In this document: positions 1 to 64,000 of the stretch, piece after piece
Position numbering within the stretch: the stretch's first letter is position 1
Layout: the number at the start of each line of letters is the position of its first letter
Source: Dokdonia sinensis
GTDB taxonomy: Bacteria; Bacteroidota; Bacteroidia; Flavobacteriales; Flavobacteriaceae
NCBI RefSeq assembly: GCF_003688895.1
Contig: NZ_REFV01000001.1
Location: forward strand, 351,503-415,502
Reading direction: 5' to 3'
Length of the DNA stretch: 64,000 bases
The notes under the pieces: generated by a model
The model's input: the letters and a program-made list of their open reading frames with translations, nothing else
Database searches by the model: none
Told to the model about the DNA's origin: nothing
Translations under genes and position numbers: made by a program

Positions 1-2
1 AA

Positions 3-437
3 GAAAAACTCATTAAAAAAGAAAAAGATTCTACAGAACTAAAGTCTCGGGAGCCTTATGTAGATGCTGGTCCTAATCGCGGAAAACAGCGTGTAGGCGG
101 TGCAATATTTGAGGTTGACCTAGACTTGACACATCCCTTGGGCTTTGGTTATACCACAGATAAATTACCCGTTTATAAGAATAACAATGTATGGCTTCAA
201 CCTAGCAATAATGAGTACAATACCGTTGCCCAATACACAGAAAATCCACACATTGATGGATTTATTTCTGATGAAAACCTTAATGACTATATGAAAAAAA
301 GCGCCTCCTTAGTCGTGAGCCGTGTAGGAAGAGGGCGCGTGATTCTATTTGCAGATAATCCCAACTTTAGGGGAAGCTGGTACGGAACCAACAAGTTGTT
401 TCTCAATGCTATCTTCTTCGGCAGTTTAATTGATTAA
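3..437 (+). CDS. C-terminal part of a zinc carboxypeptidase-like (M14 family) protein, cut by left edge
   Basis: The frame is open from base 3 without a start, so this is the tail (about 144 residues) of a longer gene. The closing segment (VSRVGRGRVILFADNPNFRG...WYGTNKLFLNAIFFG) resembles the end of large secreted Bacteroidota M14-type carboxypeptidases, which close with a small beta domain like this. The catalytic domain would lie left of the window, so activity cannot be judged. The stop is 2 bases before the ATG of the amidohydrolase at 440, so the two are probably cotranscribed. The family call rests on recognition of the tail only. Confidence 0.6.
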   Translation, partial: EKLIKKEKDSTELKSREPYVDAGPNRGKQRVGGAIFEVDLDLTHPLGFGYTTDKLPVYKNNNVWLQPSNNEYNTVAQYTENPHIDGFISDENLNDYMKKSASLVVSRVGRGRVILFADNPNFRGSWYGTNKLFLNAIFFGSLID

Positions 438-439
438 AT

Positions 440-2002
440 ATGAAAAAACTTTATGTACTAGCAATAGCCTTTTTGGTTTTCGCTTTCGCGAAAGCGTACT
501 CACAAACACAACAAGGCCCGTTTAACCAACTCATCATACGTGGTGCAACGCTCATAAACGGCGATGGGGCACCACCTATAGGTCCTGTAGATATTATTGT
601 AGAAAATAATATTATCAAAAATGTGCAAGTCGTAGGCTATCCAGGGGTTGCGATAGATGAAAGCAAACGCCCTAAATTGAAGGCTGGTGGTAAGGAACTA
701 GATGCAACCGGAATGTATGTCCTTCCCGGTTTTGTAGATATGCACGGTCACATAGGTGGCACGGCTCAGGGTGCAGACTGGGATTATGTCTTTAAACTCT
801 GGATGGCGCACGGGATTACAACCGTAAGAGAGCCTTCTGGCCGAAGCATAGACTGGACACTTGACTTAAAAAAGAAATCGGCCAAAAATGAGATAATTGC
901 ACCTCGTATTGTGGCACACACGGGATTTGGCGCAGGAAGCAAAGAACCCATCATTACTGCCGAACAAGCTAGAGAGTGGGTGCGCAGTAATGCAAAAAAA
1001 GGTGCCGATGGTATCAAATTTTTTGGCGCAGAGCCTCACATCATGCAGGCCGCCCTTGAGGAAAATAAAAAACTGGGACTTACCTCATCAATGCACCATG
1101 CACAAATGAGCGTAGCACGATGGAATGTTCTTAATAGTGCCAGAGCAGGTCTAACCACAATGGAACATTGGTATGGATTGCCAGAAGCGCTATTTGAAGA
1201 TCGTACCGTACAGAACTATCCGCTAGATTATAATTATAACAATGAGCAACACCGTTTTGGAGAAGCTGGAAGACTTTGGGAACAAGCTGCAAAACCTTAC
1301 TCTGATCATTGGAATGCTGTGATGGATGAATTACTCGCATTAGACTTTACCCTTGACCCCACTTTTAATATTTATGAAGCCAGCAGAGACCTAATGCGGG
1401 CACGCCGCGCCGAGTGGCACGAGGATTACACGTTGCCTTCATTATGGCGTTTCTATCAACCGAGTAAGGTTTCTCACGGAAGCTATTGGCACTTTTGGGG
1501 AACCGAGGAGGAAGTTCATTGGAAAAACAACTACCGTCTATGGATGACTTTTATCAATGAGTATAAAAACCGAGGTGGACGAGTGACTGCAGGCTCGGAC
1601 TCTGGATTTATATTTCAGCTATACGGATTTGCTTATATCCGAGAGCTCGAACTCTTGCGTGAGGCTGGGTTCCATCCGCTAGAGGTTATCAGGTCTGCGA
1701 CGCTCAATGGGGCTGAGGCACTGCGTATGGACGATAAAATAGGCTCCATACAACCGGGAAAACTAGCAGATATGGTTATCGTAAATGAAAATCCATTGCA
1801 GAATTTGAAGGTACTTTACGGAACCGGCGCGATTAAACTTACGGATGATAATGAAGTTATACGCACGGGTGGAGTTTCTTATACAATTAAAGATGGAATC
1901 ATTTATAACGCTAAGCAACTGCTTAAAGAAGTAAAAGAAATGGTGGATAAAGCTAAGGCAGAAGAGAATTTTAAGATTTTACAGCCTGGGGTAAAAAACT
2001 AG
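440..2002 (+). CDS. Secreted amidohydrolase (imidazolonepropionase/prolidase-like)
   Basis: A 520-residue protein with a signal peptide (residues 1-21). It has an amidohydrolase-superfamily barrel, with metal ligands at H102/H104 (MHGH), a candidate carboxylated lysine K193 (GIKFF), H219/H220, H243 and D388 (AGSDSG). The C-terminal IGSIQPGKLADMVIV stretch is the usual return to the beta-sandwich. Such proteins hydrolyse amide or peptide-like bonds in the periplasm; the substrate is unknown. Pairing with the upstream carboxypeptidase suggests peptide scavenging. The signal peptide contains AFAKA, encoded by a copy of the GCTTTCGCGAAAGC palindrome at 481-496, so a genome-wide repeat has been absorbed into a secretion signal. 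Confidence 0.85.
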   Translation: MKKLYVLAIAFLVFAFAKAYSQTQQGPFNQLIIRGATLINGDGAPPIGPVDIIVENNIIKNVQVVGYPGVAIDESKRPKLKAGGKELDATGMYVLPGFVDMHGHIGGTAQGADWDYVFKLWMAHGITTVREPSGRSIDWTLDLKKKSAKNEIIAPRIVAHTGFGAGSKEPIITAEQAREWVRSNAKKGADGIKFFGAEPHIMQAALEENKKLGLTSSMHHAQMSVARWNVLNSARAGLTTMEHWYGLPEALFEDRTVQNYPLDYNYNNEQHRFGEAGRLWEQAAKPYSDHWNAVMDELLALDFTLDPTFNIYEASRDLMRARRAEWHEDYTLPSLWRFYQPSKVSHGSYWHFWGTEEEVHWKNNYRLWMTFINEYKNRGGRVTAGSDSGFIFQLYGFAYIRELELLREAGFHPLEVIRSATLNGAEALRMDDKIGSIQPGKLADMVIVNENPLQNLKVLYGTGAIKLTDDNEVIRTGGVSYTIKDGIIYNAKQLLKEVKEMVDKAKAEENFKILQPGVKN

Positions 2003-2230
2003 AAAATCAGTTTAAAAAGTAGAAAAACGAAATCGGAAAGTAGAAGGAAAAGTTTAAGGTTTTAAGTTGTCTATGCCTGCCGTTTTTCTCGCGCGAAGGC
2101 GTGAAGGCCCGAAGCATTTTTTTCTCACAAAGTCACGAAGACATAAAGAGAATACTCTTTTTAATGTGTGAAAATTAACAATATATCGAAAAATTTAAAT
2201 CCTAGTGTAACGATTAATTTTGAATTTCTG

Positions 2231-2286
2231 AACTCAAAACTCAGAACTCAGAACTCAGAACTCAGAACTCATAACTCATAACTCAT
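2231..2286. repeat. 7-bp tandem repeat, 8 units
   Basis: Eight consecutive units of AACTCA plus one variable base (A, then four G's preceded by A, then T's) fill the space just downstream of the helicase stop at 2290. There are no spacers, so this is not a CRISPR array. The homogeneous G block followed by a T block suggests growth by slippage. Confidence 0.95.
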
Positions 2287-2289
2287 AAC

Positions 2290-3816
2290 CTACATATCTC
2301 TCTCCGTACACATTTGATTGATACGCAATCTTAATTTACGCTCATAATCCTCCTGTAACCAGTCACGGTAATTCTGAGTATTGTTCATTATACTATAGGA
2401 ATATAGGCGGATACGGTATGCAATATCATCGCGCAATTTACGTGCGAGAACTCGTGCGTCAAAAACGTCTTCACTATTTTCTACAACCATTTCTGCGTGC
2501 TGTTCGACGGCATTATCTAGGACTGTTTTTGCTTTTAGACCCTGACCTATTGCTTTCTTATATTCTGATTTAATATCAAAGAATACCTTTTCCGTATTTG
2601 CAAATTCCTTGCGTAAATCTGGTGGCATTACATAGGCAAAGTTGCGCTCTATCTCTGCATCTTGAATCAAGTTTTCTAGATAGAAATCTGGGTAGTCGAA
2701 GATTTCTTTCCAATCTATAGGTGCTTCCCATAGTCCAAAACGCGCCGCGTTGTTTCCTAAATCCAATACTTTAAAATCAGATTTATTTGGTAAAATACGA
2801 GAGCCACGACCTATCATTTGGAAATACAGCGTAAGTGATTTTGTCGCTCGGTTAAGTATAATCGTATCTACAGTAGGCTCATCAAATCCGGTGGTAAGAA
2901 TACTTACGGAGGTGAGGATAGCATCTGGTGTGTTTTTAAACCAATCTAATATTTCCTTGCGCTCCTTTGCACCATTTGTATTGTCTAAATGTCTTATATC
3001 ATAACCCGCCTCAAGAAAAGTTTCTTGTACATAACGGGAAGTATTTATACCGTTATTAAAGATTAACGTTTTCTTTCCCTTAGACTCTGTTTCATATGCT
3101 TCGAGCAGTTTTTCTTGCATCGATGCATCCGTATAGAGTATGTCCGAGGATTTTACGGTATAATCTCCATTAATACCTAATTTCAATGAGGAAAGACCCA
3201 CGTTGTAACTTATGGTCTGCGCTTTGGCTAAAAATCCTTTTTTTATAAGTGCAGAGATACTTTCCCCTATAAGTAAATCATCGTAGTTGTCCTTCATAGG
3301 TAACTTGATGTTACTACTGAGCGGTGTTGCAGTTACTCCTAAGATAAATGCTTTCTCAAAGTAGCTAAACAGTTTTCTAAAACTATTATAATGTGCTTCA
3401 TCTATTATTACAAGTCCCACATCGTCAAAGATAATTTGCTCCTCCTGCAAACGATTTGTAAGCGTTTCTACCATCGCCACGTAACACATAAAATCTTCCT
3501 CATCTCCTTCTAATGTTTTTACATCGCTAGAGATGATCATATTAGGAACATTAAAACCTGTAAGCATATTAGACGTCTGTACAGAGAGTTCTATGCGGTG
3601 CGTAAGGATGATTACTTTCTTCTTTTTGAGCTCAATGTAACGGCGTACGATTTCAGAAAAAATAACCGTCTTTCCACCTCCTGTGGGTAGTTGGTATAGA
3701 AGATTATAATCATCGCGTTGCTCTTCCATGTATTGGAAAATCGCTTTTAAATCTTTCTCTTGGTAGTCGTATAATTCCTTGTCATCAAGGTCAGCTTCGG
3801 GGATAATATGGCTCAA
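2290..3816 (-). CDS. DEAD/DEAH-box superfamily 2 helicase
   Basis: A 508-residue SF2 helicase of the SSL2/UvsW type. Visible motifs are Walker A LPTGGGKT (43-50), DEAH (139-142), VTATP (161-165) and motif VI QMIGRGSR (333-340). The C-terminal ~120 residues are basic and helical without a recognised domain. It is probably an ATP-driven DNA or RNA translocase in repair. It stands alone on the minus strand. Downstream lies the 7-bp tandem repeat, and 55 bp upstream lies a palindrome copy. No nuclease partner is adjacent, so a restriction role is not supported. Confidence 0.85.
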   Translation of the reverse strand: MSHIIPEADLDDKELYDYQEKDLKAIFQYMEEQRDDYNLLYQLPTGGGKTVIFSEIVRRYIELKKKKVIILTHRIELSVQTSNMLTGFNVPNMIISSDVKTLEGDEEDFMCYVAMVETLTNRLQEEQIIFDDVGLVIIDEAHYNSFRKLFSYFEKAFILGVTATPLSSNIKLPMKDNYDDLLIGESISALIKKGFLAKAQTISYNVGLSSLKLGINGDYTVKSSDILYTDASMQEKLLEAYETESKGKKTLIFNNGINTSRYVQETFLEAGYDIRHLDNTNGAKERKEILDWFKNTPDAILTSVSILTTGFDEPTVDTIILNRATKSLTLYFQMIGRGSRILPNKSDFKVLDLGNNAARFGLWEAPIDWKEIFDYPDFYLENLIQDAEIERNFAYVMPPDLRKEFANTEKVFFDIKSEYKKAIGQGLKAKTVLDNAVEQHAEMVVENSEDVFDARVLARKLRDDIAYRIRLYSYSIMNNTQNYRDWLQEDYERKLRLRINQMCTERDM

Positions 3817-3870
3817 ATTGGTCTTTTTTGCTGTGAAATTGTCAATCTTGCAAAACTAAGGGATTTTTAT

Positions 3871-3885
3871 GCTTTCGCGAAAGCG
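3871..3885. repeat. GCTTTCGCGAAAGC palindrome, intergenic
   Basis: An exact copy of the dispersed palindrome between two minus-strand genes. It lies 39 bp downstream of the stop of the DUF6155-like gene and 55 bp upstream of the helicase start. Confidence 0.95.
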
Positions 3886-3923
3886 TACACTCATAAATTA
3901 TAAGCATCATACTAATAATGCTC

Positions 3924-4442
3924 CTACGATCTAATTGTATCATATACAAACTCCTCAAAACGATGTGCATTGAACCATTTTTGACTCTCAGCCTTGTCAA
4001 TAATCGCCTCTACCCTACTACCGAAAGTTTCCAACAAACTATGATACGTGAGCCATTGTACAGCTTCCTGAAAGGAATTGAACATACTTTTATAAAGCGA
4101 TTCTGGAACATTGTATTGTCCCTCTGTATACGTCTGAACGATCTCAATGTTAAAAAGCATGACATTTGCCAGAAGCGCAGGTTCCATCCCTAAGGACTTA
4201 AACTGTTTAATATATTTCTGAGCTATAGAGCGACGCTTGCGAGGTCGCTTTCGTCGTGTAGGAAAGTATTCATTACTTATTTTAATCTTTGCCTCTTCTA
4301 CAAGTTTATCCTCTTTTGGGTTAAAAACAAAGTCATAAAACGTCTTAACCTGGGGGATACGCTCGTAGAGATCTATAATCTGGACTTGCAGCGCATAATT
4401 ATCTAAATCTTCTAAGTATTTTTTAAGGGCGCGCTTGCTCAT
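3924..4442 (-). CDS. DUF6155-like protein
   Basis: 172 residues, helical and highly charged, with a basic patch (RRKRPRKRRS around residues 73-82). The N-terminus (SKRALKKYLEDL...IIDLYER) and the FYDFVFNPKEDKLVEEAK block are what I associate with the Bacteroidota DUF6155 family, which has no known function. There are no membrane segments. The basic patch would suit nucleic-acid contact, but that is inference. It may be transcribed together with the helicase to its left. Confidence 0.6.
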   Translation of the reverse strand: MSKRALKKYLEDLDNYALQVQIIDLYERIPQVKTFYDFVFNPKEDKLVEEAKIKISNEYFPTRRKRPRKRRSIAQKYIKQFKSLGMEPALLANVMLFNIEIVQTYTEGQYNVPESLYKSMFNSFQEAVQWLTYHSLLETFGSRVEAIIDKAESQKWFNAHRFEEFVYDTIRS

Positions 4443-4507
4443 TTAGGAAAGTAAAAATTCATCCAAATTTATAACATATTTTATTTCCATAAGGGGCTCT
4501 AAAAACT

Positions 4508-4515
4508 TAAATTTG
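4508..4515 (+). promoter_or_regulatory. -7 promoter element TAAATTTG
   Basis: A perfect Bacteroidota -7 hexamer (TAnnTTTG) 32 bp before the ATG at 4547. No clear TTTG is seen at -33. Confidence 0.5.
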
Positions 4516-4546
4516 CACACCTTAAAAGTAAACATCCTTCAGACCT

Positions 4547-4915
4547 ATGAATACATTACAAGACTCTAGAGCCATAAACTTGATAAACAAACTCATATCT
4601 GATGTAGAACAGAATGGCATTATCACAAATACTGTTGTAGAAGACCTTAAAGCATTGCGCCCGTATACAATTACAGAGCAATTGCCATTACTTGCAAAAG
4701 CAACACGCCTAGCAGCAGAGCATATTAATGAGTATGGAACCTTTGCTATCCCAATGCCAGAAGAAGAATCTCTGGAAGAAGAGGAAGAAACCATTAAGGT
4801 TGAAGGTGAGCCTAAAGAGAGTCTACATTATTTCTTTTGTCTTATACGCGATGTAGATAAGCCTGCAAATGAGGAAGAGTTACGTGTATATGTAAAAGCG
4901 CTTAACGAGTATTAA
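4547..4915 (+). CDS. Conserved hypothetical protein, acidic
   Basis: 122 residues with no family I can name. It is helical at the N-terminus (LINKLISDVEQNG), with a very acidic stretch (PEEESLEEEEE, about 75-85) and a compact C-terminal segment. It is cytosolic, with no signal or membrane segment. It has its own -7 element upstream and a strong terminator downstream, so it is a monocistronic unit. Confidence 0.75.
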   Translation: MNTLQDSRAINLINKLISDVEQNGIITNTVVEDLKALRPYTITEQLPLLAKATRLAAEHINEYGTFAIPMPEEESLEEEEETIKVEGEPKESLHYFFCLIRDVDKPANEEELRVYVKALNEY

Positions 4916-4934
4916 AATTATAATATACCTTAAG

Positions 4935-4970
4935 AAAGCCGAATGTGATGAACTCACATTCGGCTTTTTT
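4935..4970 (+). terminator. Rho-independent terminator
   Basis: A 14-bp stem (4935-4948 with 4954-4967, AAAGCCGAATGTGA and its complement) around a 5-base loop, followed by T's. It closes the 4547-4915 unit. Confidence 0.92.
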
Positions 4971-5031
4971 GTGTTATTGTTGGGCGTTTTTTAAGAAATA
5001 TGATTTCCAAAAACTCAAACATTACCTAAAC

Positions 5032-5322
5032 TTATAAAGATATCACACCTTCTACAAGGCCTACTTCTTTATACTTTTTAATTACGGCATCTGGATCTTT
5101 CATCTTAACATTGATAGAGATACTTGTGTATTTTCCCGTACGAGATGCTTTGGTTTCAATCACTGCACCCATATTATCAAAAATCTCCTCTATCTGAACA
5201 GCTTTTGCTCTGTCTGTCGGAACAATAAATTTATAGAGATAAGCTGCAGGCCACATAGAAGTGTCTGCAAGTTGTGTTTTGAGTTTGGCGTAAAATTCGT
5301 CTGGGTTTGTTTTGGCGTCCAT
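5032..5322 (-). CDS. DUF493 family protein (YbeD-like)
   Basis: 96 residues, starting at the ATG at 5322. The longer open frame upstream overlaps the divergent ATPase and does not look like protein. The FYAKLKTQL start, the YLYKFIVPT segment and the SISINVKM.DPDAVI.KYKEV ending fit the DUF493 ferredoxin-like fold, a small cytosolic protein of unclear regulatory role (YbeD in E. coli). It is divergent from the AAA ATPase at 5414, with about 90 bp between them. Confidence 0.85.
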   Translation of the reverse strand: MDAKTNPDEFYAKLKTQLADTSMWPAAYLYKFIVPTDRAKAVQIEEIFDNMGAVIETKASRTGKYTSISINVKMKDPDAVIKKYKEVGLVEGVISL

Positions 5323-5413
5323 AGCGTTATTTTCTGAAACAAAGATACCATTTGTAATAGCTGTTATCGTTCTTTGTGTATTGCTTAATTTTGCAATATA
5401 CAAAGCTATTTTT

Positions 5414-5950
5414 ATGCCAGAAAGTGTATTACTCATCGGGGGACCTTCTACGGGCAAGACGACACTTATAGAAAGTTTAAAATCTATGGGATACACCTGT
5501 CTGGACGAAGTATCTAGAGAGGTTATTAAAGAAGCTCAAGAACAGGGGATTGAACAGTTATTTCTTGAGCAACCGTTGCTTTTTAGTGAACTACTATTAC
5601 GATCCCGCATCAAACAATTCGAATCTGTTCCCACATTTCATACAGATTACGTATTTCTGGACCGAGGTATTCCTGACACGGTGGCATATATGGATTTTAT
5701 AAATCAAGAGTATTCCAGAGAGTTTATAGATGCTTGTAACGATTATCGCTACGACCACGTTTTTATATTACCACCCTGGAAGGAAATTCATACCACAGAT
5801 GGAGAGCGTTATGAGAATTTTGAGCAAGCGGTAGCAATTCATAAAGAACTTATAAATACCTATAAAAAATACAGCTATGAACCTACCGAAATACCAAAGG
5901 GAGCAGTAGCCGATAGAGCAAGATTCATATTAGACTACCTCAAAGATTGA
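5414..5950 (+). CDS. AAA-type ATP-binding protein (AAA_28-like)
   Basis: 178 residues from the ATG at 5414. The longer frame upstream would encode an implausible hydrophobic leader antisense to DUF493. There is a P-loop IGGPSTGKTT near the N-terminus (residues 8-17), then FLDRGIPDT and DHVFILPPW, as in NadR- or Ttd14-like small ATPases. The likely role is a nucleotide-dependent kinase or GTPase-like enzyme, substrate unknown. Its TGA overlaps the TTG start of recQ, so translation is probably coupled. Confidence 0.8.
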   Translation: MPESVLLIGGPSTGKTTLIESLKSMGYTCLDEVSREVIKEAQEQGIEQLFLEQPLLFSELLLRSRIKQFESVPTFHTDYVFLDRGIPDTVAYMDFINQEYSREFIDACNDYRYDHVFILPPWKEIHTTDGERYENFEQAVAIHKELINTYKKYSYEPTEIPKGAVADRARFILDYLKD

Positions 5951-7839
5951 GCAATACCATTTACAACATACTAAAGCAACATTGGGGTTTTGATACTTTC
6001 CGACCGCTACAAGAAGAAATTATTCTTAATGTGCTTGAAGGTAAAGATAGTATTGCATTACTGCCTACTGGTGGTGGCAAATCACTATGCTACCAGATTC
6101 CTGCAATAGTTTCGGAGGGCATTGCTATTGTGGTTTCACCGCTCATCGCCCTTATGAAAGATCAAGTATTCTCACTTCAGGAAAAGGGAATCAAAGCACT
6201 ATCAATCACGAGCGGAATTCCCTATAAAGAACTTGATACTTTGCTGGACAATTGTATTTACGGTAATTACAAATTACTCTATGTTTCTCCAGAACGATTA
6301 CAACAAGAAATCGTGATCGAGCGCATAAAGCAAATGAATGTCTCTTTAATTGCAGTAGATGAGGCACATTGTATCTCACAATGGGGGCACGACTTTAGAC
6401 CTGCTTATAGAAATATTTACCGCTTGCGCGCAATTAAACCCCAAACACCTTTTATTGCACTTACTGCCACCGCGACTCCAAAAGTCCTAGAAGATATATC
6501 AGAACAACTCCTACTGGAAACGCCAAAACTTTTTCAAAGCTCCTACCACCGTCCAAATCTCACCTACACGATTATAAAAAGTGTAAACAAATATTTTGAC
6601 CTTGAGCGCGTAATAAAACAAGTATCAGGTAACGGCATTGTTTACGTACGGAGCAGAAAAGCGACCGTTGCCACATCTCAGTTTTTAAAAAGCCGCAGCA
6701 TTACAGCCGCCCCATATCACGGTGGAATGACGAGAGATGAGCGTGACAAAAATTATAAACAATGGCGTGAGGATAAAATAAAAGTTATTGTAGGCACAAG
6801 TGCCTTTGGGATGGGCATTGACAAGGGTAATGTAGATGTTGTGGTTCATTTAGAGATTCCGGATAGTATAGAAAATTATTTTCAAGAAGCTGGAAGGGCA
6901 GGACGCAACGGGCAGCTAGCGCAAGCTATATTATTACATAACGAGAACGATGATTTGAGACTTGATAATCAGTTTCTAAAAGTAATCCCACAGGTAAAAG
7001 ATGTCAAGGAGGTGTATAAAAAACTGAACAGCTATTTCCATATTTCTTATGGCGAGGGTGAGCTTACGGACCACCGGTTCAATTTTAGCGCATTTTGCCA
7101 AACCTATAAACTCCCGACTGTTCTAACCTATAATTGCCTGCAAGTATTGGACAGGAATAGTGTTATTGCTTTATCACAGGAATTTACAAAGCGAGCCACG
7201 GTAAATTTTAAGGTTTCTGATATTGCATTAACTTATTATCTTATTAAAAATCCGCAATTGGATGATGTGGTTAAGGCCGTTTTAAGAACGTATGGTGGCG
7301 TTTTTGAACAAGTAACGACTATAAATTATAGTGTTGTGGCTGCTAAAGCTGGAAAATCCATAGACCAAGTCCATAGGGTGCTGCTCACACTAGGTACAGA
7401 TGACATTATTGAGTATGAACATCAGAGTTTTGATACGGCTATTACTTTTTTAGTCCCGCGAGAAGATGATAGAACCATTAATGTCATCGCTCCTTATATA
7501 AAGACACAGGCAAATTATAAGAAATCACAAGTAGTAGCCATCAAAAGGTTTATTAATAATGATACAGAGTGTCGCACTATTGTATTGTTACGTTATTTTG
7601 ATGAAAAGCTACAGAAGGATTGTGGTCGCTGCGATGTATGTTTAGCGCGGGGCCCTCATACTAATGACAGACTAACTCTAGAGCACTATATTATATCAAG
7701 TATACAACAACAACCACGGAGCTCACGGGAGTTGGTAGATGTACGCTTTCGCGAAAGCGAACTCATCGCAACTTTACAAAAATTATTAAGCCAGAAGAAA
7801 ATTACGATCACACCAGATAATAAATATAAAATTATATGA
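5947..7839 (+). CDS. recQ: ATP-dependent DNA helicase RecQ
   Basis: 630 residues. RecQ motifs: Walker A PTGGGKS (40-46), DEAHC (138-142), ALTATAT (171-177), GMGIDKG and the QEAGRAGRNG arginine-finger motif. The RQC zinc site is formed by C542, C559, C562 and C565. The start is TTG, overlapping the upstream TGA as TTGA. The protein unwinds DNA 3'-5' in recombination repair. A short winged-helix end follows the zinc site; I see no clear HRDC domain. Near the C-terminus the segment RFRES is encoded by a palindrome copy at 7744-7759. Confidence 0.95.
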   Translation: MSNTIYNILKQHWGFDTFRPLQEEIILNVLEGKDSIALLPTGGGKSLCYQIPAIVSEGIAIVVSPLIALMKDQVFSLQEKGIKALSITSGIPYKELDTLLDNCIYGNYKLLYVSPERLQQEIVIERIKQMNVSLIAVDEAHCISQWGHDFRPAYRNIYRLRAIKPQTPFIALTATATPKVLEDISEQLLLETPKLFQSSYHRPNLTYTIIKSVNKYFDLERVIKQVSGNGIVYVRSRKATVATSQFLKSRSITAAPYHGGMTRDERDKNYKQWREDKIKVIVGTSAFGMGIDKGNVDVVVHLEIPDSIENYFQEAGRAGRNGQLAQAILLHNENDDLRLDNQFLKVIPQVKDVKEVYKKLNSYFHISYGEGELTDHRFNFSAFCQTYKLPTVLTYNCLQVLDRNSVIALSQEFTKRATVNFKVSDIALTYYLIKNPQLDDVVKAVLRTYGGVFEQVTTINYSVVAAKAGKSIDQVHRVLLTLGTDDIIEYEHQSFDTAITFLVPREDDRTINVIAPYIKTQANYKKSQVVAIKRFINNDTECRTIVLLRYFDEKLQKDCGRCDVCLARGPHTNDRLTLEHYIISSIQQQPRSSRELVDVRFRESELIATLQKLLSQKKITITPDNKYKII

Positions 7840-8792
7840 AAGATTTACGCATTGTTTTTATGGGTACGCCAGAGTTTGCGGTGACCATACTAAAAGGTTT
7901 ATTAGAAAATAAATTTAATGTGGTGGGTGTCATTACTGCTCCAGACCGCCCAGCTGGTAGAGGGCAGAAGATACGACAGAGCGCTGTAAAAGAATACGCT
8001 GCTGCAGAAAACCTCCCAGTATTACAGCCCACAAATTTAAAAAGCGAAGAATTCCTAACCGAATTGAAAGCGCTCAAGGCAAACCTACAAATTATCGTTG
8101 CCTTTAGAATGCTTCCTAAGGTTGTCTGGGCGATGCCTGAATTTGGCACATTTAACCTACACGCTTCTCTCTTGCCGCAGTATCGTGGTGCTGCACCTAT
8201 AAATTGGGCTATTATTAATGGAGAGACTAAAACTGGTGTAACAACCTTCTTTATAGACGAAAAAATTGATACAGGCGCTATCATTCTTCAGGAAGAACTA
8301 CCTATAGGAGAAGATGAAAATGCTGGAAGTTTGCACGACAGGCTTATGCTTGCAGGAAGCAAACTCGTTGTTAAAACGGTAAAAGCTATACTAAAGGATG
8401 AGGCTACGACGACCATACAACCAAAATCTGAAGCGTTAAAAACTGCTTATAAGCTTTTTCCAGAGAATACAAAGATAGACTGGACGGATGCCGCAGAAAA
8501 CATCCATAATCACATACGCGGGTTAAGCCCGTACCCAGGTGCCTGGTGCTATTTAGAAAATGGAGACAAGGAAGAACGCGTTAAGATTTTTTCCTCAGCT
8601 AAGATTTCATCAGGAAGGGTTACTCCTTCAGAAGAAGTAGGAGCAATAACCTTGGCAGACAAAGAGATGATTGTACATACCAGAAATGGTGGATTATTAA
8701 TAAGCGAAATCCAACTTTCTGGGAAACGTAAGATGGACGTTAAATCACTTTTAAACGGGTATAAATTTGAACAAAATGCTAAAATGCGCTAA
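7836..8792 (+). CDS. fmt: Methionyl-tRNA formyltransferase
   Basis: 318 residues. It formylates initiator Met-tRNA with 10-formyl-THF. Signature HASLLPQYRGAAP (109-121); catalytic triad N107, H109, D145 (KIDTGA). A C-terminal OB-like domain follows. The ATG overlaps the recQ stop (ATGA), so the ATPase-recQ-fmt run is one operon. Confidence 0.96.
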   Translation: MKDLRIVFMGTPEFAVTILKGLLENKFNVVGVITAPDRPAGRGQKIRQSAVKEYAAAENLPVLQPTNLKSEEFLTELKALKANLQIIVAFRMLPKVVWAMPEFGTFNLHASLLPQYRGAAPINWAIINGETKTGVTTFFIDEKIDTGAIILQEELPIGEDENAGSLHDRLMLAGSKLVVKTVKAILKDEATTTIQPKSEALKTAYKLFPENTKIDWTDAAENIHNHIRGLSPYPGAWCYLENGDKEERVKIFSSAKISSGRVTPSEEVGAITLADKEMIVHTRNGGLLISEIQLSGKRKMDVKSLLNGYKFEQNAKMR

Positions 8793-8894
8793 AGCCGCAC
8801 CCCTGCTGACTTCATAAGAAGTAGTTAAAATACACCGTCTTTATTAACAATCGCCTTGATTTATCAACAAATAACGCCATTTCCCTTGCTATTA

Positions 8895-8925
8895 CTTGCG
8901 TGAGACGATAATCCGTATAAATTTG
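8895..8925 (+). promoter_or_regulatory. Promoter of HU gene
   Basis: CTTG at 8895-8898 (-33-like), a 19-bp spacer, then TAAATTTG (8918-8925, -7). The leader to the ATG at 8979 is about 45 nt. Confidence 0.6.
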
Positions 8926-8978
8926 TTACAGAATTAAACATTAAGTTTAACCACTATTAATTAATTAACATTAAAATT

Positions 8979-9251
8979 ATGAACAAATCAGAATTAATCG
9001 ACGGAATGGCAGAGCACGCTGGAATTACTAAGGCTGCTGCAAAAAAAGCATTAGAATCTTTCCTAGGAAACGTAGAAGGTACTCTTAAAAAAGGAGGACG
9101 TGTTTCTTTAGTAGGATTTGGTTCTTGGTCAGTTTCTAGACGTAACGCTCGTGAAGGTAGAAATCCTCAAACTGGAAAAACGATTAAAATCGCTGCAAAA
9201 AATGTAGTGAAGTTCAAAGCTGGATCTGATCTTGCAGATGCTGTGAACTAA
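8979..9251 (+). CDS. hup: HU family DNA-binding protein
   Basis: 90 residues, standard HU length. It has the GFGSW..SRRNAREGRNPQTGKTIKI arm region and helical N-terminus of HU/IHF proteins. It is a nucleoid protein that bends DNA. It is monocistronic, with its own promoter and a strong terminator. Confidence 0.96.
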   Translation: MNKSELIDGMAEHAGITKAAAKKALESFLGNVEGTLKKGGRVSLVGFGSWSVSRRNAREGRNPQTGKTIKIAAKNVVKFKAGSDLADAVN

Positions 9252-9271
9252 TCACATCCATATACAATTTA

Positions 9272-9300
9272 AGAACCGCCTCTTTTAGGGCGGTTTTTTT
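9272..9300 (+). terminator. Rho-independent terminator of HU
   Basis: A 7-bp stem AACCGCC/GGCGGTT (9274-9280 with 9289-9295), then seven T's. Confidence 0.93.
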
Positions 9301-9490
9301 ATGGATCTAAAGATCCAGAATAGGATTGTAAGCGTATAATTCATCAGACTTTAGGTATTATAAAACTGCTTTTGACATTCATTATGCCGATTTCATTTTA
9401 CAAATTGACCAATAGCCCTATTTATAAACTACTAAAAAACAGTTGTTTATAATCTTTTTTTACATTACCACAAATGTGTGTGATGCCCCG

Positions 9491-9522
9491 TTTGGAGAAG
9501 TGGCAAAAAAATACTAAGTTTA
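9491..9522 (+). promoter_or_regulatory. Promoter of yqgE
   Basis: TTTG at 9491-9494, a 20-bp spacer, and TAAGTTTA at 9515-9522, close to the ATG at 9546. Confidence 0.55.
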
Positions 9523-9545
9523 AATAGACCAAATTTTGCAATGCC

Positions 9546-10106
9546 ATGAACCTATTACAACCGACAAAAGGGCATTTGCTAGTTGCAGAACCATCTATAA
9601 TCGGGGACGCCTCGTTCAACAGATCGGTTATCCTACTTGCAGATTACAATGAGAAAGGATCTCTAGGATTTGTGCTTAATAAACCTACAGAATTTTTCTT
9701 AGGCGATTTTATTCCTGACCTAGATACAGATTTTACCATTTATAGTGGTGGTCCTGTAGAAACAGAAAATCTTTATTTTATACATTGCATCCCAGACTTG
9801 ATTGAAGATAGTGAGGAAATTGCTGCTGGAATCTTTTGGGGAGGTGATTTTGAAAAAGTGATTCAACTCATAAAAGAAGGACAAATTACAAAAAGCTGTG
9901 TTCAATTCTTTTTAGGATATTCTGGCTGGGGCCCCTTACAACTAGACGATGAACTAGAGGAGCACACTTGGGTCGTTGTAGAAAATCGCCAGGACAGCAA
10001 GATTATAGGACCTAGAACAGATGCACTCTGGAGAGAAACACTTATAGAATTGGGCGAAAAATACGCTGTATTCTCTAATGCTCCAGAAAACCCAAATTAT
10101 AACTAA
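9546..10106 (+). CDS. yqgE: YqgE/AlgH family protein
   Basis: 186 residues covering the whole family length. The markers are the KGHLLVAEPS start, GSLGFVLNKP, YSGGPV and FLGYSGWGPLQLDDEL. The function is unknown; it is a cytosolic compact fold. The gene converges on the PabC-like aminotransferase, and the two stop codons overlap by a few bases. Confidence 0.93.
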   Translation: MNLLQPTKGHLLVAEPSIIGDASFNRSVILLADYNEKGSLGFVLNKPTEFFLGDFIPDLDTDFTIYSGGPVETENLYFIHCIPDLIEDSEEIAAGIFWGGDFEKVIQLIKEGQITKSCVQFFLGYSGWGPLQLDDELEEHTWVVVENRQDSKIIGPRTDALWRETLIELGEKYAVFSNAPENPNYN

Positions 10107-10948
10107 CCTAATCTCGCTTTTACATTAAGCTTTTTGAGCAACTCTGAAGCCACGTTTGTTGTAAATTCTTTTTTTCGGTATTTAGTGACTGGTTGTATCC
10201 CTATAATTGTATTTGTGATAAACAACTCGTCTGCCTTTTGCAGTTCAAAGGGTGAGATTGAACTTTCCTCAAAAGTATATTCTTTCATTAGTGTTAATAT
10301 ACTCAGTAATTGTTTCCTTATGATACCACGTAAGCAGCCGTCCTCGAGGGGTGGAGTTTTTATATGATTCCCCTTAACCAGAAAAAGATTACCTTGAAGA
10401 GCTTCGGCTATATTTTTATTGTTGTTTACCAGTAGACAGTTGTCAAAGTTGTTTTCCTGAGCAAAAATGCTTCCAGTAACGTGTATGAGCTTATTAGTCG
10501 TTTTAAGCGTTGATAAAAGGTCGGCATTAAGATAGTGATCCTTATAAAGTTCTACTTCATAGGGTTCTGTACTAAGGGTATAAAATGGCGAGGAGACCGC
10601 TTTCGCGAAAGCGTAATACCCGACCTCATTTGTTTCTGGCAGATATCTTCCAGCTCCTTTGCGATATACAGTTAGTCTTAAACTCGCGGCTTGGTCGATT
10701 AGATTGCCGGCTTCTATCGTTTTTTTTATTTCTTCCTCTAGGTACTCTGGTGTGAAATTCATCGGGATTTCCATCCTAAGGATGCGCATCGCCGCCATAA
10801 GTCTGAAGTAATGGTCTTCCCAAAAAAGAATCTTACCGTTTACAACTTTCATCGTCTCAAAAACGCCATCTCCGTAAAGAAATCCCCTATTGTAAACGCC
10901 CAGCTCCAATTGCGTTTGTGATACTATTTTTCCGTTGTCATTTACCAT
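10103..10948 (-). CDS. Aminotransferase class IV (PabC / branched-chain aminotransferase-like)
   Basis: 281 residues. PLP fold-type IV signature RGFLYGDGVFETMKV (21-35). K149 in STLKTTNK is the likely Schiff-base lysine, in the context typical of aminodeoxychorismate lyase. It would make p-aminobenzoate or transaminate branched-chain acids; the sequence alone does not settle which. AFAKA at 113-117 is encoded by a palindrome copy (10598-10613). Its start codon abuts the terminator of the upstream START-domain gene. Confidence 0.85.
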   Translation of the reverse strand: MVNDNGKIVSQTQLELGVYNRGFLYGDGVFETMKVVNGKILFWEDHYFRLMAAMRILRMEIPMNFTPEYLEEEIKKTIEAGNLIDQAASLRLTVYRKGAGRYLPETNEVGYYAFAKAVSSPFYTLSTEPYEVELYKDHYLNADLLSTLKTTNKLIHVTGSIFAQENNFDNCLLVNNNKNIAEALQGNLFLVKGNHIKTPPLEDGCLRGIIRKQLLSILTLMKEYTFEESSISPFELQKADELFITNTIIGIQPVTKYRKKEFTTNVASELLKKLNVKARLG

Positions 10949-10976
10949 AAAAAAACCGCGTCTTTAGAAACGCGGT
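10948..10976 (-). terminator. Rho-independent terminator of START-domain gene
   Basis: Stem ACCGCGT/ACGCGGT (10955-10961 with 10970-10976). On the minus strand a run of T's follows, ending at the start codon of the next gene. Confidence 0.85.
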
Positions 10977-10999
10977 GCAAAGATAGCATTTGGATTTTT

Positions 11000-11386
11000 T
11001 TATACAGAGCCTATAACCTGTTTAAGTTCTGATATTTGGTTCTCCCAGAACATTTTTCCCTCATCGACCTCATCCTCTTCGGCAAAGTCGGTCACTATTA
11101 ATGAGACATCCTTAGTTATTTCATCCACTTGAATACGTAATTCAAAGTAATAGCTTTCATCTTCATCCTCTACCCATTTAAATTTTATACGTTCTCCGCT
11201 CTTTTTTCCTAAGAGTTTTGCCTTCTCCTCACTACCATCCCATATGAATGTGTAGAATTCTCCTCTTGAATTTACATTGTCTGCAAACCACTCGCTCATC
11301 CCAGAAGGGGTAGCCATATATTGATATAAGAGAGATGGCGATGCGTGTACCACAAATTCTATCTCAAATTTTATTTTACTACTCAT
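11000..11386 (-). CDS. START-like / AHSA1-type domain protein
   Basis: 128 residues from the ATG at 11386 (MSSKIKFEIEF). The upstream extension of the frame is rejected because homologues begin here. HASPSLLYQYMATPSGMSEWFADNV is the opening typical of Bacteroidota START-like (SRPBCC) proteins. These bind hydrophobic ligands or modulate partners; the ligand here is unknown. It has its own terminator. Confidence 0.85.
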   Translation of the reverse strand: MSSKIKFEIEFVVHASPSLLYQYMATPSGMSEWFADNVNSRGEFYTFIWDGSEEKAKLLGKKSGERIKFKWVEDEDESYYFELRIQVDEITKDVSLIVTDFAEEDEVDEGKMFWENQISELKQVIGSV

Positions 11387-11470
11387 AGATTGTTTTATTA
11401 ACGAGCTCAATATATTGAAACTAATCCCCACCTCAAAAGAATAAATTTATTTTTTTATTTATCAGGAGAG

Positions 11471-11502
11471 TTTTGCGCAACCGTCAATAGTTTTTATATT
11501 TG
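11471..11502 (+). promoter_or_regulatory. Promoter of tRNA-Met
   Basis: TTTG (11472-11475), a 19-bp spacer, TATATTTG (11495-11502). This is a textbook Bacteroidota sigma promoter ending about 42 bp before the tRNA. Confidence 0.8.
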
Positions 11503-11543
11503 CACCCGCTTAAGCAGGACGGGAATTCTGTAAAAGTAATTAT

Positions 11544-11617
11544 GGCGAGGTAGCTCAGCTGGTTAGAGCGTCGGATTCATAACCCGGAGGTCGGGGGATC
11601 GTGCCCCCCTCTCGCTA
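11544..11617 (+). tRNA. tRNA-Met (anticodon CAT)
   Basis: A cloverleaf: acceptor GGCGAGG with TCTCGCT, D-arm GCTC/GAGC, anticodon loop TTCATAA, T-stem GGGGG/CCCCC, discriminator A. CCA is not encoded. The T-loop reads ATCGTGC, with positions 54 and 58 swapped to A and T. The last anticodon-stem pair is A31-C39. Both depart from the textbook form but may be normal in this lineage. Confidence 0.93.
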
Positions 11618-11627
11618 CTTGATAATC

Positions 11628-11659
11628 AGACAGTTACAATATTTTGTAACTGTCTTTTT
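11628..11659 (+). terminator. Rho-independent terminator after tRNA-Met
   Basis: A 12-bp stem AGACAGTTACAA/TTGTAACTGTCT with a 4-base loop, followed by five T's. It shows that the tRNA is transcribed alone. Confidence 0.93.
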
Positions 11660-11798
11660 AATTTAGGTACAACATAGGTAAAACTTTAACATTTTTAACA
11701 ATTCTAATTTCAAAAAGGCTTATTTACTTGCAGAATTAATTAGAATTCATAATATGCTGAAATATCTGATGGAATAAATTGATGTCCTGAGTTAGAAC

Positions 11799-12029
11799 TT
11801 AACAGTAACCCACCATTCCCTCACTAAAGGGTAAAAAACTATTGGTAGTAGTTTCCAATCCATTTTTTAAATATGCTACGGCAATATAATTACCTTGATG
11901 GTTTGGTATTTCTGACATTTCCTTAATCTCTCCTGTCAGTAGTCCAAATTCAGCTTCAGGATAATTATCAATTCCTATTCTGACTTTACTATTCAAGGTA
12001 ACTTTATCTCCAAAACTGACAATTGTCAT
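11799..12029 (-). pseudogene. Fragment of an HlyD-type membrane-fusion protein (C-terminal region)
   Basis: A 76-codon frame whose middle (GDKV..KVRIGIDNYPEAEFGLLTGEIKEMS) matches the beta-barrel and hinge region that precedes the end of HlyD-like secretion subunits. The several hundred N-terminal residues, the membrane anchor and any partner ABC transporter are missing. The apparent ATG belongs to the Crp/Fnr box of hemN (12015-12029), so it is probably not a real start, although an AAGGAG lies in front of it. Best read as a decayed remnant; a true small protein cannot be excluded. Confidence 0.5.
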
Positions 12030-12059
12030 AATTCTCCTTAAACACTGAAGTTACTTTTG
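12015..12059 (+). promoter_or_regulatory. Crp/Fnr box plus -7 element of hemN
   Basis: Perfect inverted repeat TGACAATTGTCA (12017-12028). TACTTTTG (12052-12059) lies exactly 33 bp away, centre to centre. Confidence 0.85.
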
Positions 12060-12074
12060 AAAAAACGTAAATTT

Positions 12075-13436
12075 ATGTGTACCCTCACCTCGAAGTATAA
12101 TGTAGCTGGACCTAGATATACCAGTTACCCCACCGTTCCGTATTGGGATAATGATGCCTTTTCTTTAAAACAATGGAAAGAAACCTTAGTAAAAAGCTTT
12201 CGCGAAAGCAATAGTACAGAAGGTATAAGTCTCTATATACACCTTCCATTTTGCGAGAGCCTGTGTACTTTTTGTGGTTGCAATAAACGAATTACTAAAA
12301 ATCATAATGTAGAGTTACCATATATCAAATCTATTCTAAAAGAGTTTATCCTTTACAATGAACTGTTTGATGAGAAACCTATTATCAAGCAAGTTCATCT
12401 AGGTGGTGGGACACCAACTTTTTTTTCTCCGGAGCATTTGGACAGGCTGATGAGTGGTATTTTTACTATCGCCACAAAAGCAGAAAATTGTGAACTCAGT
12501 TTTGAAGGTCATCCTAATAACACGACAAAACAACACTTAGAAGCCCTATTTGAAAATGGATTTACCCGAGTATGCTATGGCGTACAAGACTATAACGATA
12601 GGGTTCAAAAAGCAATTAACCGCGTACAGCCTTATGAGAATGTGCTGATGGCTACTTCACTTGCTCGTGCCGTTGGGTATTCTTCAATAGGCCACGATAT
12701 TATTTATGGATTACCGTTTCAGACACAAAATGATGTTATTAAAACCATTAATAAAACCATCACTTTACAGCCAGATCGTATTGCCTTTTACAGTTACGCA
12801 CACGTTCCTTGGATGAAAGGTAATGGACAGCGCGGTTTTAAGGACATAGACCTTCCTACGGCAGAACAGAAACGCCTGCAATATGAAATAGGTAAAGCGA
12901 TGCTAATCAAAGTAGGATATAAAGAGATTGGTATGGATCACTTTGCGCTTAAAACAGATAGTCTTTATAAAGCACAACAACAAGGCACTATAAATAGAAA
13001 CTTTATGGGTTATAGTGACAGCAAAACCCGATTAATGATAGGTCTTGGCGTGTCCTCTATAAGTGACAGTTGGTATAGCTTTGCACAAAATGTTAAGAAT
13101 GTAGAGGAATATCAAAACTTGGTAGATGATGGGATTTTGCCTGTCTTTAGAGGTCACATACTCAATGATGAAGACCTCATCATTAGAAAGCATATTCTAA
13201 ACTTGATGTGCGCTTTTGAGACCTCTTGGGAAGATGAATCTATGTTTTTCCCTGAACTTCCAGAAATATTAGTAAATCTCATAGAACTGGAAAAAGACGG
13301 TTTAGTCCAGGTATTTTCCAAAAAAATACTGGTTACCGATAAAGGACGTGCTTTTGTGCGTAACATCTGTTTACCATTTGATTTACGCTTAAAGCGAAAG
13401 AAACCAGATACACAGTTATTCTCAATGACTGTTTGA
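12075..13436 (+). CDS. hemN: Oxygen-independent coproporphyrinogen III oxidase
   Basis: 453 residues from the ATG at 12075; the TTG further upstream lies on the -7 element. Radical-SAM cluster cysteines C60, C64 and C67 (CESLCTFCGC), then HLGGGTPTF and the SAM-binding region. It makes protoporphyrinogen-IX under low oxygen, supplying haem for the cbb3 oxidase encoded next door. Control by an Fnr-like box fits its classical regulation. FRES at 42-45 is encoded by a palindrome copy (12196-12209). Confidence 0.96.
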   Translation: MCTLTSKYNVAGPRYTSYPTVPYWDNDAFSLKQWKETLVKSFRESNSTEGISLYIHLPFCESLCTFCGCNKRITKNHNVELPYIKSILKEFILYNELFDEKPIIKQVHLGGGTPTFFSPEHLDRLMSGIFTIATKAENCELSFEGHPNNTTKQHLEALFENGFTRVCYGVQDYNDRVQKAINRVQPYENVLMATSLARAVGYSSIGHDIIYGLPFQTQNDVIKTINKTITLQPDRIAFYSYAHVPWMKGNGQRGFKDIDLPTAEQKRLQYEIGKAMLIKVGYKEIGMDHFALKTDSLYKAQQQGTINRNFMGYSDSKTRLMIGLGVSSISDSWYSFAQNVKNVEEYQNLVDDGILPVFRGHILNDEDLIIRKHILNLMCAFETSWEDESMFFPELPEILVNLIELEKDGLVQVFSKKILVTDKGRAFVRNICLPFDLRLKRKKPDTQLFSMTV

Positions 13437-13517
13437 ACTTTAATTAATTACAGATTAAAAAAGCCGAAAATTGTATCGTAGTCACCTTATAATATTAAAA
13501 AAAGAGTGTCAAATAAT

Positions 13518-13661
13518 TTAATCATTGGCTTGCTCTTCACTCTTATCTCCTTTTATAAGATTCATTACAATAGCTACCATTACAATACAAACGATTGCAA
13601 AAACACCAATTATTGCTGCGCCCATTCCCCAGTTTACGAGGGGTAAAAAAAGTAGATTCAT
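13518..13661 (-). CDS. Small membrane protein, 47 residues
   Basis: An ORF too short for routine calling, starting MNLLFLPLVNWGMG and running through one hydrophobic helix (about 16-38) to a charged tail KGDKSEEQAND. The helix-plus-tail layout resembles small cytochrome-oxidase accessory proteins. It is the last candidate member of the leftward cco operon. Function unknown. Confidence 0.55.
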   Translation of the reverse strand: MNLLFLPLVNWGMGAAIIGVFAIVCIVMVAIVMNLIKGDKSEEQAND

Positions 13662-13678
13662 AATTATTACTTTTAAGA

Positions 13679-13804
13679 TTATTTAATCGGTTTTGAATGT
13701 AAGATCACGAGTACATCTATTGCTCTAAAAAAGAAACCATCAACCAGATATTGAAGTCTTTTAGATGACCTGTCTCTCGTTATTTTTGCCCATTTATAAT
13801 TCAT
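13679..13804 (-). CDS. Possible 41-residue ORF
   Basis: An ATG frame beginning MNYKWAKITRD, with a hydrophobic middle (YLVDGFFFRAIDVLVIL), 11 bp after the TauE/SafE-like gene and 17 bp before the 47-residue ORF. It is supported only by position and composition. With its neighbour it fills the 379-bp gap 13437-13815; nothing else is seen there. Confidence 0.3.
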   Translation of the reverse strand: MNYKWAKITRDRSSKRLQYLVDGFFFRAIDVLVILHSKPIK

Positions 13805-13815
13805 CTTAATTTTTT

Positions 13816-14523
13816 CTAATGACAACTATGTGTTGCCGTAACTGTTTCTACCGCTACACTATCTGGAGGAGAGATGTACTTAATTCCCAATCCCATCCCG
13901 CGTAGTATAAATAGCATCCCTATGATGACTACAAAAACAGGAATCACCTTGAGGATGCGCTGTTTTGCCTGTCCTTTTAAAAAATTGCCAAGATAGATAG
14001 CGGTAGTCATAAGTGGAATTGTACCTAACCCAAAAAGCATCATATACAATCCTCCATATAAACTTCCACCACTCGCTAGTGCTCCAAAAACTGCCATATA
14101 CACTAACCCGCAAGGCAATAAACCGTTAAGAAAGCCTATAGTAAAAAAGGTGCTTGGATCTTTCTTTTTAAGCTCGGCACCCATTGCCGATTTTACTTTT
14201 GCGACAGCTTTATAAACGGGCTTAGAAAAGTTATACCGATTAAAGATTTTAGACGGTATAACTACCATCGTAATCATTGCTATCCCTATGATAATGGACA
14301 GTTGTTGTTGTATTCCAAAAAGATTGAGACTTTTACCCGCCAGACCGAAAACAAGACCTATTAAGCTATATGTAAATAATCTCCCCGTGTGATAACTAAT
14401 TAATTGAAACACCCGCTTGCGAGTACTTTTACGGTCTAGCGGTAGTAAAAATGCAATAGGACCACACATTCCCACACAATGAAAACTTCCCAATAGACCA
14501 AATATGAGCGCGCTCCACAACAT
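13816..14523 (-). CDS. Sulfite exporter TauE/SafE-like (DsbD_2-type) membrane protein
   Basis: 235 residues, six or so membrane helices, opening FGLLGSFHCVGMCGP. The paired HCxGMCGP cysteines are typical of the UreH/DsbD-2-like branch found next to cco genes, thought to act in copper or redox supply to the oxidase rather than in sulfite export. Its ATG overlaps the ccoH stop (TAATG). Confidence 0.8.
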   Translation of the reverse strand: MLWSALIFGLLGSFHCVGMCGPIAFLLPLDRKSTRKRVFQLISYHTGRLFTYSLIGLVFGLAGKSLNLFGIQQQLSIIIGIAMITMVVIPSKIFNRYNFSKPVYKAVAKVKSAMGAELKKKDPSTFFTIGFLNGLLPCGLVYMAVFGALASGGSLYGGLYMMLFGLGTIPLMTTAIYLGNFLKGQAKQRILKVIPVFVVIIGMLFILRGMGLGIKYISPPDSVAVETVTATHSCH

Positions 14524-14975
14524 TAATAACTTATTTCTTCTTTATACATAAACGAGGTGCCATTGTAGGTCCAGTCTATTGTAATGTTCCAGCGACCGTC
14601 TATCAACCTTTTGTCAGGTATGAGCAAATTAGAACTCGACAATTCCATAGGAATTTCGAAGTCCAATCGTTGATTAGACGGTCTGTATAGGAACACATTT
14701 CCGTTTATTTTTGTGGGTTCTAATTCGTCTGGAAAAGTGAGCAACCAGCCTTCTGCGACCTTTTGACTTTTGATTTTTTCGGAGAGATTATTTGTGTTTG
14801 TCTCGGCATCTATTTCGTCTTGATATACCATTTCCTTGGCATAATATTCTTTTGTAACGAGGTCGTGACTGTATGCCTCATCTGTACTCATCGTAATGAC
14901 AAAGTATAAGATAAAGGCTACAAAGCCCACCATCACCAGCACAATACCTGTTCCCCAATTCCATTTCATAACCAT
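14523..14975 (-). CDS. ccoH: FixH/CcoH assembly protein of cbb3 oxidase
   Basis: 150 residues (the ATG two codons later, at 14969, is an equally good start). One N-terminal membrane helix (GIVLVMVGFVAFILYFVITM), then YSHDLVTKEYYAKEMVYQDEID, a hallmark of Bacteroidota FixH, and a periplasmic beta domain. It assists cbb3 assembly. Confidence 0.9.
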   Translation of the reverse strand: MVMKWNWGTGIVLVMVGFVAFILYFVITMSTDEAYSHDLVTKEYYAKEMVYQDEIDAETNTNNLSEKIKSQKVAEGWLLTFPDELEPTKINGNVFLYRPSNQRLDFEIPMELSSSNLLIPDKRLIDGRWNITIDWTYNGTSFMYKEEISY

Positions 14976-15017
14976 TATCCGAAAAGTCGGCGACTGTTAA
15001 TTAAAATTTTATTTTTT

Positions 15018-15072
15018 ACCGCTCCGCTTACCTCTTGGTTGTGAAGCTTTATTGCTCGCTTTCGCGAAAGCG
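15018..15072 (-). repeat. Short copy of the palindrome-capped dispersed repeat
   Basis: The palindrome (15057-15072) plus about 39 bp sharing TCTTGGTTGTGAA and flanking blocks with the elements at 46583-46688 and 54881-54987. The palindrome end lies 8 bp downstream of the ccoG stop. Confidence 0.8.
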
Positions 15073-15080
15073 TATTTCTA

Positions 15081-16502
15081 TTATTTGAAATTCCTTGGCC
15101 CTAAAAATGCCGTCGTTGTCGTTTCAATTACCTCGTCTCCACTAAGCACCTCAATTTCTAATCTATCTTTATCGCCAGAGAGTGCGCTTGCATTAATCTC
15201 TATAAACAAGGTTCCTTCGGCAAGACCTTGACCTGTCACATTAAGCGACTCTCCAGAGACTAGCTCAATCGTTCCTTTATGGGACTTTAAGCGGAAGTTA
15301 ATGTCATCTATTTCCCCAACTGTTTTATTAATAAGCTTGAAAGTATAGACGTTACTTATGATATTATCTGCTTTGCGCTCATACAGTTGGCCGGGTAATC
15401 TAAGTATGCTCGCTTCTATATCGTTACGTAAGAAAAGCATCCCGATGAGTACTGCCGTAAGAATTCCCAAAACAGAAATATACCCTTTGAGACGTGCTGT
15501 AAGTTTAAAGGGCTCTTTCTTCTCAATGTTATCTTCACTCGCATAACGTATGAGGCCTTTAGGAAGATTTACAGCTTCCATCATATGGTCACACGCATCT
15601 ATACAAGCAGTACAGTTCACACATTCTAATTGTGTACCATTGCGTATGTCTATTCCAGTAGGACAGACGTGTACACAAGCAAAACAATCGATGCAGTCTC
15701 CCTTGCCCGTTGCAGGACGGTCTTCATTCTTTTTAAATTTAGCGCGCCCTTCTTCTTTCTCTCCACGCTTGTGGTCGTATGCGACGACGATAGATTTATT
15801 ATCTAACAAAACCCCTTGCAACCGTCCATACGGACAAGCTATAATGCATACTTGTTCTCTAAACCAAGCAAACACAAAGTAGAACACACCAGTAAATATC
15901 AAGAGCGAGATAAGTGTACTCGTATGTTGCAAGGGACCATCTGTTATATATCTTATTAGGTCGTCACTACCTATCAAATAGGCCAGAAATACGTTTGCAA
16001 TCAGAAAGGAAATAATAGCAAAAATGATCCATTTTAAAACTCTTTTTTTAATTTTCTCAGCATTCCAAGGCATTTTACTTAGGCGTATTTGCTTTCCCCT
16101 ATCACCATCTATCCAATACTCAATACGACGAAATACCATTTCCATAAAAATGGTCTGCGGGCATACCCACCCACAGAACAATCGACCAAAAGCTACCGTA
16201 AACAAAATGACAAACACAACCCCAATTATCATCATTATGACAAATAAGTGAAAGTCTTGTGGCCAGAACGGAAACCCAAAAATATTGAACCGACGTTCCA
16301 AAATATTGAACATCAAGAACTGATTCCCATTAATCTTTACAAACGGCGCGGTAAACAGGAATGCGAGCAACACATAGCTCACGTATTTACGGTACTCATA
16401 CCATTTACCATCTGGCTTTTTAGGAAATACCCAGGCGCGCTTTCCATCTTTGTCCAGCGTTCCCATTGTATCTCTAAAATTATCCTGTCCCTGCTCTGCC
16501 AT
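15081..16502 (-). CDS. ccoG: Cytochrome c oxidase accessory protein CcoG (FixG)
   Basis: 473 residues: membrane helices, a GRLFCGWVCPQ motif, a double ferredoxin cluster (CIDCFACVHVCP and CVNCTACIDACD), and a C-terminal Ig-like domain. It is a Cu(II) reductase and assembly factor for cbb3. Its start overlaps the cupin stop by one base, so it is translationally linked to it. Confidence 0.95.
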   Translation of the reverse strand: MAEQGQDNFRDTMGTLDKDGKRAWVFPKKPDGKWYEYRKYVSYVLLAFLFTAPFVKINGNQFLMFNILERRFNIFGFPFWPQDFHLFVIMMIIGVVFVILFTVAFGRLFCGWVCPQTIFMEMVFRRIEYWIDGDRGKQIRLSKMPWNAEKIKKRVLKWIIFAIISFLIANVFLAYLIGSDDLIRYITDGPLQHTSTLISLLIFTGVFYFVFAWFREQVCIIACPYGRLQGVLLDNKSIVVAYDHKRGEKEEGRAKFKKNEDRPATGKGDCIDCFACVHVCPTGIDIRNGTQLECVNCTACIDACDHMMEAVNLPKGLIRYASEDNIEKKEPFKLTARLKGYISVLGILTAVLIGMLFLRNDIEASILRLPGQLYERKADNIISNVYTFKLINKTVGEIDDINFRLKSHKGTIELVSGESLNVTGQGLAEGTLFIEINASALSGDKDRLEIEVLSGDEVIETTTTAFLGPRNFK

Positions 16503-16822
16503 TAGTTTTTTGCTTCAGGCTTTCCGAAAAGCACTAAGAAAATTGAATTAGAAAACCCTACGACAGAATGCTTTACATTCATAGGAATGTCATACGTATC
16601 AAAGGATTGAAACCTAAAGCTCTCTGTCTCCGTATTATAGTCCACCTCTCCTTGTATAACCATAAGCTTTGCTTTAGAAGGCGCAAGATGTTCTGGAAAT
16701 ACGACTCCTTTTTTAAGTCCTATGGCAAGCATTTTTTGCCCCTCTTGATTATAAATTTGTTTAATTATAGGTTTATCGCTCGCAGGTAATGCTCTTGCTA
16801 TCTCGTTTAGGACTTCCATCAT
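16502..16822 (-). CDS. Small cupin-like protein within cco operon
   Basis: 106 residues, a single small beta-barrel: GLKKGVVFPEHLAPSKAKLMVIQGEVDYN, then DIPMNVKHSVVGFSNSIFLVL. Possible metal-binding residues are H45 and H90, but the full cupin His set is not present. It is tightly packed between ccoP and ccoG. It is not a canonical cco gene; a sensor or metal-handling role is inference only. Confidence 0.7.
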   Translation of the reverse strand: MMEVLNEIARALPASDKPIIKQIYNQEGQKMLAIGLKKGVVFPEHLAPSKAKLMVIQGEVDYNTETESFRFQSFDTYDIPMNVKHSVVGFSNSIFLVLFGKPEAKN

Positions 16823-17809
16823 TTAGTTGTTTGTATTGTTAACCACATCCCCTGTTACTGGCTGGTCTTCGATGAGAATTTTAACTTCAGTACTGTCTAT
16901 AATTTCAATTTTTGCCTCCTCAATAGGTGCATCTGGATCTGTCCAGATTTCCCCTTCTGGTGCTTTAGGGTCTGCAGGTGTCGTACCGTGTAAGGAGAGA
17001 ACGTAACTTGCAACTTGAGCCATCTCAGCAGGTTTTAAGTCAGTTTTCCAGGCTATCATTCCTTTCCCATCGCGACCACCTTCAGATATTGTTTTAAAGA
17101 CATTCTTAATACCACCACCGAGTATCCAATTATCATCTGTTAGGTTAGGGCCTATACCGCCACCACCATCTGCTTTGTGGCAAGCAACACAATTTGCAGT
17201 AAAGATGTTTTTCCCGGCGCTTAGATCACTTGCATCTGCGAGTAAGGTCACCGTATTGACATCTACAAGATCTTTAGCAGTTTTCTTCCACTCTTCTATT
17301 TGTAGTTGAGCTTCGGCAACGGCTATTTGATATTCTTCATCTTGACTGTAATCATTAAATACCTCAAAACGCACCATATAGACAATCGCAAAAACAATTG
17401 AGGCATAAAACATATATTTCCACCAAGGCGGTAAGTCATTGTCAAGCTCCTTAATACCATCGTAGTTATGATCTAGAATGATTTCGTGCTCCTCTTGAAT
17501 GGCTTTACTACCTAAGGAAGCTTTGTATTTTTCCTTAATCCATTTAAATTGGTTCGCTTTCGCGAAAGCGGCCTCTTCATCAACCTTCTTTCTTGCTTCA
17601 GGCTTTAGAGACTTATATAAAATCCCTCCTAAGGCTGCTACGCTAATTTCTCCTACGATATAGAATAACATCACAATACCAAAGACTGCCCATAGCCAAG
17701 GCTCCTCTACAAAAACAGAAGTTTCACCTGTTGTCCCTGCCCAATCCAGAAAAAAATATCCCAAAATCGCAAACCCCGTGATTCTTAAAAATGATGCTGT
17801 ACTTCTCAT
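16823..17809 (-). CDS. ccoP: cbb3 oxidase subunit III, mono-haem c type
   Basis: 328 residues: two N-terminal membrane helices, the CcoP landmark YDGIKELDNDLPPWWKYMF, another helix, a helical spacer, and one haem-c site CVACH (207-211) with a distal GMIAW methionine. Only one CxxCH is present, whereas proteobacterial CcoP has two. AFAKA within the cytosolic linker is encoded by a palindrome copy at 17555-17570. The ATG overlaps the ccoQ stop. Confidence 0.92.
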   Translation of the reverse strand: MRSTASFLRITGFAILGYFFLDWAGTTGETSVFVEEPWLWAVFGIVMLFYIVGEISVAALGGILYKSLKPEARKKVDEEAAFAKANQFKWIKEKYKASLGSKAIQEEHEIILDHNYDGIKELDNDLPPWWKYMFYASIVFAIVYMVRFEVFNDYSQDEEYQIAVAEAQLQIEEWKKTAKDLVDVNTVTLLADASDLSAGKNIFTANCVACHKADGGGGIGPNLTDDNWILGGGIKNVFKTISEGGRDGKGMIAWKTDLKPAEMAQVASYVLSLHGTTPADPKAPEGEIWTDPDAPIEEAKIEIIDSTEVKILIEDQPVTGDVVNNTNN

Positions 17810-18003
17810 AATAGGTTCTGGTTATCGTTTATGGTATCGTCATTCAATGGGATATTACTCACCTCTGTAATGTGGGCTTTCTTAGCGGTAAATACCCACC
17901 AGAATAGCCCGACAAAAAAGAAGAAGAATATGAGTAGGGATATCATAGGATAAATCGCTACACCATCAATGTTTTCTAGGTTTCCTTTTACAAATTTCAA
18001 CAT
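17806..18003 (-). CDS. ccoQ: CcoQ-like small cbb3 subunit
   Basis: 65 residues, one membrane helix (ISLLIFFFFFVGLFWWVFTAKK) and a polar tail. Position between ccoNO and ccoP identifies it; the sequence itself is poorly conserved. It stabilises the oxidase. Confidence 0.8.
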   Translation of the reverse strand: MLKFVKGNLENIDGVAIYPMISLLIFFFFFVGLFWWVFTAKKAHITEVSNIPLNDDTINDNQNLL

Positions 18004-18006
18004 AGC

Positions 18007-20211
18007 TTATTCGTTTACGTTTACAGCAGATGCCTCTGCATTCTTTACTTTAATATCTGTTCCCAACCGTTGTATGTATGCGATTAGGGCAACAACTTCA
18101 CGATTGCGCATCTCAACGAAATCTTCGCCATTTTCTAAAGCATACTTCTTATCTGCCTCATATGTTTTAGCAAAGTCGGGGTCGCTGTATAAGTTTTTCT
18201 CAATCTGTGTTCCTTGTTCAAGCATCCACTCTTGAGCGCGTTCAATATCTTCCATCGTGTAGGGAACGCCCAGCGTGACCATTGCTTCCATCTTATCTTC
18301 TGTATTCGATTTATCTAGCTCCCTATTAATAAGCCATTTATATGATGGCATTATAGAGCCAGACGAGGTACTCTGTGGGTCATAAAAGTGATTCAAATGC
18401 CAGTTATCACTATATTTTCCACCCACGCGTAAGAGGTCCGGTCCTGTACGTTTACTTCCCCAAAGAAATGGATGGTCATATACAAACTCTCCTGCCTTAG
18501 CATACTCGCCATAGCGCTCTACCTCGCTTCTAAAGGGACGTACCATCTGTGAGTGACAGCCTACGCAACCTTCACTTATATAAATATCACGACCTTCGAG
18601 CTCCAGCGGTGTATAGGGTTTTACACTAGATATAATTGGGATATAATCATCAACCATTAAGGATGGAATAATTTGTACCATCCCTCCTATTAAAATCGCA
18701 ATCGTAGCAAAAATGGTCAGTTTTACAGGGCGTCTTTCTAACCAGGTGTGGTATGCCTCTTTAGTTGTACGCTTTTTTGTTACTTTTTCAAGCGGAGCTG
18801 CTTCGGCAAGTTCATCTGTTACTTTAGAACCTGCTCTTGCGGTCATAATTAAATTATACACGCCTATTAAAGCTCCAACGATAAACATACTACCTCCTAT
18901 CGCACGCATCCAGTACATTGGGATAATCTCGCTAAGTGTTTCTAAAAAATTACCATAGGTTAATGTACCGTCCGGATTGAACTGCTTCCACATTGAAGCC
19001 TGAACAAAACCTGCTACGTACATAGGCAAGGCGTACATAATGATTCCTAAAGTTCCTACCCAAAAATGGACGTTTGCCAGTTTAGTTGACCACAGCCTTG
19101 TCTTAAATAGTTTAGGCACCATCCAGTAAACCATACCGAAGGTCAAGAACCCGTTCCAAGCGAGTGCTCCTACGTGTACGTGGGCAATAACCCAATCACT
19201 AAAATGCGCAATCGCGTTCACATTTTTGAGTGAAAGCATCGGTCCTTCAAAGGTTGCCATACCGTAACCCGTGATGGCAACAACCATAAATTTTAAAACA
19301 GGGTCTGTACGTACTTTATCCCAAGCGCCGCGCAGGGTCAAGAGTCCGTTTATCATCCCTCCCCAAGATGGTGCGAGAAGCATTATGGAGAATGCAACCC
19401 CTAAGTTTTGCGCCCAGTCTGGTAAGGAAGAATATAATAAGTGGTGAGGTCCTGCCCAGATGTATATAAAAATCAATGACCAAAAGTGAACAATAGATAA
19501 TCTGTATGAATACACAGGTCTATTTGCAGCTTTAGGTACGAAATAATACATCAGACCTAAAAATGGTGTGGTTAGGAAAAATGCCACCGCATTATGTCCA
19601 TACCACCATTGTACCAAGGCGTCTTGCACACCTGCGTACATTGAGTAACTTTTTAAAGCACCCACGGGAATTGCCATACTGTTTACAATATGCAGTACAG
19701 CAACCGTTACAAAGGTTCCTAAGTAAAACCAAATCGCTACATATAAGTGTCGTTGTCTTCTCTTGAGAATTGTACCGATTAGGTTGGCTCCAAAGATTAC
19801 CCAAATCAATGCAATTGCAATATCAAAAGGCCATTCTAGCTCAGCATATTCTTTTGAAGATGTATATCCTAGTGGTAATGTGATTGCAGCTCCTACAATT
19901 ATGGCTTGCCATCCCCAGAAATTTAGATTACTCATCCAGTCTTTCCACATCCTGGCTTTAAGCAGTCGCTGTGTTGAGTAGTACACTCCCGCAAAAATTG
20001 CATTTCCTACAAAGGCAAAAATCACAGCATTGGTGTGTAACGGGCGTAAACGACCAAAACTTAACCAAGAGATTCCGTCTGTGAGGTTAGGAAATAAGAA
20101 CATAAAGGCTAATAACAGACCCACACTCATTCCTATAATTCCCCAGAACATTGTGGCAATAATGAACTTGCTTACGATTTTATTATCGTAATAAAACTTT
20201 TGTAATTCCAT
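18007..20211 (-). CDS. ccoNO: Fused cbb3 oxidase subunits I and II (CcoN-CcoO)
   Basis: 734 residues. The N-terminal ~480 residues form the 12-helix haem-copper subunit (VQWWYGHNAVAFFLTTPFLGLMYY, IWAGPHHLLY, VIAHVHVGALAWNG). The C-terminal part is the CcoO cytochrome c, with CVGCH at 549-553 and GPDLLRVGGKY. The fused form is usual in Bacteroidota. It is the catalytic core of the high-affinity oxidase. Confidence 0.96.
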   Translation of the reverse strand: MELQKFYYDNKIVSKFIIATMFWGIIGMSVGLLLAFMFLFPNLTDGISWLSFGRLRPLHTNAVIFAFVGNAIFAGVYYSTQRLLKARMWKDWMSNLNFWGWQAIIVGAAITLPLGYTSSKEYAELEWPFDIAIALIWVIFGANLIGTILKRRQRHLYVAIWFYLGTFVTVAVLHIVNSMAIPVGALKSYSMYAGVQDALVQWWYGHNAVAFFLTTPFLGLMYYFVPKAANRPVYSYRLSIVHFWSLIFIYIWAGPHHLLYSSLPDWAQNLGVAFSIMLLAPSWGGMINGLLTLRGAWDKVRTDPVLKFMVVAITGYGMATFEGPMLSLKNVNAIAHFSDWVIAHVHVGALAWNGFLTFGMVYWMVPKLFKTRLWSTKLANVHFWVGTLGIIMYALPMYVAGFVQASMWKQFNPDGTLTYGNFLETLSEIIPMYWMRAIGGSMFIVGALIGVYNLIMTARAGSKVTDELAEAAPLEKVTKKRTTKEAYHTWLERRPVKLTIFATIAILIGGMVQIIPSLMVDDYIPIISSVKPYTPLELEGRDIYISEGCVGCHSQMVRPFRSEVERYGEYAKAGEFVYDHPFLWGSKRTGPDLLRVGGKYSDNWHLNHFYDPQSTSSGSIMPSYKWLINRELDKSNTEDKMEAMVTLGVPYTMEDIERAQEWMLEQGTQIEKNLYSDPDFAKTYEADKKYALENGEDFVEMRNREVVALIAYIQRLGTDIKVKNAEASAVNVNE

Positions 20212-20213
20212 AG

Positions 20214-20423
20214 TTAAATTGATTGGTCTTTCAAGAGGGTTGATTCTTTGATTTTAGTAGTGTCTGTTGCTTTGTCTTTGACTATTTCATCATCAAAAAG
20301 CATTCGTACGGAAGGTGTGTACGTATCGTCGTATTGTCCTTTTTTTACAGAAAAAATGAAGGCGACAAAAAAGATGAGGGCAACAACAACACTTATTGCA
20401 AGTAGCATATAAATAATACTCAT
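20214..20423 (-). CDS. ccoS: cbb3 maturation protein CcoS
   Basis: 69 residues. N-terminal MSIIYMLLAISVVVALIFFVAFIFSVKKGQYDD is the CcoS helix and its following QxDD motif. It is needed for cofactor insertion into cbb3. First gene of the leftward cco operon, under its own Crp/Fnr-type promoter. Confidence 0.92.
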   Translation of the reverse strand: MSIIYMLLAISVVVALIFFVAFIFSVKKGQYDDTYTPSVRMLFDDEIVKDKATDTTKIKESTLLKDQSI

Positions 20424-20442
20424 ACCTTAGTTATTTATGATG

Positions 20443-20486
20443 TAAAACTACTGCTGAAGTAGTTTTTTAAATATGACATTTGTCAG
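20443..20486 (-). promoter_or_regulatory. Crp/Fnr box plus -7 element of the cco operon
   Basis: TGACATTTGTCA (20474-20485) and, 33 bp away, TAGTTTTA (20443-20450, minus strand), with the ccoS start at 20423. Confidence 0.85.
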
Positions 20487-20510
20487 TTTTGGATATGAAT
20501 TTTTAGGCTA

Positions 20511-20523
20511 CGCTTTCGCGAAA
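20511..20523. repeat. Half-decayed palindrome copy
   Basis: CGCTTTCGCGAAA followed by TTTTAAA. The left arm is intact and the right arm is lost. It lies between ccoS and the HipA-like gene. Confidence 0.8.
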
Positions 20524-20581
20524 TTTTAAAAGAAAATCGTACAAAAAGAAATTGGAAGAGAAGATTTGCTATTTTTAAAAA

Positions 20582-21394
20582 ATGAAGTTCAAAGTCCTAA
20601 GGCTTATAAACATAATTGAAGTATTACCTGGTGGAACGACCAAACCATTATTAGTCAATGCCATTGACGAAAATGGAATAAAGGGACAGTATGTTGTAAA
20701 AGTTTTTACAAAGAGACAAATTGCTCAAAACTTTGCTACCGCAAAAGAAATCTTAGGATGTGTCTTAGCACAAGAATTTGACCTCCCAGTTTCTCAATTT
20801 GGAATAATTAATTTCCCTAAATCTTTCTTACAAGATTTTTATCTCCCTCCAGAGATCGAGGTAGTTGATGATGGTTATAAATTTTGTTGTGAGTATAATC
20901 CTATTGGACCTATTTTTAAAGATATTGTTACGAGTACATTTTTGAAAAAATATGATGTTGCTAAAGTTTTTGCCTTTGACAATATATTATTAAATGTTGA
21001 CCGTGGAGGTCAGCGGAAAAAAGCTAATTTACTAGTTTCAAATACTGATTTTTTATTAATTGATCACGAGCTGATCTTACCATTTATAAATAACCACCTG
21101 AATGACGGTAATCCTGTTAATGGTCAAGTACTATTTAGCTCGTTCGGGCAATACGATAAACATATTTTTCACGTTTTATTAAAAGGAATAAGAAACAATA
21201 ATAAAGTAGCGCTATTCGACGAATTTATAGAGCTCTTAAGAGTTTTGAATTTAAATAATTTTCTACCTATCTATAGCCAAATGGATCATTACGGGATTCC
21301 CTATGATGGAAAAAACAGTACCTTTGCATACTTTCAATGGGTTAAAACTCATTTAGATTACATAAAAAACGAATTAATTAGACGAATATCTTGA
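20582..21394 (+). CDS. HipA-like kinase family protein (HipA_2 type)
   Basis: 270 residues. GGTTKPLLVNA near the start, and the kinase catalytic and metal loop FDNILLNVDRGGQRKKANLL followed by FLLIDHEL, fit the shorter HipA-like branch that occurs with DUF3037 partners. No HipB-type HTH protein is nearby. The TGA overlaps the TTG start of the next gene. It is more AT-rich and on the opposite strand to the cco genes it separates, as if inserted. Confidence 0.8.
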   Translation: MKFKVLRLINIIEVLPGGTTKPLLVNAIDENGIKGQYVVKVFTKRQIAQNFATAKEILGCVLAQEFDLPVSQFGIINFPKSFLQDFYLPPEIEVVDDGYKFCCEYNPIGPIFKDIVTSTFLKKYDVAKVFAFDNILLNVDRGGQRKKANLLVSNTDFLLIDHELILPFINNHLNDGNPVNGQVLFSSFGQYDKHIFHVLLKGIRNNNKVALFDEFIELLRVLNLNNFLPIYSQMDHYGIPYDGKNSTFAYFQWVKTHLDYIKNELIRRIS

Positions 21395-22257
21395 GTACAG
21401 ATAATTATACATACAGTATTTTAAAGTACCGACATTCTCAATTGCTTGATGAGCAATTAAATGTGGGAATACTCGTGTATTTTCCAGAAACTAATTCATT
21501 TATCTTTAAGCACTCAAGTAATTTAAAAAGGGTTAAGGCTATTTATAATAATGTTTCTGATAAGGTAATACTGCATTATTTGAAGCAAATAGATAGAAAA
21601 CTAAAGAACTTAGACACCCAGTCAAACTTATTCAATAACTATAATGTTAAGGAAAAGTTTAATGAGTTTATCCACAAGGAATTAATAGCAACTGATGCTA
21701 GTGTTTTACAATTTTCAAAAGTTTTTAATGGTATTCGCTACAATGAAACACAAGAAAATGTTATTGACTTTTTATTAGTGAGCTATTTTTCAGAATACAC
21801 ATCACCTAAAATAATTCATTCTACGATAGTTGACTCGGTTTCTGATCGCTTTATCAATAAACTCGCATCAAGATTTGATCTAGAAAAACTTGAAAAAGAA
21901 AAAAAACTATTCAAGGATTATAAAATCAAAAATGAAACTGGTAAATCTTATATTTTTGATTATGCTTGGCAAAACGGCACATTAAATTTGGTAAAACCAA
22001 TTGATTTTAATTTAAAAACTTCAAGAGGGATCGAAGATAAAGCGCACAAGCATCTTGGTCTTTTTATCGATCTTCAAAATGAAGCTGAAGAGCAAAACTT
22101 AAGATATGACCTACTAGTATCGAGGCCTAAAGAAAGATCTTTTTATAAAGATTATGATCACGCATTAAAACTACTAGAATTACCTAAAAGGCTTAAGATC
22201 ATTGAGGAAGAAGGAATAGACAGATATTCTAAAAAAGCTATAAAAGCTCTTTCTTAA
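21391..22257 (+). CDS. DUF3037-like protein
   Basis: 288 residues. N-terminal YTYSILKYRHSQLLDEQLNVGILVYFP is the DUF3037 opening (normally a ~120-residue family, here longer). It is translationally coupled to the HipA-like kinase through a TTGA overlap. The pairing is recurrent in bacteria; its role, possibly growth control or defence, is unproven. Confidence 0.75.
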   Translation: MSTDNYTYSILKYRHSQLLDEQLNVGILVYFPETNSFIFKHSSNLKRVKAIYNNVSDKVILHYLKQIDRKLKNLDTQSNLFNNYNVKEKFNEFIHKELIATDASVLQFSKVFNGIRYNETQENVIDFLLVSYFSEYTSPKIIHSTIVDSVSDRFINKLASRFDLEKLEKEKKLFKDYKIKNETGKSYIFDYAWQNGTLNLVKPIDFNLKTSRGIEDKAHKHLGLFIDLQNEAEEQNLRYDLLVSRPKERSFYKDYDHALKLLELPKRLKIIEEEGIDRYSKKAIKALS

Positions 22258-22279
22258 AAAATCAGCCATTAATCAATCA

Positions 22280-22669
22280 TTACACCTCAATATAAAGTAG
22301 CGCAAGTTTTGCCTTTTGCCCTATACGTTGCACTCTTAAAATAAAAGGGCTTGGCAATACTCCTGCACAAGGGCAATTTGCCTTATAACTTATCTCAAAT
22401 TGTGTCACGGCTTGTATTACTTTTTTTAGTATTATGCGCAATTGAGATTGTCCTGTGTTACATAATGCACCTCTAGTGGACTGTTGCACTTTCAAATTTT
22501 CTAACTGTCTTTCCAGATCTATAATCCACTCATCATTTGTTACTGATTTCTTTGTATGAGATGCCTTATAAAACAAGCTTACTATATCCCGTACTTCATA
22601 ATTAACTATTGAGAAAGCAAAGCCAGTCAATGGCAACTTCTGTTGAGTGTTAAGTTGTGTAAACATCAT
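22280..22669 (-). CDS. Hypothetical protein downstream of ccoI
   Basis: 129 residues, unrecognised. It has a helical middle (DLERQLENLKVQQ), a CPCAG motif (about 98-102) and a beta-rich end. The ATG overlaps the ccoI stop, so it is translated with ccoI and ends 22 bp from the convergent DUF3037 gene. The cysteines could bind metal, but that is speculation. Confidence 0.6.
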   Translation of the reverse strand: MMFTQLNTQQKLPLTGFAFSIVNYEVRDIVSLFYKASHTKKSVTNDEWIIDLERQLENLKVQQSTRGALCNTGQSQLRIILKKVIQAVTQFEISYKANCPCAGVLPSPFILRVQRIGQKAKLALLYIEV

Positions 22670-25122
22670 TCTGCGTTTTTTAGATTCGTATGTAATTGTT
22701 GCCCCAAAAAGTAGGTGTATGCCGTTGTAAATACTACGATACTTATAGAGCTAAGAGGCATAAGGATAGCGGCTACTACTGGCGCGAGATTACCCGTGAC
22801 AGCAAATCCTAGTCCTATGAGATTATATAATAGAGAGAAGATAAATGCGTATTGAATCACCTGCTTTCCCTTTCGCGAAAGCGTAATAAACCGCGTTAAA
22901 TTTTTGAAACGAGAGGCATCCAGAATTCCATCACAAGCTGGTGAAAACACATTTATATTTTCTGAAATAACGAGACCTACATCGCTCTGGGCAAGTGCTC
23001 CAGCATCGTTTAGACCATCACCCACCATTAATACACGCTTACCATTGGCTTGGAGGTTCTTTATATACGCGAGCTTATCTGCTGGTTTCTGGTTAAAAAT
23101 TAAATCTGTATGCTCAGGAAGTATTTTTGAGAGGTGCATTTTTTCGCCTTCATTGTCTCCAGAAAGTACGGCCAACTTGCAATCTTGGGCTAGCGACTTA
23201 AATAGGTCCTGCATTCCATCACGATACTCATTGTAGAAGATATAACAGCCTTTATAATTATCGTTAGAACTTATGTGTACGGTGGTCCTGTTTGGATACG
23301 TTTTTGCAAAAGCATTATCTTCTTGTGCAACAAAGGCATATGAGCCCACCTTTATCTGGTTCTGATTTAAAATACCTACAAGGCCTTGTCCAACTTCTTC
23401 CTTAAAATCATCTAGTGTATCAATACCTTGTGATTGCAACATATCGTACAAGGAGCGACTAAGCGGATGATTAGAAGCCCGTAGTGTAGAGGTAAGTAGT
23501 GATTCTTCTTCTGAAGTGAGTGCTATACCTTCGTAGGTAATTACATTTTTGTGATTTGTGGTAAGTGTTCCCGTTTTGTCAAAAACCACGGTGTCAATTG
23601 TGGCGAGTTGCTCTATGACAGTACTATTTTTCAAATATAATTTGTGCCTGCCAAAAATGCGGAGCAAATTCCCCAGCGTAAATGGAGCTGCAAGTGCGAT
23701 GGCACACGGACAAGCTACAATGAGAACTGCAGTAAAGACATTAAGTGCCAGAGATGGCTGGTAGAATAACCAAAATACAGTTGCAAGCACCGCAATACTT
23801 AAAATACTAATCGTAAATCGCTTACTAATCCTGTCTGTAATGTTTTGGAAAACACTACGATTCTCCTTATCAAAAATCTCGTTAGACCACAATTGCGTGA
23901 GGTAACTCTGCTCTACAGTCTTGACTACCTCTAATTCAATAACCCCTGCTTGTTGTCTTCCGCCGGCAAAGAGTTGGTCGCCAGAATTTTTAGCAACAGG
24001 TTCTGCTTCTCCGGTGACGAAGCTATAATCTATAAGCGCGTTTCCTTTAATGAGAATACCGTCTACGGGTATGAGCTCGCCGTGTCTGATAATGATTCGG
24101 TCGCCAGCTACTAGGTCGTAAACTTGAGCTTGTTCTTCTTGAATAGGTTCTGATTCCGCTTTCGCGAAAGCGGAAACTTTAAAATGATTTTTACCATCAT
24201 TTTTAATCAATCGTGTTACCGCAATAGGGAAATACGATTTGTAATCCCGCTCAAAAGAGAGGAATGCATAGGTCTTTTGCTGAAAAAATTTGCCCAGCAA
24301 TAAAAAGAATACTAATCCCGCCATACTGTCTAGAAAGCCAGTTCCCCAATCCATCACAATCTCGACAACAGAGCGTGTAAAAAGCACCAAAATCCCAATA
24401 GCAATAGGCACATCAATATTGAGCATCTTAGAACGAATACTCTTAAAAGCAGAAACGAGGTAGTCACTTCCCGAATAAAAAACCACGGGTAAGGCAAATA
24501 CAAGCATCAAGGCTCTAAACACGTATTTATAACGCTCAAGCCAGAATTCTGAAACCTCAAAATATTCTGGAAACGATAGAAACATAATATTGCCAAAGGC
24601 AAATCCCGCTACGCCTAATTTGTAGATTAGACTTCGGTCTATGTGTGACGCTTTTTTAGTGGCATCGTCTAGAGAGATGTAGGGTTCGTATCCTATTCTA
24701 GCCAGTAATAACACTAGCTTATGTAGTGAATAGTCTTCGGTTGTGTACGTAATGCGTACGGTTTTCTTCGGGAAGTTGACTTGGGCTGTTTTGACCTTTG
24801 GGTTCAATTTATTGAGGTTTTCTAGCACCCAAATGCAGGAACTACAATGTATTGAAGGAATTACAAAAGAAACCACCTGAGTACCCTGCTCATCAAATTC
24901 TAACAGTTTCCTAGCAATTTTCTCATTTTCTAGAAAGTCAAACTTCCCTTCAAAGCGTGATGGTGTCGTGCCAGGTGTTTGCTCCAGCTCGTAATAATAC
25001 GAGAGGTCGCTGTCATTAAGAATATCAAAAACGGTTTTACACCCGTGACAGCAAAAGTGCTTGTCTTGATGCTCGATGTTTGTGTTAACACAGTCATCAC
25101 CACAATGGAAGCATACGTCCAT
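22666..25122 (-). CDS. ccoI: Copper-transporting P1B-type ATPase of cbb3 assembly (CcoI/FixI)
   Basis: 818 residues. It has an N-terminal cysteine zinc-ribbon-like region (C4, C7, C11, C24, C25, C28), an HMA-type domain with CSSC (93-96), membrane helices with the CPC metal site (471-473), phosphorylation D515 in DKTGTLT, and GDGLNDAGAL. It exports copper for the oxidase. It contains one full palindrome copy (24156-24173, giving AFAKA) and one half copy (22871-22883, giving LSRK). Confidence 0.95.
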   Translation of the reverse strand: MDVCFHCGDDCVNTNIEHQDKHFCCHGCKTVFDILNDSDLSYYYELEQTPGTTPSRFEGKFDFLENEKIARKLLEFDEQGTQVVSFVIPSIHCSSCIWVLENLNKLNPKVKTAQVNFPKKTVRITYTTEDYSLHKLVLLLARIGYEPYISLDDATKKASHIDRSLIYKLGVAGFAFGNIMFLSFPEYFEVSEFWLERYKYVFRALMLVFALPVVFYSGSDYLVSAFKSIRSKMLNIDVPIAIGILVLFTRSVVEIVMDWGTGFLDSMAGLVFFLLLGKFFQQKTYAFLSFERDYKSYFPIAVTRLIKNDGKNHFKVSAFAKAESEPIQEEQAQVYDLVAGDRIIIRHGELIPVDGILIKGNALIDYSFVTGEAEPVAKNSGDQLFAGGRQQAGVIELEVVKTVEQSYLTQLWSNEIFDKENRSVFQNITDRISKRFTISILSIAVLATVFWLFYQPSLALNVFTAVLIVACPCAIALAAPFTLGNLLRIFGRHKLYLKNSTVIEQLATIDTVVFDKTGTLTTNHKNVITYEGIALTSEEESLLTSTLRASNHPLSRSLYDMLQSQGIDTLDDFKEEVGQGLVGILNQNQIKVGSYAFVAQEDNAFAKTYPNRTTVHISSNDNYKGCYIFYNEYRDGMQDLFKSLAQDCKLAVLSGDNEGEKMHLSKILPEHTDLIFNQKPADKLAYIKNLQANGKRVLMVGDGLNDAGALAQSDVGLVISENINVFSPACDGILDASRFKNLTRFITLSRKGKQVIQYAFIFSLLYNLIGLGFAVTGNLAPVVAAILMPLSSISIVVFTTAYTYFLGQQLHTNLKNAE

Positions 25123-25154
25123 ACTTTATCTAATTTGCTCATTCATACCTGAGA

Positions 25155-25228
25155 CAAATTTGGTACAATATGGAGTTCTAAAATATGACATATGTCAGCT
25201 TAGCATAAGATTTTGGTATGCACCTTTG
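25155..25228. promoter_or_regulatory. Divergent Crp/Fnr box between ccoI and pta
   Basis: Perfect palindrome TGACATATGTCA (25186-25197). -7-like hexamers lie 33 bp away on both sides: CAAATTTG toward ccoI (25155-25162) and CACCTTTG toward pta (25221-25228), each deviating at the first base. A second pta promoter element TATTTTTG lies at 25285-25292. Confidence 0.75.
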
Positions 25229-25329
25229 CCTTTTTAAATAAAATTAACCTCGTTTGTATCTAAGGCTTTGTGGTGTGATAGTACTATTTTTGTAATCCCA
25301 TTTTAACGCCCTACTTATACTTCAGTTTT

Positions 25330-27444
25330 ATGACAACTAAACCCTCAAACAAAGCTATTTACATCACAACCATCGAGGCTAATAGCGGGAAGTCTATTGT
25401 GTCACTTGGATTAATGCAATTACTATTGAGCAAAACGCCAAAGGTGGGCTATTTTAGACCTATTGTAGACGACCTTCTTCTTTGCGAAATTGATAATCAC
25501 ATCCGTACGATTACCTCCTATTTTAATCTAGACTTGCCCGCTGAAGATGCGTATGCCTTTCAACGAAGTGAAGTGTTGGAGATGAAGAATGCCAATAAGG
25601 AAGATGAAATCATAAGTAAGATTATTGAAAAATATAAAGCGGTTGAAGAGCGCTTTGACTACGTTCTCATCGAGGGAACAAGTTTTACAGGCGAAGGTTC
25701 ACTTATAGAATTTGATATTAATGTACTCATTGCAAAAAATCTCGGGGTGCCAGCCATCATCCTCGCCAGCGGTAAAGGAAAACCCTTAGAAGAACTCGTA
25801 GGCAGTTTACAAATCGCTTATGACTCCTTTAGAGATAAAGGTGTTGAAGTCTTATCTGTCATTGCAAATAAAGTCGAAGCTGAAAACAGAGCGCTGGTAA
25901 TTTCGGCACTTCAAAAGAAACTTCCTAAACAGGTAATCATAAACGCTATACCCCTCAATCCTATCCTGGCAAACCCATCCATAAAAGAGATTGTAGATGC
26001 GCTGGATGCCACGGTGCTTTTCGGAGAAGATTATCTTAATAACCAAGCAGGCTATTTTAGTGTAGGTGCAATGCAACTGCGCAATTATCTTACGCATTTA
26101 AAAGAAAATGGATTGGTGATTACTCCTGGCGATAGAGCCGATATCATTTTAGGGGCGTTGCAAGCAAATATTTCGGCAAACTATCCTTCTATTTCTGGAA
26201 TCGTACTCACGGGTGGTCTACTTCCTGAAGAGTCTATTAATAAATTAATCGAAGGTCTTTCTGATGTCGTGCCTATAATTTCGGTAAAGGGTGGGACATT
26301 TTCGGTTACCAATACCATAGGTGATATTAAATCTCAAATCTATGCTGAGAATACACAAAAGATAGAAACCTCTATCAAAGATTTTGAACAGTTTGTTGCT
26401 GTAGATGCTCTGGTAGAGCGTCTTATCACCTTTCAAACGGCTGGTATTACTCCCAGAATGTTTCAATACAATCTTTTGAAAAAGGCGACTTCTCACAAAA
26501 AACACATCGTACTTCCCGAAGGAACGGACGAGCGTATATTGAGAGCTACAAAGCAATTGGTACAGATAGATGCGGTGAGAATTACCCTTTTGGGCGATAA
26601 AAAGCAGATTACCGAAAAAGTGCTCGCGCTGGATATTGGGTTAGATTTAGATAAAGTCACTATTGTAAATCCTGTGGAGAGTGAGGATTTTGACGCTTTC
26701 GCGAAAGCGTTATACGAACTACGTAAACATAAGAATGTAAACCTTGCAATGGCGCGCGATTTAATGGAGGACGTTTCCTACTACGGAACGATGATGGTCT
26801 ATCAGGGCAAAGCCGACGGAATGGTCTCTGGAGCAATACACACCACGCAACACACCATACGCCCGGCGTTACAATTTATTAAAACAAAGCCTGAAGCATC
26901 TATCGTATCCTCTGTGTTCTTTATGTGTCTAGAAGACCGCGTATCTGTGTACGGAGATTGTGCCATAAACCCAAACCCAACCGCTGTACAACTTGCTGAA
27001 ATCGCAATCTCCTCTGCAACGACGAGTCGCGCTTTTGGTATAGAACCTAAAATAGCGATGCTATCATATTCATCGGGCACATCTGGTGTAGGAGAAGATG
27101 TGGAGCGTGTGCGCGAGGCAACCGCGTTAGTAAAAAAATTACGCCCAGATTTAAAAGTAGAAGGCCCTATTCAATACGACGCGGCCGTAGATATGAGCGT
27201 GGGCAAAGCAAAAATGCCCGATTCTGAAGTGGCTGGACAGGCAAATGTGTTCATCTTTCCAGATTTAAATACAGGTAATAATACCTATAAAGCCGTACAA
27301 CGCGAGACAAAAGCATTAGCCATAGGACCCATTATTCAGGGATTGAACAAACCTGTTAATGACTTGAGTAGAGGCTGTACGGTAGATGATATTTTTAATA
27401 CAGTCATCGTTACGGCGATTCAGGCGCAAGACTCAGAAGTATAA
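25330..27444 (+). CDS. pta: Phosphate acetyltransferase, long form
   Basis: 704 residues: N-terminal BioD-like P-loop-derived domain (EANSGKSIVSLG), DRTGG-type middle domain, and the C-terminal PTA catalytic domain (KKHIVLPEGTDERILRA, YDAAVDMSVGKAKMPDSEVAGQA). It interconverts acetyl-CoA and acetyl phosphate. It overlaps ackA by one base. AFAKA in the catalytic domain comes from a palindrome copy at 26694-26709. Confidence 0.95.
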   Translation: MTTKPSNKAIYITTIEANSGKSIVSLGLMQLLLSKTPKVGYFRPIVDDLLLCEIDNHIRTITSYFNLDLPAEDAYAFQRSEVLEMKNANKEDEIISKIIEKYKAVEERFDYVLIEGTSFTGEGSLIEFDINVLIAKNLGVPAIILASGKGKPLEELVGSLQIAYDSFRDKGVEVLSVIANKVEAENRALVISALQKKLPKQVIINAIPLNPILANPSIKEIVDALDATVLFGEDYLNNQAGYFSVGAMQLRNYLTHLKENGLVITPGDRADIILGALQANISANYPSISGIVLTGGLLPEESINKLIEGLSDVVPIISVKGGTFSVTNTIGDIKSQIYAENTQKIETSIKDFEQFVAVDALVERLITFQTAGITPRMFQYNLLKKATSHKKHIVLPEGTDERILRATKQLVQIDAVRITLLGDKKQITEKVLALDIGLDLDKVTIVNPVESEDFDAFAKALYELRKHKNVNLAMARDLMEDVSYYGTMMVYQGKADGMVSGAIHTTQHTIRPALQFIKTKPEASIVSSVFFMCLEDRVSVYGDCAINPNPTAVQLAEIAISSATTSRAFGIEPKIAMLSYSSGTSGVGEDVERVREATALVKKLRPDLKVEGPIQYDAAVDMSVGKAKMPDSEVAGQANVFIFPDLNTGNNTYKAVQRETKALAIGPIIQGLNKPVNDLSRGCTVDDIFNTVIVTAIQAQDSEV

Positions 27445-28631
27445 TGATGAATATATTAGTACTCAACGCGGGAAGCTCTTCTATAAAATTTCAGTTACTG
27501 CAATTACCTGCTGAGAAAATGGTATGTAGTGGTCTTGTGGAGCGCATAGGTGAACAGGATGCCATCCTCTCCTATAAAACAGATGCCACTAAATTTTCTG
27601 AAACAAGCACCATAAAAATGCATAAGGACGGATTAGAAAAGGTAGTTTCCATCTTACTAGACACAAAAATAGGCGTTGTGGGTCACGTAGATGAAGTAAG
27701 TGCCATAGGGCATCGCGTGGTACACGGTGGTACTTTATATGCGGATACCACCTTAATAACAGAAGAAGTAAAAGAACAAATCAAAAAGTTCTCGCCACTC
27801 GCACCTTTACACAATCCTCACAATCTGGAAGGAATTTCGATAGCTGAATCACTTTTCCCAAAGGCAAAGCAAGTTGCGGTTTTTGATACGGCTTTTCATC
27901 AGACACTACCCGAGAAAGCAAAGAAATATGCGATTCCCAATGCTTTTTACAATGAACACGACATTCAAGTTTATGGTTTTCACGGGACGAGCCACAAATA
28001 CGTATCTGAAAGAGCAATTGACCATTTACAGTTAAAGCAGTCTAAAATTCTTTCTATTCATTTAGGGAATGGATGCAGTATAACCGCCATCGTTAATGGG
28101 AAAAGCGTTGACCACAGCTTAGGTTTTGCACCGTCTAATGGGCTAATTATGGGTTCGCGTAGTGGCGATATAGACCATTCCATCATATTCTATCTAGTCA
28201 ATACTTTGGGCTATGAGCTTAAAGAGGTCGAGCGTATGCTCACAAAAAAAAGTGGAATGCTGGGACTTACAGGTTATTCAGACTTACGGGATATACAAAG
28301 AGAAGCGACTAATGGCAATAAGGACTGTATTCTCGCTTTAGAGATGAACGCCTACCGGATTAAAAAATTCATCGGAAGCTATACAGCTATTATGAATGGT
28401 CTTGATGCGATTGTGTTTACGGCAGGAATAGGTGAAAACTCGAGCGTCCTGAGAAGAATGGTCTGTACAGACCTCGAGTATCTCGGTATCGCTCTGGATG
28501 ACAAAGCAAACGAAAGCGCTACGAGTAGTTTACGAGAAATCCAGACAGCCTCATCTAAGGTAAAAATTCTCGTAAGCCCTACCAATGAAGAACTAGAAAT
28601 CGCAAAGCAGACGTATACCTTACTTTCTTAA
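27444..28631 (+). CDS. ackA: Acetate kinase
   Basis: 395 residues, standard length. MNILVLNAGSSSIKFQL start, FHGTSHKYVSERA, and HLGNGCSITAI phosphate-binding segments. It makes ATP from acetyl phosphate, the substrate-level step expected under low oxygen. Translationally coupled to pta (TAATG). Confidence 0.96.
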   Translation: MMNILVLNAGSSSIKFQLLQLPAEKMVCSGLVERIGEQDAILSYKTDATKFSETSTIKMHKDGLEKVVSILLDTKIGVVGHVDEVSAIGHRVVHGGTLYADTTLITEEVKEQIKKFSPLAPLHNPHNLEGISIAESLFPKAKQVAVFDTAFHQTLPEKAKKYAIPNAFYNEHDIQVYGFHGTSHKYVSERAIDHLQLKQSKILSIHLGNGCSITAIVNGKSVDHSLGFAPSNGLIMGSRSGDIDHSIIFYLVNTLGYELKEVERMLTKKSGMLGLTGYSDLRDIQREATNGNKDCILALEMNAYRIKKFIGSYTAIMNGLDAIVFTAGIGENSSVLRRMVCTDLEYLGIALDDKANESATSSLREIQTASSKVKILVSPTNEELEIAKQTYTLLS

Positions 28632-28678
28632 CATTTAGTTAGTTAAAGTATTTCTTATCTTTAAAAGAAAAGAGTACT

Positions 28679-28897
28679 ATGAAAATTTCTGCAATTCAAT
28701 GGGTAGCTATTACTACCCTACTTTTAATTACCGTTACCATTTTTGCCACGATGAACCTTGCTTTTAGTTGGGTGTTCTATTTGACCGTTTTAGGGCAGAT
28801 ATCTGTTGTGATTATGGTATATAGAGTGTTACGAGATAATTATACTACGGAGAAGACTTTTGATGATTTTTATGAGGATTACTCCCACAAAGAATAA
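28679..28897 (+). CDS. Small two-helix membrane protein
   Basis: 72 residues with two hydrophobic helices (about 8-28 and 30-48) and an acidic tail (FDDFYEDYSHKE). Family unknown. It follows ackA by 47 bp and may share its transcript. Confidence 0.65.
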   Translation: MKISAIQWVAITTLLLITVTIFATMNLAFSWVFYLTVLGQISVVIMVYRVLRDNYTTEKTFDDFYEDYSHKE

Positions 28898-28934
28898 TTA
28901 AATTAATCCTATCAAAACTACATCTATCTAAACG

Positions 28935-29141
28935 TTACGCCTTTCTCTTACAAGTCCTAAACCCAAAAGGAGCATACAAAGGACAAAAACTCACTAAGCT
29001 CGTGAGTAAAAACACCACACCTATAGCCATTGCAATTATTGCGGTGGTGCCACTAATGACATCTGTAAGGTATAAGATAGCAATCCCGATGGCTACGAGT
29101 ATTCTAAACACTCGGTCTGCCGTTCCCATATTTTTTTTCAT
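28935..29141 (-). CDS. DUF2892 (YgaP-like transmembrane) protein
   Basis: 68 residues: MGTADRVFRILVAIGIAILYL, a second helix, and the ending SLVSFCPLYAPFGFRTCKRK, all diagnostic of DUF2892. It is an inner-membrane two-helix protein often found near sulfur and stress genes. It lies 5 bp after the dehydrogenase. Confidence 0.88.
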   Translation of the reverse strand: MKKNMGTADRVFRILVAIGIAILYLTDVISGTTAIIAMAIGVVFLLTSLVSFCPLYAPFGFRTCKRKA

Positions 29142-29146
29142 AATTG

Positions 29147-30163
29147 TTAGTTGTTTAGTAAAAGTTCTTTTGAGACGGTAAGCTCCGTTTGTGGATTAGT
29201 ACCACGTTGCCAGCTATTTAAATTGCTCGCCGTTGTTTTTGCAATATTTTCTATTGCCTCTCGGGTTGCAAATGCTTGATGTGGCGTGAGAAGAATACGG
29301 TCGTGATTGAGCATTTTCTCAAGTACCTCATCATCAGGCCTATCTTTACTTCGGTCATAAAAGAATACTCCACTTTCTTTATCGTATACATCTGTGGCAT
29401 AACCACCTACGCGTTTTCTATTTACATATTCCAGTACATCATTTGTATGAACGACGGCACCTCTCGCTACATTTATCAAGAGCGCGTTTTTATGCATTAA
29501 CTCTAGTTTGGAGCGATCTATTAATTGGTGCGTCTCTTGATTAAGGGGTACACTCAAAATAACCACATCGCTCTGGGAGCAGATCGTATCAATATCAACA
29601 TACGAAACGTCAAAGGTTGTCTTGAGATATTCATCTTCCACAGGGTCTGTGGCGTGAATGTTGCAACCAAATCCGTTTAGAATTTTAACTATCACACTTC
29701 CTATTCTTCCTGTACCTACAACGCCTACCGTTTTCCCAACAAGGTCAAAACCTATCAAATTTGTAAGGGTAAAATCGTAGTGCTGAGTTTGCTTTCGCGA
29801 AAGCGTAATTTTTCTATTTAATGCTAGCAATAAGGCAATGGCGTGTTCTGCCACAGCATTGGGCGAATACTCAGGTGCGTTTGCCACTTTAAACCCTAAA
29901 CGTTTTGCAACCCGAAGGTTTACATTATCATATCCCGCCGAACGTAGGGTAATATGCTCCACCCCGAAATCTTTGAGCTTCTGGAGTACAATCTCACTAG
30001 CATCGTCTGCCGAAAATATGGAGATGGCCTCAAAACCCAGCGCCATCATTGCGGTATGTGTAGTAAGTCGATCTGGAATGTATTTAAAAGAATGCACATC
30101 GTTATTTGCATCTTCTAAAAATGGAATTTCAAAATCCTTTGCGGAGTATATAAGTGTTTTCAT
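29147..30163 (-). CDS. D-2-hydroxyacid dehydrogenase (D-lactate dehydrogenase-like)
   Basis: 338 residues from the ATG at 30163, which follows the lipoprotein stop; the 17-codon extension is rejected. NAD-binding GVVGTGRIGSV, catalytic R in NVARGAVV, and the final H in LLTPHQAFAT. It probably regenerates NAD+ by reducing pyruvate to D-lactate during oxygen shortage. LSRK is encoded by a palindrome copy at 29791-29805. Confidence 0.9.
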   Translation of the reverse strand: MKTLIYSAKDFEIPFLEDANNDVHSFKYIPDRLTTHTAMMALGFEAISIFSADDASEIVLQKLKDFGVEHITLRSAGYDNVNLRVAKRLGFKVANAPEYSPNAVAEHAIALLLALNRKITLSRKQTQHYDFTLTNLIGFDLVGKTVGVVGTGRIGSVIVKILNGFGCNIHATDPVEDEYLKTTFDVSYVDIDTICSQSDVVILSVPLNQETHQLIDRSKLELMHKNALLINVARGAVVHTNDVLEYVNRKRVGGYATDVYDKESGVFFYDRSKDRPDDEVLEKMLNHDRILLTPHQAFATREAIENIAKTTASNLNSWQRGTNPQTELTVSKELLLNN

Positions 30164-30165
30164 AA

Positions 30166-30816
30166 TTACAGTTCTGGGGTTATGATGAGAAGGTCTTGTT
30201 CTTCTAGTGCCCAAACGAGCATATTTATATAATCTTTGATAGCTTTTCTGTCTGAGTCTGGCTCAGTCACATCTATAGAACCTTTCCAAATAACTTCTCG
30301 TTCTTTGGTTGGACATATACAATACAGCGCGCTTTCTGCGTGATATACGGTGTATTTTTCCATTTTTTCATCTTCTATGTAGAGGCCCTGACTGGAGTAA
30401 TAATCATCTTCAAAACCATTAAAAGTTCTGTCCCAGTTACGGTAGGATTGTACGAGGGTCACCTTATCCTCTGCTCCTACAATCTTAGAGACCAATATGG
30501 CATCAAAGCCTTCGGCGAGCATTTCCCGTTCTAAATCATCCAGTTCTCCCTCTGTACGTGGTCTTGAGGTAAATTCTGGATTAAAAAAATCATCACTATT
30601 TACTGCGTTTACCCCTTTATCCTTGAGCTGGTCTACAAGACGTTTTTCAAACATCTTTCTATTTTTTACATCATTAGTCATTGCAAGCACTAGCACTTTT
30701 TCTGCAACAAAAACATCTATATCTGGGTTTTTCCAGTTCTCTACAAGCTCAGAACTTGAGCAACTTTGTAACAGGAGAATCGTACATAGCGCAACATAAT
30801 AAAAGAGGGTTTTCAT
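30166..30816 (-). CDS. Lipoprotein of unknown function
   Basis: 216 residues with a lipobox (LLLQSCSSS, Cys 19). The body (EKVLVLAMTNDVKNRKMFEKRLVDQLKDKGVNAV) looks like a periplasmic alpha/beta domain seen in many Bacteroidota lipoproteins. It is the second gene of a run 31278-28935 with very small gaps. Confidence 0.75.
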   Translation of the reverse strand: MKTLFYYVALCTILLLQSCSSSELVENWKNPDIDVFVAEKVLVLAMTNDVKNRKMFEKRLVDQLKDKGVNAVNSDDFFNPEFTSRPRTEGELDDLEREMLAEGFDAILVSKIVGAEDKVTLVQSYRNWDRTFNGFEDDYYSSQGLYIEDEKMEKYTVYHAESALYCICPTKEREVIWKGSIDVTEPDSDRKAIKDYINMLVWALEEQDLLIITPEL

Positions 30817-30822
30817 AATAAT

Positions 30823-31278
30823 TTAGGATTTTAATAGTTGGCGATTTTTACTTTTCTTAAAGACATCCTGCATTGTTGTGAAGATCTCTTCTTTAAGGGT
30901 ATGATATTTCTCAAGGTAGGTGCCTATCCTCATTTCTAGTAAAAGATGCGCATCTTGAAAGGCGCGTTCTTTCTGAAATTCGTCTTTTTCGTCTATTAAT
31001 ACTATAATATCATTGCGATGCGACTGGATACGCTCAAGAATTTCTGGTAACTGTTCTGATAGTTTTGATAAATCCGTGGCAAGGTGATTTGCCATTTCAA
31101 AACAGCTTTCGGCAAGGAGTTTTAAGGTGTTCTCGGCAAGCAATCCTTTAAGAAATGCCTGCTCATCCTTAATAAACTCCAACTGCGATTGCCACGCGAG
31201 CGTCGCCTCGTGTATGATATCTGAGTCGTTCCACTCAAGATATTTAAACTTGTATTGATTAAAATATGGATGTTTCAC
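30823..31278 (-). CDS. Hypothetical helical protein, paralogue of 31933-32337
   Basis: 151 residues, entirely helical, cytosolic. Its layout (W..E..FIKDEQAFLKGLL..., final KEEIFTTMQDVFKKSKN) parallels the 134-residue protein encoded across hsp20. No family name recognised. Possibly a stress-induced scaffold; inference. Confidence 0.7.
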   Translation of the reverse strand: MKHPYFNQYKFKYLEWNDSDIIHEATLAWQSQLEFIKDEQAFLKGLLAENTLKLLAESCFEMANHLATDLSKLSEQLPEILERIQSHRNDIIVLIDEKDEFQKERAFQDAHLLLEMRIGTYLEKYHTLKEEIFTTMQDVFKKSKNRQLLKS

Positions 31279-31353
31279 TACGATAGGTTTTTGAGAATTT
31301 GCTCGCTCTCGTGCCTCGATAGGGCTAGTATATACTTATGTAAACGGAAAGCG

Positions 31354-31401
31354 TTAAAAAAAGAGACCGCTCTAATTTCCCCCAAAACGTGAACGGTCTC
31401 T
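31354..31401 (-). terminator. Rho-independent terminator of hsp20
   Basis: Stem AGAGACCG/CGGTCTCT (31362-31369 with 31394-31401), with a long run of T's beyond it on the minus strand. Confidence 0.93.
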
Positions 31402-31413
31402 CAATGTGCATCC

Positions 31414-31845
31414 TTACTGGATGGCTATTTTTCGTTTAGGTTGTTCGATGGCCTCTTGTCTTTTCTGCAATTCCAGTTTAAGGACTCCGTTTTTGTAGTT
31501 TGCCTTAATATCCGTTTCTGGATTTACACCCTGAGGAAGCTGAATTTTACGCTCAAAACTAGCTGAGCTGAATTCCTTGCGCGTATACCCATCTTCTTCC
31601 TGCTCATCCTTGCTTTCATTCTTACCGCATATGCTCAATACATCGTTGTCCATTGTGACTTCAATATCTTTTTTTGAGAATCCAGGAACAGCAAGTTCTA
31701 GTTCAAAGTTTTCTTTGTTTTCCTTGACGTTCATTGCAGGAAGATTGTTGTTTTTTGAGAAAAAATCATCTGCAAACAAACCATCCGTATCCAGCCAGTT
31801 AGTAACCCAAGGAAATCTGTTTTGATTAAATTTAATGAGTGACAT
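31414..31845 (-). CDS. Hsp20/alpha-crystallin small heat-shock protein
   Basis: 143 residues: MSLIKFNQNRFPW start, then the alpha-crystallin domain (NFELELAVPGFSKKDIEV, ending with the NGVLKLELQK strand). It holds unfolding proteins. Directly controlled by a Crp/Fnr-type box; a small heat-shock protein under oxygen control recalls HspX of the DosR regulon. Confidence 0.95.
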   Translation of the reverse strand: MSLIKFNQNRFPWVTNWLDTDGLFADDFFSKNNNLPAMNVKENKENFELELAVPGFSKKDIEVTMDNDVLSICGKNESKDEQEEDGYTRKEFSSASFERKIQLPQGVNPETDIKANYKNGVLKLELQKRQEAIEQPKRKIAIQ

Positions 31846-31884
31846 AGTATTTGATTTTTAAATGAATAATTATTTTAACTATCT

Positions 31885-31928
31885 CAAAGTTAGAAACTTG
31901 AACATCTTTAAAATATGATAAAAGTCAG
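31885..31928 (-). promoter_or_regulatory. Crp/Fnr box plus -7 element of hsp20
   Basis: TATGATAAAAGTCAG (31914-31928) with a perfect TAACTTTG (31885-31892) 33 bp away. Confidence 0.85.
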
Positions 31929-31932
31929 TCCT

Positions 31933-32337
31933 CTACTTTTTCCTTTTCTTTAGAATGGTACCACAGTAATTGAATATTTCTGTTTTGGTTTTTCCATAAG
32001 AATTGACAAACTGTCGGTAATTTTCCTTAATTAAAAGATGTTTTTCTTGAAAGTAGATATCGCAAGCCATCGTATCACATTCTAACATACCACTAAGTTC
32101 GAGGTCGTGTTTAGAAAGTAGCTTTTGGATATTATCAAGTAGCTTTTTAATCTTGTATATCTCAGATTTAAAATCTTCAAGACGTTCAAAGAGATTAGGT
32201 GTCGTGGGCTCAAAGGCGTACGATTGTGTAAGATTTTCAATAAACCTTATCTCATCTACAGCGAGGGCTATATTAGACTTCCAGACTTTTACGTCTTCGT
32301 GATACTGATCAATAGATAGTGGGATTGAAGTTTCCAT
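31933..32337 (-). CDS. Hypothetical helical protein, paralogue of 30823-31278
   Basis: 134 residues, all helical. The motif WKSNIALAVDEIRFIENL and the ending KTEIFNYCGTILKKRKK align in layout with the 151-residue protein downstream of hsp20. Not recognised. It has its own Crp/Fnr box, which places it in the regulon. Confidence 0.7.
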   Translation of the reverse strand: METSIPLSIDQYHEDVKVWKSNIALAVDEIRFIENLTQSYAFEPTTPNLFERLEDFKSEIYKIKKLLDNIQKLLSKHDLELSGMLECDTMACDIYFQEKHLLIKENYRQFVNSYGKTKTEIFNYCGTILKKRKK

Positions 32338-32356
32338 AGTTTTACTTTTTATAGTC

Positions 32357-32400
32357 TAAAAGTACTTTTAGGAACTGAGGGAAACTATGATATAAATCAG
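32357..32400 (-). promoter_or_regulatory. Crp/Fnr box plus -7 element of 31933-32337
   Basis: TATGATATAAATCAG (32386-32400) and TACTTTTA (32357-32364), 33 bp apart. Confidence 0.8.
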
Positions 32401-32408
32401 TTCCAAAC

Positions 32409-33794
32409 TTAAACCACCAAAGACACAATCTCATTAAGCTCAGGAATATGAATATTCCACTTGTTCTCAGTTTGCAATTTTACTCGCAACGCATCAGACG
32501 CTCCAGCTTCTCCGTGTATGAGAAAAACTTTTTCTGGTATATTCTTTATCTCATTGATCCAGCCTAACAATTCTGCTTGGTCTGCGTGAGCAGATAGACT
32601 TTGTAGTTGATACACTTGTGCTTTTACAGGATAATACTTCCCATATAGTTTTACTTCGTGCACGCCTTCTTGAAGCTGGCGACCTCGAGTTCCTTCAGCC
32701 TGATATCCTACAAGGAGAATCCGGGTGCTTTTATGGTCTATGAGCTGTTTAAGATAGGTAAGCACTCGACCTCCAGTGACCATACCGCTACCAGCGATAA
32801 CGATTTTAGATTTTGGATTGTCAATTACCTCCCAAGTTTCCTTAAAAGAGGTAACAATATTGATATGGTTGCACATTGCATTATAGTCTGCCATAGAAAG
32901 TTTGTGCCACTTGGGAAACCGTTCAAAAACCGCTAGTACGTTGTTGCCCATTGGGCTGTCTACATATACCGGGATATTAGGAATTTTATTTTGCTTATAT
33001 AATTTCCAGAGGATATACATAAGCGTTTGTAGTCGCTCTACGGCAAAGGATGGGATAATTAGTGTGCCAGGCTCGTACACGAGTTGATTTACGAGTTTGA
33101 TAATTAACTCCTCTGATGGTGTCTCATCGTGTAATCTGTCACCATAGGTACTTTCTAAAAATAAATAATCTGCCCACTCTGGCTTTTCTGGTGGTGCCAA
33201 TAAATAGTCCACAGGCCGACCTACATCTCCAGAGAATACAAATCGCTTTTCATATATATCCAATTCAATAAAAGTAGCTCCTATAATATGACCCACAGGA
33301 ACAAATCTGCATTGTATATTATCGCTTAAAGAAATCCAATTTCTATCGACCACAGGCTTGAAAAAACCTAAAGTATAAGCTACATCCTTCTGACTGTAAA
33401 AAGGCTGTGCAGGCTGGTGTTTCGTAAAGCCTTCCTCATTTGCCCGTTTTGCATCTTCCTCGTGTATGCGAGCGCAATCTTCTAGAATAATTCTTGCAAT
33501 TTCTAATGTGGGAGCTGTTCCCATAATCTCGCCATCAAATTTCTGACGTAGTAATCTGGGTAAATAGCCTGTATGATCTAGATGCCCGTGGGTAAGCAAT
33601 ACGATGTCTATGGTCGTTACATCTACTGGAAGGTCTTCCCAATTGCGCTCACGCAACTCTTTAAGACCTTGAAACATCCCACAGTCAATGAGAATATTAA
33701 GCTCTGGCGTTTCGACTAAATATTTTGAACCTGTGACGGTTTTTGAGGCTCCTAAAAAGTGAACCTTAACATTATGTTGTTGTGTTGTTGTCAT
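32409..33794 (-). CDS. Metallo-beta-lactamase / beta-CASP RNA-processing nuclease
   Basis: 461 residues. Zinc ligands THGHLDH (H69, H71, D73, H74), followed by the beta-CASP domain (SFAVERLQTLMYIL) and a C-terminal zinc-binding SAHADQAELLGW. It is an archaeal CPSF/Ysh1-like exonuclease form common in bacteria; its RNA targets are unknown. It overlaps the upstream ATP-cone nuclease gene by 23 bp. Confidence 0.88.
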   Translation of the reverse strand: MTTTQQHNVKVHFLGASKTVTGSKYLVETPELNILIDCGMFQGLKELRERNWEDLPVDVTTIDIVLLTHGHLDHTGYLPRLLRQKFDGEIMGTAPTLEIARIILEDCARIHEEDAKRANEEGFTKHQPAQPFYSQKDVAYTLGFFKPVVDRNWISLSDNIQCRFVPVGHIIGATFIELDIYEKRFVFSGDVGRPVDYLLAPPEKPEWADYLFLESTYGDRLHDETPSEELIIKLVNQLVYEPGTLIIPSFAVERLQTLMYILWKLYKQNKIPNIPVYVDSPMGNNVLAVFERFPKWHKLSMADYNAMCNHINIVTSFKETWEVIDNPKSKIVIAGSGMVTGGRVLTYLKQLIDHKSTRILLVGYQAEGTRGRQLQEGVHEVKLYGKYYPVKAQVYQLQSLSAHADQAELLGWINEIKNIPEKVFLIHGEAGASDALRVKLQTENKWNIHIPELNEIVSLVV

Positions 33795-34620
33795 TGCAAA
33801 GAAGTGCTATCTCGTTAAGTATTCGCGTTTTTCTATTTTCAGAAACGCCCAGATGGTCTAAATAAAACTTATCGTCTAGCAGTTGCTTACACAAAACGAT
33901 ATCCCGACCCAGCAAGAAATTTTTCTCCCGCATCGTGAGCAATGTAGAAACGGTTATGGGATATAATCCCAGCCTGTCTATGCGGTCTTTAAGTCCATTG
34001 CCTTTGGGGTAATCCCAGCTTAGTAATTTGAGCCCGGCACAAATGCCATAGGCCACAGCATCTGCCGAAAACCGTGTATTTGTAACAACCCATCCTTCCG
34101 TATGCGTTTGATCGCCCTGAGCGTGTTTATCTACAATATCGCGGTATCTTGAATTAATGTATAAAGGCACTTTAACATCGCAATTGCGCCCTTCCTCGCT
34201 GTGAAATTTACATTCTATGTAAATTGTTTTTTTATCTTTTGTAGCCACGACATCTACCTCGTGACTCACGCACATCCCAGATATCATCGCTCCTACTTCT
34301 ACATTGTACCCTGAGTGACGTAATACCTGACCTACAAAACGTTCAAAAGGAAATCCTGTGGGTCCCAGCTCATAAATCGCTTTTTTTAACTTGTATTTTG
34401 AAGCAAAAACAGATTTTTTCTTTTTCAGAAGCGCGTAGGCTCTGTTGTAAATTTCTCGCGTAGAAATCCCTTGATAGAGCTCATCCCTTACGATATTTAA
34501 AATGCTTTGAACATCTTTCTCGTTTGCTCCACTTCGGCGCAGAGAGGCTCTTAATTTATCTAATGAAAAAGCTACTTTTTCGCCTGATGATTTTTTAATT
34601 TCTATATGAGTTTTGGACAC
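33772..34620 (-). CDS. ATP-cone domain fused to PD-(D/E)xK nuclease
   Basis: 282 residues from a GTG at 34620, chosen because the ATP-cone starts right after it (HIEIKKSSGEKVAFSLDKLRASLRRSG). Residues about 1-88 are the ATP-cone, known as a nucleotide sensor. Residues 90-282 hold the restriction-like core: E96, D123 in EVDVV, and E136/K138 in IECKFH. Overlap with the beta-CASP gene suggests a two-nuclease operon. A nucleotide-gated DNA or RNA nuclease is inferred. Confidence 0.78.
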   Translation of the reverse strand: MSKTHIEIKKSSGEKVAFSLDKLRASLRRSGANEKDVQSILNIVRDELYQGISTREIYNRAYALLKKKKSVFASKYKLKKAIYELGPTGFPFERFVGQVLRHSGYNVEVGAMISGMCVSHEVDVVATKDKKTIYIECKFHSEEGRNCDVKVPLYINSRYRDIVDKHAQGDQTHTEGWVVTNTRFSADAVAYGICAGLKLLSWDYPKGNGLKDRIDRLGLYPITVSTLLTMREKNFLLGRDIVLCKQLLDDKFYLDHLGVSENRKTRILNEIALLCNDNNTTT

Positions 34621-34650
34621 GATATATGGTTTTAGAAAGAATGATTTTGG

Positions 34651-34718
34651 GGTACGCTTTCGCGAAATTTTCAACAACATAGATTCCGTTTGGTTCAAGA
34701 AAATTTTCGCGAAAGCGG
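34651..34718. repeat. Pair of half palindromes arranged as an inverted repeat
   Basis: TACGCTTTCGCGAAATTTTC and, 30 bp on, its near complement GAAAATTTTCGCGAAAGCGG (one inserted T). Together they could form a stem of about 20 bp. They lie between the Usp gene stop (34735) and the ATP-cone gene start, in its leader. Confidence 0.8.
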
Positions 34719-34734
34719 TATATATGACCTTGTA

Positions 34735-35586
34735 TCAATTACGCATATCGTGCATCACCAATAGTGGTACTTTGCTGAACATTCCCAATTCTTTTACCAT
34801 TGGGCTTGTAAACACACTACCAAAGAAGGCGTGTTTTTTATTAATAAAAGCAATCATATCACTATCTCGACTCTCGACAAAAATTTGAACAGCTTGAACA
34901 GGGTCTGAGGCGTGCAAATGATGAAAGGCGACATTAGCACCTTCGAGACATTCGGTAAGGAGCTGTTTGTTATCTTCCTGAGATTGCGACATTTCATCTC
35001 GTGGGTTTGCGTGTAGTACGCAAATTGTTGCATCTTGGAGTTGAGCAATGTCTATGAGATATTTGAGCTCTTTACGCTTGTAATGCGTTTTGTAACTGGT
35101 AGGAAAGACAATTTCCTTTACCTTAGGAACACGCGCATTTTCTGGAATTCCCATTACGGGACAGTTGCGTAGTTTTTCCATCGCCATTATGGCATTGCTC
35201 CCAAATAGCACTCCACGCTTATTACTCGCACCTTTAGTCCCCATAATGACCAGCTCAATATCTACTTTCTCAATAACATTGCGCATAGCACTCAATGGGT
35301 CATTAAACTCTGATAGCGTACGATACTCGTGTTTAGGGTTGTCTTCCCTAAAGTCCAGCATATCCATAATTTTAGCCAGTCCATTTTCTGATACAGTCTG
35401 TGCATTATCATAAGACTTTGTGCCTGGTTCTGGCACCATTAAATCCCCAGTCGAATATCCGGAGGTAGAGTAAGCATTGAGTAGATAAAATATACACTCT
35501 TGATGCTTAAATAGGTCAGAAGCAAAAGTGACTGCATTCCACGCATTTTTTGAAAAATCTGTTGGTATTAATATTTTCCTTTTCAT
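34735..35586 (-). CDS. Double-domain universal stress protein (1 of 6)
   Basis: 283 residues, two Usp folds. The start RKILIPTDFSKNAWNAV is the family start. The ATP-binding loop GTKGASNKRGVLFGSNA in domain 1 fits G-2x-G-9x-G(S/N). The second domain lacks it. It has its own box-driven promoter. Usp proteins help survival during growth arrest and anoxia. Confidence 0.92.
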   Translation of the reverse strand: MKRKILIPTDFSKNAWNAVTFASDLFKHQECIFYLLNAYSTSGYSTGDLMVPEPGTKSYDNAQTVSENGLAKIMDMLDFREDNPKHEYRTLSEFNDPLSAMRNVIEKVDIELVIMGTKGASNKRGVLFGSNAIMAMEKLRNCPVMGIPENARVPKVKEIVFPTSYKTHYKRKELKYLIDIAQLQDATICVLHANPRDEMSQSQEDNKQLLTECLEGANVAFHHLHASDPVQAVQIFVESRDSDMIAFINKKHAFFGSVFTSPMVKELGMFSKVPLLVMHDMRN

Positions 35587-35609
35587 TATGTATGTCTTTG
35601 ATTATTAGC

Positions 35610-35653
35610 TAAAAATAGAAGGTTGTTCATATACGAACTATGACAATTATCAG
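35610..35653 (-). promoter_or_regulatory. Crp/Fnr box plus -7 element of Usp 34735-35586
   Basis: TATGACAATTATCAG (35639-35653, overlapping the stop of the next Usp gene) and TATTTTTA (35610-35617), 33 bp apart. Confidence 0.82.
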
Positions 35654-36498
35654 AAGCTCTCGGGTAATATGAGAAGCGGTATTTCTGAATGAAAACTTAC
35701 CTTCTCTACAAATGATTTTTTCAGTAGTCCTTTTAGAAACCCGTATTTATGATACATAAGTACTAGCAGGTTGATGTGATGCTCCTTACAAAATTGAGTA
35801 AGTCCATCTTCCATTGAATTTTTATTAGAAACCCAATGCGTTGTATAGGCTACGTCTTCAAGTTTGGTCTTAAGCTTACGGTAATTTAACTCTACAGTAT
35901 TACCTGGCGACACCTGATTATAGATGTGCGCAATGTGTAGCTTAGATTGATGTGCACGTTGTATTTCCTTAATAATTTCTAAGGGATATTGCGCGTAGTC
36001 AATTTTAAGGTCTGTGGCATAGGCTATATGCGTGGGAGGAGTATAGCTTGCATTTTCTGGCACTAGAAATAATGGGATAGGTTTTATTTTTTTGATCAAT
36101 TTTACTGCCTGACTGCCTATAAAAATTTCTTTAATGCCTGATGATCCTTTTGTTCCCATTACCACAACATCTGCATCTGTATTTATTACAAGATGATTAA
36201 TCGTTTTAAAGAGTGGTTTTCCATTACATAGTGTTTCTATATGTAGGTCTATGCCGTCGCTATCTAGCGAGATTTTATGAATGAGATCTTCAAATTTCTT
36301 TTTTGTGGCGTTTTCAAATTGCTCATAAAGCACTTCATTTCTTCCTATATCTATCCTACTTGTGCTGGTAGAAAATTGATTCTCAAAAGAGTGAACGAGC
36401 GTAATTTTACACGTCTCATTAGGGTACAATCTCGTAGCATAAAAAAGTGCATTGTATGCGTTGTTTGAAAAGTCTGTGGGTACAATTATAGTTGCCAT
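35650..36498 (-). CDS. Double-domain universal stress protein (2 of 6)
   Basis: 282 residues. TIIVPTDFSNNAYNALFYA start, ATP loop GTKGSSGIKEIFIGSQA, and a second Usp domain without the loop. Own box-driven promoter, so each Usp of this part is an independent unit. Confidence 0.92.
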   Translation of the reverse strand: MATIIVPTDFSNNAYNALFYATRLYPNETCKITLVHSFENQFSTSTSRIDIGRNEVLYEQFENATKKKFEDLIHKISLDSDGIDLHIETLCNGKPLFKTINHLVINTDADVVVMGTKGSSGIKEIFIGSQAVKLIKKIKPIPLFLVPENASYTPPTHIAYATDLKIDYAQYPLEIIKEIQRAHQSKLHIAHIYNQVSPGNTVELNYRKLKTKLEDVAYTTHWVSNKNSMEDGLTQFCKEHHINLLVLMYHKYGFLKGLLKKSFVEKVSFHSEIPLLILPESF

Positions 36499-36516
36499 AG
36501 TGATTATTTTATACTC

Positions 36517-36560
36517 TAAAATTAAGTGTAATCACAACGGCATACTATGACAATAATCAG
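36517..36560 (-). promoter_or_regulatory. Crp/Fnr box plus -7 element of Usp 35650-36498
   Basis: TATGACAATAATCAG (36546-36560, overlapping the end of the preceding gene) and TAATTTTA (36517-36524), 33 bp apart. Confidence 0.82.
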
Positions 36561-37402
36561 TTCCTGCCAGGTAAAATAAGAAACGGTAAAGTGGTGTGAA
36601 AAGTCATTTTTTTAATGACGTTCTCGCGCATTAAGCGTTCAAAGAAATTTTTAGGATAATCTATGAGGACCATTAGGTCAATTTCCAGTTCATTATTAAA
36701 TGCATTAATACAATTTTCTAATGATGAGAACTCTGGAATTACGTGAAATCTATAATTGACATCCATTAATAACATTTCTAAATGTTGCAAATGGGTTTTT
36801 TGTGCTGGACTTAAACCAGGTACATCATATACCTCAACCATTCTTACGGTAGACTTCCATAAATCTGTCAGTGTTAGAAGCGGTGCCAGCTCTTCCTTTG
36901 CATAATCTCTAGTAAAGTCTGTCGCAAATCCTATATTATCAGGTACTCTAAAATTTGCTTTTTCTGGAACTATGAGTAACGGTATTTCCTGATGGAGTGA
37001 AACGATACTTTGGGTCACACTCCCAATGAATATCTCTTTGAGACCTGTTGCACCCTTACTTCCTATAATAATAAAATCAAAATCATTCTTTGACATCGCG
37101 TCTACGCCGTCTCTTAAGTGCCCCTCGTAAGTCTGGAAAACATACGTATGGTTCTTTATCTCATTGCGGGCATCTATATCTTTTTTGAGCGTTTTTAATG
37201 CTTCAAGAGATTTAACCTTCAGGCTTTTATAAATTGTCCCCAATCGCAATGGACTCTTATTTCCAACCAGTTGTAATGCAGATGCCTCGTAAGCATTAAA
37301 TAGCGTAAACTCAACCGCTACTTCTTGAAATAGCATATGCGCATAACTAAGCGCATTGTAGGAATGGTCTGAAAAATCTGTGGGTACAAGAACGCGTATC
37401 AT
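36557..37402 (-). CDS. Double-domain universal stress protein (3 of 6)
   Basis: 281 residues. IRVLVPTDFSDHSYNALSYA start, ATP loop GSKGATGLKEIFIGSVT. The start overlaps the stop of the next Usp upstream, so it belongs to a three-gene operon running 39116 to 36557. Confidence 0.92.
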   Translation of the reverse strand: MIRVLVPTDFSDHSYNALSYAHMLFQEVAVEFTLFNAYEASALQLVGNKSPLRLGTIYKSLKVKSLEALKTLKKDIDARNEIKNHTYVFQTYEGHLRDGVDAMSKNDFDFIIIGSKGATGLKEIFIGSVTQSIVSLHQEIPLLIVPEKANFRVPDNIGFATDFTRDYAKEELAPLLTLTDLWKSTVRMVEVYDVPGLSPAQKTHLQHLEMLLMDVNYRFHVIPEFSSLENCINAFNNELEIDLMVLIDYPKNFFERLMRENVIKKMTFHTTLPFLILPGRN

Positions 37403-38259
37403 ACTGTTTTCGTTTTAACTGGTGGTAACATCATAAAAGGAACTGTAGATTTATGAACGATGGTACGCACTACTGGAGTGAAGAATAGATTTGCAAAGAA
37501 ATTATGTTTGTTATGAACCAGTACTAGAAGGTCTATTTTATGCCTAGACTGAAAATCTTCTACAGCTTCTAGAACGTCCATACCATCTGCCACTTCATTA
37601 ATATGAGCATCACGTTCAAAATACGTGTCTAATGCATCTTTATTTGCAAGTTGCTCTTCATCAAAAGGAACTCCGTAATAAGCATTGAGAAAAATAAGTC
37701 TCGCGATATGTTTTCTACAGAGATCTTCCAATAATGCAAGTCCCACTTGGTCAGTACCAGAGCGGTAGTCTGTGGCAAAGAGTATGTCTTTAAAAGACAC
37801 GTGCTCATACTGAGAGGGCACCCCTATCACCGGGACTTTTGCATTTTTGATAACCTGCATTGTTTGAGAGCCTATGAGCACATCTACCAGACTGGATGCT
37901 CCATTTGTTCCCATAATTATGCATTCAATCTCAAATGCTTTCACTAACTCATTAACTTCGACAGTTAGCACATTATAGCTTGAGATAGCGTCAAATGTGT
38001 GAAATTTATTAGGATATGCTGTTTTCACACGATCAATAATTTTTTCAAGGTTTTCTTCTGAGGTACTTTTGTAAAGCTCGCCTATGTCTAAGTTTAGTGC
38101 TGTATGAGTATCGTATATCGTTGTTGTATAAAGTGCAACAGGCGTATATGTATTGAGTATATAAAAAGTACATTCTTCATTTATGAATAGTTGTACAGCA
38201 TACTCCATCGCTTTATATGAAGTATCTGAAAAGTCGGTAGGTATTAAAATCTTTCTCAT
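37399..38259 (-). CDS. Double-domain universal stress protein (4 of 6)
   Basis: 286 residues. RKILIPTDFSDTSYKAMEYA start, loop GTNGASSLVDVLIGSQT. Middle gene of the 39116-36557 operon; overlaps the following gene by 4 bp. Confidence 0.92.
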   Translation of the reverse strand: MRKILIPTDFSDTSYKAMEYAVQLFINEECTFYILNTYTPVALYTTTIYDTHTALNLDIGELYKSTSEENLEKIIDRVKTAYPNKFHTFDAISSYNVLTVEVNELVKAFEIECIIMGTNGASSLVDVLIGSQTMQVIKNAKVPVIGVPSQYEHVSFKDILFATDYRSGTDQVGLALLEDLCRKHIARLIFLNAYYGVPFDEEQLANKDALDTYFERDAHINEVADGMDVLEAVEDFQSRHKIDLLVLVHNKHNFFANLFFTPVVRTIVHKSTVPFMMLPPVKTKTV

Positions 38260-38270
38260 AATTAGAAGGT

Positions 38271-39116
38271 TTATCTTGGTAAATTTTGCAGGATTAGAAA
38301 TGGAATCTTCGTATTTAAGCCTACTGCATCAATCGTAGATTTATGAATAAGCGTCTCCATATAGGTATGTTTTGAGTTTACCATCACGAGCATACTGATA
38401 TTCTTATCGGCTATGTAATTATTTATAATTTGTGCTTTATCCCCTTCGTCTTTTCGAGTGTATGTAATTACGCTTTCGCGAAAGCGGTATTCCCACGCAG
38501 TTTTTACATCCTCTTGTCTTAGCGAAAGTCTGTCAAAGTTTGAGATATACAACAGGTGCAATTCTGAACGATAACTTTTTGCTAGACAGCTCAGTAATTT
38601 TAGCTCTCGATTTTTATAAGGAATCATAAGTTCGGAGGGAAACAATATGCGTTCTGGCCGATGAAAAACATATCCTAATGGAATGCCTAATACTGGACAC
38701 TTCACGTACTTAATAATCTGTAATGTGTTACTACCGTAGGTGATTTTACGGTCTGCCGTTTTGCCTTGCGTCCCCATTACAATAAGATCTGCATTCTCGT
38801 CTTCGACTAAATGATTGACTTCATCTAAGAGGGTGCCAAATATGGCACGCGTTTCAAGCGTATGTCTAGGATTAGGTGCATATCGCATAGCTTGTATGCG
38901 AATTTCCTTCAATTCTCTTTCTGACTCTTTTTGTTTTATCTCCTTGTATTCATCAAGAAGCGCTCTTGAGATAACTGCTTTATTTTCATACACCTCATCT
39001 GCATAGGTATGTACGATAATTATTTTAGACTTTTCATACTTAAAATACTCTTGGGCACATTTAAGTGCATTAAAAGCATTTTCTGAAAAATCTGTGGGAA
39101 CAATGATAACGCGCAT
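38271..39116 (-). CDS. Double-domain universal stress protein (5 of 6)
   Basis: 281 residues. RVIIVPTDFSENAFNALKCA start, loop GTQGKTADRKITYGSNT. First gene of the three-Usp operon. RFRES in domain 2 comes from a palindrome copy (38471-38486). Confidence 0.92.
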   Translation of the reverse strand: MRVIIVPTDFSENAFNALKCAQEYFKYEKSKIIIVHTYADEVYENKAVISRALLDEYKEIKQKESERELKEIRIQAMRYAPNPRHTLETRAIFGTLLDEVNHLVEDENADLIVMGTQGKTADRKITYGSNTLQIIKYVKCPVLGIPLGYVFHRPERILFPSELMIPYKNRELKLLSCLAKSYRSELHLLYISNFDRLSLRQEDVKTAWEYRFRESVITYTRKDEGDKAQIINNYIADKNISMLVMVNSKHTYMETLIHKSTIDAVGLNTKIPFLILQNLPR

Positions 39117-39139
39117 AGCTTTTATGGTTTTAGTTACCT

Positions 39140-39183
39140 CAAAGCTAGATGCATTATGCTTTTTAAACTATGACTTTAATCAG
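39140..39183 (-). promoter_or_regulatory. Crp/Fnr box plus -7 element of the three-Usp operon
   Basis: TATGACTTTAATCAG (39169-39183) with a perfect TAGCTTTG (39140-39147), 33 bp apart. Confidence 0.85.
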
Positions 39184-39190
39184 TTCCCAG

Positions 39191-39997
39191 CTATTCGTGC
39201 ACCACTAAAAAGGGAATGCTCTTATGATAATCATTATGCTGATTGAGGGTAGGTGAGAAAAGTAAATTCTCCGAGAGATTGATATTCTTTGCAAAAAGTA
39301 TCACAAGGTCTACCTGATGCATATCTACAAATGATTGCAAAGCCTCATCCATTGTTTTATCTATAACAAAATGAAAGCTGTGTGATATGTGGCTAAGCGC
39401 GGTTTGGAGATACGATTTATTCGTGTCCTGAGTCGTCGTGAGTGCGTTGCCCGTCTTACTCAATTGTAAAATATTGAGATGCGCTTTTGCTCGTTTTATA
39501 AACTTTGAAATAATACTAGTAGCTTGGGAACGATGTTTAAAATTAAAATCTGACAATAAAACTACTTGCCGTGGCACACCGCATTTGGACTCTCGTGGAA
39601 CAATGAGTACCGGACACTTAACTCTCGTAATGATGCTTCTCGTATGACTTCCTTTCACATCATCACAAAAAATATTTGGATATTGTGTGCTAAGAACAAT
39701 GAGATCAATCTCATTATCATACACCGCAGCACGCACATCTTCTATAAAACTTCCCTCCCATCGTAAAGGAATAATCACCTGTCCATTTTGTATGATTGCC
39801 TTTAACTTTATTAGCCATTTTTGTAGGTCGCGGGCTCTACTCTCACAAACAACGTCAACCTCATTAGTATACGTATCTGGCGTTTCTGAATAAAACAGGT
39901 AAAAGCGGACTCCAGCGTTTTGATGTAAGGTAAGTGCACATTGTGCAGCCTTCCACGACTGGTCAGAAAAATCTACAGGGATTAGGATATGCTTCAT
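39191..39997 (-). CDS. Double-domain universal stress protein (6 of 6), degenerate ATP loop
   Basis: 268 residues from the ATG at 39997 (KHILIPVDFSDQSWKAA). This start agrees with the other Usp starts and puts it 58 bp from the box. Where the others have G(T/S)xG..., this one reads STQYPNIFCDDVKGSHT, so the first glycines of the ATP loop are missing; it probably does not bind ATP in the usual way. Confidence 0.85.
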   Translation of the reverse strand: MKHILIPVDFSDQSWKAAQCALTLHQNAGVRFYLFYSETPDTYTNEVDVVCESRARDLQKWLIKLKAIIQNGQVIIPLRWEGSFIEDVRAAVYDNEIDLIVLSTQYPNIFCDDVKGSHTRSIITRVKCPVLIVPRESKCGVPRQVVLLSDFNFKHRSQATSIISKFIKRAKAHLNILQLSKTGNALTTTQDTNKSYLQTALSHISHSFHFVIDKTMDEALQSFVDMHQVDLVILFAKNINLSENLLFSPTLNQHNDYHKSIPFLVVHE

Positions 39998-40018
39998 TGT
40001 AAATAACATTTATCATCA

Positions 40019-40062
40019 CAAATGTATTTTTCTTGAAGCTAGCAGATAATGATAAAAATCAG
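40019..40062 (-). promoter_or_regulatory. Crp/Fnr box plus -7 element of Usp 39191-39997
   Basis: AATGATAAAAATCAG (40048-40062) with a perfect TACATTTG (40019-40026), 33 bp apart. Confidence 0.83.
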
Positions 40063-40075
40063 TTTTAGAATTTTC

Positions 40076-41125
40076 TTAGTCTATAAGTTCCAATCCTTGT
40101 ATATCTAACAGTCTAATGTTACGTCCCTCAATTTCTATCAATCCTTCTTTTTTAAAGCCAGAAAGTGTTCGTATGAGACTTTCTGTAGCAATTCCGGCGA
40201 CACTTGCAAGGTCATTACGAGCGATGCGTATTCCTTCTTCTGGATTTTTGCCTAGGATTTGGGCAAATTGTAAAATGGTTTGTGCTGTCTTTTTACGTAC
40301 AGAGCTATAAGCCATCTGTAATAACTGATTTTTAATCTCGGCAAGGTTGTCTGTAAGTAGTTCCATAAGTTCTAGAGATACGTTTTTACTGTTCTCCAGT
40401 ACTTCTTTGAGTTCTGTTTTACTCACGCCCACGAGCTTTACATCCTCTAGCACCGTGGCAGATTCTTGATAAGGGACATTATCTACAAAGGAGGTAAACC
40501 CAAGAAAATCATCTGCTCTGTAAAGTGCAGTTATGAGCTCCTTGCCACTCTCATCCATTTTATGTGTTTTTACCACACCCTTAGAAATGAGGTAAATCAT
40601 ATTTGAGTGTTCTTGCTCTTTGTAAATGACTTCCCCTTTTGTGAAACTAAATTCTTGTCCCTCGTCGTCAAAAAAGTTTTTAAGCTCATTAAGATTGCGC
40701 AACTGGTCCTCGTTTTGAGCTGTCGCTGGTCCAGAAGGCTGAATATTCCTGAGTATGACTGATTTTGCAATTCGGCTCTCTATCGCACTAATGAGCTCAT
40801 CTTCCTCAAAAGGCTTTGTAAGGTAATCATCTGCCCCAAGGTCCATACCTTTTCTGACTTCCTTGTGCTCTGTCTTTGCAGAGAGAAATATAAACGGGAT
40901 TTGGCTAGTAGTCGTATGCATAGATAATTCTTGTAGTACACCGTATCCATCTACTTCTGGCATCATTATATCACATACGATAATATCTGGTTGATTTTCT
41001 TTTGCAGTTTTAATACCGACACGACCGTTGGGTGCCGTAATTACTTCGTAGTTTGATAGTTCTAAGAGCTCTGCTGTGTTTTCGCGCAAAGCGGTATCAT
41101 CTTCTATAAGGAGTACTTTTTTCAT
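40076..41125 (-). CDS. Receiver domain fused to Crp/Fnr-type regulator
   Basis: 349 residues. Residues 1-120 are a receiver (phospho-acceptor D52 in CDIMMPEVDG, K104). About 150-270 is a cyclic-nucleotide-binding-like beta-roll (FSFTKGEVIYKEQEHSNMIYLISKG). About 280-349 is a Crp winged helix (RNDLASVAGIATESLIRTLSGFKKEGLI). In the recognition helix the E and R of Fnr (ExxSR) are kept while the Ser position is Ile. No Fnr iron-sulfur cysteines are present, so the signal probably comes by phosphorylation from the adjacent kinase. The start overlaps the kinase stop. It is a prime candidate to bind the TGAY-N4-RTCA boxes. Confidence 0.9.
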   Translation of the reverse strand: MKKVLLIEDDTALRENTAELLELSNYEVITAPNGRVGIKTAKENQPDIIVCDIMMPEVDGYGVLQELSMHTTTSQIPFIFLSAKTEHKEVRKGMDLGADDYLTKPFEEDELISAIESRIAKSVILRNIQPSGPATAQNEDQLRNLNELKNFFDDEGQEFSFTKGEVIYKEQEHSNMIYLISKGVVKTHKMDESGKELITALYRADDFLGFTSFVDNVPYQESATVLEDVKLVGVSKTELKEVLENSKNVSLELMELLTDNLAEIKNQLLQMAYSSVRKKTAQTILQFAQILGKNPEEGIRIARNDLASVAGIATESLIRTLSGFKKEGLIEIEGRNIRLLDIQGLELID

Positions 41126-42642
41126 AGGGATGGACTTTTTGTAACAGGAATTGAAATAGTAAATGTTGAGCCTTCATTCTGAACACTTTTAAAAGTAATA
41201 TTCCCGCCTAGGTTTTCCAAGTGGTTTTTTACTATATTGATACCTATACCCGTTCCAGGACTGAGAAGTGCATTTTCTGCTCTAAAATATCGATCAAACA
41301 CAAAGCGTTGCTCGTGCTCAGGAATTCCTATGCCTTGGTCTATGATTTGAATTTCAAGATGTGTTTCATTTTGATATGCTTTAATATCAACTATTGTATT
41401 TTCACTAGAATACTTTACTGCGTTATGAATAAGATTACTGAGGGATAATTCTAAAATCTTTTCATCATAATCTACTGTGATATCATCTGCGTTTGGAGGG
41501 TACTTAATACTTTGACCACTTTTAAGGTGCATATTTGCATCATAAATAACTTCATTGAGCACTTTGCTCAAAGGAAAGGTGCTGAACTTATAATTTGTCT
41601 TTCCAGTATCCAGACGCTCTATCGAGAGAAAATCGTCTATAATAGTATTTAGATATTTTACTTTGCTCTTTATCGTATCAAGATGCTTCTCTCGCTTTTC
41701 TTGTTGTTCTTCCTTAGTATATTTCCCAGCTAAGGTAGCGCTTGTTAAAATTCCGCTTATTGGAGTTTTAAACTCGTGGGAAACAAGAGATAAAAATTTA
41801 GTTTTGAGTTCGTTCAGTTCCTTTTCTTTGCCTAGTGCTTCTTCAAGCTGGCGTGTTCGCTCGACCACAGTTTTTTCTAAACGCTCTGTGTAGTTTGCTC
41901 TTTCTGTAATATCTAGGATTATAGCCACAAACGTTTTGCGACCTCCAGAAAATGAGGTCTGTAAATGAACCTCGACGGGATAGATGCTTCCATCTTTCCT
42001 AATGTGTTCTGTATTAAATATTAATTGCTCCTGAGTCTTATTAAGTAGCGGAGCAATGTAGGACCTAAATTGTTCTTCTGTAAAGGAAGGCTTGATATCT
42101 ACAGGCGTCATTTGCACCAACTCATCTAGAGTGTAACCTATATTCTGTTGAGCGCCTTTGTTTACATCTATAAATTTTAAAGTTTGTGCATCAAAAATGA
42201 AAATTTCATTGAGGGACTCGTTAAAAATGTTTGCCCAATGCTTTAGCTCCGTTTCTGCTTGCTTACGCACAGAAATATCGGTTACCAGTGCCATTACATA
42301 GTGATGCCCGTGTAAAGCAAATGGATTGAGCCCTGCTTCTACAGGAAATTGAGAACCGTCTTTACGGAGGCCAAAAAGGTCTCTACCTTTCCCCATTTCC
42401 CGTTTCTGACTATGATGCATAAATTGCTCAAAGTGCCCGTGGTGAGCTCCGTGATAGGACATAGGAATTAAAGTATTGAGATGTTGCCCTTCTAATTCAT
42501 CTTTATCATATCCAAAGGTATTACGCGCCGAGACATTTGTTGCAACAATAATCTGTTTAGAATTAACCACAACAATACCTTCTGAGGCTCCCTCAAAAAG
42601 AATTTTAAATGCCTCTTCTATACTTTCTTCAAAAAATTCCAT
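41122..42642 (-). CDS. Soluble PAS-PAS histidine kinase
   Basis: 506 residues, no membrane helices. Two PAS domains (about 10-130 and 140-255), a coiled linker, a HisKA H-box with H289 in VSHEFKTPISG, and an HATPase (NLIHNAVKYS, DQGIGIPEHE, GTGIGINIVKNHLENLGG). It would sense an internal signal, perhaps redox or energy state, and phosphorylate the overlapping receiver-Crp protein. Confidence 0.92.
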   Translation of the reverse strand: MEFFEESIEEAFKILFEGASEGIVVVNSKQIIVATNVSARNTFGYDKDELEGQHLNTLIPMSYHGAHHGHFEQFMHHSQKREMGKGRDLFGLRKDGSQFPVEAGLNPFALHGHHYVMALVTDISVRKQAETELKHWANIFNESLNEIFIFDAQTLKFIDVNKGAQQNIGYTLDELVQMTPVDIKPSFTEEQFRSYIAPLLNKTQEQLIFNTEHIRKDGSIYPVEVHLQTSFSGGRKTFVAIILDITERANYTERLEKTVVERTRQLEEALGKEKELNELKTKFLSLVSHEFKTPISGILTSATLAGKYTKEEQQEKREKHLDTIKSKVKYLNTIIDDFLSIERLDTGKTNYKFSTFPLSKVLNEVIYDANMHLKSGQSIKYPPNADDITVDYDEKILELSLSNLIHNAVKYSSENTIVDIKAYQNETHLEIQIIDQGIGIPEHEQRFVFDRYFRAENALLSPGTGIGINIVKNHLENLGGNITFKSVQNEGSTFTISIPVTKSPSL

Positions 42643-42693
42643 ATACCAAAAGTACGATTATGTAGTCATACTTAGACGTACCATTTTTGAAAG

Positions 42694-43449
42694 TTAGACA
42701 TTAAATAACTCAGTTCTAATAAGTTTTTTAATTTGGTCAATTATAGTTCTCACCTCTTCTCGTGATACCTGAGTCACCTTAATTATTTCGGGTATTGTCA
42801 GGTGAAAATGGATGTATAAGGTCGCAATATTTCTTGCGACTTGGGGTAAGTTTTTAATTAACTCATCTACTTGCTTAGATGTTAATGAATGGGTAAGCTC
42901 TTTATCAATTTTCGCATCTACAGATTTTTCTGAACGTTCTTCAAAAACTGTTTTAAAATCAACTTGTTGTGAGGCATACGAAACATCGTCCAGTTCTTGT
43001 TTTAAAATAATATCTCCATCGAGCTGTGCCGTCATTTTCTCGCGCAATCTGTAACGTTCGGCTTTTGCATAGGATTCTATATCCTCTAGCGGTTGATGTA
43101 AGTCTTGTTCTTTACGTTCTACTTTTTTTAACAAACGATCCATCTCACTAAAGAGAAACATATAAAAGTCCTCTTCGCTTTCAAGTGTATCAAAATGCTC
43201 GTAGACCGAGATAAACAGGTCATCTACAAAATCATCTTCTTCATAAAAGTTATGAGGAAAATGCCCTTGATGAAGCAATTCTTGGAGTCTGGTCTTTATG
43301 TATTTACGCAATTCAGGAATGATGCTTACAAACACGTTGTAAAATGCGCTCTTATTACCACTTGATTTGTACCGCTCTAGACGCTTGTAATACTGTGTTA
43401 CCTGCACTCGATAGTTCTTTGTTCTGAGGATATGTTTACGGTCACTCAT
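42694..43449 (-). CDS. Divergent sigma-70-like protein
   Basis: 251 residues. The C-terminal part (LPQVARNIATLYIHFHLTIPEIIKVTQVSREEVRTIIDQIKKLI) reads as sigma region 4, and the segment FYEEDDFVDDLFISVYEHFDTL resembles region 2. The two are separated by a long charged linker. It precedes the kinase by 51 bp and so is likely in one operon with it. It may be an alternative sigma factor or an adaptor. Confidence 0.65.
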   Translation of the reverse strand: MSDRKHILRTKNYRVQVTQYYKRLERYKSSGNKSAFYNVFVSIIPELRKYIKTRLQELLHQGHFPHNFYEEDDFVDDLFISVYEHFDTLESEEDFYMFLFSEMDRLLKKVERKEQDLHQPLEDIESYAKAERYRLREKMTAQLDGDIILKQELDDVSYASQQVDFKTVFEERSEKSVDAKIDKELTHSLTSKQVDELIKNLPQVARNIATLYIHFHLTIPEIIKVTQVSREEVRTIIDQIKKLIRTELFNV

Positions 43450-43475
43450 AATCTATGTCTTTAAAAATTAGAGGG

Positions 43476-43549
43476 TAAAGTTGGCTATTATAAGAAATCA
43501 TAGCAATGATAAAAGTCATAGATTCTGATAATGCATCGACCTAATTTTG
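43476..43549. promoter_or_regulatory. Divergent Crp/Fnr box between sigma-like and TerB-like genes
   Basis: AATGATAAAAGTCAT (43505-43519). Perfect TAATTTTG (43542-43549) 33 bp to the right; weaker CAACTTTA (43476-43483) to the left, which would give autoregulation of the receiver-Crp operon. Confidence 0.78.
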
Positions 43550-43567
43550 AAAAAAATATAAACCACT

Positions 43568-43975
43568 ATGGAACCTAAAATCATTACAACCGAGGCCTTT
43601 TACCAAAATTTAGGTAAGCTTTTTTACGCCATTGCCTTTGCAGATAAACGGGTACGAGACGAAGAGTTTTCTAAATTACAACTCTGCGTTCTTGAGTACT
43701 GGCTTGATTATGACGACCTACTTGACACCTTTGGGAGTGATGCTTCTTTTCTTATCGAAATCGTCTTCGAAGGTGTAGAAGCGTTTGAAGAACCAGCAGA
43801 TAGTATGTATGATGCTTTTGTTACTTATAAAAGAGAGCAACCACATCTATTTACAGAAAAAGCAAACAAGCTCATATTAGAAACGGCAAGTGCCATTGCC
43901 CGTTCTTTCTCAGGTCTCAATAAGTCAGAACTTGTAATGCTAGGCAAACTCAAGCTAGAACTTGAGCGTTCTTAA
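43568..43975 (+). CDS. TerB-like helical protein
   Basis: 135 residues, helical, with LFYAIAFADKRVRDEEF as in TerB-like domains. Function unknown, possibly stress response. Nine bases before the cbpA-like gene. Confidence 0.6.
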   Translation: MEPKIITTEAFYQNLGKLFYAIAFADKRVRDEEFSKLQLCVLEYWLDYDDLLDTFGSDASFLIEIVFEGVEAFEEPADSMYDAFVTYKREQPHLFTEKANKLILETASAIARSFSGLNKSELVMLGKLKLELERS

Positions 43976-43984
43976 AGGGATAAA

Positions 43985-44872
43985 ATGGAGTTTATAGATT
44001 ATTATAACATCTTAGGCCTTTCAAAAAGTGCCACTGAGGCAGATATCAAGAAGGCTTATAGAAAGCTTGCGCGAAAATTTCATCCAGACCTCAACCCTAA
44101 TGATAAGATAGCAGAAGCTAAGTTCAAAGAAATAAATGAGGCAAACGAAGTGTTAAGTCACCCAGAGAATCGAAAGAAATACGACCAATATGGAGAAAAC
44201 TGGAATGACGCCGAAGCCTACGAAAAAGCAAAACAACAACAATCAAGGCAATCCCAACAGCGCAGTTACGGTGGTCAACAAACGTACGGTGAAGAAAATT
44301 TTTCAGACTTTTTTGAATCTATGTTTGGTGGTCGTGAGCGACAACAACAACGAGCCACTTATCGCGGTCAGGACTTTAACGCAGAGCTCCACCTCGACCT
44401 TATGGATGTATACACGACTCACAAGCGCACACTCACTGTAAATGGAAAAAACATCCGAATTACAATACCTGCGGGCGTAACAAACGGGCAAACCATAAAG
44501 ATTAAGAATCACGGTGGTAAGAGTCCTACAAACGGACCTAAAGGAGACTTGTACATCACATTCGTAATTAATAACAAAACGACTTTTCAGCGTGAGGGGG
44601 CAAACTTATATATGACCCAAGAAATACCATTACTCACCGCCGTATTAGGCGGGTCACAGCATATAAAAACCATAGATGGAAAGGTGAAACTAACGGTAAA
44701 ACCAGGTACTCAGAGCGGTACGCAGGTTAAGCTCAAGGGCAAGGGATTCCCAGTGTATAAGCAAGAAGGAGCCTTTGGCGACTTGTACGTGACCTATAAA
44801 ATAAGGGTGCCGAGTACGCTTTCGCGAAAGCAAAAAGAGCTTTATCAAGAACTTCAAAAACTTGAAAACTAA
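43985..44872 (+). CDS. cbpA: CbpA-type DnaJ co-chaperone
   Basis: 295 residues. J domain with HPD 33-35, a Gln/Ser-rich linker instead of the zinc finger, and two C-terminal substrate-binding domains. It stimulates DnaK. Coupled to a CbpM-like gene by a one-base overlap. LSRK near the end stems from a palindrome copy (44818-44831). Confidence 0.93.
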   Translation: MEFIDYYNILGLSKSATEADIKKAYRKLARKFHPDLNPNDKIAEAKFKEINEANEVLSHPENRKKYDQYGENWNDAEAYEKAKQQQSRQSQQRSYGGQQTYGEENFSDFFESMFGGRERQQQRATYRGQDFNAELHLDLMDVYTTHKRTLTVNGKNIRITIPAGVTNGQTIKIKNHGGKSPTNGPKGDLYITFVINNKTTFQREGANLYMTQEIPLLTAVLGGSQHIKTIDGKVKLTVKPGTQSGTQVKLKGKGFPVYKQEGAFGDLYVTYKIRVPSTLSRKQKELYQELQKLEN

Positions 44873-45162
44873 TGGAAGATTACATTCTCATACCGGCTCA
44901 AGATTTTTGTGTAAGCCATCAAGTTACTGTGGAAACTCTAAGGCAGTTGAATGACTATGGCCTCATAGAAGTCGTGCAACGCAAGCAAACCGTGTTCATA
45001 CCAGAAAGTCAATTAAAACGCCTGGAGCAAATCCTTGTGTTTCATAAAGAATTAGAAATCAATCTCGAAGGTATCGAAACGATATTTGAACTTCTAGAAC
45101 GCATCGAAAAGATGCAAAACCACATTATTCAACTAGAAAATAAGCTAAAACGATTTATCTAA
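44872..45162 (+). CDS. CbpM-like chaperone modulator
   Basis: 96 residues, MerR-like HTH at the N-terminus (ILIPAQDFCVSHQVTVETLRQLNDYGLIEV) and a C-terminal coiled coil. It inhibits CbpA in E. coli; pairing here supports the same role. Confidence 0.85.
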   Translation: MEDYILIPAQDFCVSHQVTVETLRQLNDYGLIEVVQRKQTVFIPESQLKRLEQILVFHKELEINLEGIETIFELLERIEKMQNHIIQLENKLKRFI

Positions 45163-45626
45163 TGGACACACAAACTTCAAAACTGGTAGCACTCTGGGAA
45201 GAATCCCGTACGAGGCTCGAGAAAATTGTAAACACAATTACCACAAACGATTTGAGGAAAACACTAGCTCCATCGCCTAACAGTATAGGTTTTCTACTTC
45301 AACACATCGCTGAAGTTGAGTTGCTGTTTGCAAAAAATGTATTTGATGCTAAAGACACTAAAGTCATTGCCAAAACTATTATTGCCCAACACGACACGGG
45401 AGAATGGACAGATTTAGAGAGTATAATTTCTAACCTCGACCGCTCTAGGAAAAGCCTTCAAGCAATTATCTCACAACAGCGCGATAGCGATTGGGATGAT
45501 GATGTCATTACTAAAGAATTTGGCACGAGAACTAAAACGCAAGCATTAGGTCGCATTACCTCGCATACCGCTTATCACGCAGGCCAGGTAAAAATTATTT
45601 TAAAATATGGAAGTGATAACTCTTAG
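45162..45626 (+). CDS. DinB family protein
   Basis: 154 residues, four-helix bundle with LLQHIAEVE and SHTAYHAGQVKI giving the usual three metal histidines. Probably a metal-dependent thiol enzyme or stress protein. Overlaps the CbpM-like gene by one base. Confidence 0.85.
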   Translation: MDTQTSKLVALWEESRTRLEKIVNTITTNDLRKTLAPSPNSIGFLLQHIAEVELLFAKNVFDAKDTKVIAKTIIAQHDTGEWTDLESIISNLDRSRKSLQAIISQQRDSDWDDDVITKEFGTRTKTQALGRITSHTAYHAGQVKIILKYGSDNS

Positions 45627-45629
45627 ATT

Positions 45630-46550
45630 ATGGATGCCTTCAATCAAGTACAAGACTGGCTAGCCCAACATCCCATCGTGATGAGTATAGCAAAGTATGT
45701 GTTATGGATTGTTGCCATTCTTATAGTGGTGCAACTCATAAGACGTTATTTGAAACAAAATTTACCTAACACCGTCACTAGATATAAATCTCAAAAAGGT
45801 GTTGAAATAATAGGATATGTACTTATTATCTTTCTTTCCATAACCTATTTTACAGGTAACATTACAGATTTTACTATTGCGATAGGACTACTTTCGGCTG
45901 GCGTAGCGATCACGTTGCAGGAACTAATTTTAAGCATTGCAGGGTCACTATATATCTTTTTTGTGAAGGTGTATGCACCTGGCGACCGTATAGAGATAAA
46001 CGGCATAAAAGGAGATGTGATAGATATAGACAGTATTTACACCACGATGATGGAAATAGGAGAATGGGTAAGCTCAGATAATTATAGCGGTCGTATTGTG
46101 AAGTTGAGCAACGCCTTTGTATTTAAAGGACCTATCTATAATTTTTCTCAGGACTTTCCTTTTATTTGGGATGAGTTTAATCTTCCCATTCGATACACTT
46201 CTGATGTGGAGCTTACAAAAGAAATTATCACAGAAGTGGCACAAAAAGTACTCTCTGAATACGTAAACTTCTCAAAAAAGCATTGGAAAACCGTAGTGTC
46301 AAAATACTATATAGAAGATGCTGTGGTGGAGCCTACACTTGCAATGACACTAACTGATAACTGGATACAATTCAACCTACGCTACATTGTAGATTATAAA
46401 AAGAGACGCCTTACTAAGCACGCTCTGCAAGAACAAATTCAACAGGCAATTGAGGACACAAATGGTCTTATTACCATTGCATCTGCCACGCTGGAAGTGA
46501 TAAAAATGCCTACTACAAACATTCACGTTACGACACCGGTAAAAAAATAG
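45630..46550 (+). CDS. MscS-family mechanosensitive channel
   Basis: 306 residues: three N-terminal helices, the pore region (GLLSAGVAITLQELILSIAGSLYI), and the beta domain (GDRIEINGIKGDVIDIDSIYTTMME). Releases solutes on osmotic downshock. Confidence 0.92.
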   Translation: MDAFNQVQDWLAQHPIVMSIAKYVLWIVAILIVVQLIRRYLKQNLPNTVTRYKSQKGVEIIGYVLIIFLSITYFTGNITDFTIAIGLLSAGVAITLQELILSIAGSLYIFFVKVYAPGDRIEINGIKGDVIDIDSIYTTMMEIGEWVSSDNYSGRIVKLSNAFVFKGPIYNFSQDFPFIWDEFNLPIRYTSDVELTKEIITEVAQKVLSEYVNFSKKHWKTVVSKYYIEDAVVEPTLAMTLTDNWIQFNLRYIVDYKKRRLTKHALQEQIQQAIEDTNGLITIASATLEVIKMPTTNIHVTTPVKK

Positions 46551-46582
46551 CCACGCGTATGCGCTTTGAACTATGGCAAGTT

Positions 46583-46688
46583 CGCTTTCGCGAAAGCGAA
46601 CCCGCGAGATTCACAACCAAGAGAGCGCCAAGTGATAAAGCGAACTTGAACGCTTCACACCCAGAAGCTGAGCAATGAGGTAAAGCGC
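46583..46688 (+). repeat. Dispersed repeat element, 106 bp, palindrome at its left end
   Basis: Reverse complement of the element at 54881-54987. The palindrome-proximal 64 bp (46583-46646) match at about 60 of 64 positions by eye; the distal part is a looser second unit. It begins 33 bp after the MscS stop. Confidence 0.88.
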
Positions 46689-46704
46689 AAGAAATTATCT
46701 TATA

Positions 46705-46748
46705 CTGACAAAAATCATAGTATACCTTCCAGACCAAAATTACATTTG
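46705..46748 (+). promoter_or_regulatory. Crp/Fnr box plus -7 element of lipoprotein gene
   Basis: CTGACAAAAATCATA (46705-46719) with a perfect TACATTTG (46741-46748), 33 bp apart. This supports the start at 46767. Confidence 0.83.
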
Positions 46749-46766
46749 AGTCATAAAATTAAAACT

Positions 46767-47648
46767 ATGAAATCACTCGTAATTACCCTCGCATTACTGT
46801 CTATACTCAGCTGTAAGGAGCAAACCTCTCAAATAGTTGATCCGCTTACAGAAGAAACTACAGAAAGTATACTCGACCCAGATTCTGCAGACTCCCTCTA
46901 CTTTACCGAAACCGAAATACGGGAACTTCAGGCTAAAAGCCAGTCGCTCAAAAAAGAGGGACTCCTAGCTATAGAAGATGATATACCAACATTACAAGAG
47001 GCAGTACAATCTAAAAAAATCTTTAAGGAAGCAGACGAGTACGTGCTTGATTATACCTACCCCTACTTAAATGAAGAGATAGATGCACGATACAAAAAGT
47101 TCAATGACTATATGGCTGAGAGCTACCTCAATATTGAGCGCACAGTAAACCAGATTCTGGAAGACAAAGAATTGCTGTGCGATACTTTAAGAATACAACG
47201 TTTCCGGGATAAGCGAATTATTGATTTTAAATTACATTCTACTCATAACAACCTCATTAGCATACTCTTGTACAAAGAGAATTATTATAGCGGAATGTTG
47301 CACTCTACCTATATGTTTGACTGTTTGAACTATGATGTAAATAAGCAAGAGTTTATCACCTACAATGACTTTTTCCTAGAAGGATCAGAAAAAATGGTAT
47401 TTGATCTTATCAATCAAACTATTTATGATGACATACACTCTGGCGAGATGTACTATGATTGCTGGGAAATTTCAGATATGGATTTTAGAGCTTATAAAAA
47501 TAACTTTGTCGTAAATGGAGATAATATTGAGTTCTATTTTGACGATTGCGTGATTTGTCCTTCCTACACAGGGCAGTATAGTGTAATCATTCCCATACCA
47601 GAGATAATGCACTTGATTAAAGGATATCAACGGCCATTACTCATTTAA
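46767..47648 (+). CDS. Lipoprotein with DUF3298/RsiV-like domain
   Basis: 293 residues from the ATG at 46767; the seven-codon extension would overlap the -7 element. Lipobox LSILSC. The C-terminal part (FDLINQTIYDDI...FYFDDCVICPSYTGQYSVIIPI) is the DUF3298 pattern. Outer or periplasmic lipoprotein of unknown role, in the regulon. Confidence 0.8.
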   Translation: MKSLVITLALLSILSCKEQTSQIVDPLTEETTESILDPDSADSLYFTETEIRELQAKSQSLKKEGLLAIEDDIPTLQEAVQSKKIFKEADEYVLDYTYPYLNEEIDARYKKFNDYMAESYLNIERTVNQILEDKELLCDTLRIQRFRDKRIIDFKLHSTHNNLISILLYKENYYSGMLHSTYMFDCLNYDVNKQEFITYNDFFLEGSEKMVFDLINQTIYDDIHSGEMYYDCWEISDMDFRAYKNNFVVNGDNIEFYFDDCVICPSYTGQYSVIIPIPEIMHLIKGYQRPLLI

Positions 47649-47690
47649 AAAATGTTCTTATAATATTCTGAGAAGTTCAGCACACAAAGT

Positions 47691-47987
47691 ATGAAAAGTA
47701 GTTTTAAAAATATCATCAACTCAGACACTCCAGTCCTAGTAGATTTTTATGCCGACTGGTGTGGACCTTGCAAGATGCTCGCACCCATTTTAACCGATGT
47801 AAAAAAAGAATTGGGGGACGAGATAAAGATTATAAAAATTGATGTTGATAAGAATCAACCACTAGCGTCTCAATATCAGGTCAGAGGTGTACCTACGATG
47901 TTACTCTTTAAAAATGGTAAGCAAGTCTGGCGACAGTCTGGGGTTGTTCAGACGACCGAAATCATTAAGCAAATTAAAAACAGCTAG
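47691..47987 (+). CDS. Thioredoxin
   Basis: 98 residues, active site WCGPCK (C24, C27), cis-Pro in RGVPTM. Cytosolic disulfide reductase. One base before deoC. Confidence 0.95.
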
Positions 47988-48626
47988 ATGCAACTGGGAC
48001 CATACATAGAACATACCCTACTCCATCCCACAGTAACAAAAAATGCTATTAAGAAGCTATGCCGTCAGGCTATTCAATATCGTTTTTACGGAGTTTGCGT
48101 TCCAGAATGTTATGTTGCGCTTGCGCAAAATATGCTCACAGAGCATCCTATAAAAGTGATTGCGGTCGTAGGCTTTCCATTAGGAAACCAAAGTACAGTG
48201 GCCAAAGTATGCGAAGCAAAACACGCCATCCTTCTAGGTGCGAGTGAAATTGATATGGTGCTTAACATAGGCTTTCTAAAATCTGGATTATTTGACAAAA
48301 TATCTGATGAAATAGCAGAAATAAAAAAAGCTATTGGGAGCCGCTCATTAAAAGTCATCTTAGAGACTTGCTACTTATCTGATGAAGAGATAGAATTAGG
48401 CTGTAAGCTAGCCATAAAAGGCAATGCAGATTTTGTAAAAACCTCAACGGGTTTTGGTACAGCCGGGGCCACATTAGAACATATTGCGTTAATGAGGAGA
48501 GCATCTAAGGGTCTTCTTAAAATTAAAGCATCTGGTGGCATTAAAGACCGAGCTACCGCCATACAATTTATAAGCGCAGGAGCAGATAGAATAGGCACTT
48601 CAAATGGAGTCCAGTTAGTTTTATAA
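47988..48626 (+). CDS. deoC: Deoxyribose-phosphate aldolase
   Basis: 212 residues. Schiff-base K151 (FVKTSTGF), K180 (KIKASGGIKD), D89. Splits deoxyribose-5-phosphate to glyceraldehyde-3-phosphate and acetaldehyde. With deoD next door it forms a nucleoside salvage pair that feeds glycolysis. Confidence 0.95.
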   Translation: MQLGPYIEHTLLHPTVTKNAIKKLCRQAIQYRFYGVCVPECYVALAQNMLTEHPIKVIAVVGFPLGNQSTVAKVCEAKHAILLGASEIDMVLNIGFLKSGLFDKISDEIAEIKKAIGSRSLKVILETCYLSDEEIELGCKLAIKGNADFVKTSTGFGTAGATLEHIALMRRASKGLLKIKASGGIKDRATAIQFISAGADRIGTSNGVQLVL

Positions 48627-48635
48627 ATACGGACA

Positions 48636-49334
48636 ATGAGCACACATATAGAAGCAAAAAAAGGAGAGATCGCAGAAACAGTATTACTACCAGGAGACCC
48701 TATGCGAGCCAAATGGATTGCCGAAACATTTCTCGATAATCCAAGATTGTATAATGACGTACGAGGAATGCTGGGATATACAGGAACATATAATGGCCAA
48801 AGTGTCTCTGTACAAGGCACGGGAATGGGGATACCCTCTGCATTAATCTATTGTCACGAGCTTATAAACGACTACGGAGTCAAGCAGTTAATACGAGTAG
48901 GATCTGCTGGATCTTATCAAAAAGATGTCAAGTTAAGAGACATTGTGATTGCAATGGCAGCGAGCTCAACTTCTGGTATCAATAACTCAAGATTTATCAA
49001 TGCAGACTACTCTCCTACTGCAAATTATGAACTCTTTCTCAAAGCCTGTCTCTATGCTCGAGATCACCTTATTCCTATCAAAGCAGGAAACGTGCTCTCT
49101 ACAGATGAATTTTACGAAGACAATTTTGATAATTACAAGCTGTGGGCAAATTTTGGCGTGCTCTGTGTAGAAATGGAAGCCGCTGGTCTCTATACCATAG
49201 CTGCCAAGTTTAACGTAAAAGCTCTGGCCATACTTACCATATCTGATTCTCTAGTTACTAAGGAAGCTATCTCTGCAGATGATAGAGAAACAACTTTTAG
49301 GAAGATGATTGAAATCGGATTGAGTTGTATTTAG
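48636..49334 (+). CDS. deoD: Purine nucleoside phosphorylase, DeoD type
   Basis: 232 residues. LLPGDPMRAKWIAETFL start, RVGSAGSYQKDVKLRDIVIA, VEMEAAGLY and the catalytic D in ILTISDSL. Phosphorolysis of purine nucleosides. Confidence 0.95.
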   Translation: MSTHIEAKKGEIAETVLLPGDPMRAKWIAETFLDNPRLYNDVRGMLGYTGTYNGQSVSVQGTGMGIPSALIYCHELINDYGVKQLIRVGSAGSYQKDVKLRDIVIAMAASSTSGINNSRFINADYSPTANYELFLKACLYARDHLIPIKAGNVLSTDEFYEDNFDNYKLWANFGVLCVEMEAAGLYTIAAKFNVKALAILTISDSLVTKEAISADDRETTFRKMIEIGLSCI

Positions 49335-49483
49335 TAATGCTAATTTCTTCTAACGCTATTAGTATACCAGACGGGAGTGATATGACTTTTTCTAGGGGGA
49401 GAAAGGGGTGAAAGACATCACAACACTTTATCCCTATCTGGCTAACTAAGTTGGGGAACTTTCATAGGTTTAAAAGTCTATTC

Positions 49484-49527
49484 CAAAAATAGATAGCCTG
49501 GCTCATTGCTACAGCAACAATTGTTAC
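49484..49527 (-). promoter_or_regulatory. Type-2 Crp box and -7 element pointing left into the deoD-crp gap
   Basis: GCAACAATTGTTAC (49514-49527) and a perfect TATTTTTG on the minus strand (49484-49491), 33 bp apart. No gene starts to the left; transcription would run antisense into the deoD end. Confidence 0.6.
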
Positions 49528-49537
49528 ATAAGAAAAT

Positions 49538-50158
49538 TTATAAGATTTCAATGATTCCTCGTCCCAGTTTCACCCGCCCTTGTTCTTCTAATTTTTTGAG
49601 AATCCTAGAAATCACTACCCGAGAAGAGTATAAATCATCTGCGACTTGCTGGTGATTGTATTTAAGCTTAGCTGTTTTCATCACATCTGCCTTTTCTTTA
49701 ATATATCTAAGTATTCTATCCTCCTTCTTATAAAAAGCAAAGGAGTCTACAAGTTCTAACAGTGTATGTACTCGTTTTTGATATGTATTCAATACGAAGG
49801 ATTGCCAGGAAGGATATTTACCCATCCACTCTTCTGACTTTTCTTTAGGAAGAATGAGCAACTCTGTATCCAGTTGTGCTACAGAGCATACATCGCTCTT
49901 TACTCGTTTAGTCTGGTTTATTAATGTAAGAGAGCACGTCTCACCCGGTCGTATAAAATATAGCACGAGATGCCCATCGTGGTCTTCCCTTAATATTTTA
50001 AGTGCTCCGGATATCATTAGGGGCACACCAATCATATAGCTATTCTTACATACGTGATGCTCTCCTTTTTTGAGGCTTTTAAAAACCCCGAAAGAGAGCA
50101 TTTCTTCTACTAGTTTTTCTTCAAAAATAGCCTTGTATATTTTCTTGAAAGTTTCCAT
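49538..50158 (-). CDS. Crp/Fnr family transcription regulator
   Basis: 206 residues from the ATG at 50158 (METFKKIYKAIF); an upstream ATG would add 11 residues. Beta-roll, dimer helix, and HTH DDLYSSRVVISRILKKLEEQG. It shares the SRVVISR recognition helix with the Crp at 55897, so both may read GTAAC-N4-GTTAC boxes. No Fnr cysteine set. Confidence 0.9.
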   Translation of the reverse strand: METFKKIYKAIFEEKLVEEMLSFGVFKSLKKGEHHVCKNSYMIGVPLMISGALKILREDHDGHLVLYFIRPGETCSLTLINQTKRVKSDVCSVAQLDTELLILPKEKSEEWMGKYPSWQSFVLNTYQKRVHTLLELVDSFAFYKKEDRILRYIKEKADVMKTAKLKYNHQQVADDLYSSRVVISRILKKLEEQGRVKLGRGIIEIL

Positions 50159-50195
50159 AATCTTTATAGATAACAGTCGGAGTTGTTTCAATAAT

Positions 50196-50225
50196 AAGGG
50201 AGGTTTTATTTAGAAAACCTCCCTT
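50196..50225 (-). terminator. Bidirectional terminator-like hairpin after Usp
   Basis: 12-bp stem AAGGGAGGTTTT/AAAACCTCCCTT with a 6-base loop between the Usp stop (50244) and the Crp start. Confidence 0.8.
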
Positions 50226-50243
50226 TCCCAACTAAACCGAGTG

Positions 50244-51080
50244 TCACATTTTAAACGTAAACACTGGAAGTTTTGAATGATTTGCTATCGCCTCTGCTAT
50301 GCTACCATTAAAGAAATGTGATAAGCCTCTGCGACCGTGGGTGGGGATCGCTAGAGCATCTGCTCCTACTTTTGTAGCGTATTCATAAAGACCGCTCTCA
50401 ATACTATATCCATTTACTATAACAAGATCTTCCCTATGTAAAGGTGTTCCAAACTCTGCTATACTCATAAATTTTTCCATCTTATCCTCTATTTCCCTTG
50501 AGCTTCTGAAGCGGTCTGCTGGAAGATTAACATATACTAGGTCAATTTTAACCTCTAGCTCTTCAAAAAATGGTATAGCGTCTCTATAGGCTTTTACACT
50601 CTCCTCCTTAAAGTCACACGCATATAAAACTCGCTTAGGTAATGCAGTTTCCTCATTTCCTTTTACTACTAGAACAGGAACTTCAGAAGTACGTACAACT
50701 CGTTCCGTATTGGATCCCACAAATTCTTCTCTAAGACCTTTTGCTCCGTGAGAGCCCATTATGACCAAATCTACATCCTGCTCTAGTGCAAGATCATTTA
50801 TTTCTTCAAAAATCTTATAATTTTGAACAGTCTCTGTAACCGTAATGCCATTCAGGTAGGGCTTATCTAGAAACGTTTGAAATTGTTTTTCGGCAAGTTT
50901 CATATGATAAATCGCTTCTGCTACTTCTTGACTTTCATCTTTGGCAAATATGGAATCAGAAAGTCCCATCATATGCATTACTAAAATTTCTGCGTCATAC
51001 GCTTTCGCGAAAGCGGCCGCTACCTCTAGTGCATATTCAGAGTGCTTTGAAAAATCTACGGGAACTAATATCTTATTCAT
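50244..51080 (-). CDS. Double-domain universal stress protein
   Basis: 278 residues. KILVPVDFSKHSEYALEVA start, ATP loop GSHGAKGLREEFVGSNT in domain 1 and a partial loop (PTHGRRGLSHFFNGS) in domain 2. Follows the HPF gene by 10 bp in a box-driven operon. AFAKA is encoded by a palindrome copy (51000-51015). Confidence 0.93.
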   Translation of the reverse strand: MNKILVPVDFSKHSEYALEVAAAFAKAYDAEILVMHMMGLSDSIFAKDESQEVAEAIYHMKLAEKQFQTFLDKPYLNGITVTETVQNYKIFEEINDLALEQDVDLVIMGSHGAKGLREEFVGSNTERVVRTSEVPVLVVKGNEETALPKRVLYACDFKEESVKAYRDAIPFFEELEVKIDLVYVNLPADRFRSSREIEDKMEKFMSIAEFGTPLHREDLVIVNGYSIESGLYEYATKVGADALAIPTHGRRGLSHFFNGSIAEAIANHSKLPVFTFKM

Positions 51081-51090
51081 AATTATGGAT

Positions 51091-51390
51091 TTAGTGGGTT
51101 TTGAAAATTTCCTTACGCTTGCGCAATTGTCTATCCAGGTCAGAAATAGTTTCTTTCATCGCTGTTTCGAAGTGAACATCTGTGGTAGTAGCAAATAGTC
51201 GAGGTCCCGGACCGCTCAACTCAATCTCGCAAGTGCGATGCGCTGGGTCCTTTGTGTTTTCTTGTTTAAAGAAGACTTGGGCTTTTATGAGCCAAGGATA
51301 CTTCTTGATGAGTTTTTCAAGTCTTTTTCTAGTCAGGGTGTCAAGTGACGCACTCTCCTGCATTTTTACGTATTGAAATAGTATGGTCAT
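51091..51390 (-). CDS. hpf: Ribosome hibernation factor (HPF/RaiA family), short
   Basis: 99 residues: the beta-alpha fold with AQVFFKQENTKDP and ATTTDVHFETAMKETISDLDRQLRKRKE. It inactivates ribosomes in resting cells. First gene of an operon with a Usp, under a Crp/Fnr-type box. Confidence 0.87.
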   Translation of the reverse strand: MTILFQYVKMQESASLDTLTRKRLEKLIKKYPWLIKAQVFFKQENTKDPAHRTCEIELSGPGPRLFATTTDVHFETAMKETISDLDRQLRKRKEIFKTH

Positions 51391-51406
51391 ATCTCATTGT
51401 TTCTAT

Positions 51407-51450
51407 CAAAATTAGAAATAACAGCACGCCAAGACTATGACAAATATCAG
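51407..51450 (-). promoter_or_regulatory. Crp/Fnr box plus -7 element of hpf-usp
   Basis: TATGACAAATATCAG (51436-51450) with a perfect TAATTTTG (51407-51414), 33 bp apart. Confidence 0.86.
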
Positions 51451-51461
51451 CTCATAGAAAA

Positions 51462-51875
51462 TTAATGCGGTAATTTTTCTTTAATAAGTCCATAGAGAAA
51501 AGTTCCCGCAATAGCACCGATAAGTACAAGGATAATAGCACTATAACCAGCACCCAGAAGCACGTACATAGGACCGGGGCAAGCTCCAACAAGCGCCCAA
51601 CCCAAACCAAAAATAATTCCTCCTACCAGATATCTGGTAACGCTTCTTTCTTTATCGTGTAAGTTCATCTTACCTCCTCCTAAAGGTTTTAAATCTTTGC
51701 GCTTGATCACTTGGACACCAACAATTCCAATTGCGAGTGCAGATCCTATTATACCATACATATGAAAACTACCAAACTGGAACATCTCATAAATACGAAA
51801 CCACGAGGCCGCTTCAGACTTGAACATCACGAGACCAAACAATACACCAATGGCTAAATAGATTAGATATCTCAT
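51462..51875 (-). CDS. YeeE/YedE-like half transporter (DUF6691)
   Basis: 137 residues, four helices, with the VGACPGPMY motif. Works with the neighbouring YeeE protein, probably in thiosulfate or sulfur-compound uptake. The stop is 3 bp from the upstream gene. Confidence 0.85.
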   Translation of the reverse strand: MRYLIYLAIGVLFGLVMFKSEAASWFRIYEMFQFGSFHMYGIIGSALAIGIVGVQVIKRKDLKPLGGGKMNLHDKERSVTRYLVGGIIFGLGWALVGACPGPMYVLLGAGYSAIILVLIGAIAGTFLYGLIKEKLPH

Positions 51876-51878
51876 AAC

Positions 51879-52436
51879 TTAAAAAATTAAAGGAAAGATT
51901 AAGTGAACCATCGAAAGTCCTCCGATGAAGAAGCCGACAACGGCAATAAGTGAGGGTAATTGGAGATTACTTAACCCCGAAATTGCGTGACCAGAGGTAC
52001 AACCTCCTGCGTATCGCGCTCCAAAACCAACCAATACACCCCCGACTATTAATAATATGATGGTGTAAGGGTTGCTCAAAGCCTCTGTTCCAAAAATTTC
52101 TAGGGGTAGGTAGTTTTCTCCCGCGCTCTGTATGTTATATTCTTCAGAAAGTTGTTGTGCAACAGCAGGGTTAATAATTACCGTATTGTCACTCATATAA
52201 TTTGAAGCTAAAAAACCGCCAATAATTGCGCCCAATACGACCATCAGATTCCATCTGTCTGCACGCCAGTCGTACCTAAAAAACTGGGAGGTTCTTCCTG
52301 CTCCCACCGCAGCACAAACGGTACGCAGATTGGAAGACATCCCAAACTTTTTGCCCGTTGCTAGGAGCATAAACATAATAAGTGCAATCAAAGGTCCCGA
52401 GATATACCAAGGCCACGGATTTGTAATCCAGTTCAT
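51879..52436 (-). CDS. YeeE/YedE family sulfur transporter subunit
   Basis: 185 residues, five or so helices with the YAGGCTSGHAISGLSNLQL cysteine motif. First gene of the two-gene unit. A type-2 Crp box lies upstream. Confidence 0.87.
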   Translation of the reverse strand: MNWITNPWPWYISGPLIALIMFMLLATGKKFGMSSNLRTVCAAVGAGRTSQFFRYDWRADRWNLMVVLGAIIGGFLASNYMSDNTVIINPAVAQQLSEEYNIQSAGENYLPLEIFGTEALSNPYTIILLIVGGVLVGFGARYAGGCTSGHAISGLSNLQLPSLIAVVGFFIGGLSMVHLIFPLIF

Positions 52437-52448
52437 AACTTTTTTGGG

Positions 52449-52492
52449 TAAAGCTCCAACTTTATACCCTTAAAAAAGGTAACAAGAGTTAC
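52449..52492 (-). promoter_or_regulatory. Type-2 Crp box of the YeeE pair
   Basis: GTAACAAGAGTTAC (52479-52492) with GAGCTTTA (52449-52456, first base deviates) 33 bp away. Confidence 0.65.
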
Positions 52493-52620
52493 ACTGGACT
52501 AGATTATAAAAGACAGAAATATTTATAATAGCTTAGGCTCCTGCAAGGCAATTCATTAGCCAGTTTTTTTTCTAATAAAATATTGAGAAGGCAAAGAGGT
52601 GTTGTTCAGTTTCTCTCCTC

Positions 52621-53313
52621 TTAGGCTATATTAATATTAAATAAATGTCCAATGAGAGCCGTAATTCCCATAGCGAGTGTACCCCAAAACGTAATTCTTA
52701 GAACTGCTTTTAATTTTCTAGCTCCTCCAGCTCTGGCAGATACCAAACCAAGAATGGCCAAAAAGATAATGGCAAATACATATTCTATGTATTCCATATA
52801 TTTTAAAGGTGCAAGAAAGGCCACTAAGACTGGAAGAAAGCCGCCCACAGTAAATGCCACACCTGATGACAAAGCTGCCTGTAAAGGTTGTGCTTCAGTC
52901 ATTTCGGTTATACCTAGTTCATCTCTAGCGTGGGCTTCTAGTGCATTGTGAGCGGTTAATTGTATTGCTACCTCTAGCGCAGTTTCAGGGGTTAAACCTC
53001 GTTCCTCATAGATTTTAGCTAGTTCTACGAGTTCCTCTTTTGGGGTGTCAATCAGTTCTTGTTGTTCTCGTTCTAAGTCAGATTTTTCTATATCCGTTTG
53101 TGAACTTACAGAAACATATTCTCCGGCAGCCATTGAGAGTGCTCCTGCCACAAGTCCAGCAACTCCTGCGATAATTACAGGTTCTCGCGTGCTACTCGCT
53201 GCTACTACACCAATAATAATACTTGCTGTAGATAATATCCCATCGTTTGCTCCTAAAACTCCTGCACGTAACCACCCGCTTCGATTGATGTAATGCTTTT
53301 CCTTTGTATTCAT
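52621..53313 (-). CDS. VIT1/CCC1-family transporter
   Basis: 230 residues, five helices: SGWLRAGVLGANDGILSTASIIIGVVAA, AAGEYVSVSSQTDIEK and a long acidic loop. Moves iron or manganese out of the cytosol. Stands alone. Confidence 0.92.
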   Translation of the reverse strand: MNTKEKHYINRSGWLRAGVLGANDGILSTASIIIGVVAASSTREPVIIAGVAGLVAGALSMAAGEYVSVSSQTDIEKSDLEREQQELIDTPKEELVELAKIYEERGLTPETALEVAIQLTAHNALEAHARDELGITEMTEAQPLQAALSSGVAFTVGGFLPVLVAFLAPLKYMEYIEYVFAIIFLAILGLVSARAGGARKLKAVLRITFWGTLAMGITALIGHLFNINIA

Positions 53314-53339
53314 TTGTGTTGCATTAAGGGTTATGGTTA

Positions 53340-53355
53340 CGCTTTCGCGAAAGCG
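53340..53355. repeat. GCTTTCGCGAAAGC palindrome, intergenic
   Basis: Full copy 26 bp upstream of the VIT1 start. Confidence 0.95.
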
Positions 53356-53444
53356 AATTAGGAAAACTCACAAGAGATAGGATATCACAGCGTTGAAGTG
53401 ATAATTTAATTTTATTGACCTTGATCAAACACATATAAAAGCCC

Positions 53445-54863
53445 CTATTTTAGTGTTGAGGGACAAACATAGTTTGTTGTCTCAATGCCAGCTTCTTTGA
53501 TACTTTTGTAACCACCTTGAATATCCACCAGATTGTGAATTCCTCTATTTTTTAAAATAGATGCTGCAATCATACTGCGATAGCCACCCGCGCAATGCAC
53601 AAAGAAGGTCTCCTCTTCTGGAAACGCTGCTAGATGATTATTTAAATCTGACAAGGGGGTAAGCTGAGCATTCACGATGTGTTCAGAGTCATATTCTCCT
53701 GGTTTGCGTACGTCAAAAATAGGTGCATTATCTTCCATATCTTCAAGAATACCCTTGAACTGAACAGCCGTGATAGAACTCACTGTATCGTATTCTCTCG
53801 AAGCCTTTTTCCAAGCATCAAAACCTCCTTCAAGATATCCGAGTGTATTATCAAAACCTACTCGAGATAACCTTGTTATGGTTTCCTCAATCCTATCTTT
53901 ATCTGCTATTAATAATATAGGCTGCTTTACATCTTTTATTAAAGCTCCCACCCACGGTGCAAAGCCCCCATCTATACCTATGAAAATAGAGCCCGGGATA
54001 TGACCCTTGGCAAAATCACTTTGATTTCTTACGTCAAGCATCACGGCTCCTGTCTCATTTGCTATGGCTTCAAAAGCCTCTGGAGAAAGCGCATTTTCGC
54101 CTTGAGCGATTACCTTATCAATATCCTTATATCCCTCTTTATTCATCTTGACATTCATAGGAAAATAAGCTGGTGGTGGTAAAAGCCCGTCAGTCACTTC
54201 TTTTACAAATTCCTCCTTTGTCATATCTGCTCGCAAAGCATAATTCATCTCTTTTTGATGCCCTAAGGTATCTACCGTTTCTTTCATCATATTCTTACCA
54301 CAAGCACTACCGGCACCGTGCGCAGGATAAACCAACAATTTGTCGGCTAGAGGCATAATCTTCGTGCGTAAACTATCATACAAAATCCCAGCAAGGTCTT
54401 CTTGTGTCATATGGGTCGCTTTTTGAGCCAGGTCAGGACGACCTACGTCCCCTAGAAAAAGCGTGTCTCCCGTAAAAATCGCATAGTCGTTACCGTTTTT
54501 GTCTTTTAAGAGATAGGTTGTGCTTTCCATTGTATGACCCGGAGTATGCAACACTACAATGGTCAATGCTCCTAATTTGAATTCCTGACCATCTTCTGCA
54601 ATGATGGCCTTAAAATTTGGATTTGCATTGGGCCCATAGACTATGGGAGCTCCTGTCTTTTTGGAAAGCGTGACGTGTCCGCTGACAAAATCTGCGTGAA
54701 AATGGGTTTCAAAAATATATTTGATTTTTCCGCCAGCTTCTTCAGCTTTATCAATGTACGGTTGGACTTCGCGTAAGGGGTCTATTATAGCTATCTCTCC
54801 GTTACTTTCTATATAATATGCACCTTGAGATAAGCAACCTGTATAAATCTGTTCTACTTTCAT
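53445..54863 (-). CDS. MBL-fold persulfide dioxygenase-like protein with two rhodanese domains
   Basis: 472 residues. MBL domain (H54, H56, D58 in THFHADF, H63, HTPGH) for a mononuclear iron centre. Rhodanese 1 (about 255-355) lacks the catalytic Cys (LLIADKDR). Rhodanese 2 has C424 (VHCAGGYRS). Oxidises glutathione-type persulfides and transfers sulfur. Its leader carries a 107-bp repeat between the promoter and the start codon. Confidence 0.92.
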   Translation of the reverse strand: MKVEQIYTGCLSQGAYYIESNGEIAIIDPLREVQPYIDKAEEAGGKIKYIFETHFHADFVSGHVTLSKKTGAPIVYGPNANPNFKAIIAEDGQEFKLGALTIVVLHTPGHTMESTTYLLKDKNGNDYAIFTGDTLFLGDVGRPDLAQKATHMTQEDLAGILYDSLRTKIMPLADKLLVYPAHGAGSACGKNMMKETVDTLGHQKEMNYALRADMTKEEFVKEVTDGLLPPPAYFPMNVKMNKEGYKDIDKVIAQGENALSPEAFEAIANETGAVMLDVRNQSDFAKGHIPGSIFIGIDGGFAPWVGALIKDVKQPILLIADKDRIEETITRLSRVGFDNTLGYLEGGFDAWKKASREYDTVSSITAVQFKGILEDMEDNAPIFDVRKPGEYDSEHIVNAQLTPLSDLNNHLAAFPEEETFFVHCAGGYRSMIAASILKNRGIHNLVDIQGGYKSIKEAGIETTNYVCPSTLK

Positions 54864-54880
54864 AATATATTTATTTTGAG

Positions 54881-54987
54881 TACGCTTTACAGCTCCACTC
54901 TCTTCCTGTTTGTGAAGCTATTTAGTTCGCTTTACCGCTTGGCTCTCTCTTGGTTGTGAATCTCGCGGGCTCGCTTTCGCGAAAGCG
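54881..54987 (-). repeat. Dispersed repeat element, 107 bp, palindrome at its right end
   Basis: Homologous in reverse to 46583-46688. It consists of two related units (54881-54930 and 54924-54987), the latter ending in the palindrome (54972-54987). It lies within the predicted 5' leader of the MBL-rhodanese gene. Confidence 0.88.
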
Positions 54988-54997
54988 TAATAAATTC

Positions 54998-55041
54998 TAA
55001 AATTAATGAGCTAATTTGATTTAAATAATGACAAATATCAT
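54998..55041 (-). promoter_or_regulatory. Crp/Fnr box plus -7 element of MBL-rhodanese gene
   Basis: AATGACAAATATCAT (55027-55041) with TAATTTTA (54998-55005), 33 bp apart, but 171 bp from the start codon because of the repeat. The usual distance is about 53-76 bp. Confidence 0.78.
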
Positions 55042-55838
55042 CCCGCAAGCTCTTTGTAAATAATATAAATGCCCATAACTAGCACAAACCAACCAAATGC
55101 TTTTTTAAGTTTCTTCCCATCGATAAGTGTATTGAGCCAGATTCCTATAAATATTCCAAGCACCGATATCGCTGAAAATAATAAGAGAAATGTCCAATCT
55201 ATATCAAGGTTTTGTACATCTCCTAAGAAGCCTATGAGCGATTTTATAGCAATTATAAATAGTGATGTGGCAACTGCTTTCTTCATAGGCAACTTAGCCA
55301 ATAAAACTAAGGCTGGGATAATTAGAAATCCTCCTCCTGCACCCACTATTCCTGTTATAACACCGACTACTAGTCCTTCTACTATTATTAAAGGGTAATT
55401 ATATGTGATACTCGTTGCTTCTTCATTCTCTTTATTATTACTACGGATCATTGAGACAGATGCGAGTAACATAATAAGTGCAAAAAATAGCATTATGGCC
55501 AGATTTTTAGTCACTACAAAACCGTTAATTTCAAAAAATATATCGGGAATTGCGGGAATCAAGTATGCTCTCGTGAGATACACAGCAATGAATGCGGGGA
55601 CTGCAAATACGAAGGCAGTTTTAAAGTCTACCATCCCTTTTCTCATATTCTGAATAGCTCCAATGAGGGACGTACTCCCGACCACAAATAAGGAATAGGC
55701 TGTTGCTACTACCGGATTTAAGGAAAGCGCATACACTAAAATAGGTACTGTAAGAATGGAACCCCCACCACCTATAAGGCCTAAAACGACTCCTATAAGT
55801 AAGGCTCCTATGTAACCAAATAGCTCTGAAACTTCCAT
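55038..55838 (-). CDS. TauE/SafE-family sulfite or sulfonate permease
   Basis: 266 residues, about eight helices, LIGVVLGLIGGGGSILTVPILVY and the second GIVGAGGGFLIIPALV repeat. Anion exporter. Next to persulfide oxidation it probably removes sulfite. Confidence 0.9.
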   Translation of the reverse strand: MEVSELFGYIGALLIGVVLGLIGGGGSILTVPILVYALSLNPVVATAYSLFVVGSTSLIGAIQNMRKGMVDFKTAFVFAVPAFIAVYLTRAYLIPAIPDIFFEINGFVVTKNLAIMLFFALIMLLASVSMIRSNNKENEEATSITYNYPLIIVEGLVVGVITGIVGAGGGFLIIPALVLLAKLPMKKAVATSLFIIAIKSLIGFLGDVQNLDIDWTFLLLFSAISVLGIFIGIWLNTLIDGKKLKKAFGWFVLVMGIYIIYKELAG

Positions 55839-55856
55839 AATTATCTATTTGCGAAG

Positions 55857-55902
55857 TAAAAGTAGTGGTCTGTCTCGCTCATTTTTGTAACCTATGTTAC
55901 AA
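55857..55902 (-). promoter_or_regulatory. Type-2 Crp box of TauE/SafE gene
   Basis: Perfect 18-bp palindrome TTGTAACCTATGTTACAA (55885-55902) with TACTTTTA (55857-55864), 33 bp apart. It overlaps the stop of the Crp gene. Confidence 0.8.
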
Positions 55903-56523
55903 GACTTCAATAAAACTACGGTGCATTCTCAATTTTCCTCTATTTTCCATTTTCTTAAGGAGTCTAGAGATTACGACTCTACTTGTATGTAGGTCATTTG
56001 CAATTTCTTTATGAGTTGTATAGATATGTTTACTATTATTAATCTGCATTCTATTGGATAGATAGTTTTCCAGTCGCTCATCCATATTATTGAAAGCGAT
56101 GTTATCTACACTCTCTAAGAGTTCCATCATACGCTCGTGGTAGCTGGCAAAAACAAAGTTGCGCCAGGTCTTAAATTTACCTGACCATTCTTCCATTTTT
56201 TCTACTGGAATCATTAATAGTTTTGCTGGGGTTTCTGAAACTGCGTGAATCTCGCTTTTCTTATTACCTATACAGCAAGTCATCGTCATTGCGCAGGTAT
56301 TTCCTTTTTCAAGATGATATAGGAGCAATTCATCTCCTTCAGTATCCGGGCGCATTATTTTTATACTTCCAGAGAGTAATAAAGGAATTGTTCTAATATA
56401 CTGCCCTGGTTTCATCAAGTCTTGACCTTCTGGAACTTCCATAAAGGTTGCTACTTGATTAATTTCTTCTATAAGCGCTGGCTCAAATTGAGAACCATAA
56501 TGTTTTTTTAATTCTTCTATCAT
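55897..56523 (-). CDS. Crp/Fnr family regulator of the sulfur module
   Basis: 208 residues: beta-roll, CAMTMTCCIG cysteines in the roll (a possible redox or metal site), HTH with SRVVISRLLKKMENRGK. A type-2 box lies in front of it and of the sulfur permease, so it probably regulates itself and the module. Confidence 0.88.
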   Translation of the reverse strand: MIEELKKHYGSQFEPALIEEINQVATFMEVPEGQDLMKPGQYIRTIPLLLSGSIKIMRPDTEGDELLLYHLEKGNTCAMTMTCCIGNKKSEIHAVSETPAKLLMIPVEKMEEWSGKFKTWRNFVFASYHERMMELLESVDNIAFNNMDERLENYLSNRMQINNSKHIYTTHKEIANDLHTSRVVISRLLKKMENRGKLRMHRSFIEVL

Positions 56524-56549
56524 TGGAACTCAATTTCCTGTTTTTTGTG

Positions 56550-56593
56550 CAAAGTTAGCTGATGTACAAACTTAAGATTGTAACGTAAGTTAC
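56550..56593 (-). promoter_or_regulatory. Type-2 Crp box of the Crp gene
   Basis: GTAACGTAAGTTAC (56580-56593) with a perfect TAACTTTG (56550-56557), 33 bp apart. Confidence 0.82.
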
Positions 56594-56612
56594 ATTAGAT
56601 ATATGTAGGATT

Positions 56613-57185
56613 CTAAAAACGCCTTCGTAGTCCGCCAGTTATTGATAAAGCACCAAAGGCTAGATTACGGTTCATATCATTAAGTTCATAATTGAATGAA
56701 GCATTACTAAATCGTATTTCTGGAAGTACGTGCCACTTTCCTAGTGATACGATTTTCATCCCAAAACCTAAATGCGTACCTACCGCTATATCTGTTTTAA
56801 AATTAAATGCTGTGAGTGTACTCACAACCTTAACGTCCATAAAAGTCATACCTGCTCTTATGTAAAAGGGATTTTTTTGTTTCTGAAAAATGTTAAAATA
56901 GACCAGTCCTCCTAGCTGAATACCCTTTTGAGTAAACTCAATATTATCTTCCCTATACCCTTCATCTGTATCAAATCTATTCCATATTAGTCCCGTATAA
57001 ATATCTGTGCGCTCTCCCAAACGATAAACGCCTATTAAATCAATGCCGTTGCCTATGCGCAAAGGCTCGTCAATAACTTTACGAGTAGGGAAATGTAATG
57101 TAGGGCGTAATTCTATAGCCCAATGTTCTTGTCCTAAGCCTATTGCAGAAATAAAAATGATGAGGAACTGAAATACTTTTTTCAT
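56613..57185 (-). CDS. Outer-membrane beta-barrel-like protein
   Basis: 190 residues: signal peptide (KKVFQFLIIFISAIGLGQ), alternating strands and a final aromatic-rich GGLRRRF. Probably an 8-strand barrel. Unknown function; in the regulon through the divergent box. Confidence 0.75.
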   Translation of the reverse strand: MKKVFQFLIIFISAIGLGQEHWAIELRPTLHFPTRKVIDEPLRIGNGIDLIGVYRLGERTDIYTGLIWNRFDTDEGYREDNIEFTQKGIQLGGLVYFNIFQKQKNPFYIRAGMTFMDVKVVSTLTAFNFKTDIAVGTHLGFGMKIVSLGKWHVLPEIRFSNASFNYELNDMNRNLAFGALSITGGLRRRF

Positions 57186-57210
57186 AACAATATTCTGATT
57201 TTAACTTCAT

Positions 57211-57284
57211 CAAAATTATTGCGTTAGCTAATTATCAACTATGACATATCTCATAGATTGGCTTACAAAAAGAAATTAATTTTA
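57211..57284. promoter_or_regulatory. Divergent Crp/Fnr box between beta-barrel and WG-repeat genes
   Basis: TATGACATATCTCAT (57240-57254). Perfect TAATTTTG (57211-57218) to the left and TAATTTTA (57277-57284) to the right, both 33 bp from the centre. Confidence 0.85.
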
Positions 57285-57312
57285 TCAGAAATATTCATAC
57301 AAAACAGAGATT

Positions 57313-57942
57313 ATGAAAAATATACTCATTCTTATTGCTATTGCTGTGACAGCATTACAAAGTCACAGTCAAGAGATTAAAAAAGCTGACTTTATATCAC
57401 CCTTCCACAATGGTCTAGCGGCTGTAAAAAAGGGGGATACTTGGGGGTTTATCGATGAAAAAGGTATGCTCGTAATAAACTATAGAGATGACTTAGTAGC
57501 ACAACCTTGTGAAAAACATCCTGAGTGGAGCTTCCCAAAATTTGTTCAAGGAAGGACGCTTATTAAAAAGACGATGGACAATATCATTTACTACGGTTTT
57601 ATAGATACCCAAGGTAACGTAGTGCTAGAACCGACTTTCATTAATGCGACACATTATAATACTTATGGGCTTGCGATCATCCAAAGACTTGTGAAAGACA
57701 CCTATGGAAGCAATCAGATTATGAAAAAGAACATAGTGCGCTACACCTACACAGAAGAGGCTATTAATCTTAATGGAGCAACGGTCGCTTACCTCACCGA
57801 ACCTAAACACATACTTCCATATCAAGACCGTATGAAAACATCACCAAAATTACAAAGCATCCTATTATCAAAAGATTGGGTGGCCGCCCATAATAAGGAT
57901 AACACCTACAACCTTATAAGAATAGAGCCCCTTAAAAAATAA
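57313..57942 (+). CDS. Secreted WG-repeat protein
   Basis: 209 residues: signal peptide to about residue 19, then WG repeats (FHNGLAAVKKGDTWGFIDEKGMLVI, YYGFIDTQGNVVLEPTF). Interaction repeats of unknown target. Seven bases before the peroxiredoxin gene. Confidence 0.8.
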   Translation: MKNILILIAIAVTALQSHSQEIKKADFISPFHNGLAAVKKGDTWGFIDEKGMLVINYRDDLVAQPCEKHPEWSFPKFVQGRTLIKKTMDNIIYYGFIDTQGNVVLEPTFINATHYNTYGLAIIQRLVKDTYGSNQIMKKNIVRYTYTEEAINLNGATVAYLTEPKHILPYQDRMKTSPKLQSILLSKDWVAAHNKDNTYNLIRIEPLKK

Positions 57943-57948
57943 AACGCT

Positions 57949-58602
57949 ATGGAAACTACACAAGAACAAACTATAATGCCAAGAATAGGCGACAATGCAC
58001 CCGATTTTGAAGCCATCACAACGATAGGTAAACTCCAATTTTCAGAATACATCGATGGAAAATGGGCATTACTCTTCTCACATCCAGCAGATTTTACTCC
58101 GGTTTGCACTACAGAGATGAGCGGCTTTGCTGTAGAGCAAGCTGTATTTGATAATTTAGATACTAAACTCATCGGACTAAGTATAGATAGCATTCATTCC
58201 CATCTCGCTTGGGTAAATAATGTGCAACGAAATACTGGTGTCTATATGAATTTCCCCATCATAGCAGATATTGATATGAAAGTGGCAAAACTCTACGGGA
58301 TGCTACAACCTAATGAAAGTGAGACTGCCGCAGTACGTGCCGTTTTCTTTATAGATCCTTATCAAAAAATCAGACTCATAATGTACTATCCTCTGAACGT
58401 AGGTAGAAATATGAAAGAGATTATAAGATGCCTCGAAGCCCTACAAACGAGCGATGAACATAAAGTTGCGCTCCCTCTTAACTGGAAAAAAGGTGAAAAA
58501 ATTATCGTCCCTCCGCCTAAAACACTTAAACAGATGGAAGACCGCATTGCAGATGATAGCCTTGATAAAGTAGATTTTTATCTTGCTAAAAGGTCTTTGT
58601 AA
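57949..58602 (+). CDS. Peroxiredoxin, 1-Cys Prx6 type
   Basis: 217 residues. Peroxidatic site P46-T50-C53 (PADFTPVCTTE); the long C-terminal domain (NVGRNMKEIIRCLEALQ) marks Prx6. Reduces peroxides; cotranscribed with the WG-repeat gene under the box. Confidence 0.93.
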   Translation: METTQEQTIMPRIGDNAPDFEAITTIGKLQFSEYIDGKWALLFSHPADFTPVCTTEMSGFAVEQAVFDNLDTKLIGLSIDSIHSHLAWVNNVQRNTGVYMNFPIIADIDMKVAKLYGMLQPNESETAAVRAVFFIDPYQKIRLIMYYPLNVGRNMKEIIRCLEALQTSDEHKVALPLNWKKGEKIIVPPPKTLKQMEDRIADDSLDKVDFYLAKRSL

Positions 58603-58642
58603 TTAGGTATTACGGATTACGCTTTTGTGATAGTTTTTTTTA

Positions 58643-58657
58643 GCTTTCGCGAAAGCG
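58643..58657. repeat. GCTTTCGCGAAAGC palindrome, intergenic
   Basis: Full copy 40 bp after the peroxiredoxin stop. Confidence 0.95.
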
Positions 58658-58701
58658 TTTTCTTAATATAAATAATCTAAAGACTTTAATTTATATAGAC
58701 T

Positions 58702-59205
58702 ATGCACATCCCAAATGACCTTGTGTTGCGCCCTAGATTTACGCTGAAAATGAATTCTTCTCCAGAAAAACTATTGAGCTCTTTTGAAAATACAGGGAAA
58801 ATGACAACAGATTTTGTAATAAGTAGAGTAGATGACCACGTTTTCATACGCATCCCAAAGAAAAAACAACATTTCTGGTCGCCACAGCTACATCTTGAAA
58901 TCTACAGCATAGAAAAACATCCCACCGTGATTAAAGGTCTTTTTGGACCTAGCCCGACGGTATGGACGCTTTTTATGTTTTTACATTTTGTTGTTGCATC
59001 ATTATTCATCGCCGCTGGGATCTGGATGTATACGAACATTGCTTTAGGTGATTCCTTACTAGCACCTCTTATATGTATGATTCTTCTTTTTATTTCTTGG
59101 TTTGTACTCTACATCGCTGGAAGATGGGGAAAGAAATCTGGCCAAAAAGAAATGCAAGCCTTACAGTCATTTATGTACAAAGTACTTTCTAAACAGTTAC
59201 CCTAA
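58702..59205 (+). CDS. Hypothetical two-helix membrane protein
   Basis: 167 residues: an N-terminal beta-rich cytosolic part (residues 1-80), two membrane helices (about 92-115 and 118-140) and a basic tail. No family recognised. The hairpin at 59344-59378 may terminate it. Confidence 0.7.
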   Translation: MHIPNDLVLRPRFTLKMNSSPEKLLSSFENTGKMTTDFVISRVDDHVFIRIPKKKQHFWSPQLHLEIYSIEKHPTVIKGLFGPSPTVWTLFMFLHFVVASLFIAAGIWMYTNIALGDSLLAPLICMILLFISWFVLYIAGRWGKKSGQKEMQALQSFMYKVLSKQLP

Positions 59206-59343
59206 TACGCTCATAGCTAAATATTTATACGCTCATATTGCCAAGACTTTCATTTTGATAAATACATTAATCACAAAGAGCTACATTTTTCTTAGCTAGG
59301 GTGATGTCGGAGATTTATGCTATGGGTCAAACTATAAGTCACA

Positions 59344-59384
59344 AAAGCAGCTATGCACATAGCGTACATAGCTGCTTTCTTTAT
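59344..59384. terminator. Terminator-like hairpin, 12-bp stem
   Basis: AAAGCAGCTATG (59344-59355) pairs with CATAGCTGCTTT (59367-59378). T-rich on both flanks, so it could end the 58702 gene rightward and the putative small RNA leftward. Confidence 0.7.
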
Positions 59385-59500
59385 ACGAAGTAAGATATAT
59401 TGAACTCTACATCTAATTTCTGGAGATATAAATTTTCAGTAATCTTCCTTCTTAGAAAGGCAATCACAAAATAAACTGTGAGTTACCTAGACTTCTCTTA

Positions 59501-59712
59501 AAGTAGGGGCGCTTCAAGCACCCCTACTTCTCTCAAGTTTTTCTTGTACATATCTTCAATCAAAAACTAGATAATCAGACATACCTGTTACCAGTACTAG
59601 CATCTAATCTATTGAGAATATACTCTCGTAAAACTTGAACTAAGATGTCATTAAAGACTTAAGGACATCTAACTTTTATTAATTAATTATCAAAGAGTAA
59701 CTTCTAATAACA
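59501..59712 (-). ncRNA. Candidate Crp/Fnr-controlled small RNA
   Basis: The box-driven promoter at 59716-59759 points left into a 566-bp stretch without genes (59206-59771). Predicted start near 59712. A very stable hairpin, AAGTAGGGG pairing with CCCCTACTT (59501-59509 with 59521-59529, extended inside by GCT/AGC), would lie at its 3' end, giving about 210 nt; a longer form could reach the hairpin at 59344-59378. Only minimal ORFs exist (15 and 17 codons, the latter MYKKNLREVGVLEAPLL across the hairpin). Inference from promoter and structure only. Confidence 0.4.
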
Positions 59713-59715
59713 CTA

Positions 59716-59759
59716 CTAAAGTAATAAGAGCAACTTTCTTAAAATATGACGAATATCAG
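59716..59759 (-). promoter_or_regulatory. Crp/Fnr box plus -7 element facing the geneless region
   Basis: TATGACGAATATCAG (59745-59759) with TACTTTAG (59716-59723, one base off) 33 bp away. Confidence 0.7.
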
Positions 59760-59771
59760 TTTTTGGATTTT

Positions 59772-60374
59772 TCAAAAACTTTTTAGAATTTCGTCAGCAA
59801 ATTCGGCTACTAATAATTTTGCGATATGCACATTAGGTGCCACGACTCCGGGTTCTGCGTTAGGCTTTCCTAGCCAGTAGGCTTTAGACCCTAGAAGTTC
59901 TCCCCCGCGGGATTCTATTGTTTCTTCTAGGATGCGTTGAGCTCTGTCTGTTGTTCCCATTCCCAGAGTGAGGGCCACACATTTCATCCCATCCAGATTT
60001 TGAGTCTTTAAAAAATCCATTGTAGCGGTATCTGGAGCCCAGTTATAGGTATTTGTACAAAAAACAATTAAATCTGCTTGTGCGAGATTACTTTCTTCAA
60101 TAGCCTTAACTGTCAGTACTTGAGCATACCAATTGCTGTTAGAAAGAGTCGTTGCAAATGCTTTACATACTTGCTCATCGAGATTATAGAAAGGGTCCGG
60201 ATTATAGATTATAATTGCATTTCTACTCGCGGTATGAGCTCCTGTTTCCCATACTATTGCTTCGGCCTTTCTCATTACAAAAAGGCTTACAACTAACCAC
60301 AACACCAACATAATACCGACCCCGACAAGTATCGCTTTCCAAAAATCACTAAGGGATATCCATTTAATCATCAC
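59772..60374 (-). CDS. Membrane-anchored flavodoxin-like protein
   Basis: 200 residues: an N-terminal membrane helix (AILVGVGIMLVLWLVVSLFVM), then a flavodoxin-like alpha/beta domain (AIIIYNPDPFYNLDEQVCKAFATTL, DLIVFCTNTYNWAP, LTLGMGTTDRAQRILEETI). It may be an NADPH-FMN reductase or electron carrier; an FMN site is not certain. Divergently controlled with the patatin gene. Confidence 0.7.
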   Translation of the reverse strand: MMIKWISLSDFWKAILVGVGIMLVLWLVVSLFVMRKAEAIVWETGAHTASRNAIIIYNPDPFYNLDEQVCKAFATTLSNSNWYAQVLTVKAIEESNLAQADLIVFCTNTYNWAPDTATMDFLKTQNLDGMKCVALTLGMGTTDRAQRILEETIESRGGELLGSKAYWLGKPNAEPGVVAPNVHIAKLLVAEFADEILKSF

Positions 60375-60395
60375 TTTAAGTATTTTAGGTCAATT

Positions 60396-60468
60396 CAAAT
60401 ATGATATTTTATCAAAGTATAACCAATGATATTGGTCATAGCATACTGGAACACTTTTAGCATCTTTG
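60396..60468. promoter_or_regulatory. Divergent Crp/Fnr box between flavodoxin-like and patatin genes
   Basis: AATGATATTGGTCAT (60425-60439). CATATTTG (60396-60403) to the left and CATCTTTG (60461-60468) to the right, each 33 bp from the centre and off consensus only at base 1. Confidence 0.75.
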
Positions 60469-60494
60469 TAATGCAGGGGGCAATCATTCAATTT

Positions 60495-61274
60495 ATGGTA
60501 TCACTTAAGAAGAAAATAGGACTTACCCTCTCTGGTGGTGGTATTAAAGGTGTGGCACATATCGGTACACTTAAAGCTATTACAGAGGCAGGAATCAAAA
60601 TTGATTACATAACAGGCACAAGTGCTGGAGCCATCGTAGGTGCGTTGTATGCTGGCGGTTATTCTTGGGAAGTGATTTTAGATTTTTTTCTAAAGACATC
60701 TATTTTCAACCTTAGTAGATTTGCCCGTAGAAAGCCTGGTTTTATCGATACTATAAAGTTTGAAAATGACCTGAGACTCTATTTTCCAGACAACTCTTTT
60801 GAAAAACTCAACATCCCACTCGCAATTACCGCTACCGAAATTGAGAGCGGTAATTTAAAAGTGTTTGATAGCGGTGAGCTTATCTGCCCGATACTAGCAT
60901 CTTCGGCATTTCCTGGGGTATTCACACCCATTGATATTGACGGTTTTTTTTATTTTGATGGTGGTGTTATAGATGATTTTCCCGTAGAGTACCTAGCTGA
61001 GAAATGTGATTATATCATTGGGTCGTATGCAAACCCGCTTAGTGAGATGACTGTTGATTCTCTCAAGTATTCCTATCAAGTGCTCCATCGAGCTTATGAG
61101 ATAAATCTTCATCATCACGTACATAACAAGTTTAACGATTGTGATGTTTTTATTTGCCCGCAGGAGCTATCGCAGTATGGCACTTTTAGTATGCGTAGCG
61201 GTAAAAAGATTTTCGAAATAGGATATACCGAGGCCAAAAAGCAATTGGAAAAGATAGATTTTGACAGCTTATAA
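60495..61274 (+). CDS. Patatin-like phospholipase
   Basis: 259 residues from the ATG at 60495; earlier ATGs would lie on the regulatory region. GGGIKG oxyanion motif (14-19), nucleophile S43 in GTSAG, D155 in DGG. Cytosolic lipid hydrolase. The box puts it in the regulon. Confidence 0.92.
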   Translation: MVSLKKKIGLTLSGGGIKGVAHIGTLKAITEAGIKIDYITGTSAGAIVGALYAGGYSWEVILDFFLKTSIFNLSRFARRKPGFIDTIKFENDLRLYFPDNSFEKLNIPLAITATEIESGNLKVFDSGELICPILASSAFPGVFTPIDIDGFFYFDGGVIDDFPVEYLAEKCDYIIGSYANPLSEMTVDSLKYSYQVLHRAYEINLHHHVHNKFNDCDVFICPQELSQYGTFSMRSGKKIFEIGYTEAKKQLEKIDFDSL

Positions 61275-61297
61275 GAGCTTATGATTAATTCTTTGTA

Positions 61298-61313
61298 CGC
61301 TTTCGCGAAAGCG
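61298..61313. repeat. GCTTTCGCGAAAGC palindrome between convergent genes
   Basis: Full copy between the stops of patatin (61274) and the 61334 gene. It could act as a bidirectional terminator stem. Confidence 0.95.
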
Positions 61314-61333
61314 TAAACTTTAAAAACACATTC

Positions 61334-61822
61334 TCAATAACCTAGTTTCTTCTTAATAGATGGCACTTCCCACTTTATCATCTCTTTGAGGAACTCATCT
61401 ACTTTCTCAACAATCAATTTTTCCGTAATATCTTGTGGTAAAATTGTCCCCAGCTCAAGCAGGCTATCCTCGGGACTCATCTGGCTGTTTTCAGGATATA
61501 ACATAAAAATAAACACATCACCATTATACGATTGTGAAAAAACCAACGCCCCACCAGGCATAAACTGAAATGCGGGAATGAGATTGGTGCAGTCTATCAA
61601 CTCTGGTGGAAAACTGTCAAAAGTGATATTTACAGCTTCGTTGCTCTGCATCCATTTAAGATTCTGAACGCTCCATCCCAGATTATAGGTTTTCTGGATG
61701 GTCTCTAGCGTTTTAAGTATGAGTGGCTTAGTAACTTTCTTCCACTCAAGGCGCTTATCCACAACAATTTTTATCGAACTGCGATAGTCTGCAATACGTT
61801 CTTCTAAATGTTCAATTTTCAT
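61334..61822 (-). CDS. Hypothetical protein cotranscribed with mla genes
   Basis: 162 residues, cytosolic, mixed alpha/beta, no family recognised. It overlaps mlaD by 11 bp, so it is the tail gene of the Mla operon. Confidence 0.7.
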   Translation of the reverse strand: MKIEHLEERIADYRSSIKIVVDKRLEWKKVTKPLILKTLETIQKTYNLGWSVQNLKWMQSNEAVNITFDSFPPELIDCTNLIPAFQFMPGGALVFSQSYNGDVFIFMLYPENSQMSPEDSLLELGTILPQDITEKLIVEKVDEFLKEMIKWEVPSIKKKLGY

Positions 61823-62825
61823 CTTTTAGTATGTTTTGTTTTGCCTGTTTCCTTGCATCTTTTCGAGCTTCTCGCTCTAGCTTCTTAAAATAACCTCTCA
61901 ATAAAAAATTATGCTTAAGAGCTTCCATATTTTTATTGAGCTTCTGGCTACTTTCTTTAATTTCTTTCACGGTTTTTGAAATCTCCCTAGGAAGCAACGT
62001 ATCATTGATTATATAGTCGAGTGTACCTTTACTGCTTTCTACTGTTGAGACGAGGCTTTTTAGCTGGTCTGTCGTAGTTACAAGATTTTCACTCGATTTC
62101 TCTATATCTGTAATAATTTTGTGTACAGTACGTCCCGATACTGTATCAGAAAAAATCGTATGTGCGAGACTACCCTCAGTTTGCAATGATTTTGTAAAAA
62201 GGCTAATTTCTTGCAAACTTTGTGAGGCATAAGCGCTGGTACTTTTTATTTGTGCTATAGATGCTCCTAAATCATTGGCGAGTTTTGGGTCGTTTAAAAG
62301 CTTTGCTAGTGTTCCTTCTCCCTCGAGAATTTGTGTCGTGATTTTAAGTAAGTCTGCGGTGAGTAGAGAAGCGTTTTGATTGGTCACACTCAAGGTAGAC
62401 AACATATCGTCTGTCGCAATTTTGCTGTAAGTTTGTAAAGTGTCTCCAGTTTTTACTGGAGTAACACCTCCCTTTTTAGGTGTAATATTTACTATCATAT
62501 TCCCAACTAGACCATCTGAGCCTATGGAGGCAACGGCATTTTTACGTATGAAATCTGTCGTCTCTCTCCTGATGCGCATCTCAATAAGTATAGTAGAGTC
62601 GCTCGTCATATTTATCTTGCTCACGGTTCCTACATCGATACCAGAAAAGCGAACGTTGTTTCCTAATTGAAGTCCATTTACATTATAGAATTGAGCCTTT
62701 AGAACCATACTTTTCTCAAAGAGATGTTGCCTATTGCCTATAAAATAGAGCGCGACAATAAGTAACGTAGTTGCTATCACGACAAAGACGCCAAGGTTAG
62801 TTTTCTGTTTGATAGTCTTTTCCAT
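61812..62825 (-). CDS. mlaD: MlaD-family lipid-transport substrate-binding protein
   Basis: 337 residues: one N-terminal helix, an MCE domain (FYNVNGLQLGNNVRFSGIDVGTVSKI), and a long helical tail. Periplasmic hexamer of the phospholipid transporter. Confidence 0.92.
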   Translation of the reverse strand: MEKTIKQKTNLGVFVVIATTLLIVALYFIGNRQHLFEKSMVLKAQFYNVNGLQLGNNVRFSGIDVGTVSKINMTSDSTILIEMRIRRETTDFIRKNAVASIGSDGLVGNMIVNITPKKGGVTPVKTGDTLQTYSKIATDDMLSTLSVTNQNASLLTADLLKITTQILEGEGTLAKLLNDPKLANDLGASIAQIKSTSAYASQSLQEISLFTKSLQTEGSLAHTIFSDTVSGRTVHKIITDIEKSSENLVTTTDQLKSLVSTVESSKGTLDYIINDTLLPREISKTVKEIKESSQKLNKNMEALKHNFLLRGYFKKLEREARKDARKQAKQNILKDEN

Positions 62826-62831
62826 AAAATT

Positions 62832-63584
62832 CTATTTAAAAAATGCACGAACTTGTGGGTCGGTACTTCCAGCCAGTTCTTGAAAGGTTCCTTCTATGTA
62901 GTTCTTACCATCAATGAGTAAGATTACGCGGTCTGCAACTACCCGCGCACAGTCTATATCGTGCGTGATAATAAGCGCAGATGTTCCATAGGTTTCTTGT
63001 ATGGTATTCATTAATGCTATAATTTCTTTAGCAGTAATGGGGTCTAGTCCTGTGGTGGGTTCATCATATATGATAATGCTGGGCTTTAGGATTAAAGCTC
63101 TTGCAAGCGCCACACGCCGTTTCATCCCACCTGATAATTCACTAGGCATTAAATCAATCGCGTGAGCGAGACCCACATTTTCAAGGGCTTCCGCAACTAA
63201 TTCTTGATTACTTTCTGTAATATCTAGTCGCTCTTTATGTCTTCGCAAGGGAAATTCTAAGTTTTCCCGTACTGTCATTGAGTCGTACAAGGCACTCCCC
63301 TGAAAAAGAAATCCTATCTCGGTACGTAAGATATCAAGTGACTCCTGACTGAGAGATGTGATATTTTTATCTCTAATTGTAATAAGCCCGTCATCTGCTT
63401 CCAGCAATCCCACAAGACATTTTACCATAACTGACTTTCCTGAACCAGATTTTCCCATCACCACCAAGTTCTCGCCCTTGTAGAGTTTCAGATTAAAATC
63501 ATCCAACACTTTATTTGAGCCAAAAGATTTCTCTAGATTACTGACTTCCATTACAATAGCTCTATTTGGATGTTGTTCTTTCAT
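62832..63584 (-). CDS. mlaF: Mla transporter ATPase
   Basis: 250 residues. Walker A MGKSGSGKS, signature LSGGM, Walker B IIIYDEPTTGLDP. The start overlaps the mlaE stop (ATGA). Confidence 0.95.
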   Translation of the reverse strand: MKEQHPNRAIVMEVSNLEKSFGSNKVLDDFNLKLYKGENLVVMGKSGSGKSVMVKCLVGLLEADDGLITIRDKNITSLSQESLDILRTEIGFLFQGSALYDSMTVRENLEFPLRRHKERLDITESNQELVAEALENVGLAHAIDLMPSELSGGMKRRVALARALILKPSIIIYDEPTTGLDPITAKEIIALMNTIQETYGTSALIITHDIDCARVVADRVILLIDGKNYIEGTFQELAGSTDPQVRAFFK

Positions 63585-64000
63585 ATCTCAAAGAAAATAT
63601 CAGAAATAAACACAGCAATAAAGTCTACCACAAAAAGTAGCATCGAGGCATATACCACCGCAGAGTTAGATGCCTGTCCTACGCCTGCCGTACCTTTCTT
63701 GCAATGATAACCTTTATAACAACCCACTAACCCAATCACAAAACCAAAGAAAAATGACTTAGCCGTAGCTGGAAGAACATCATTAAATATAATCGCATCA
63801 AAGACCTTATTAAAATATAGAAGAAAGGAAACTCCTCCTTTTAAATATTCTACAATAGCCGAGCCTAATAAGGCTACGGCGTCGCCAAAAATGATGAGCA
63901 ATGGCAACATAAGCGTGGTTGCCGTGATTCTAGTGACCACTAGATATTTAAAGGGATTAGTCCCTGAAACTTCCATCGCATCTATTTGTTCTGTAACGCG
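63581..64000 (-). CDS. mlaE: Mla permease MlaE, C-terminal part, cut by right edge
   Basis: The frame is open to base 64000. The visible 139 residues start RVTEQIDAMEVSGTNPFKYLVVTR, the conserved MlaE cytosolic motif, followed by four helices. The N-terminal half lies outside the window. Confidence 0.93.
   Translation of the reverse strand, partial: RVTEQIDAMEVSGTNPFKYLVVTRITATTLMLPLLIIFGDAVALLGSAIVEYLKGGVSFLLYFNKVFDAIIFNDVLPATAKSFFFGFVIGLVGCYKGYHCKKGTAGVGQASNSAVVYASMLLFVVDFIAVFISDIFFEI

Follow-up and report, generated by a model that had tools for sequence, protein, structure and literature searches.

A predicted class II Crp/Fnr-type regulon with fixed promoter geometry around a receiver-Crp gene of Dokdonia sinensis

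Introduction

Which protein reads the many Crp/Fnr-like boxes found in a 64-kb stretch of the Dokdonia sinensis genome (64,000 nucleotides, positions 351,503 to 415,502 of contig NZ_REFV01000001.1, here called the window), and to which signal would it respond? In Bacteroidota, transcription is activated at promoters of an unusual type, and to our knowledge few activator sites with defined geometry have been described in the phylum. An earlier note, made from the sequence alone, had listed 16 boxes with a TAnnTTTR-like element 33 bp away and had read them as a class II regulon. The analysis described here supports, from sequence evidence, a Crp/Fnr-type class II regulon of low-oxygen/growth-arrest content, and goes beyond that note in four respects: the confinement of the regulon to one neighbourhood, the polarity of the box, a comparison pointing to one regulator, and a FixL-like sensor.

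Results

The box was present at all 16 noted coordinates of the window, each time one or two bases further downstream. Fifteen boxes match TGAYNNNNRTCA exactly, the exception at 57242 (TGACATATCTCA) having one mismatch. At all 16 sites a TAnnTTTG-like octamer with at least five of its six fixed bases is centred exactly 33.0 bp from the box in at least one orientation, as had been claimed. The octamer is perfect (6/6) at 12017+, 31916-, 39171-, 40050-, 43507+, 46706+, 51438- and 57242-, and scores 5/6 at the remaining eight sites. Five additional exact boxes were found in the window (1545, 17343, 32300, 47846, 53416). Neither side of the first four carries an octamer of at least 5/6 at distance 33; the fifth has a 5/6 octamer on its plus side, with no plus-strand gene next to it, and runs antisense into 53445-54863. 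Dinucleotide shuffles of the window (n=200) contained 4.06 boxes on average (maximum 12), just as the note had estimated (about four per 64 kb), vs 20 exact boxes in the real sequence. The shuffles had on average 0.08 pair orientations at 33 (maximum 2), whereas the real window has 17, counting exact boxes only and including both 53416 and the pta-facing orientation of 25186; every other distance between 12 and 60 has at most one pair. The observation is thereby confirmed for the window. In the genome scan that the note had suggested, 31 spacings yielded 13 exact pairs, nine at exactly 33 and four over all the others (reversed-pattern control: 6). Eight of these nine pairs of the 3.65-Mb genome fall inside 52 kb, and almost all target promoters lie inside about 55 kb: the regulon is confined to one neighbourhood, which had gone unnoticed. 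The spacing, described as invariant, is so within the window but not in 80 related loci, where exact TAnnTTTG occurs 215 times at 33, 18 times at 34 and five times at 35, any distance besides 33 and 34 holding at most eight.

The box is polar, its promoter-side flank being T in all 154 flavobacterial sites that point one way, and the spacer between box and -7 element has a fixed length and little sequence information (167 non-redundant sites). Class II activators bind, by the textbook, at -41.5. In the start-site map of Flavobacterium psychrophilum, as given in the available part of that paper, TAnnTTTG lies at -12 to -5 (PMC9723704), which (-8.5 minus 33) would put our boxes at -41.5; the predicted class II layout is supported by this agreement. 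The -7 element is as here, as its distance from the start would be, and the main text of the paper, in the part available, contains neither Crp nor Fnr (PMC9723704).

The pair was present in 228 of 314 non-redundant upstream regions of orthologs of 18 first genes and in 0 of 285 for 11 operon-internal, regulator or non-target genes. Among the respiratory targets, the predicted site at 20443..20485 (minus strand, TAGTTTTA, 5/6) precedes ccoS (20214-20423), with which the cco operon begins, and all 27 non-redundant ccoS orthologs have the pair. The CcoN-CcoO fusion of the cbb3 oxidase is encoded at 18007..20211 (minus strand, NF011053). The site at 25155..25197 (minus, CAAATTTG, 5/6) lies before the CcoI-type P-type ATPase gene 22666-25122 (8/8 orthologs). 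For hemN, 12017..12059 (plus, TACTTTTG at 33, 6/6, an exact match in the genome scan) precedes the likely start ATG 12075, and the claim is backed in only some relatives (5/37 orthologs).

Conservation in relatives backs hsp20, the Usp units and hpf-usp, all named in the note, and several further genes. On the minus strand, 31885..31927 (TAACTTTG, 6/6) precedes hsp20 (31414-31845; pair in 10/11 orthologs), and 32357..32399 (TACTTTTA, 5/6) a 134-aa gene (31933-32337; 5/5). The four Usp units, also on the minus strand, would be served by 35610..35652 (TATTTTTA, 5/6; gene 34735-35586, 25/29 orthologs), 36517..36559 (TAATTTTA, 5/6; gene 35650-36498, 6/6 orthologs), 39140..39182 (TAGCTTTG, 6/6; operon 38271-37399-36557, 31/34 for 38271 and 0/19 and 0/5 for the operon-internal Usp genes) and 40019..40061 (TACATTTG, 6/6; gene 39191-40009, downstream of the gene of the receiver-Crp protein, REC-Crp; 6/6 orthologs). 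The predicted site 51407..51449 (minus, TAATTTTG, 6/6) lies before hpf (51091-51390; 22/26 orthologs) and a Usp gene (50244-51080) that itself has the pair upstream in 30 of 51 orthologs. On the plus strand, 43507..43549 (TAATTTTG, 6/6) precedes an operon of a 135-aa gene (43568; 56/61 orthologs) and a dnaJ-like gene (43985), and 46706..46748 (TACATTTG, 6/6) a 300-aa gene (likely ATG 46767; 21/47) followed by a thioredoxin gene (47691).

The imperfect box (57242-57253) belongs to a two-sided site (57211..57284, both strands) with a -7 element at 33 on either side. Its minus side (6/6) faces an outer-membrane protein gene (56613-57185; pair in 4/4 orthologs) and its plus side (5/6) a WG-repeat gene (57313) and then a peroxiredoxin gene (0/2, two sequences only). 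The site 54998..55040 (minus, TAATTTTA, 5/6) lies before the MBL-rhodanese gene 53445-54863, whose single ortholog sequence has the pair with flank G (1/1), and 60396..60438 (minus, CATATTTG, 5/6) before a flavodoxin-like gene (59772-60374; 0/2 orthologs, two sequences only) whose Pfam match falls below the cut-off. The site 59716..59758 (minus, TACTTTAG, 5/6) is directed into a stretch without ORFs, where folding predicts a strong hairpin near 59500-59528 and no minus-strand ORF of 30 aa was found in 59100-59800; it is possible that it drives a small RNA. Three proposed targets are not supported. The box near pta-ackA has a 5/6 hexamer but is oriented away (flank G on the pta side; pair in 0/1 ortholog), that of the patatin gene has its hexamer at 32 (1/7 orthologs), and 40050, assigned to the receiver-Crp locus, lies downstream of the REC-Crp gene and faces the Usp gene. 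Nor was a pair found upstream of any of 63 REC-Crp or 34 kinase orthologs, where it would have indicated autoregulation.

Several of the targets are tandem Usp genes, hence some sites may share descent, and one could regard the sites as repressor operators or as non-regulatory marks of a promoter block that was duplicated together with Usp genes. We think this very improbable: the -41.5 position fits a class II activator, the spacer keeps its length while carrying little information, and the unrelated genes ccoS, hpf and hsp20 retain the pair in relatives.

The likely activator is REC-Crp (40076..41125, minus strand), composed of a receiver, a cNMP-binding fold and HTH_Crp (Pfam). Its matches to PF00027 (1.7e-16) and PF13545 (1.2e-11), both above cut-off, place it in the Crp/Fnr superfamily, and that to PF00072 (3.2e-29) among the response regulators; the CDIMMP phospho-acceptor region is kept in 80 orthologs as well as in the protein itself. 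Its recognition helix (GIATESLIR) resembles that of a second protein of the genome, C5 Crp (GTATESCIR), and both have E...R, which we take to be the CRP positions 181/185 that read TGA. The three remaining Crp proteins of the genome have P or V in place of this E. The short Crp-family proteins encoded at 49538..50191 and 55897..56523 (both minus) are unlikely to bind the box because their helices lack the E of the TGA-readers. REC-Crp does not look like a cAMP-dependent CRP, since GE..R of mycobacterial CRP (3h3u), presumably holding the pocket residues E and R that contact cAMP, aligns with GF..Y. It does not look like FNR proper either: FNR has four Cys holding a 4Fe-4S cluster, whereas the only Cys of REC-Crp is residue 51, in the receiver domain, and the protein should therefore have no Fe-S cluster.

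Among 18 genomes of the genus, the 12 with REC-Crp (matched along 346 or more of its 349 residues) have 2-13 exact pairs and the six without it 0-1 (Mann-Whitney P 4e-4, uncorrected for phylogeny); the reversed control gave four matches across all 18. These counts include chance pairs, such as one with flank G that recurs far from the island in G002, G003, G006, G008, G009 and G012. In 12 of 13 genomes tested the pairs are clustered within 40 kb of REC-Crp, the exception being G030 (1/7 near it). We conclude that REC-Crp of this cluster is likely the regulator of the pairs. Another Crp/Fnr protein might instead be the activator, either C5 Crp, with its CENC N-terminus, or several jointly, REC-Crp being a passenger or site-sharer. 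C5 Crp shares the E...R helix, an exact pair ends 19 bp past its ORF, and in two genomes without a full-length REC-Crp match pairs lie near short Crp genes (C11 in G022, C17 in G026). The distribution speaks against this reading, which we regard as improbable: C5 occurs in only five of the 18 genomes and the pair counts do not follow it, nine of the 12 REC-Crp-positive genomes lack it and have 2-9 pairs, the two genomes with C5 and without REC-Crp have 1 and 0, and the clustering is around REC-Crp. C5 Crp, with its nearly identical helix, could share sites with REC-Crp. Exact pairs were also found in genomes without a full-length REC-Crp match (15 in G020, which is 80 % complete, 15 in G022 and 10 in G026), hence the geometry is a general family rule and not a signature of REC-Crp.

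The cbb3 protein CcoNO was found in 11 of the 12 REC-Crp-positive genomes vs none of the six others. The presence of REC-Crp is confounded with that of the island, whose targets appear and disappear along with it.

Directly upstream of the REC-Crp gene lies that of a PAS-PAS histidine kinase (41122..42642, minus), its likely partner. The best PDB match of PAS1 is FixL 1d06 (E 4.9e-14); H67, which we take to align with the heme histidine of 1d06, is invariant (79/79), and R87 is present in 74/79. The first PAS domain is thus FixL-like, with putative heme binding; such a histidine is common among PAS domains of FixL-like type in which heme binding is likewise putative. REC-Crp and the kinase recur on Cytophagales plasmids with the same spacing (11 pair orientations at 33 in the five plasmids examined). 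One plasmid copy adjoins cbb3, truncated hemoglobins, Usp and hemA/hemF, another cytochrome bd.

Discussion

From the observed site geometry, its retention at the promoters of orthologs, the clustering, the joint occurrence with REC-Crp and the domain composition we infer binding and activation, a phosphotransfer step, a heme cofactor and a signal consisting of oxygen. We consider it likely (probability about 0.78) that the boxes are class II sites of REC-Crp and that the FixL-like kinase senses low oxygen or redox state, switching on low-oxygen and dormancy genes. The kinase would sense its signal probably via heme in the first PAS and would phosphorylate the receiver domain; the active REC-Crp dimer would bind the box at -41.5, adjoining the T-rich stretch at the position of a would-be -33 element, and recruit RNA polymerase with the primary sigma factor recognizing TAnnTTTG at -12 to -5. 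Genes for the cbb3 oxidase, the metal pump that goes with it, oxygen-independent heme synthesis, the ribosome hibernation factor, universal stress proteins, Hsp20 and a DnaJ-type protein would thereby be turned on.

The same regulator might respond to nitric oxide, starvation, redox or energy state and run a general growth-arrest programme, a version compatible with our preferred explanation. In its favour, the genes for Usp, Hsp20, the DnaJ-type protein and Hpf belong to growth arrest, and the island or its surroundings also encode thioredoxin, peroxiredoxin and sulfur transporters. NO could be dealt with by the truncated hemoglobins found next to one of the plasmid copies. We find a non-oxygen signal rather doubtful, as cbb3, CcoI, hemN and a FixL-like PAS are the classic low-oxygen set. 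Moreover, in F. psychrophilum oxygen limitation leads to induction of cbb3 and of heme synthesis, according to the available part of the study (PMC9723704).

Several known systems resemble the island in part. The rhizobial FixL-FixJ-FixK cascade is alike in its FixL-like PAS kinase, its Crp-family end regulator and its targets (cbb3, CcoI/FixI, hemN). There a separate FixJ activates fixK transcription; here receiver and Crp output are one protein, therefore this transcription step is missing, the targets crowd about the genes of the regulators and the promoter uses TAnnTTTG. The fusion, together with the absence of the pair upstream of REC-Crp (0/63) and kinase (0/34) orthologs, sets the island apart from FixLJ-FixK. 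The Fnr/Anr regulons of Proteobacteria use a TGA-N6-TCA-type palindrome at -41.5 and have cbb3, hemN and Usp targets, all as predicted here; REC-Crp differs by its single Cys, lack of an Fe-S cluster and receiver domain. The DosR regulon of mycobacteria combines heme-based sensing, Usp and alpha-crystallin genes and dormancy, a theme common to the island if its sensing is of the heme type, but the DosR regulator is NarL/LuxR-type with another binding site, whereas the output domain here is HTH_Crp. The likeness to Anr and DosR regulons drawn in the earlier note applies to content and not to wiring. In the available part of its description, NmpRSTU of Myxococcus xanthus is a two-component system whose oxygen regulon (seven promoters, 23 genes, a heme-dependent kinase) includes, like the one predicted here, a Usp gene, cbb3, a P-type ATPase and HemN; it has an NtrC-like regulator, sigma-54 promoters, a protoglobin sensor and another binding site (PMC11841059).

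We lean, by a modest degree, towards seeing here a partly mobile, self-contained low-oxygen programme of Bacteroidota, in which FixL/FixJ/FixK would have collapsed to a FixL-like kinase and a receiver-Crp fusion, with nearly all of the regulon in a single chromosomal or plasmid neighbourhood and a promoter grammar that places the activator to the base pair, 33 bp from TAnnTTTG. Since 228 non-redundant upstream regions obey one rule, the 43-bp pattern can predict regulon members in each genome. The results suggest a way in which a family abundant in the sea and in soil readies itself for low oxygen and dormancy. Inheritance and transfer of the regulon may take place as a single neighbourhood, and the island offers a clean test of why the genes of one regulon would stay together.

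Box-octamer pairs in the window and in the genome

The 16 Crp-type boxes (TGAY-N4-RTCA) described in an earlier note on this DNA were all found in the window. At exactly 33.0 bp from each of the 16, centre to centre, there was an octamer of the TAnnTTTR type that retained 5 or 6 of the 6 fixed bases, as the note had claimed. Dinucleotide shuffles of the window contained 4.06 boxes on average, in agreement with the approximately four chance boxes that had been expected, vs 20 exact boxes in the window itself. The difference was larger for pairs, i.e. boxes with an octamer at 33 bp: there were 17 pair orientations in the window vs a mean of 0.08 in dinucleotide shuffles, and no other box-octamer distance between 12 and 60 occurred more than once. 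Five exact boxes were absent from the earlier note; four of them lacked an octamer at 33, and the fifth, at 53416, had one but there was no gene in its direction.

The genome scan (3,647,482 bp, 43 contigs, with the window at C1:351503-415502) gave the same picture. The exact pattern at 33 was matched nine times, the reversed control not at all; with 31 spacings permitted there were 13 matches, nine of them at exactly 33 (control 6), and with one mismatch permitted 25 matches vs 4 in the control. The box alone was only mildly enriched genome-wide (270 vs 177), thus it is the box together with the spacing that constitutes the signal. The interval from C1:363519 to C1:417923 (1.5 % of the genome) holds eight of the nine exact pairs. 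Of the 25 one-mismatch pairs it holds 20, which include the pta side of box 25186 and the doubtful 53416. One of the eight exact pairs of this island, C1:415871, is located just beyond the end of the window, and the ninth, on another contig (C5:106911), follows another Crp gene at a distance of 19 bp. One-mismatch matches outside the island were found on C8, C11 (C11:21100, within an ORF) and, twice, on C40; judged by flank and position alone, they are mostly chance matches, since the reversed control also gives 4.

The exact pair just beyond the window (C1:415871-415945, L189:872-946) faces an MlaE permease gene, with which the Mla-type operon at the window's end begins, and a second exact box is found 32 bp further upstream. 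A looser pair at C1:417881 precedes another Usp gene.

Conservation of the pairs in relatives

Conservation was studied in 80 loci (1,588,919 bp) around homologs of REC-Crp, the receiver-Crp fusion encoded at 40076-41125 (-). These were the 80 top-ranking ones among at least 519 homologs, and the closest named ones among them were from Dokdonia (78-82 % identity). Every locus had at least one pair. A distance of 33 to an exact TAnnTTTG element was seen in 215 box orientations, one of 34 in 18 and one of 35 in 5, and no further distance between 10 and 70 exceeded 8 orientations. For the reversed box there were 148 orientations, vs 1,160 for the box itself, and none of the 148 had the element at 33. 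Among 499 non-redundant boxes, 397 had a hexamer with at least 5/6 bases at 33, on one side or on both.

Pairs were then counted in non-redundant upstream regions of target orthologs; the gene names rest on profile or domain matches in the window. Altogether 228 of 314 regions had a pair, and assigning each region to its best query only did not alter any row of the Usp and other counts. A pair preceded ccoS in 27/27 regions (37/37 with duplicate loci), the CcoI-type P-type ATPase gene in 8/8, hsp20 in 10/11, hpf in 22/26, an outer-membrane protein gene in 4/4, the four Usp units in 25/29, 6/6, 31/34 and 6/6, and genes for proteins of 134, 135 and 300 aa in 5/5, 56/61 and 21/47, respectively. 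In the upstream regions of 11 control genes no pair was found (0/285): kinase 0/34, REC-Crp 0/63, dnaJ 0/17, ccoP 0/20, ccoG 0/28, two internal Usp genes 0/19 and 0/5, deoC 0/33, PNP 0/33, MBL-RMMBL 0/13 and Mrr 0/20. The ccoN gene, 17/18 in the ortholog table, was not a control, as its upstream stretch extends across ccoS; in another count ccoN scored 1/33 because ccoS lies between ccoN and the site.

The target list of the earlier note was thus upheld by ortholog footprints for ccoS and the cco operon, ccoI, hsp20, the four Usp units and hpf. The counts for hemN (5/37) and MBL-rhodanese (1/1) were low or small, and those for flavodoxin (0/2) and a WG-repeat gene (0/2) speak against their being targets. 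Three entries had to be dropped. At box 25186 the hexamer on the pta side has 5/6 bases, but the flank is G, not T, and the single pta-ackA ortholog lacked a pair (0/1); at box 60427 the hexamer on the patatin side is at 32, with a pair in 1/7 orthologs; and autoregulation at the receiver-Crp locus was rejected on the kinase and REC-Crp counts. On a Hymenobacter psoromatis plasmid a pair (5/6) does precede the kinase gene, and autoregulation may differ by lineage.

The pair at 59716-59758 (-) points into approximately 500 bp (59206-59716) without a minus-strand ORF of 30 aa. In the fold, a strong hairpin (AGTAGGGG...CCCCTACTTT) is located about 180-215 nt after the start expected from this pair, and the region could possibly encode a regulated small RNA. 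A terminator scan of 59000-60500 detected nothing by its rule, although the hairpin is plain in the fold; Rfam found one tRNA only over the window, and blastn of this region against 109 related loci gave no more than a single match of 32 bp, which covers the end of the box. The Usp units are at 34735-40009 (-), where six tandem genes form four regulated units. Their products, of 272-286 aa, are about twice as long as a Usp, and the Pfam Usp domain was found in all six.

Promoter anatomy

A logo of 167 non-redundant sites, selected for the exact box and the exact TAnnTTTG, reads A-A-N-C/A-TGAY-AWWT-RTCA-T-W-T-T-T-T, followed by a low-information spacer and TAnnTTTG. The box has a polarity, in that T occupies the promoter-side flank in 98 % of the logo sites and in 154/154 one-way flavobacterial sites. 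On the far side of these 154 sites C is the most frequent base (97 sites), followed by A (41), G (11) and T (5). In the window the promoter-side base is T in 16/16 sites and the far-side base C in 12 and A in 4. The T flank is not a universal rule, G being common on Cytophagales plasmids; among the target orthologs one ccoS had C and MBL-rhodanese had G. We infer that the T-run coincides with the expected place of the Bacteroidota -33 element. A site centred at -41.5 is in what we take to be the class II activator position. In Flavobacterium psychrophilum TAnnTTTG was placed at -12 to -5 by start-site mapping (PMC9723704), therefore the predicted box centre is at -41.5 here.

A second side with at least 5/6 bases at 33 was found in 11 of 180 strong sites; other spacings yielded 2.9 such sites on average and never more than 8. 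This is only suggestive of two-way promoters served by one box. The best such case in the window is box 57242. The rule that two-way sites have a T flank on both sides fitted only 10/18 and was discarded.

The predicted regulator and its probable sensor kinase

The genome has five HTH_Crp_2 matches, three of them within the window. Among them only REC-Crp (GIATESLIR) and the Crp protein encoded on contig C5 (GTATESCIR) have the E...R recognition helix of TGA readers; in the other three the E is replaced by P or V. The C5 Crp (L026:1495-2172) has an N-terminal C-x2-C and a recognition helix near-identical to that of REC-Crp. The exact pair behind its gene precedes a 94-aa ORF; an exact pair is likewise located no further than about 1 kb from its orthologs in G011, G014 and G015, but that in G017 has none.

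Twelve genomes of the genus with REC-Crp (at least 346 residues matched) contained 9, 5, 8, 5, 7, 9, 9, 7, 2, 11, 8 and 13 exact pairs, the six without it 1, 0, 1, 1, 1 and 0, and the reversed control gave 4 matches over all 18; these genomes, like those compared for clustering, are kin and not independent, and in five of the 18 absences are weak because completeness is below 90 % (76-89 %). Orthologs of the C5 type, with an identity of 59 % or more, were present in five of the 18, with 9, 11, 13, 1 and 0 pairs. The cbb3 genes CcoNO were found in 11 of the 18 genomes, all REC-Crp-positive; the twelfth REC-Crp-positive genome, G010 (REC-Crp 53 %), was without CcoNO. Clustering was tested in 13 of 17 REC-Crp-positive genomes, with pairs on contigs other than that of REC-Crp treated as far away. 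Seventy-five of 137 exact pairs were within 40 kb of REC-Crp, and the binomial P was at most 6.5e-5 in 12 genomes and 0.14 in G030 (1/7). In the omitted four genomes, which are fragmented assemblies, 7 of 21 pairs were within this distance (G002 1/5, G005 1/5, G007 4/9, G010 1/2).

The Crp part of REC-Crp lacks the cAMP contacts of CRP (GF..Y in place of GE..R), and the protein has one Cys and no Fe-S cysteines, which suggests that its input should come by phosphorylation. A single-sequence AlphaFold model (pLDDT 34.9) was uninformative. The adjacent kinase (41122-42642, -) consists of two PAS domains, HisKA and HATPase. Its first PAS domain matches PAS domains of oxygen sensors, namely FixL (1d06, E 4.9e-14), further FixL entries and DosP, and H67 aligns with the FixL residue that we take to be the heme histidine. 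Among 79 kinases (our own and those of 78 of the 80 loci; in the other two the stretch contained no kinase ORF upstream) H67 and R81 were kept in 79/79 and R87 in 74/79. This domain is a putative FixL-like heme PAS.

Directly upstream of the kinase gene lies a gene for a 251-aa protein (42694-43449, -) with a weak ECF sigma match (TIGR02937, E 1.2e-7, below the cut-off); if the match is real, there is a sigma-like protein within the regulator operon.

Spread across the phylum and on plasmids

In a sample of 198 genomes of the phylum, scanned with the flank fixed, every one of the 18 other family members had pairs, with a total of 109 (control 0); 28 genomes of the same class outside the order had 42 pairs (control 1), and 149 genomes of other classes had 23, in 15 genomes (control 4). 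On these counts the 33-bp geometry is a rule of the Flavobacteriaceae and their relatives. Genomes without a full-length REC-Crp also have pairs (G020 15, G022 15, G026 10).

REC-Crp-like proteins were found in 13 plasmid records. In six of them, which are all from Hymenobacter, Runella or Spirosoma, the match covered 80 % of the query or more; the neighbourhoods of five of these six were examined. On H. swuensis pHsw1, typed mobilizable, the regulator and its kinase are accompanied by genes for two truncated hemoglobins and a P-type ATPase, ccoS, ccoN, ccoG, fixH, tauE, two usp, hemF and hemA; on the H. canadensis plasmid by thioredoxin, mechanosensitive channel, P-type ATPase, TauE, MBL, YeeE and DUF6691 genes, kinds that occur in the window too; on the H. 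psoromatis plasmid by cytochrome bd; and on the Runella plasmid by MBL, TauE and thioredoxin genes. The Spirosoma oryzicola neighbourhood had none of the gene kinds found beside the other four copies. In six stretches from these five plasmids, with a GC content of 62-63 % in those from three plasmids, a hexamer with 5/6 bases or more was located at 33 in 11 box orientations, and no other distance between 15 and 55 had more than 4. Hymenobacter plasmids (L239, L241, L242, L243) carry tandem boxes 22-23 bp apart, in most of which the nearer box is at 33 from the hexamer, possibly a class I plus class II arrangement.

Relation to known systems

In the open-licence PMC literature, as far as titles and abstract openings tell, we found no receiver-Crp regulon, no flavobacterial Crp/Fnr regulon and no description of this promoter rule. 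The nearest published match in content that we found is NmpRSTU of Myxococcus (PMC11841059), where an NtrC-like regulator controls cbb3 and HemN together with a P-type ATPase and a Usp gene. The way of working is that of FixL-FixJ-FixK, but here the receiver and the Crp part are in one protein, thus the regulon is not FixL-FixJ-FixK. We read it as a two-component Crp regulon for low-oxygen or low-energy conditions, in which the promoters are of class II and the FixL-like kinase and REC-Crp are the predicted drivers.
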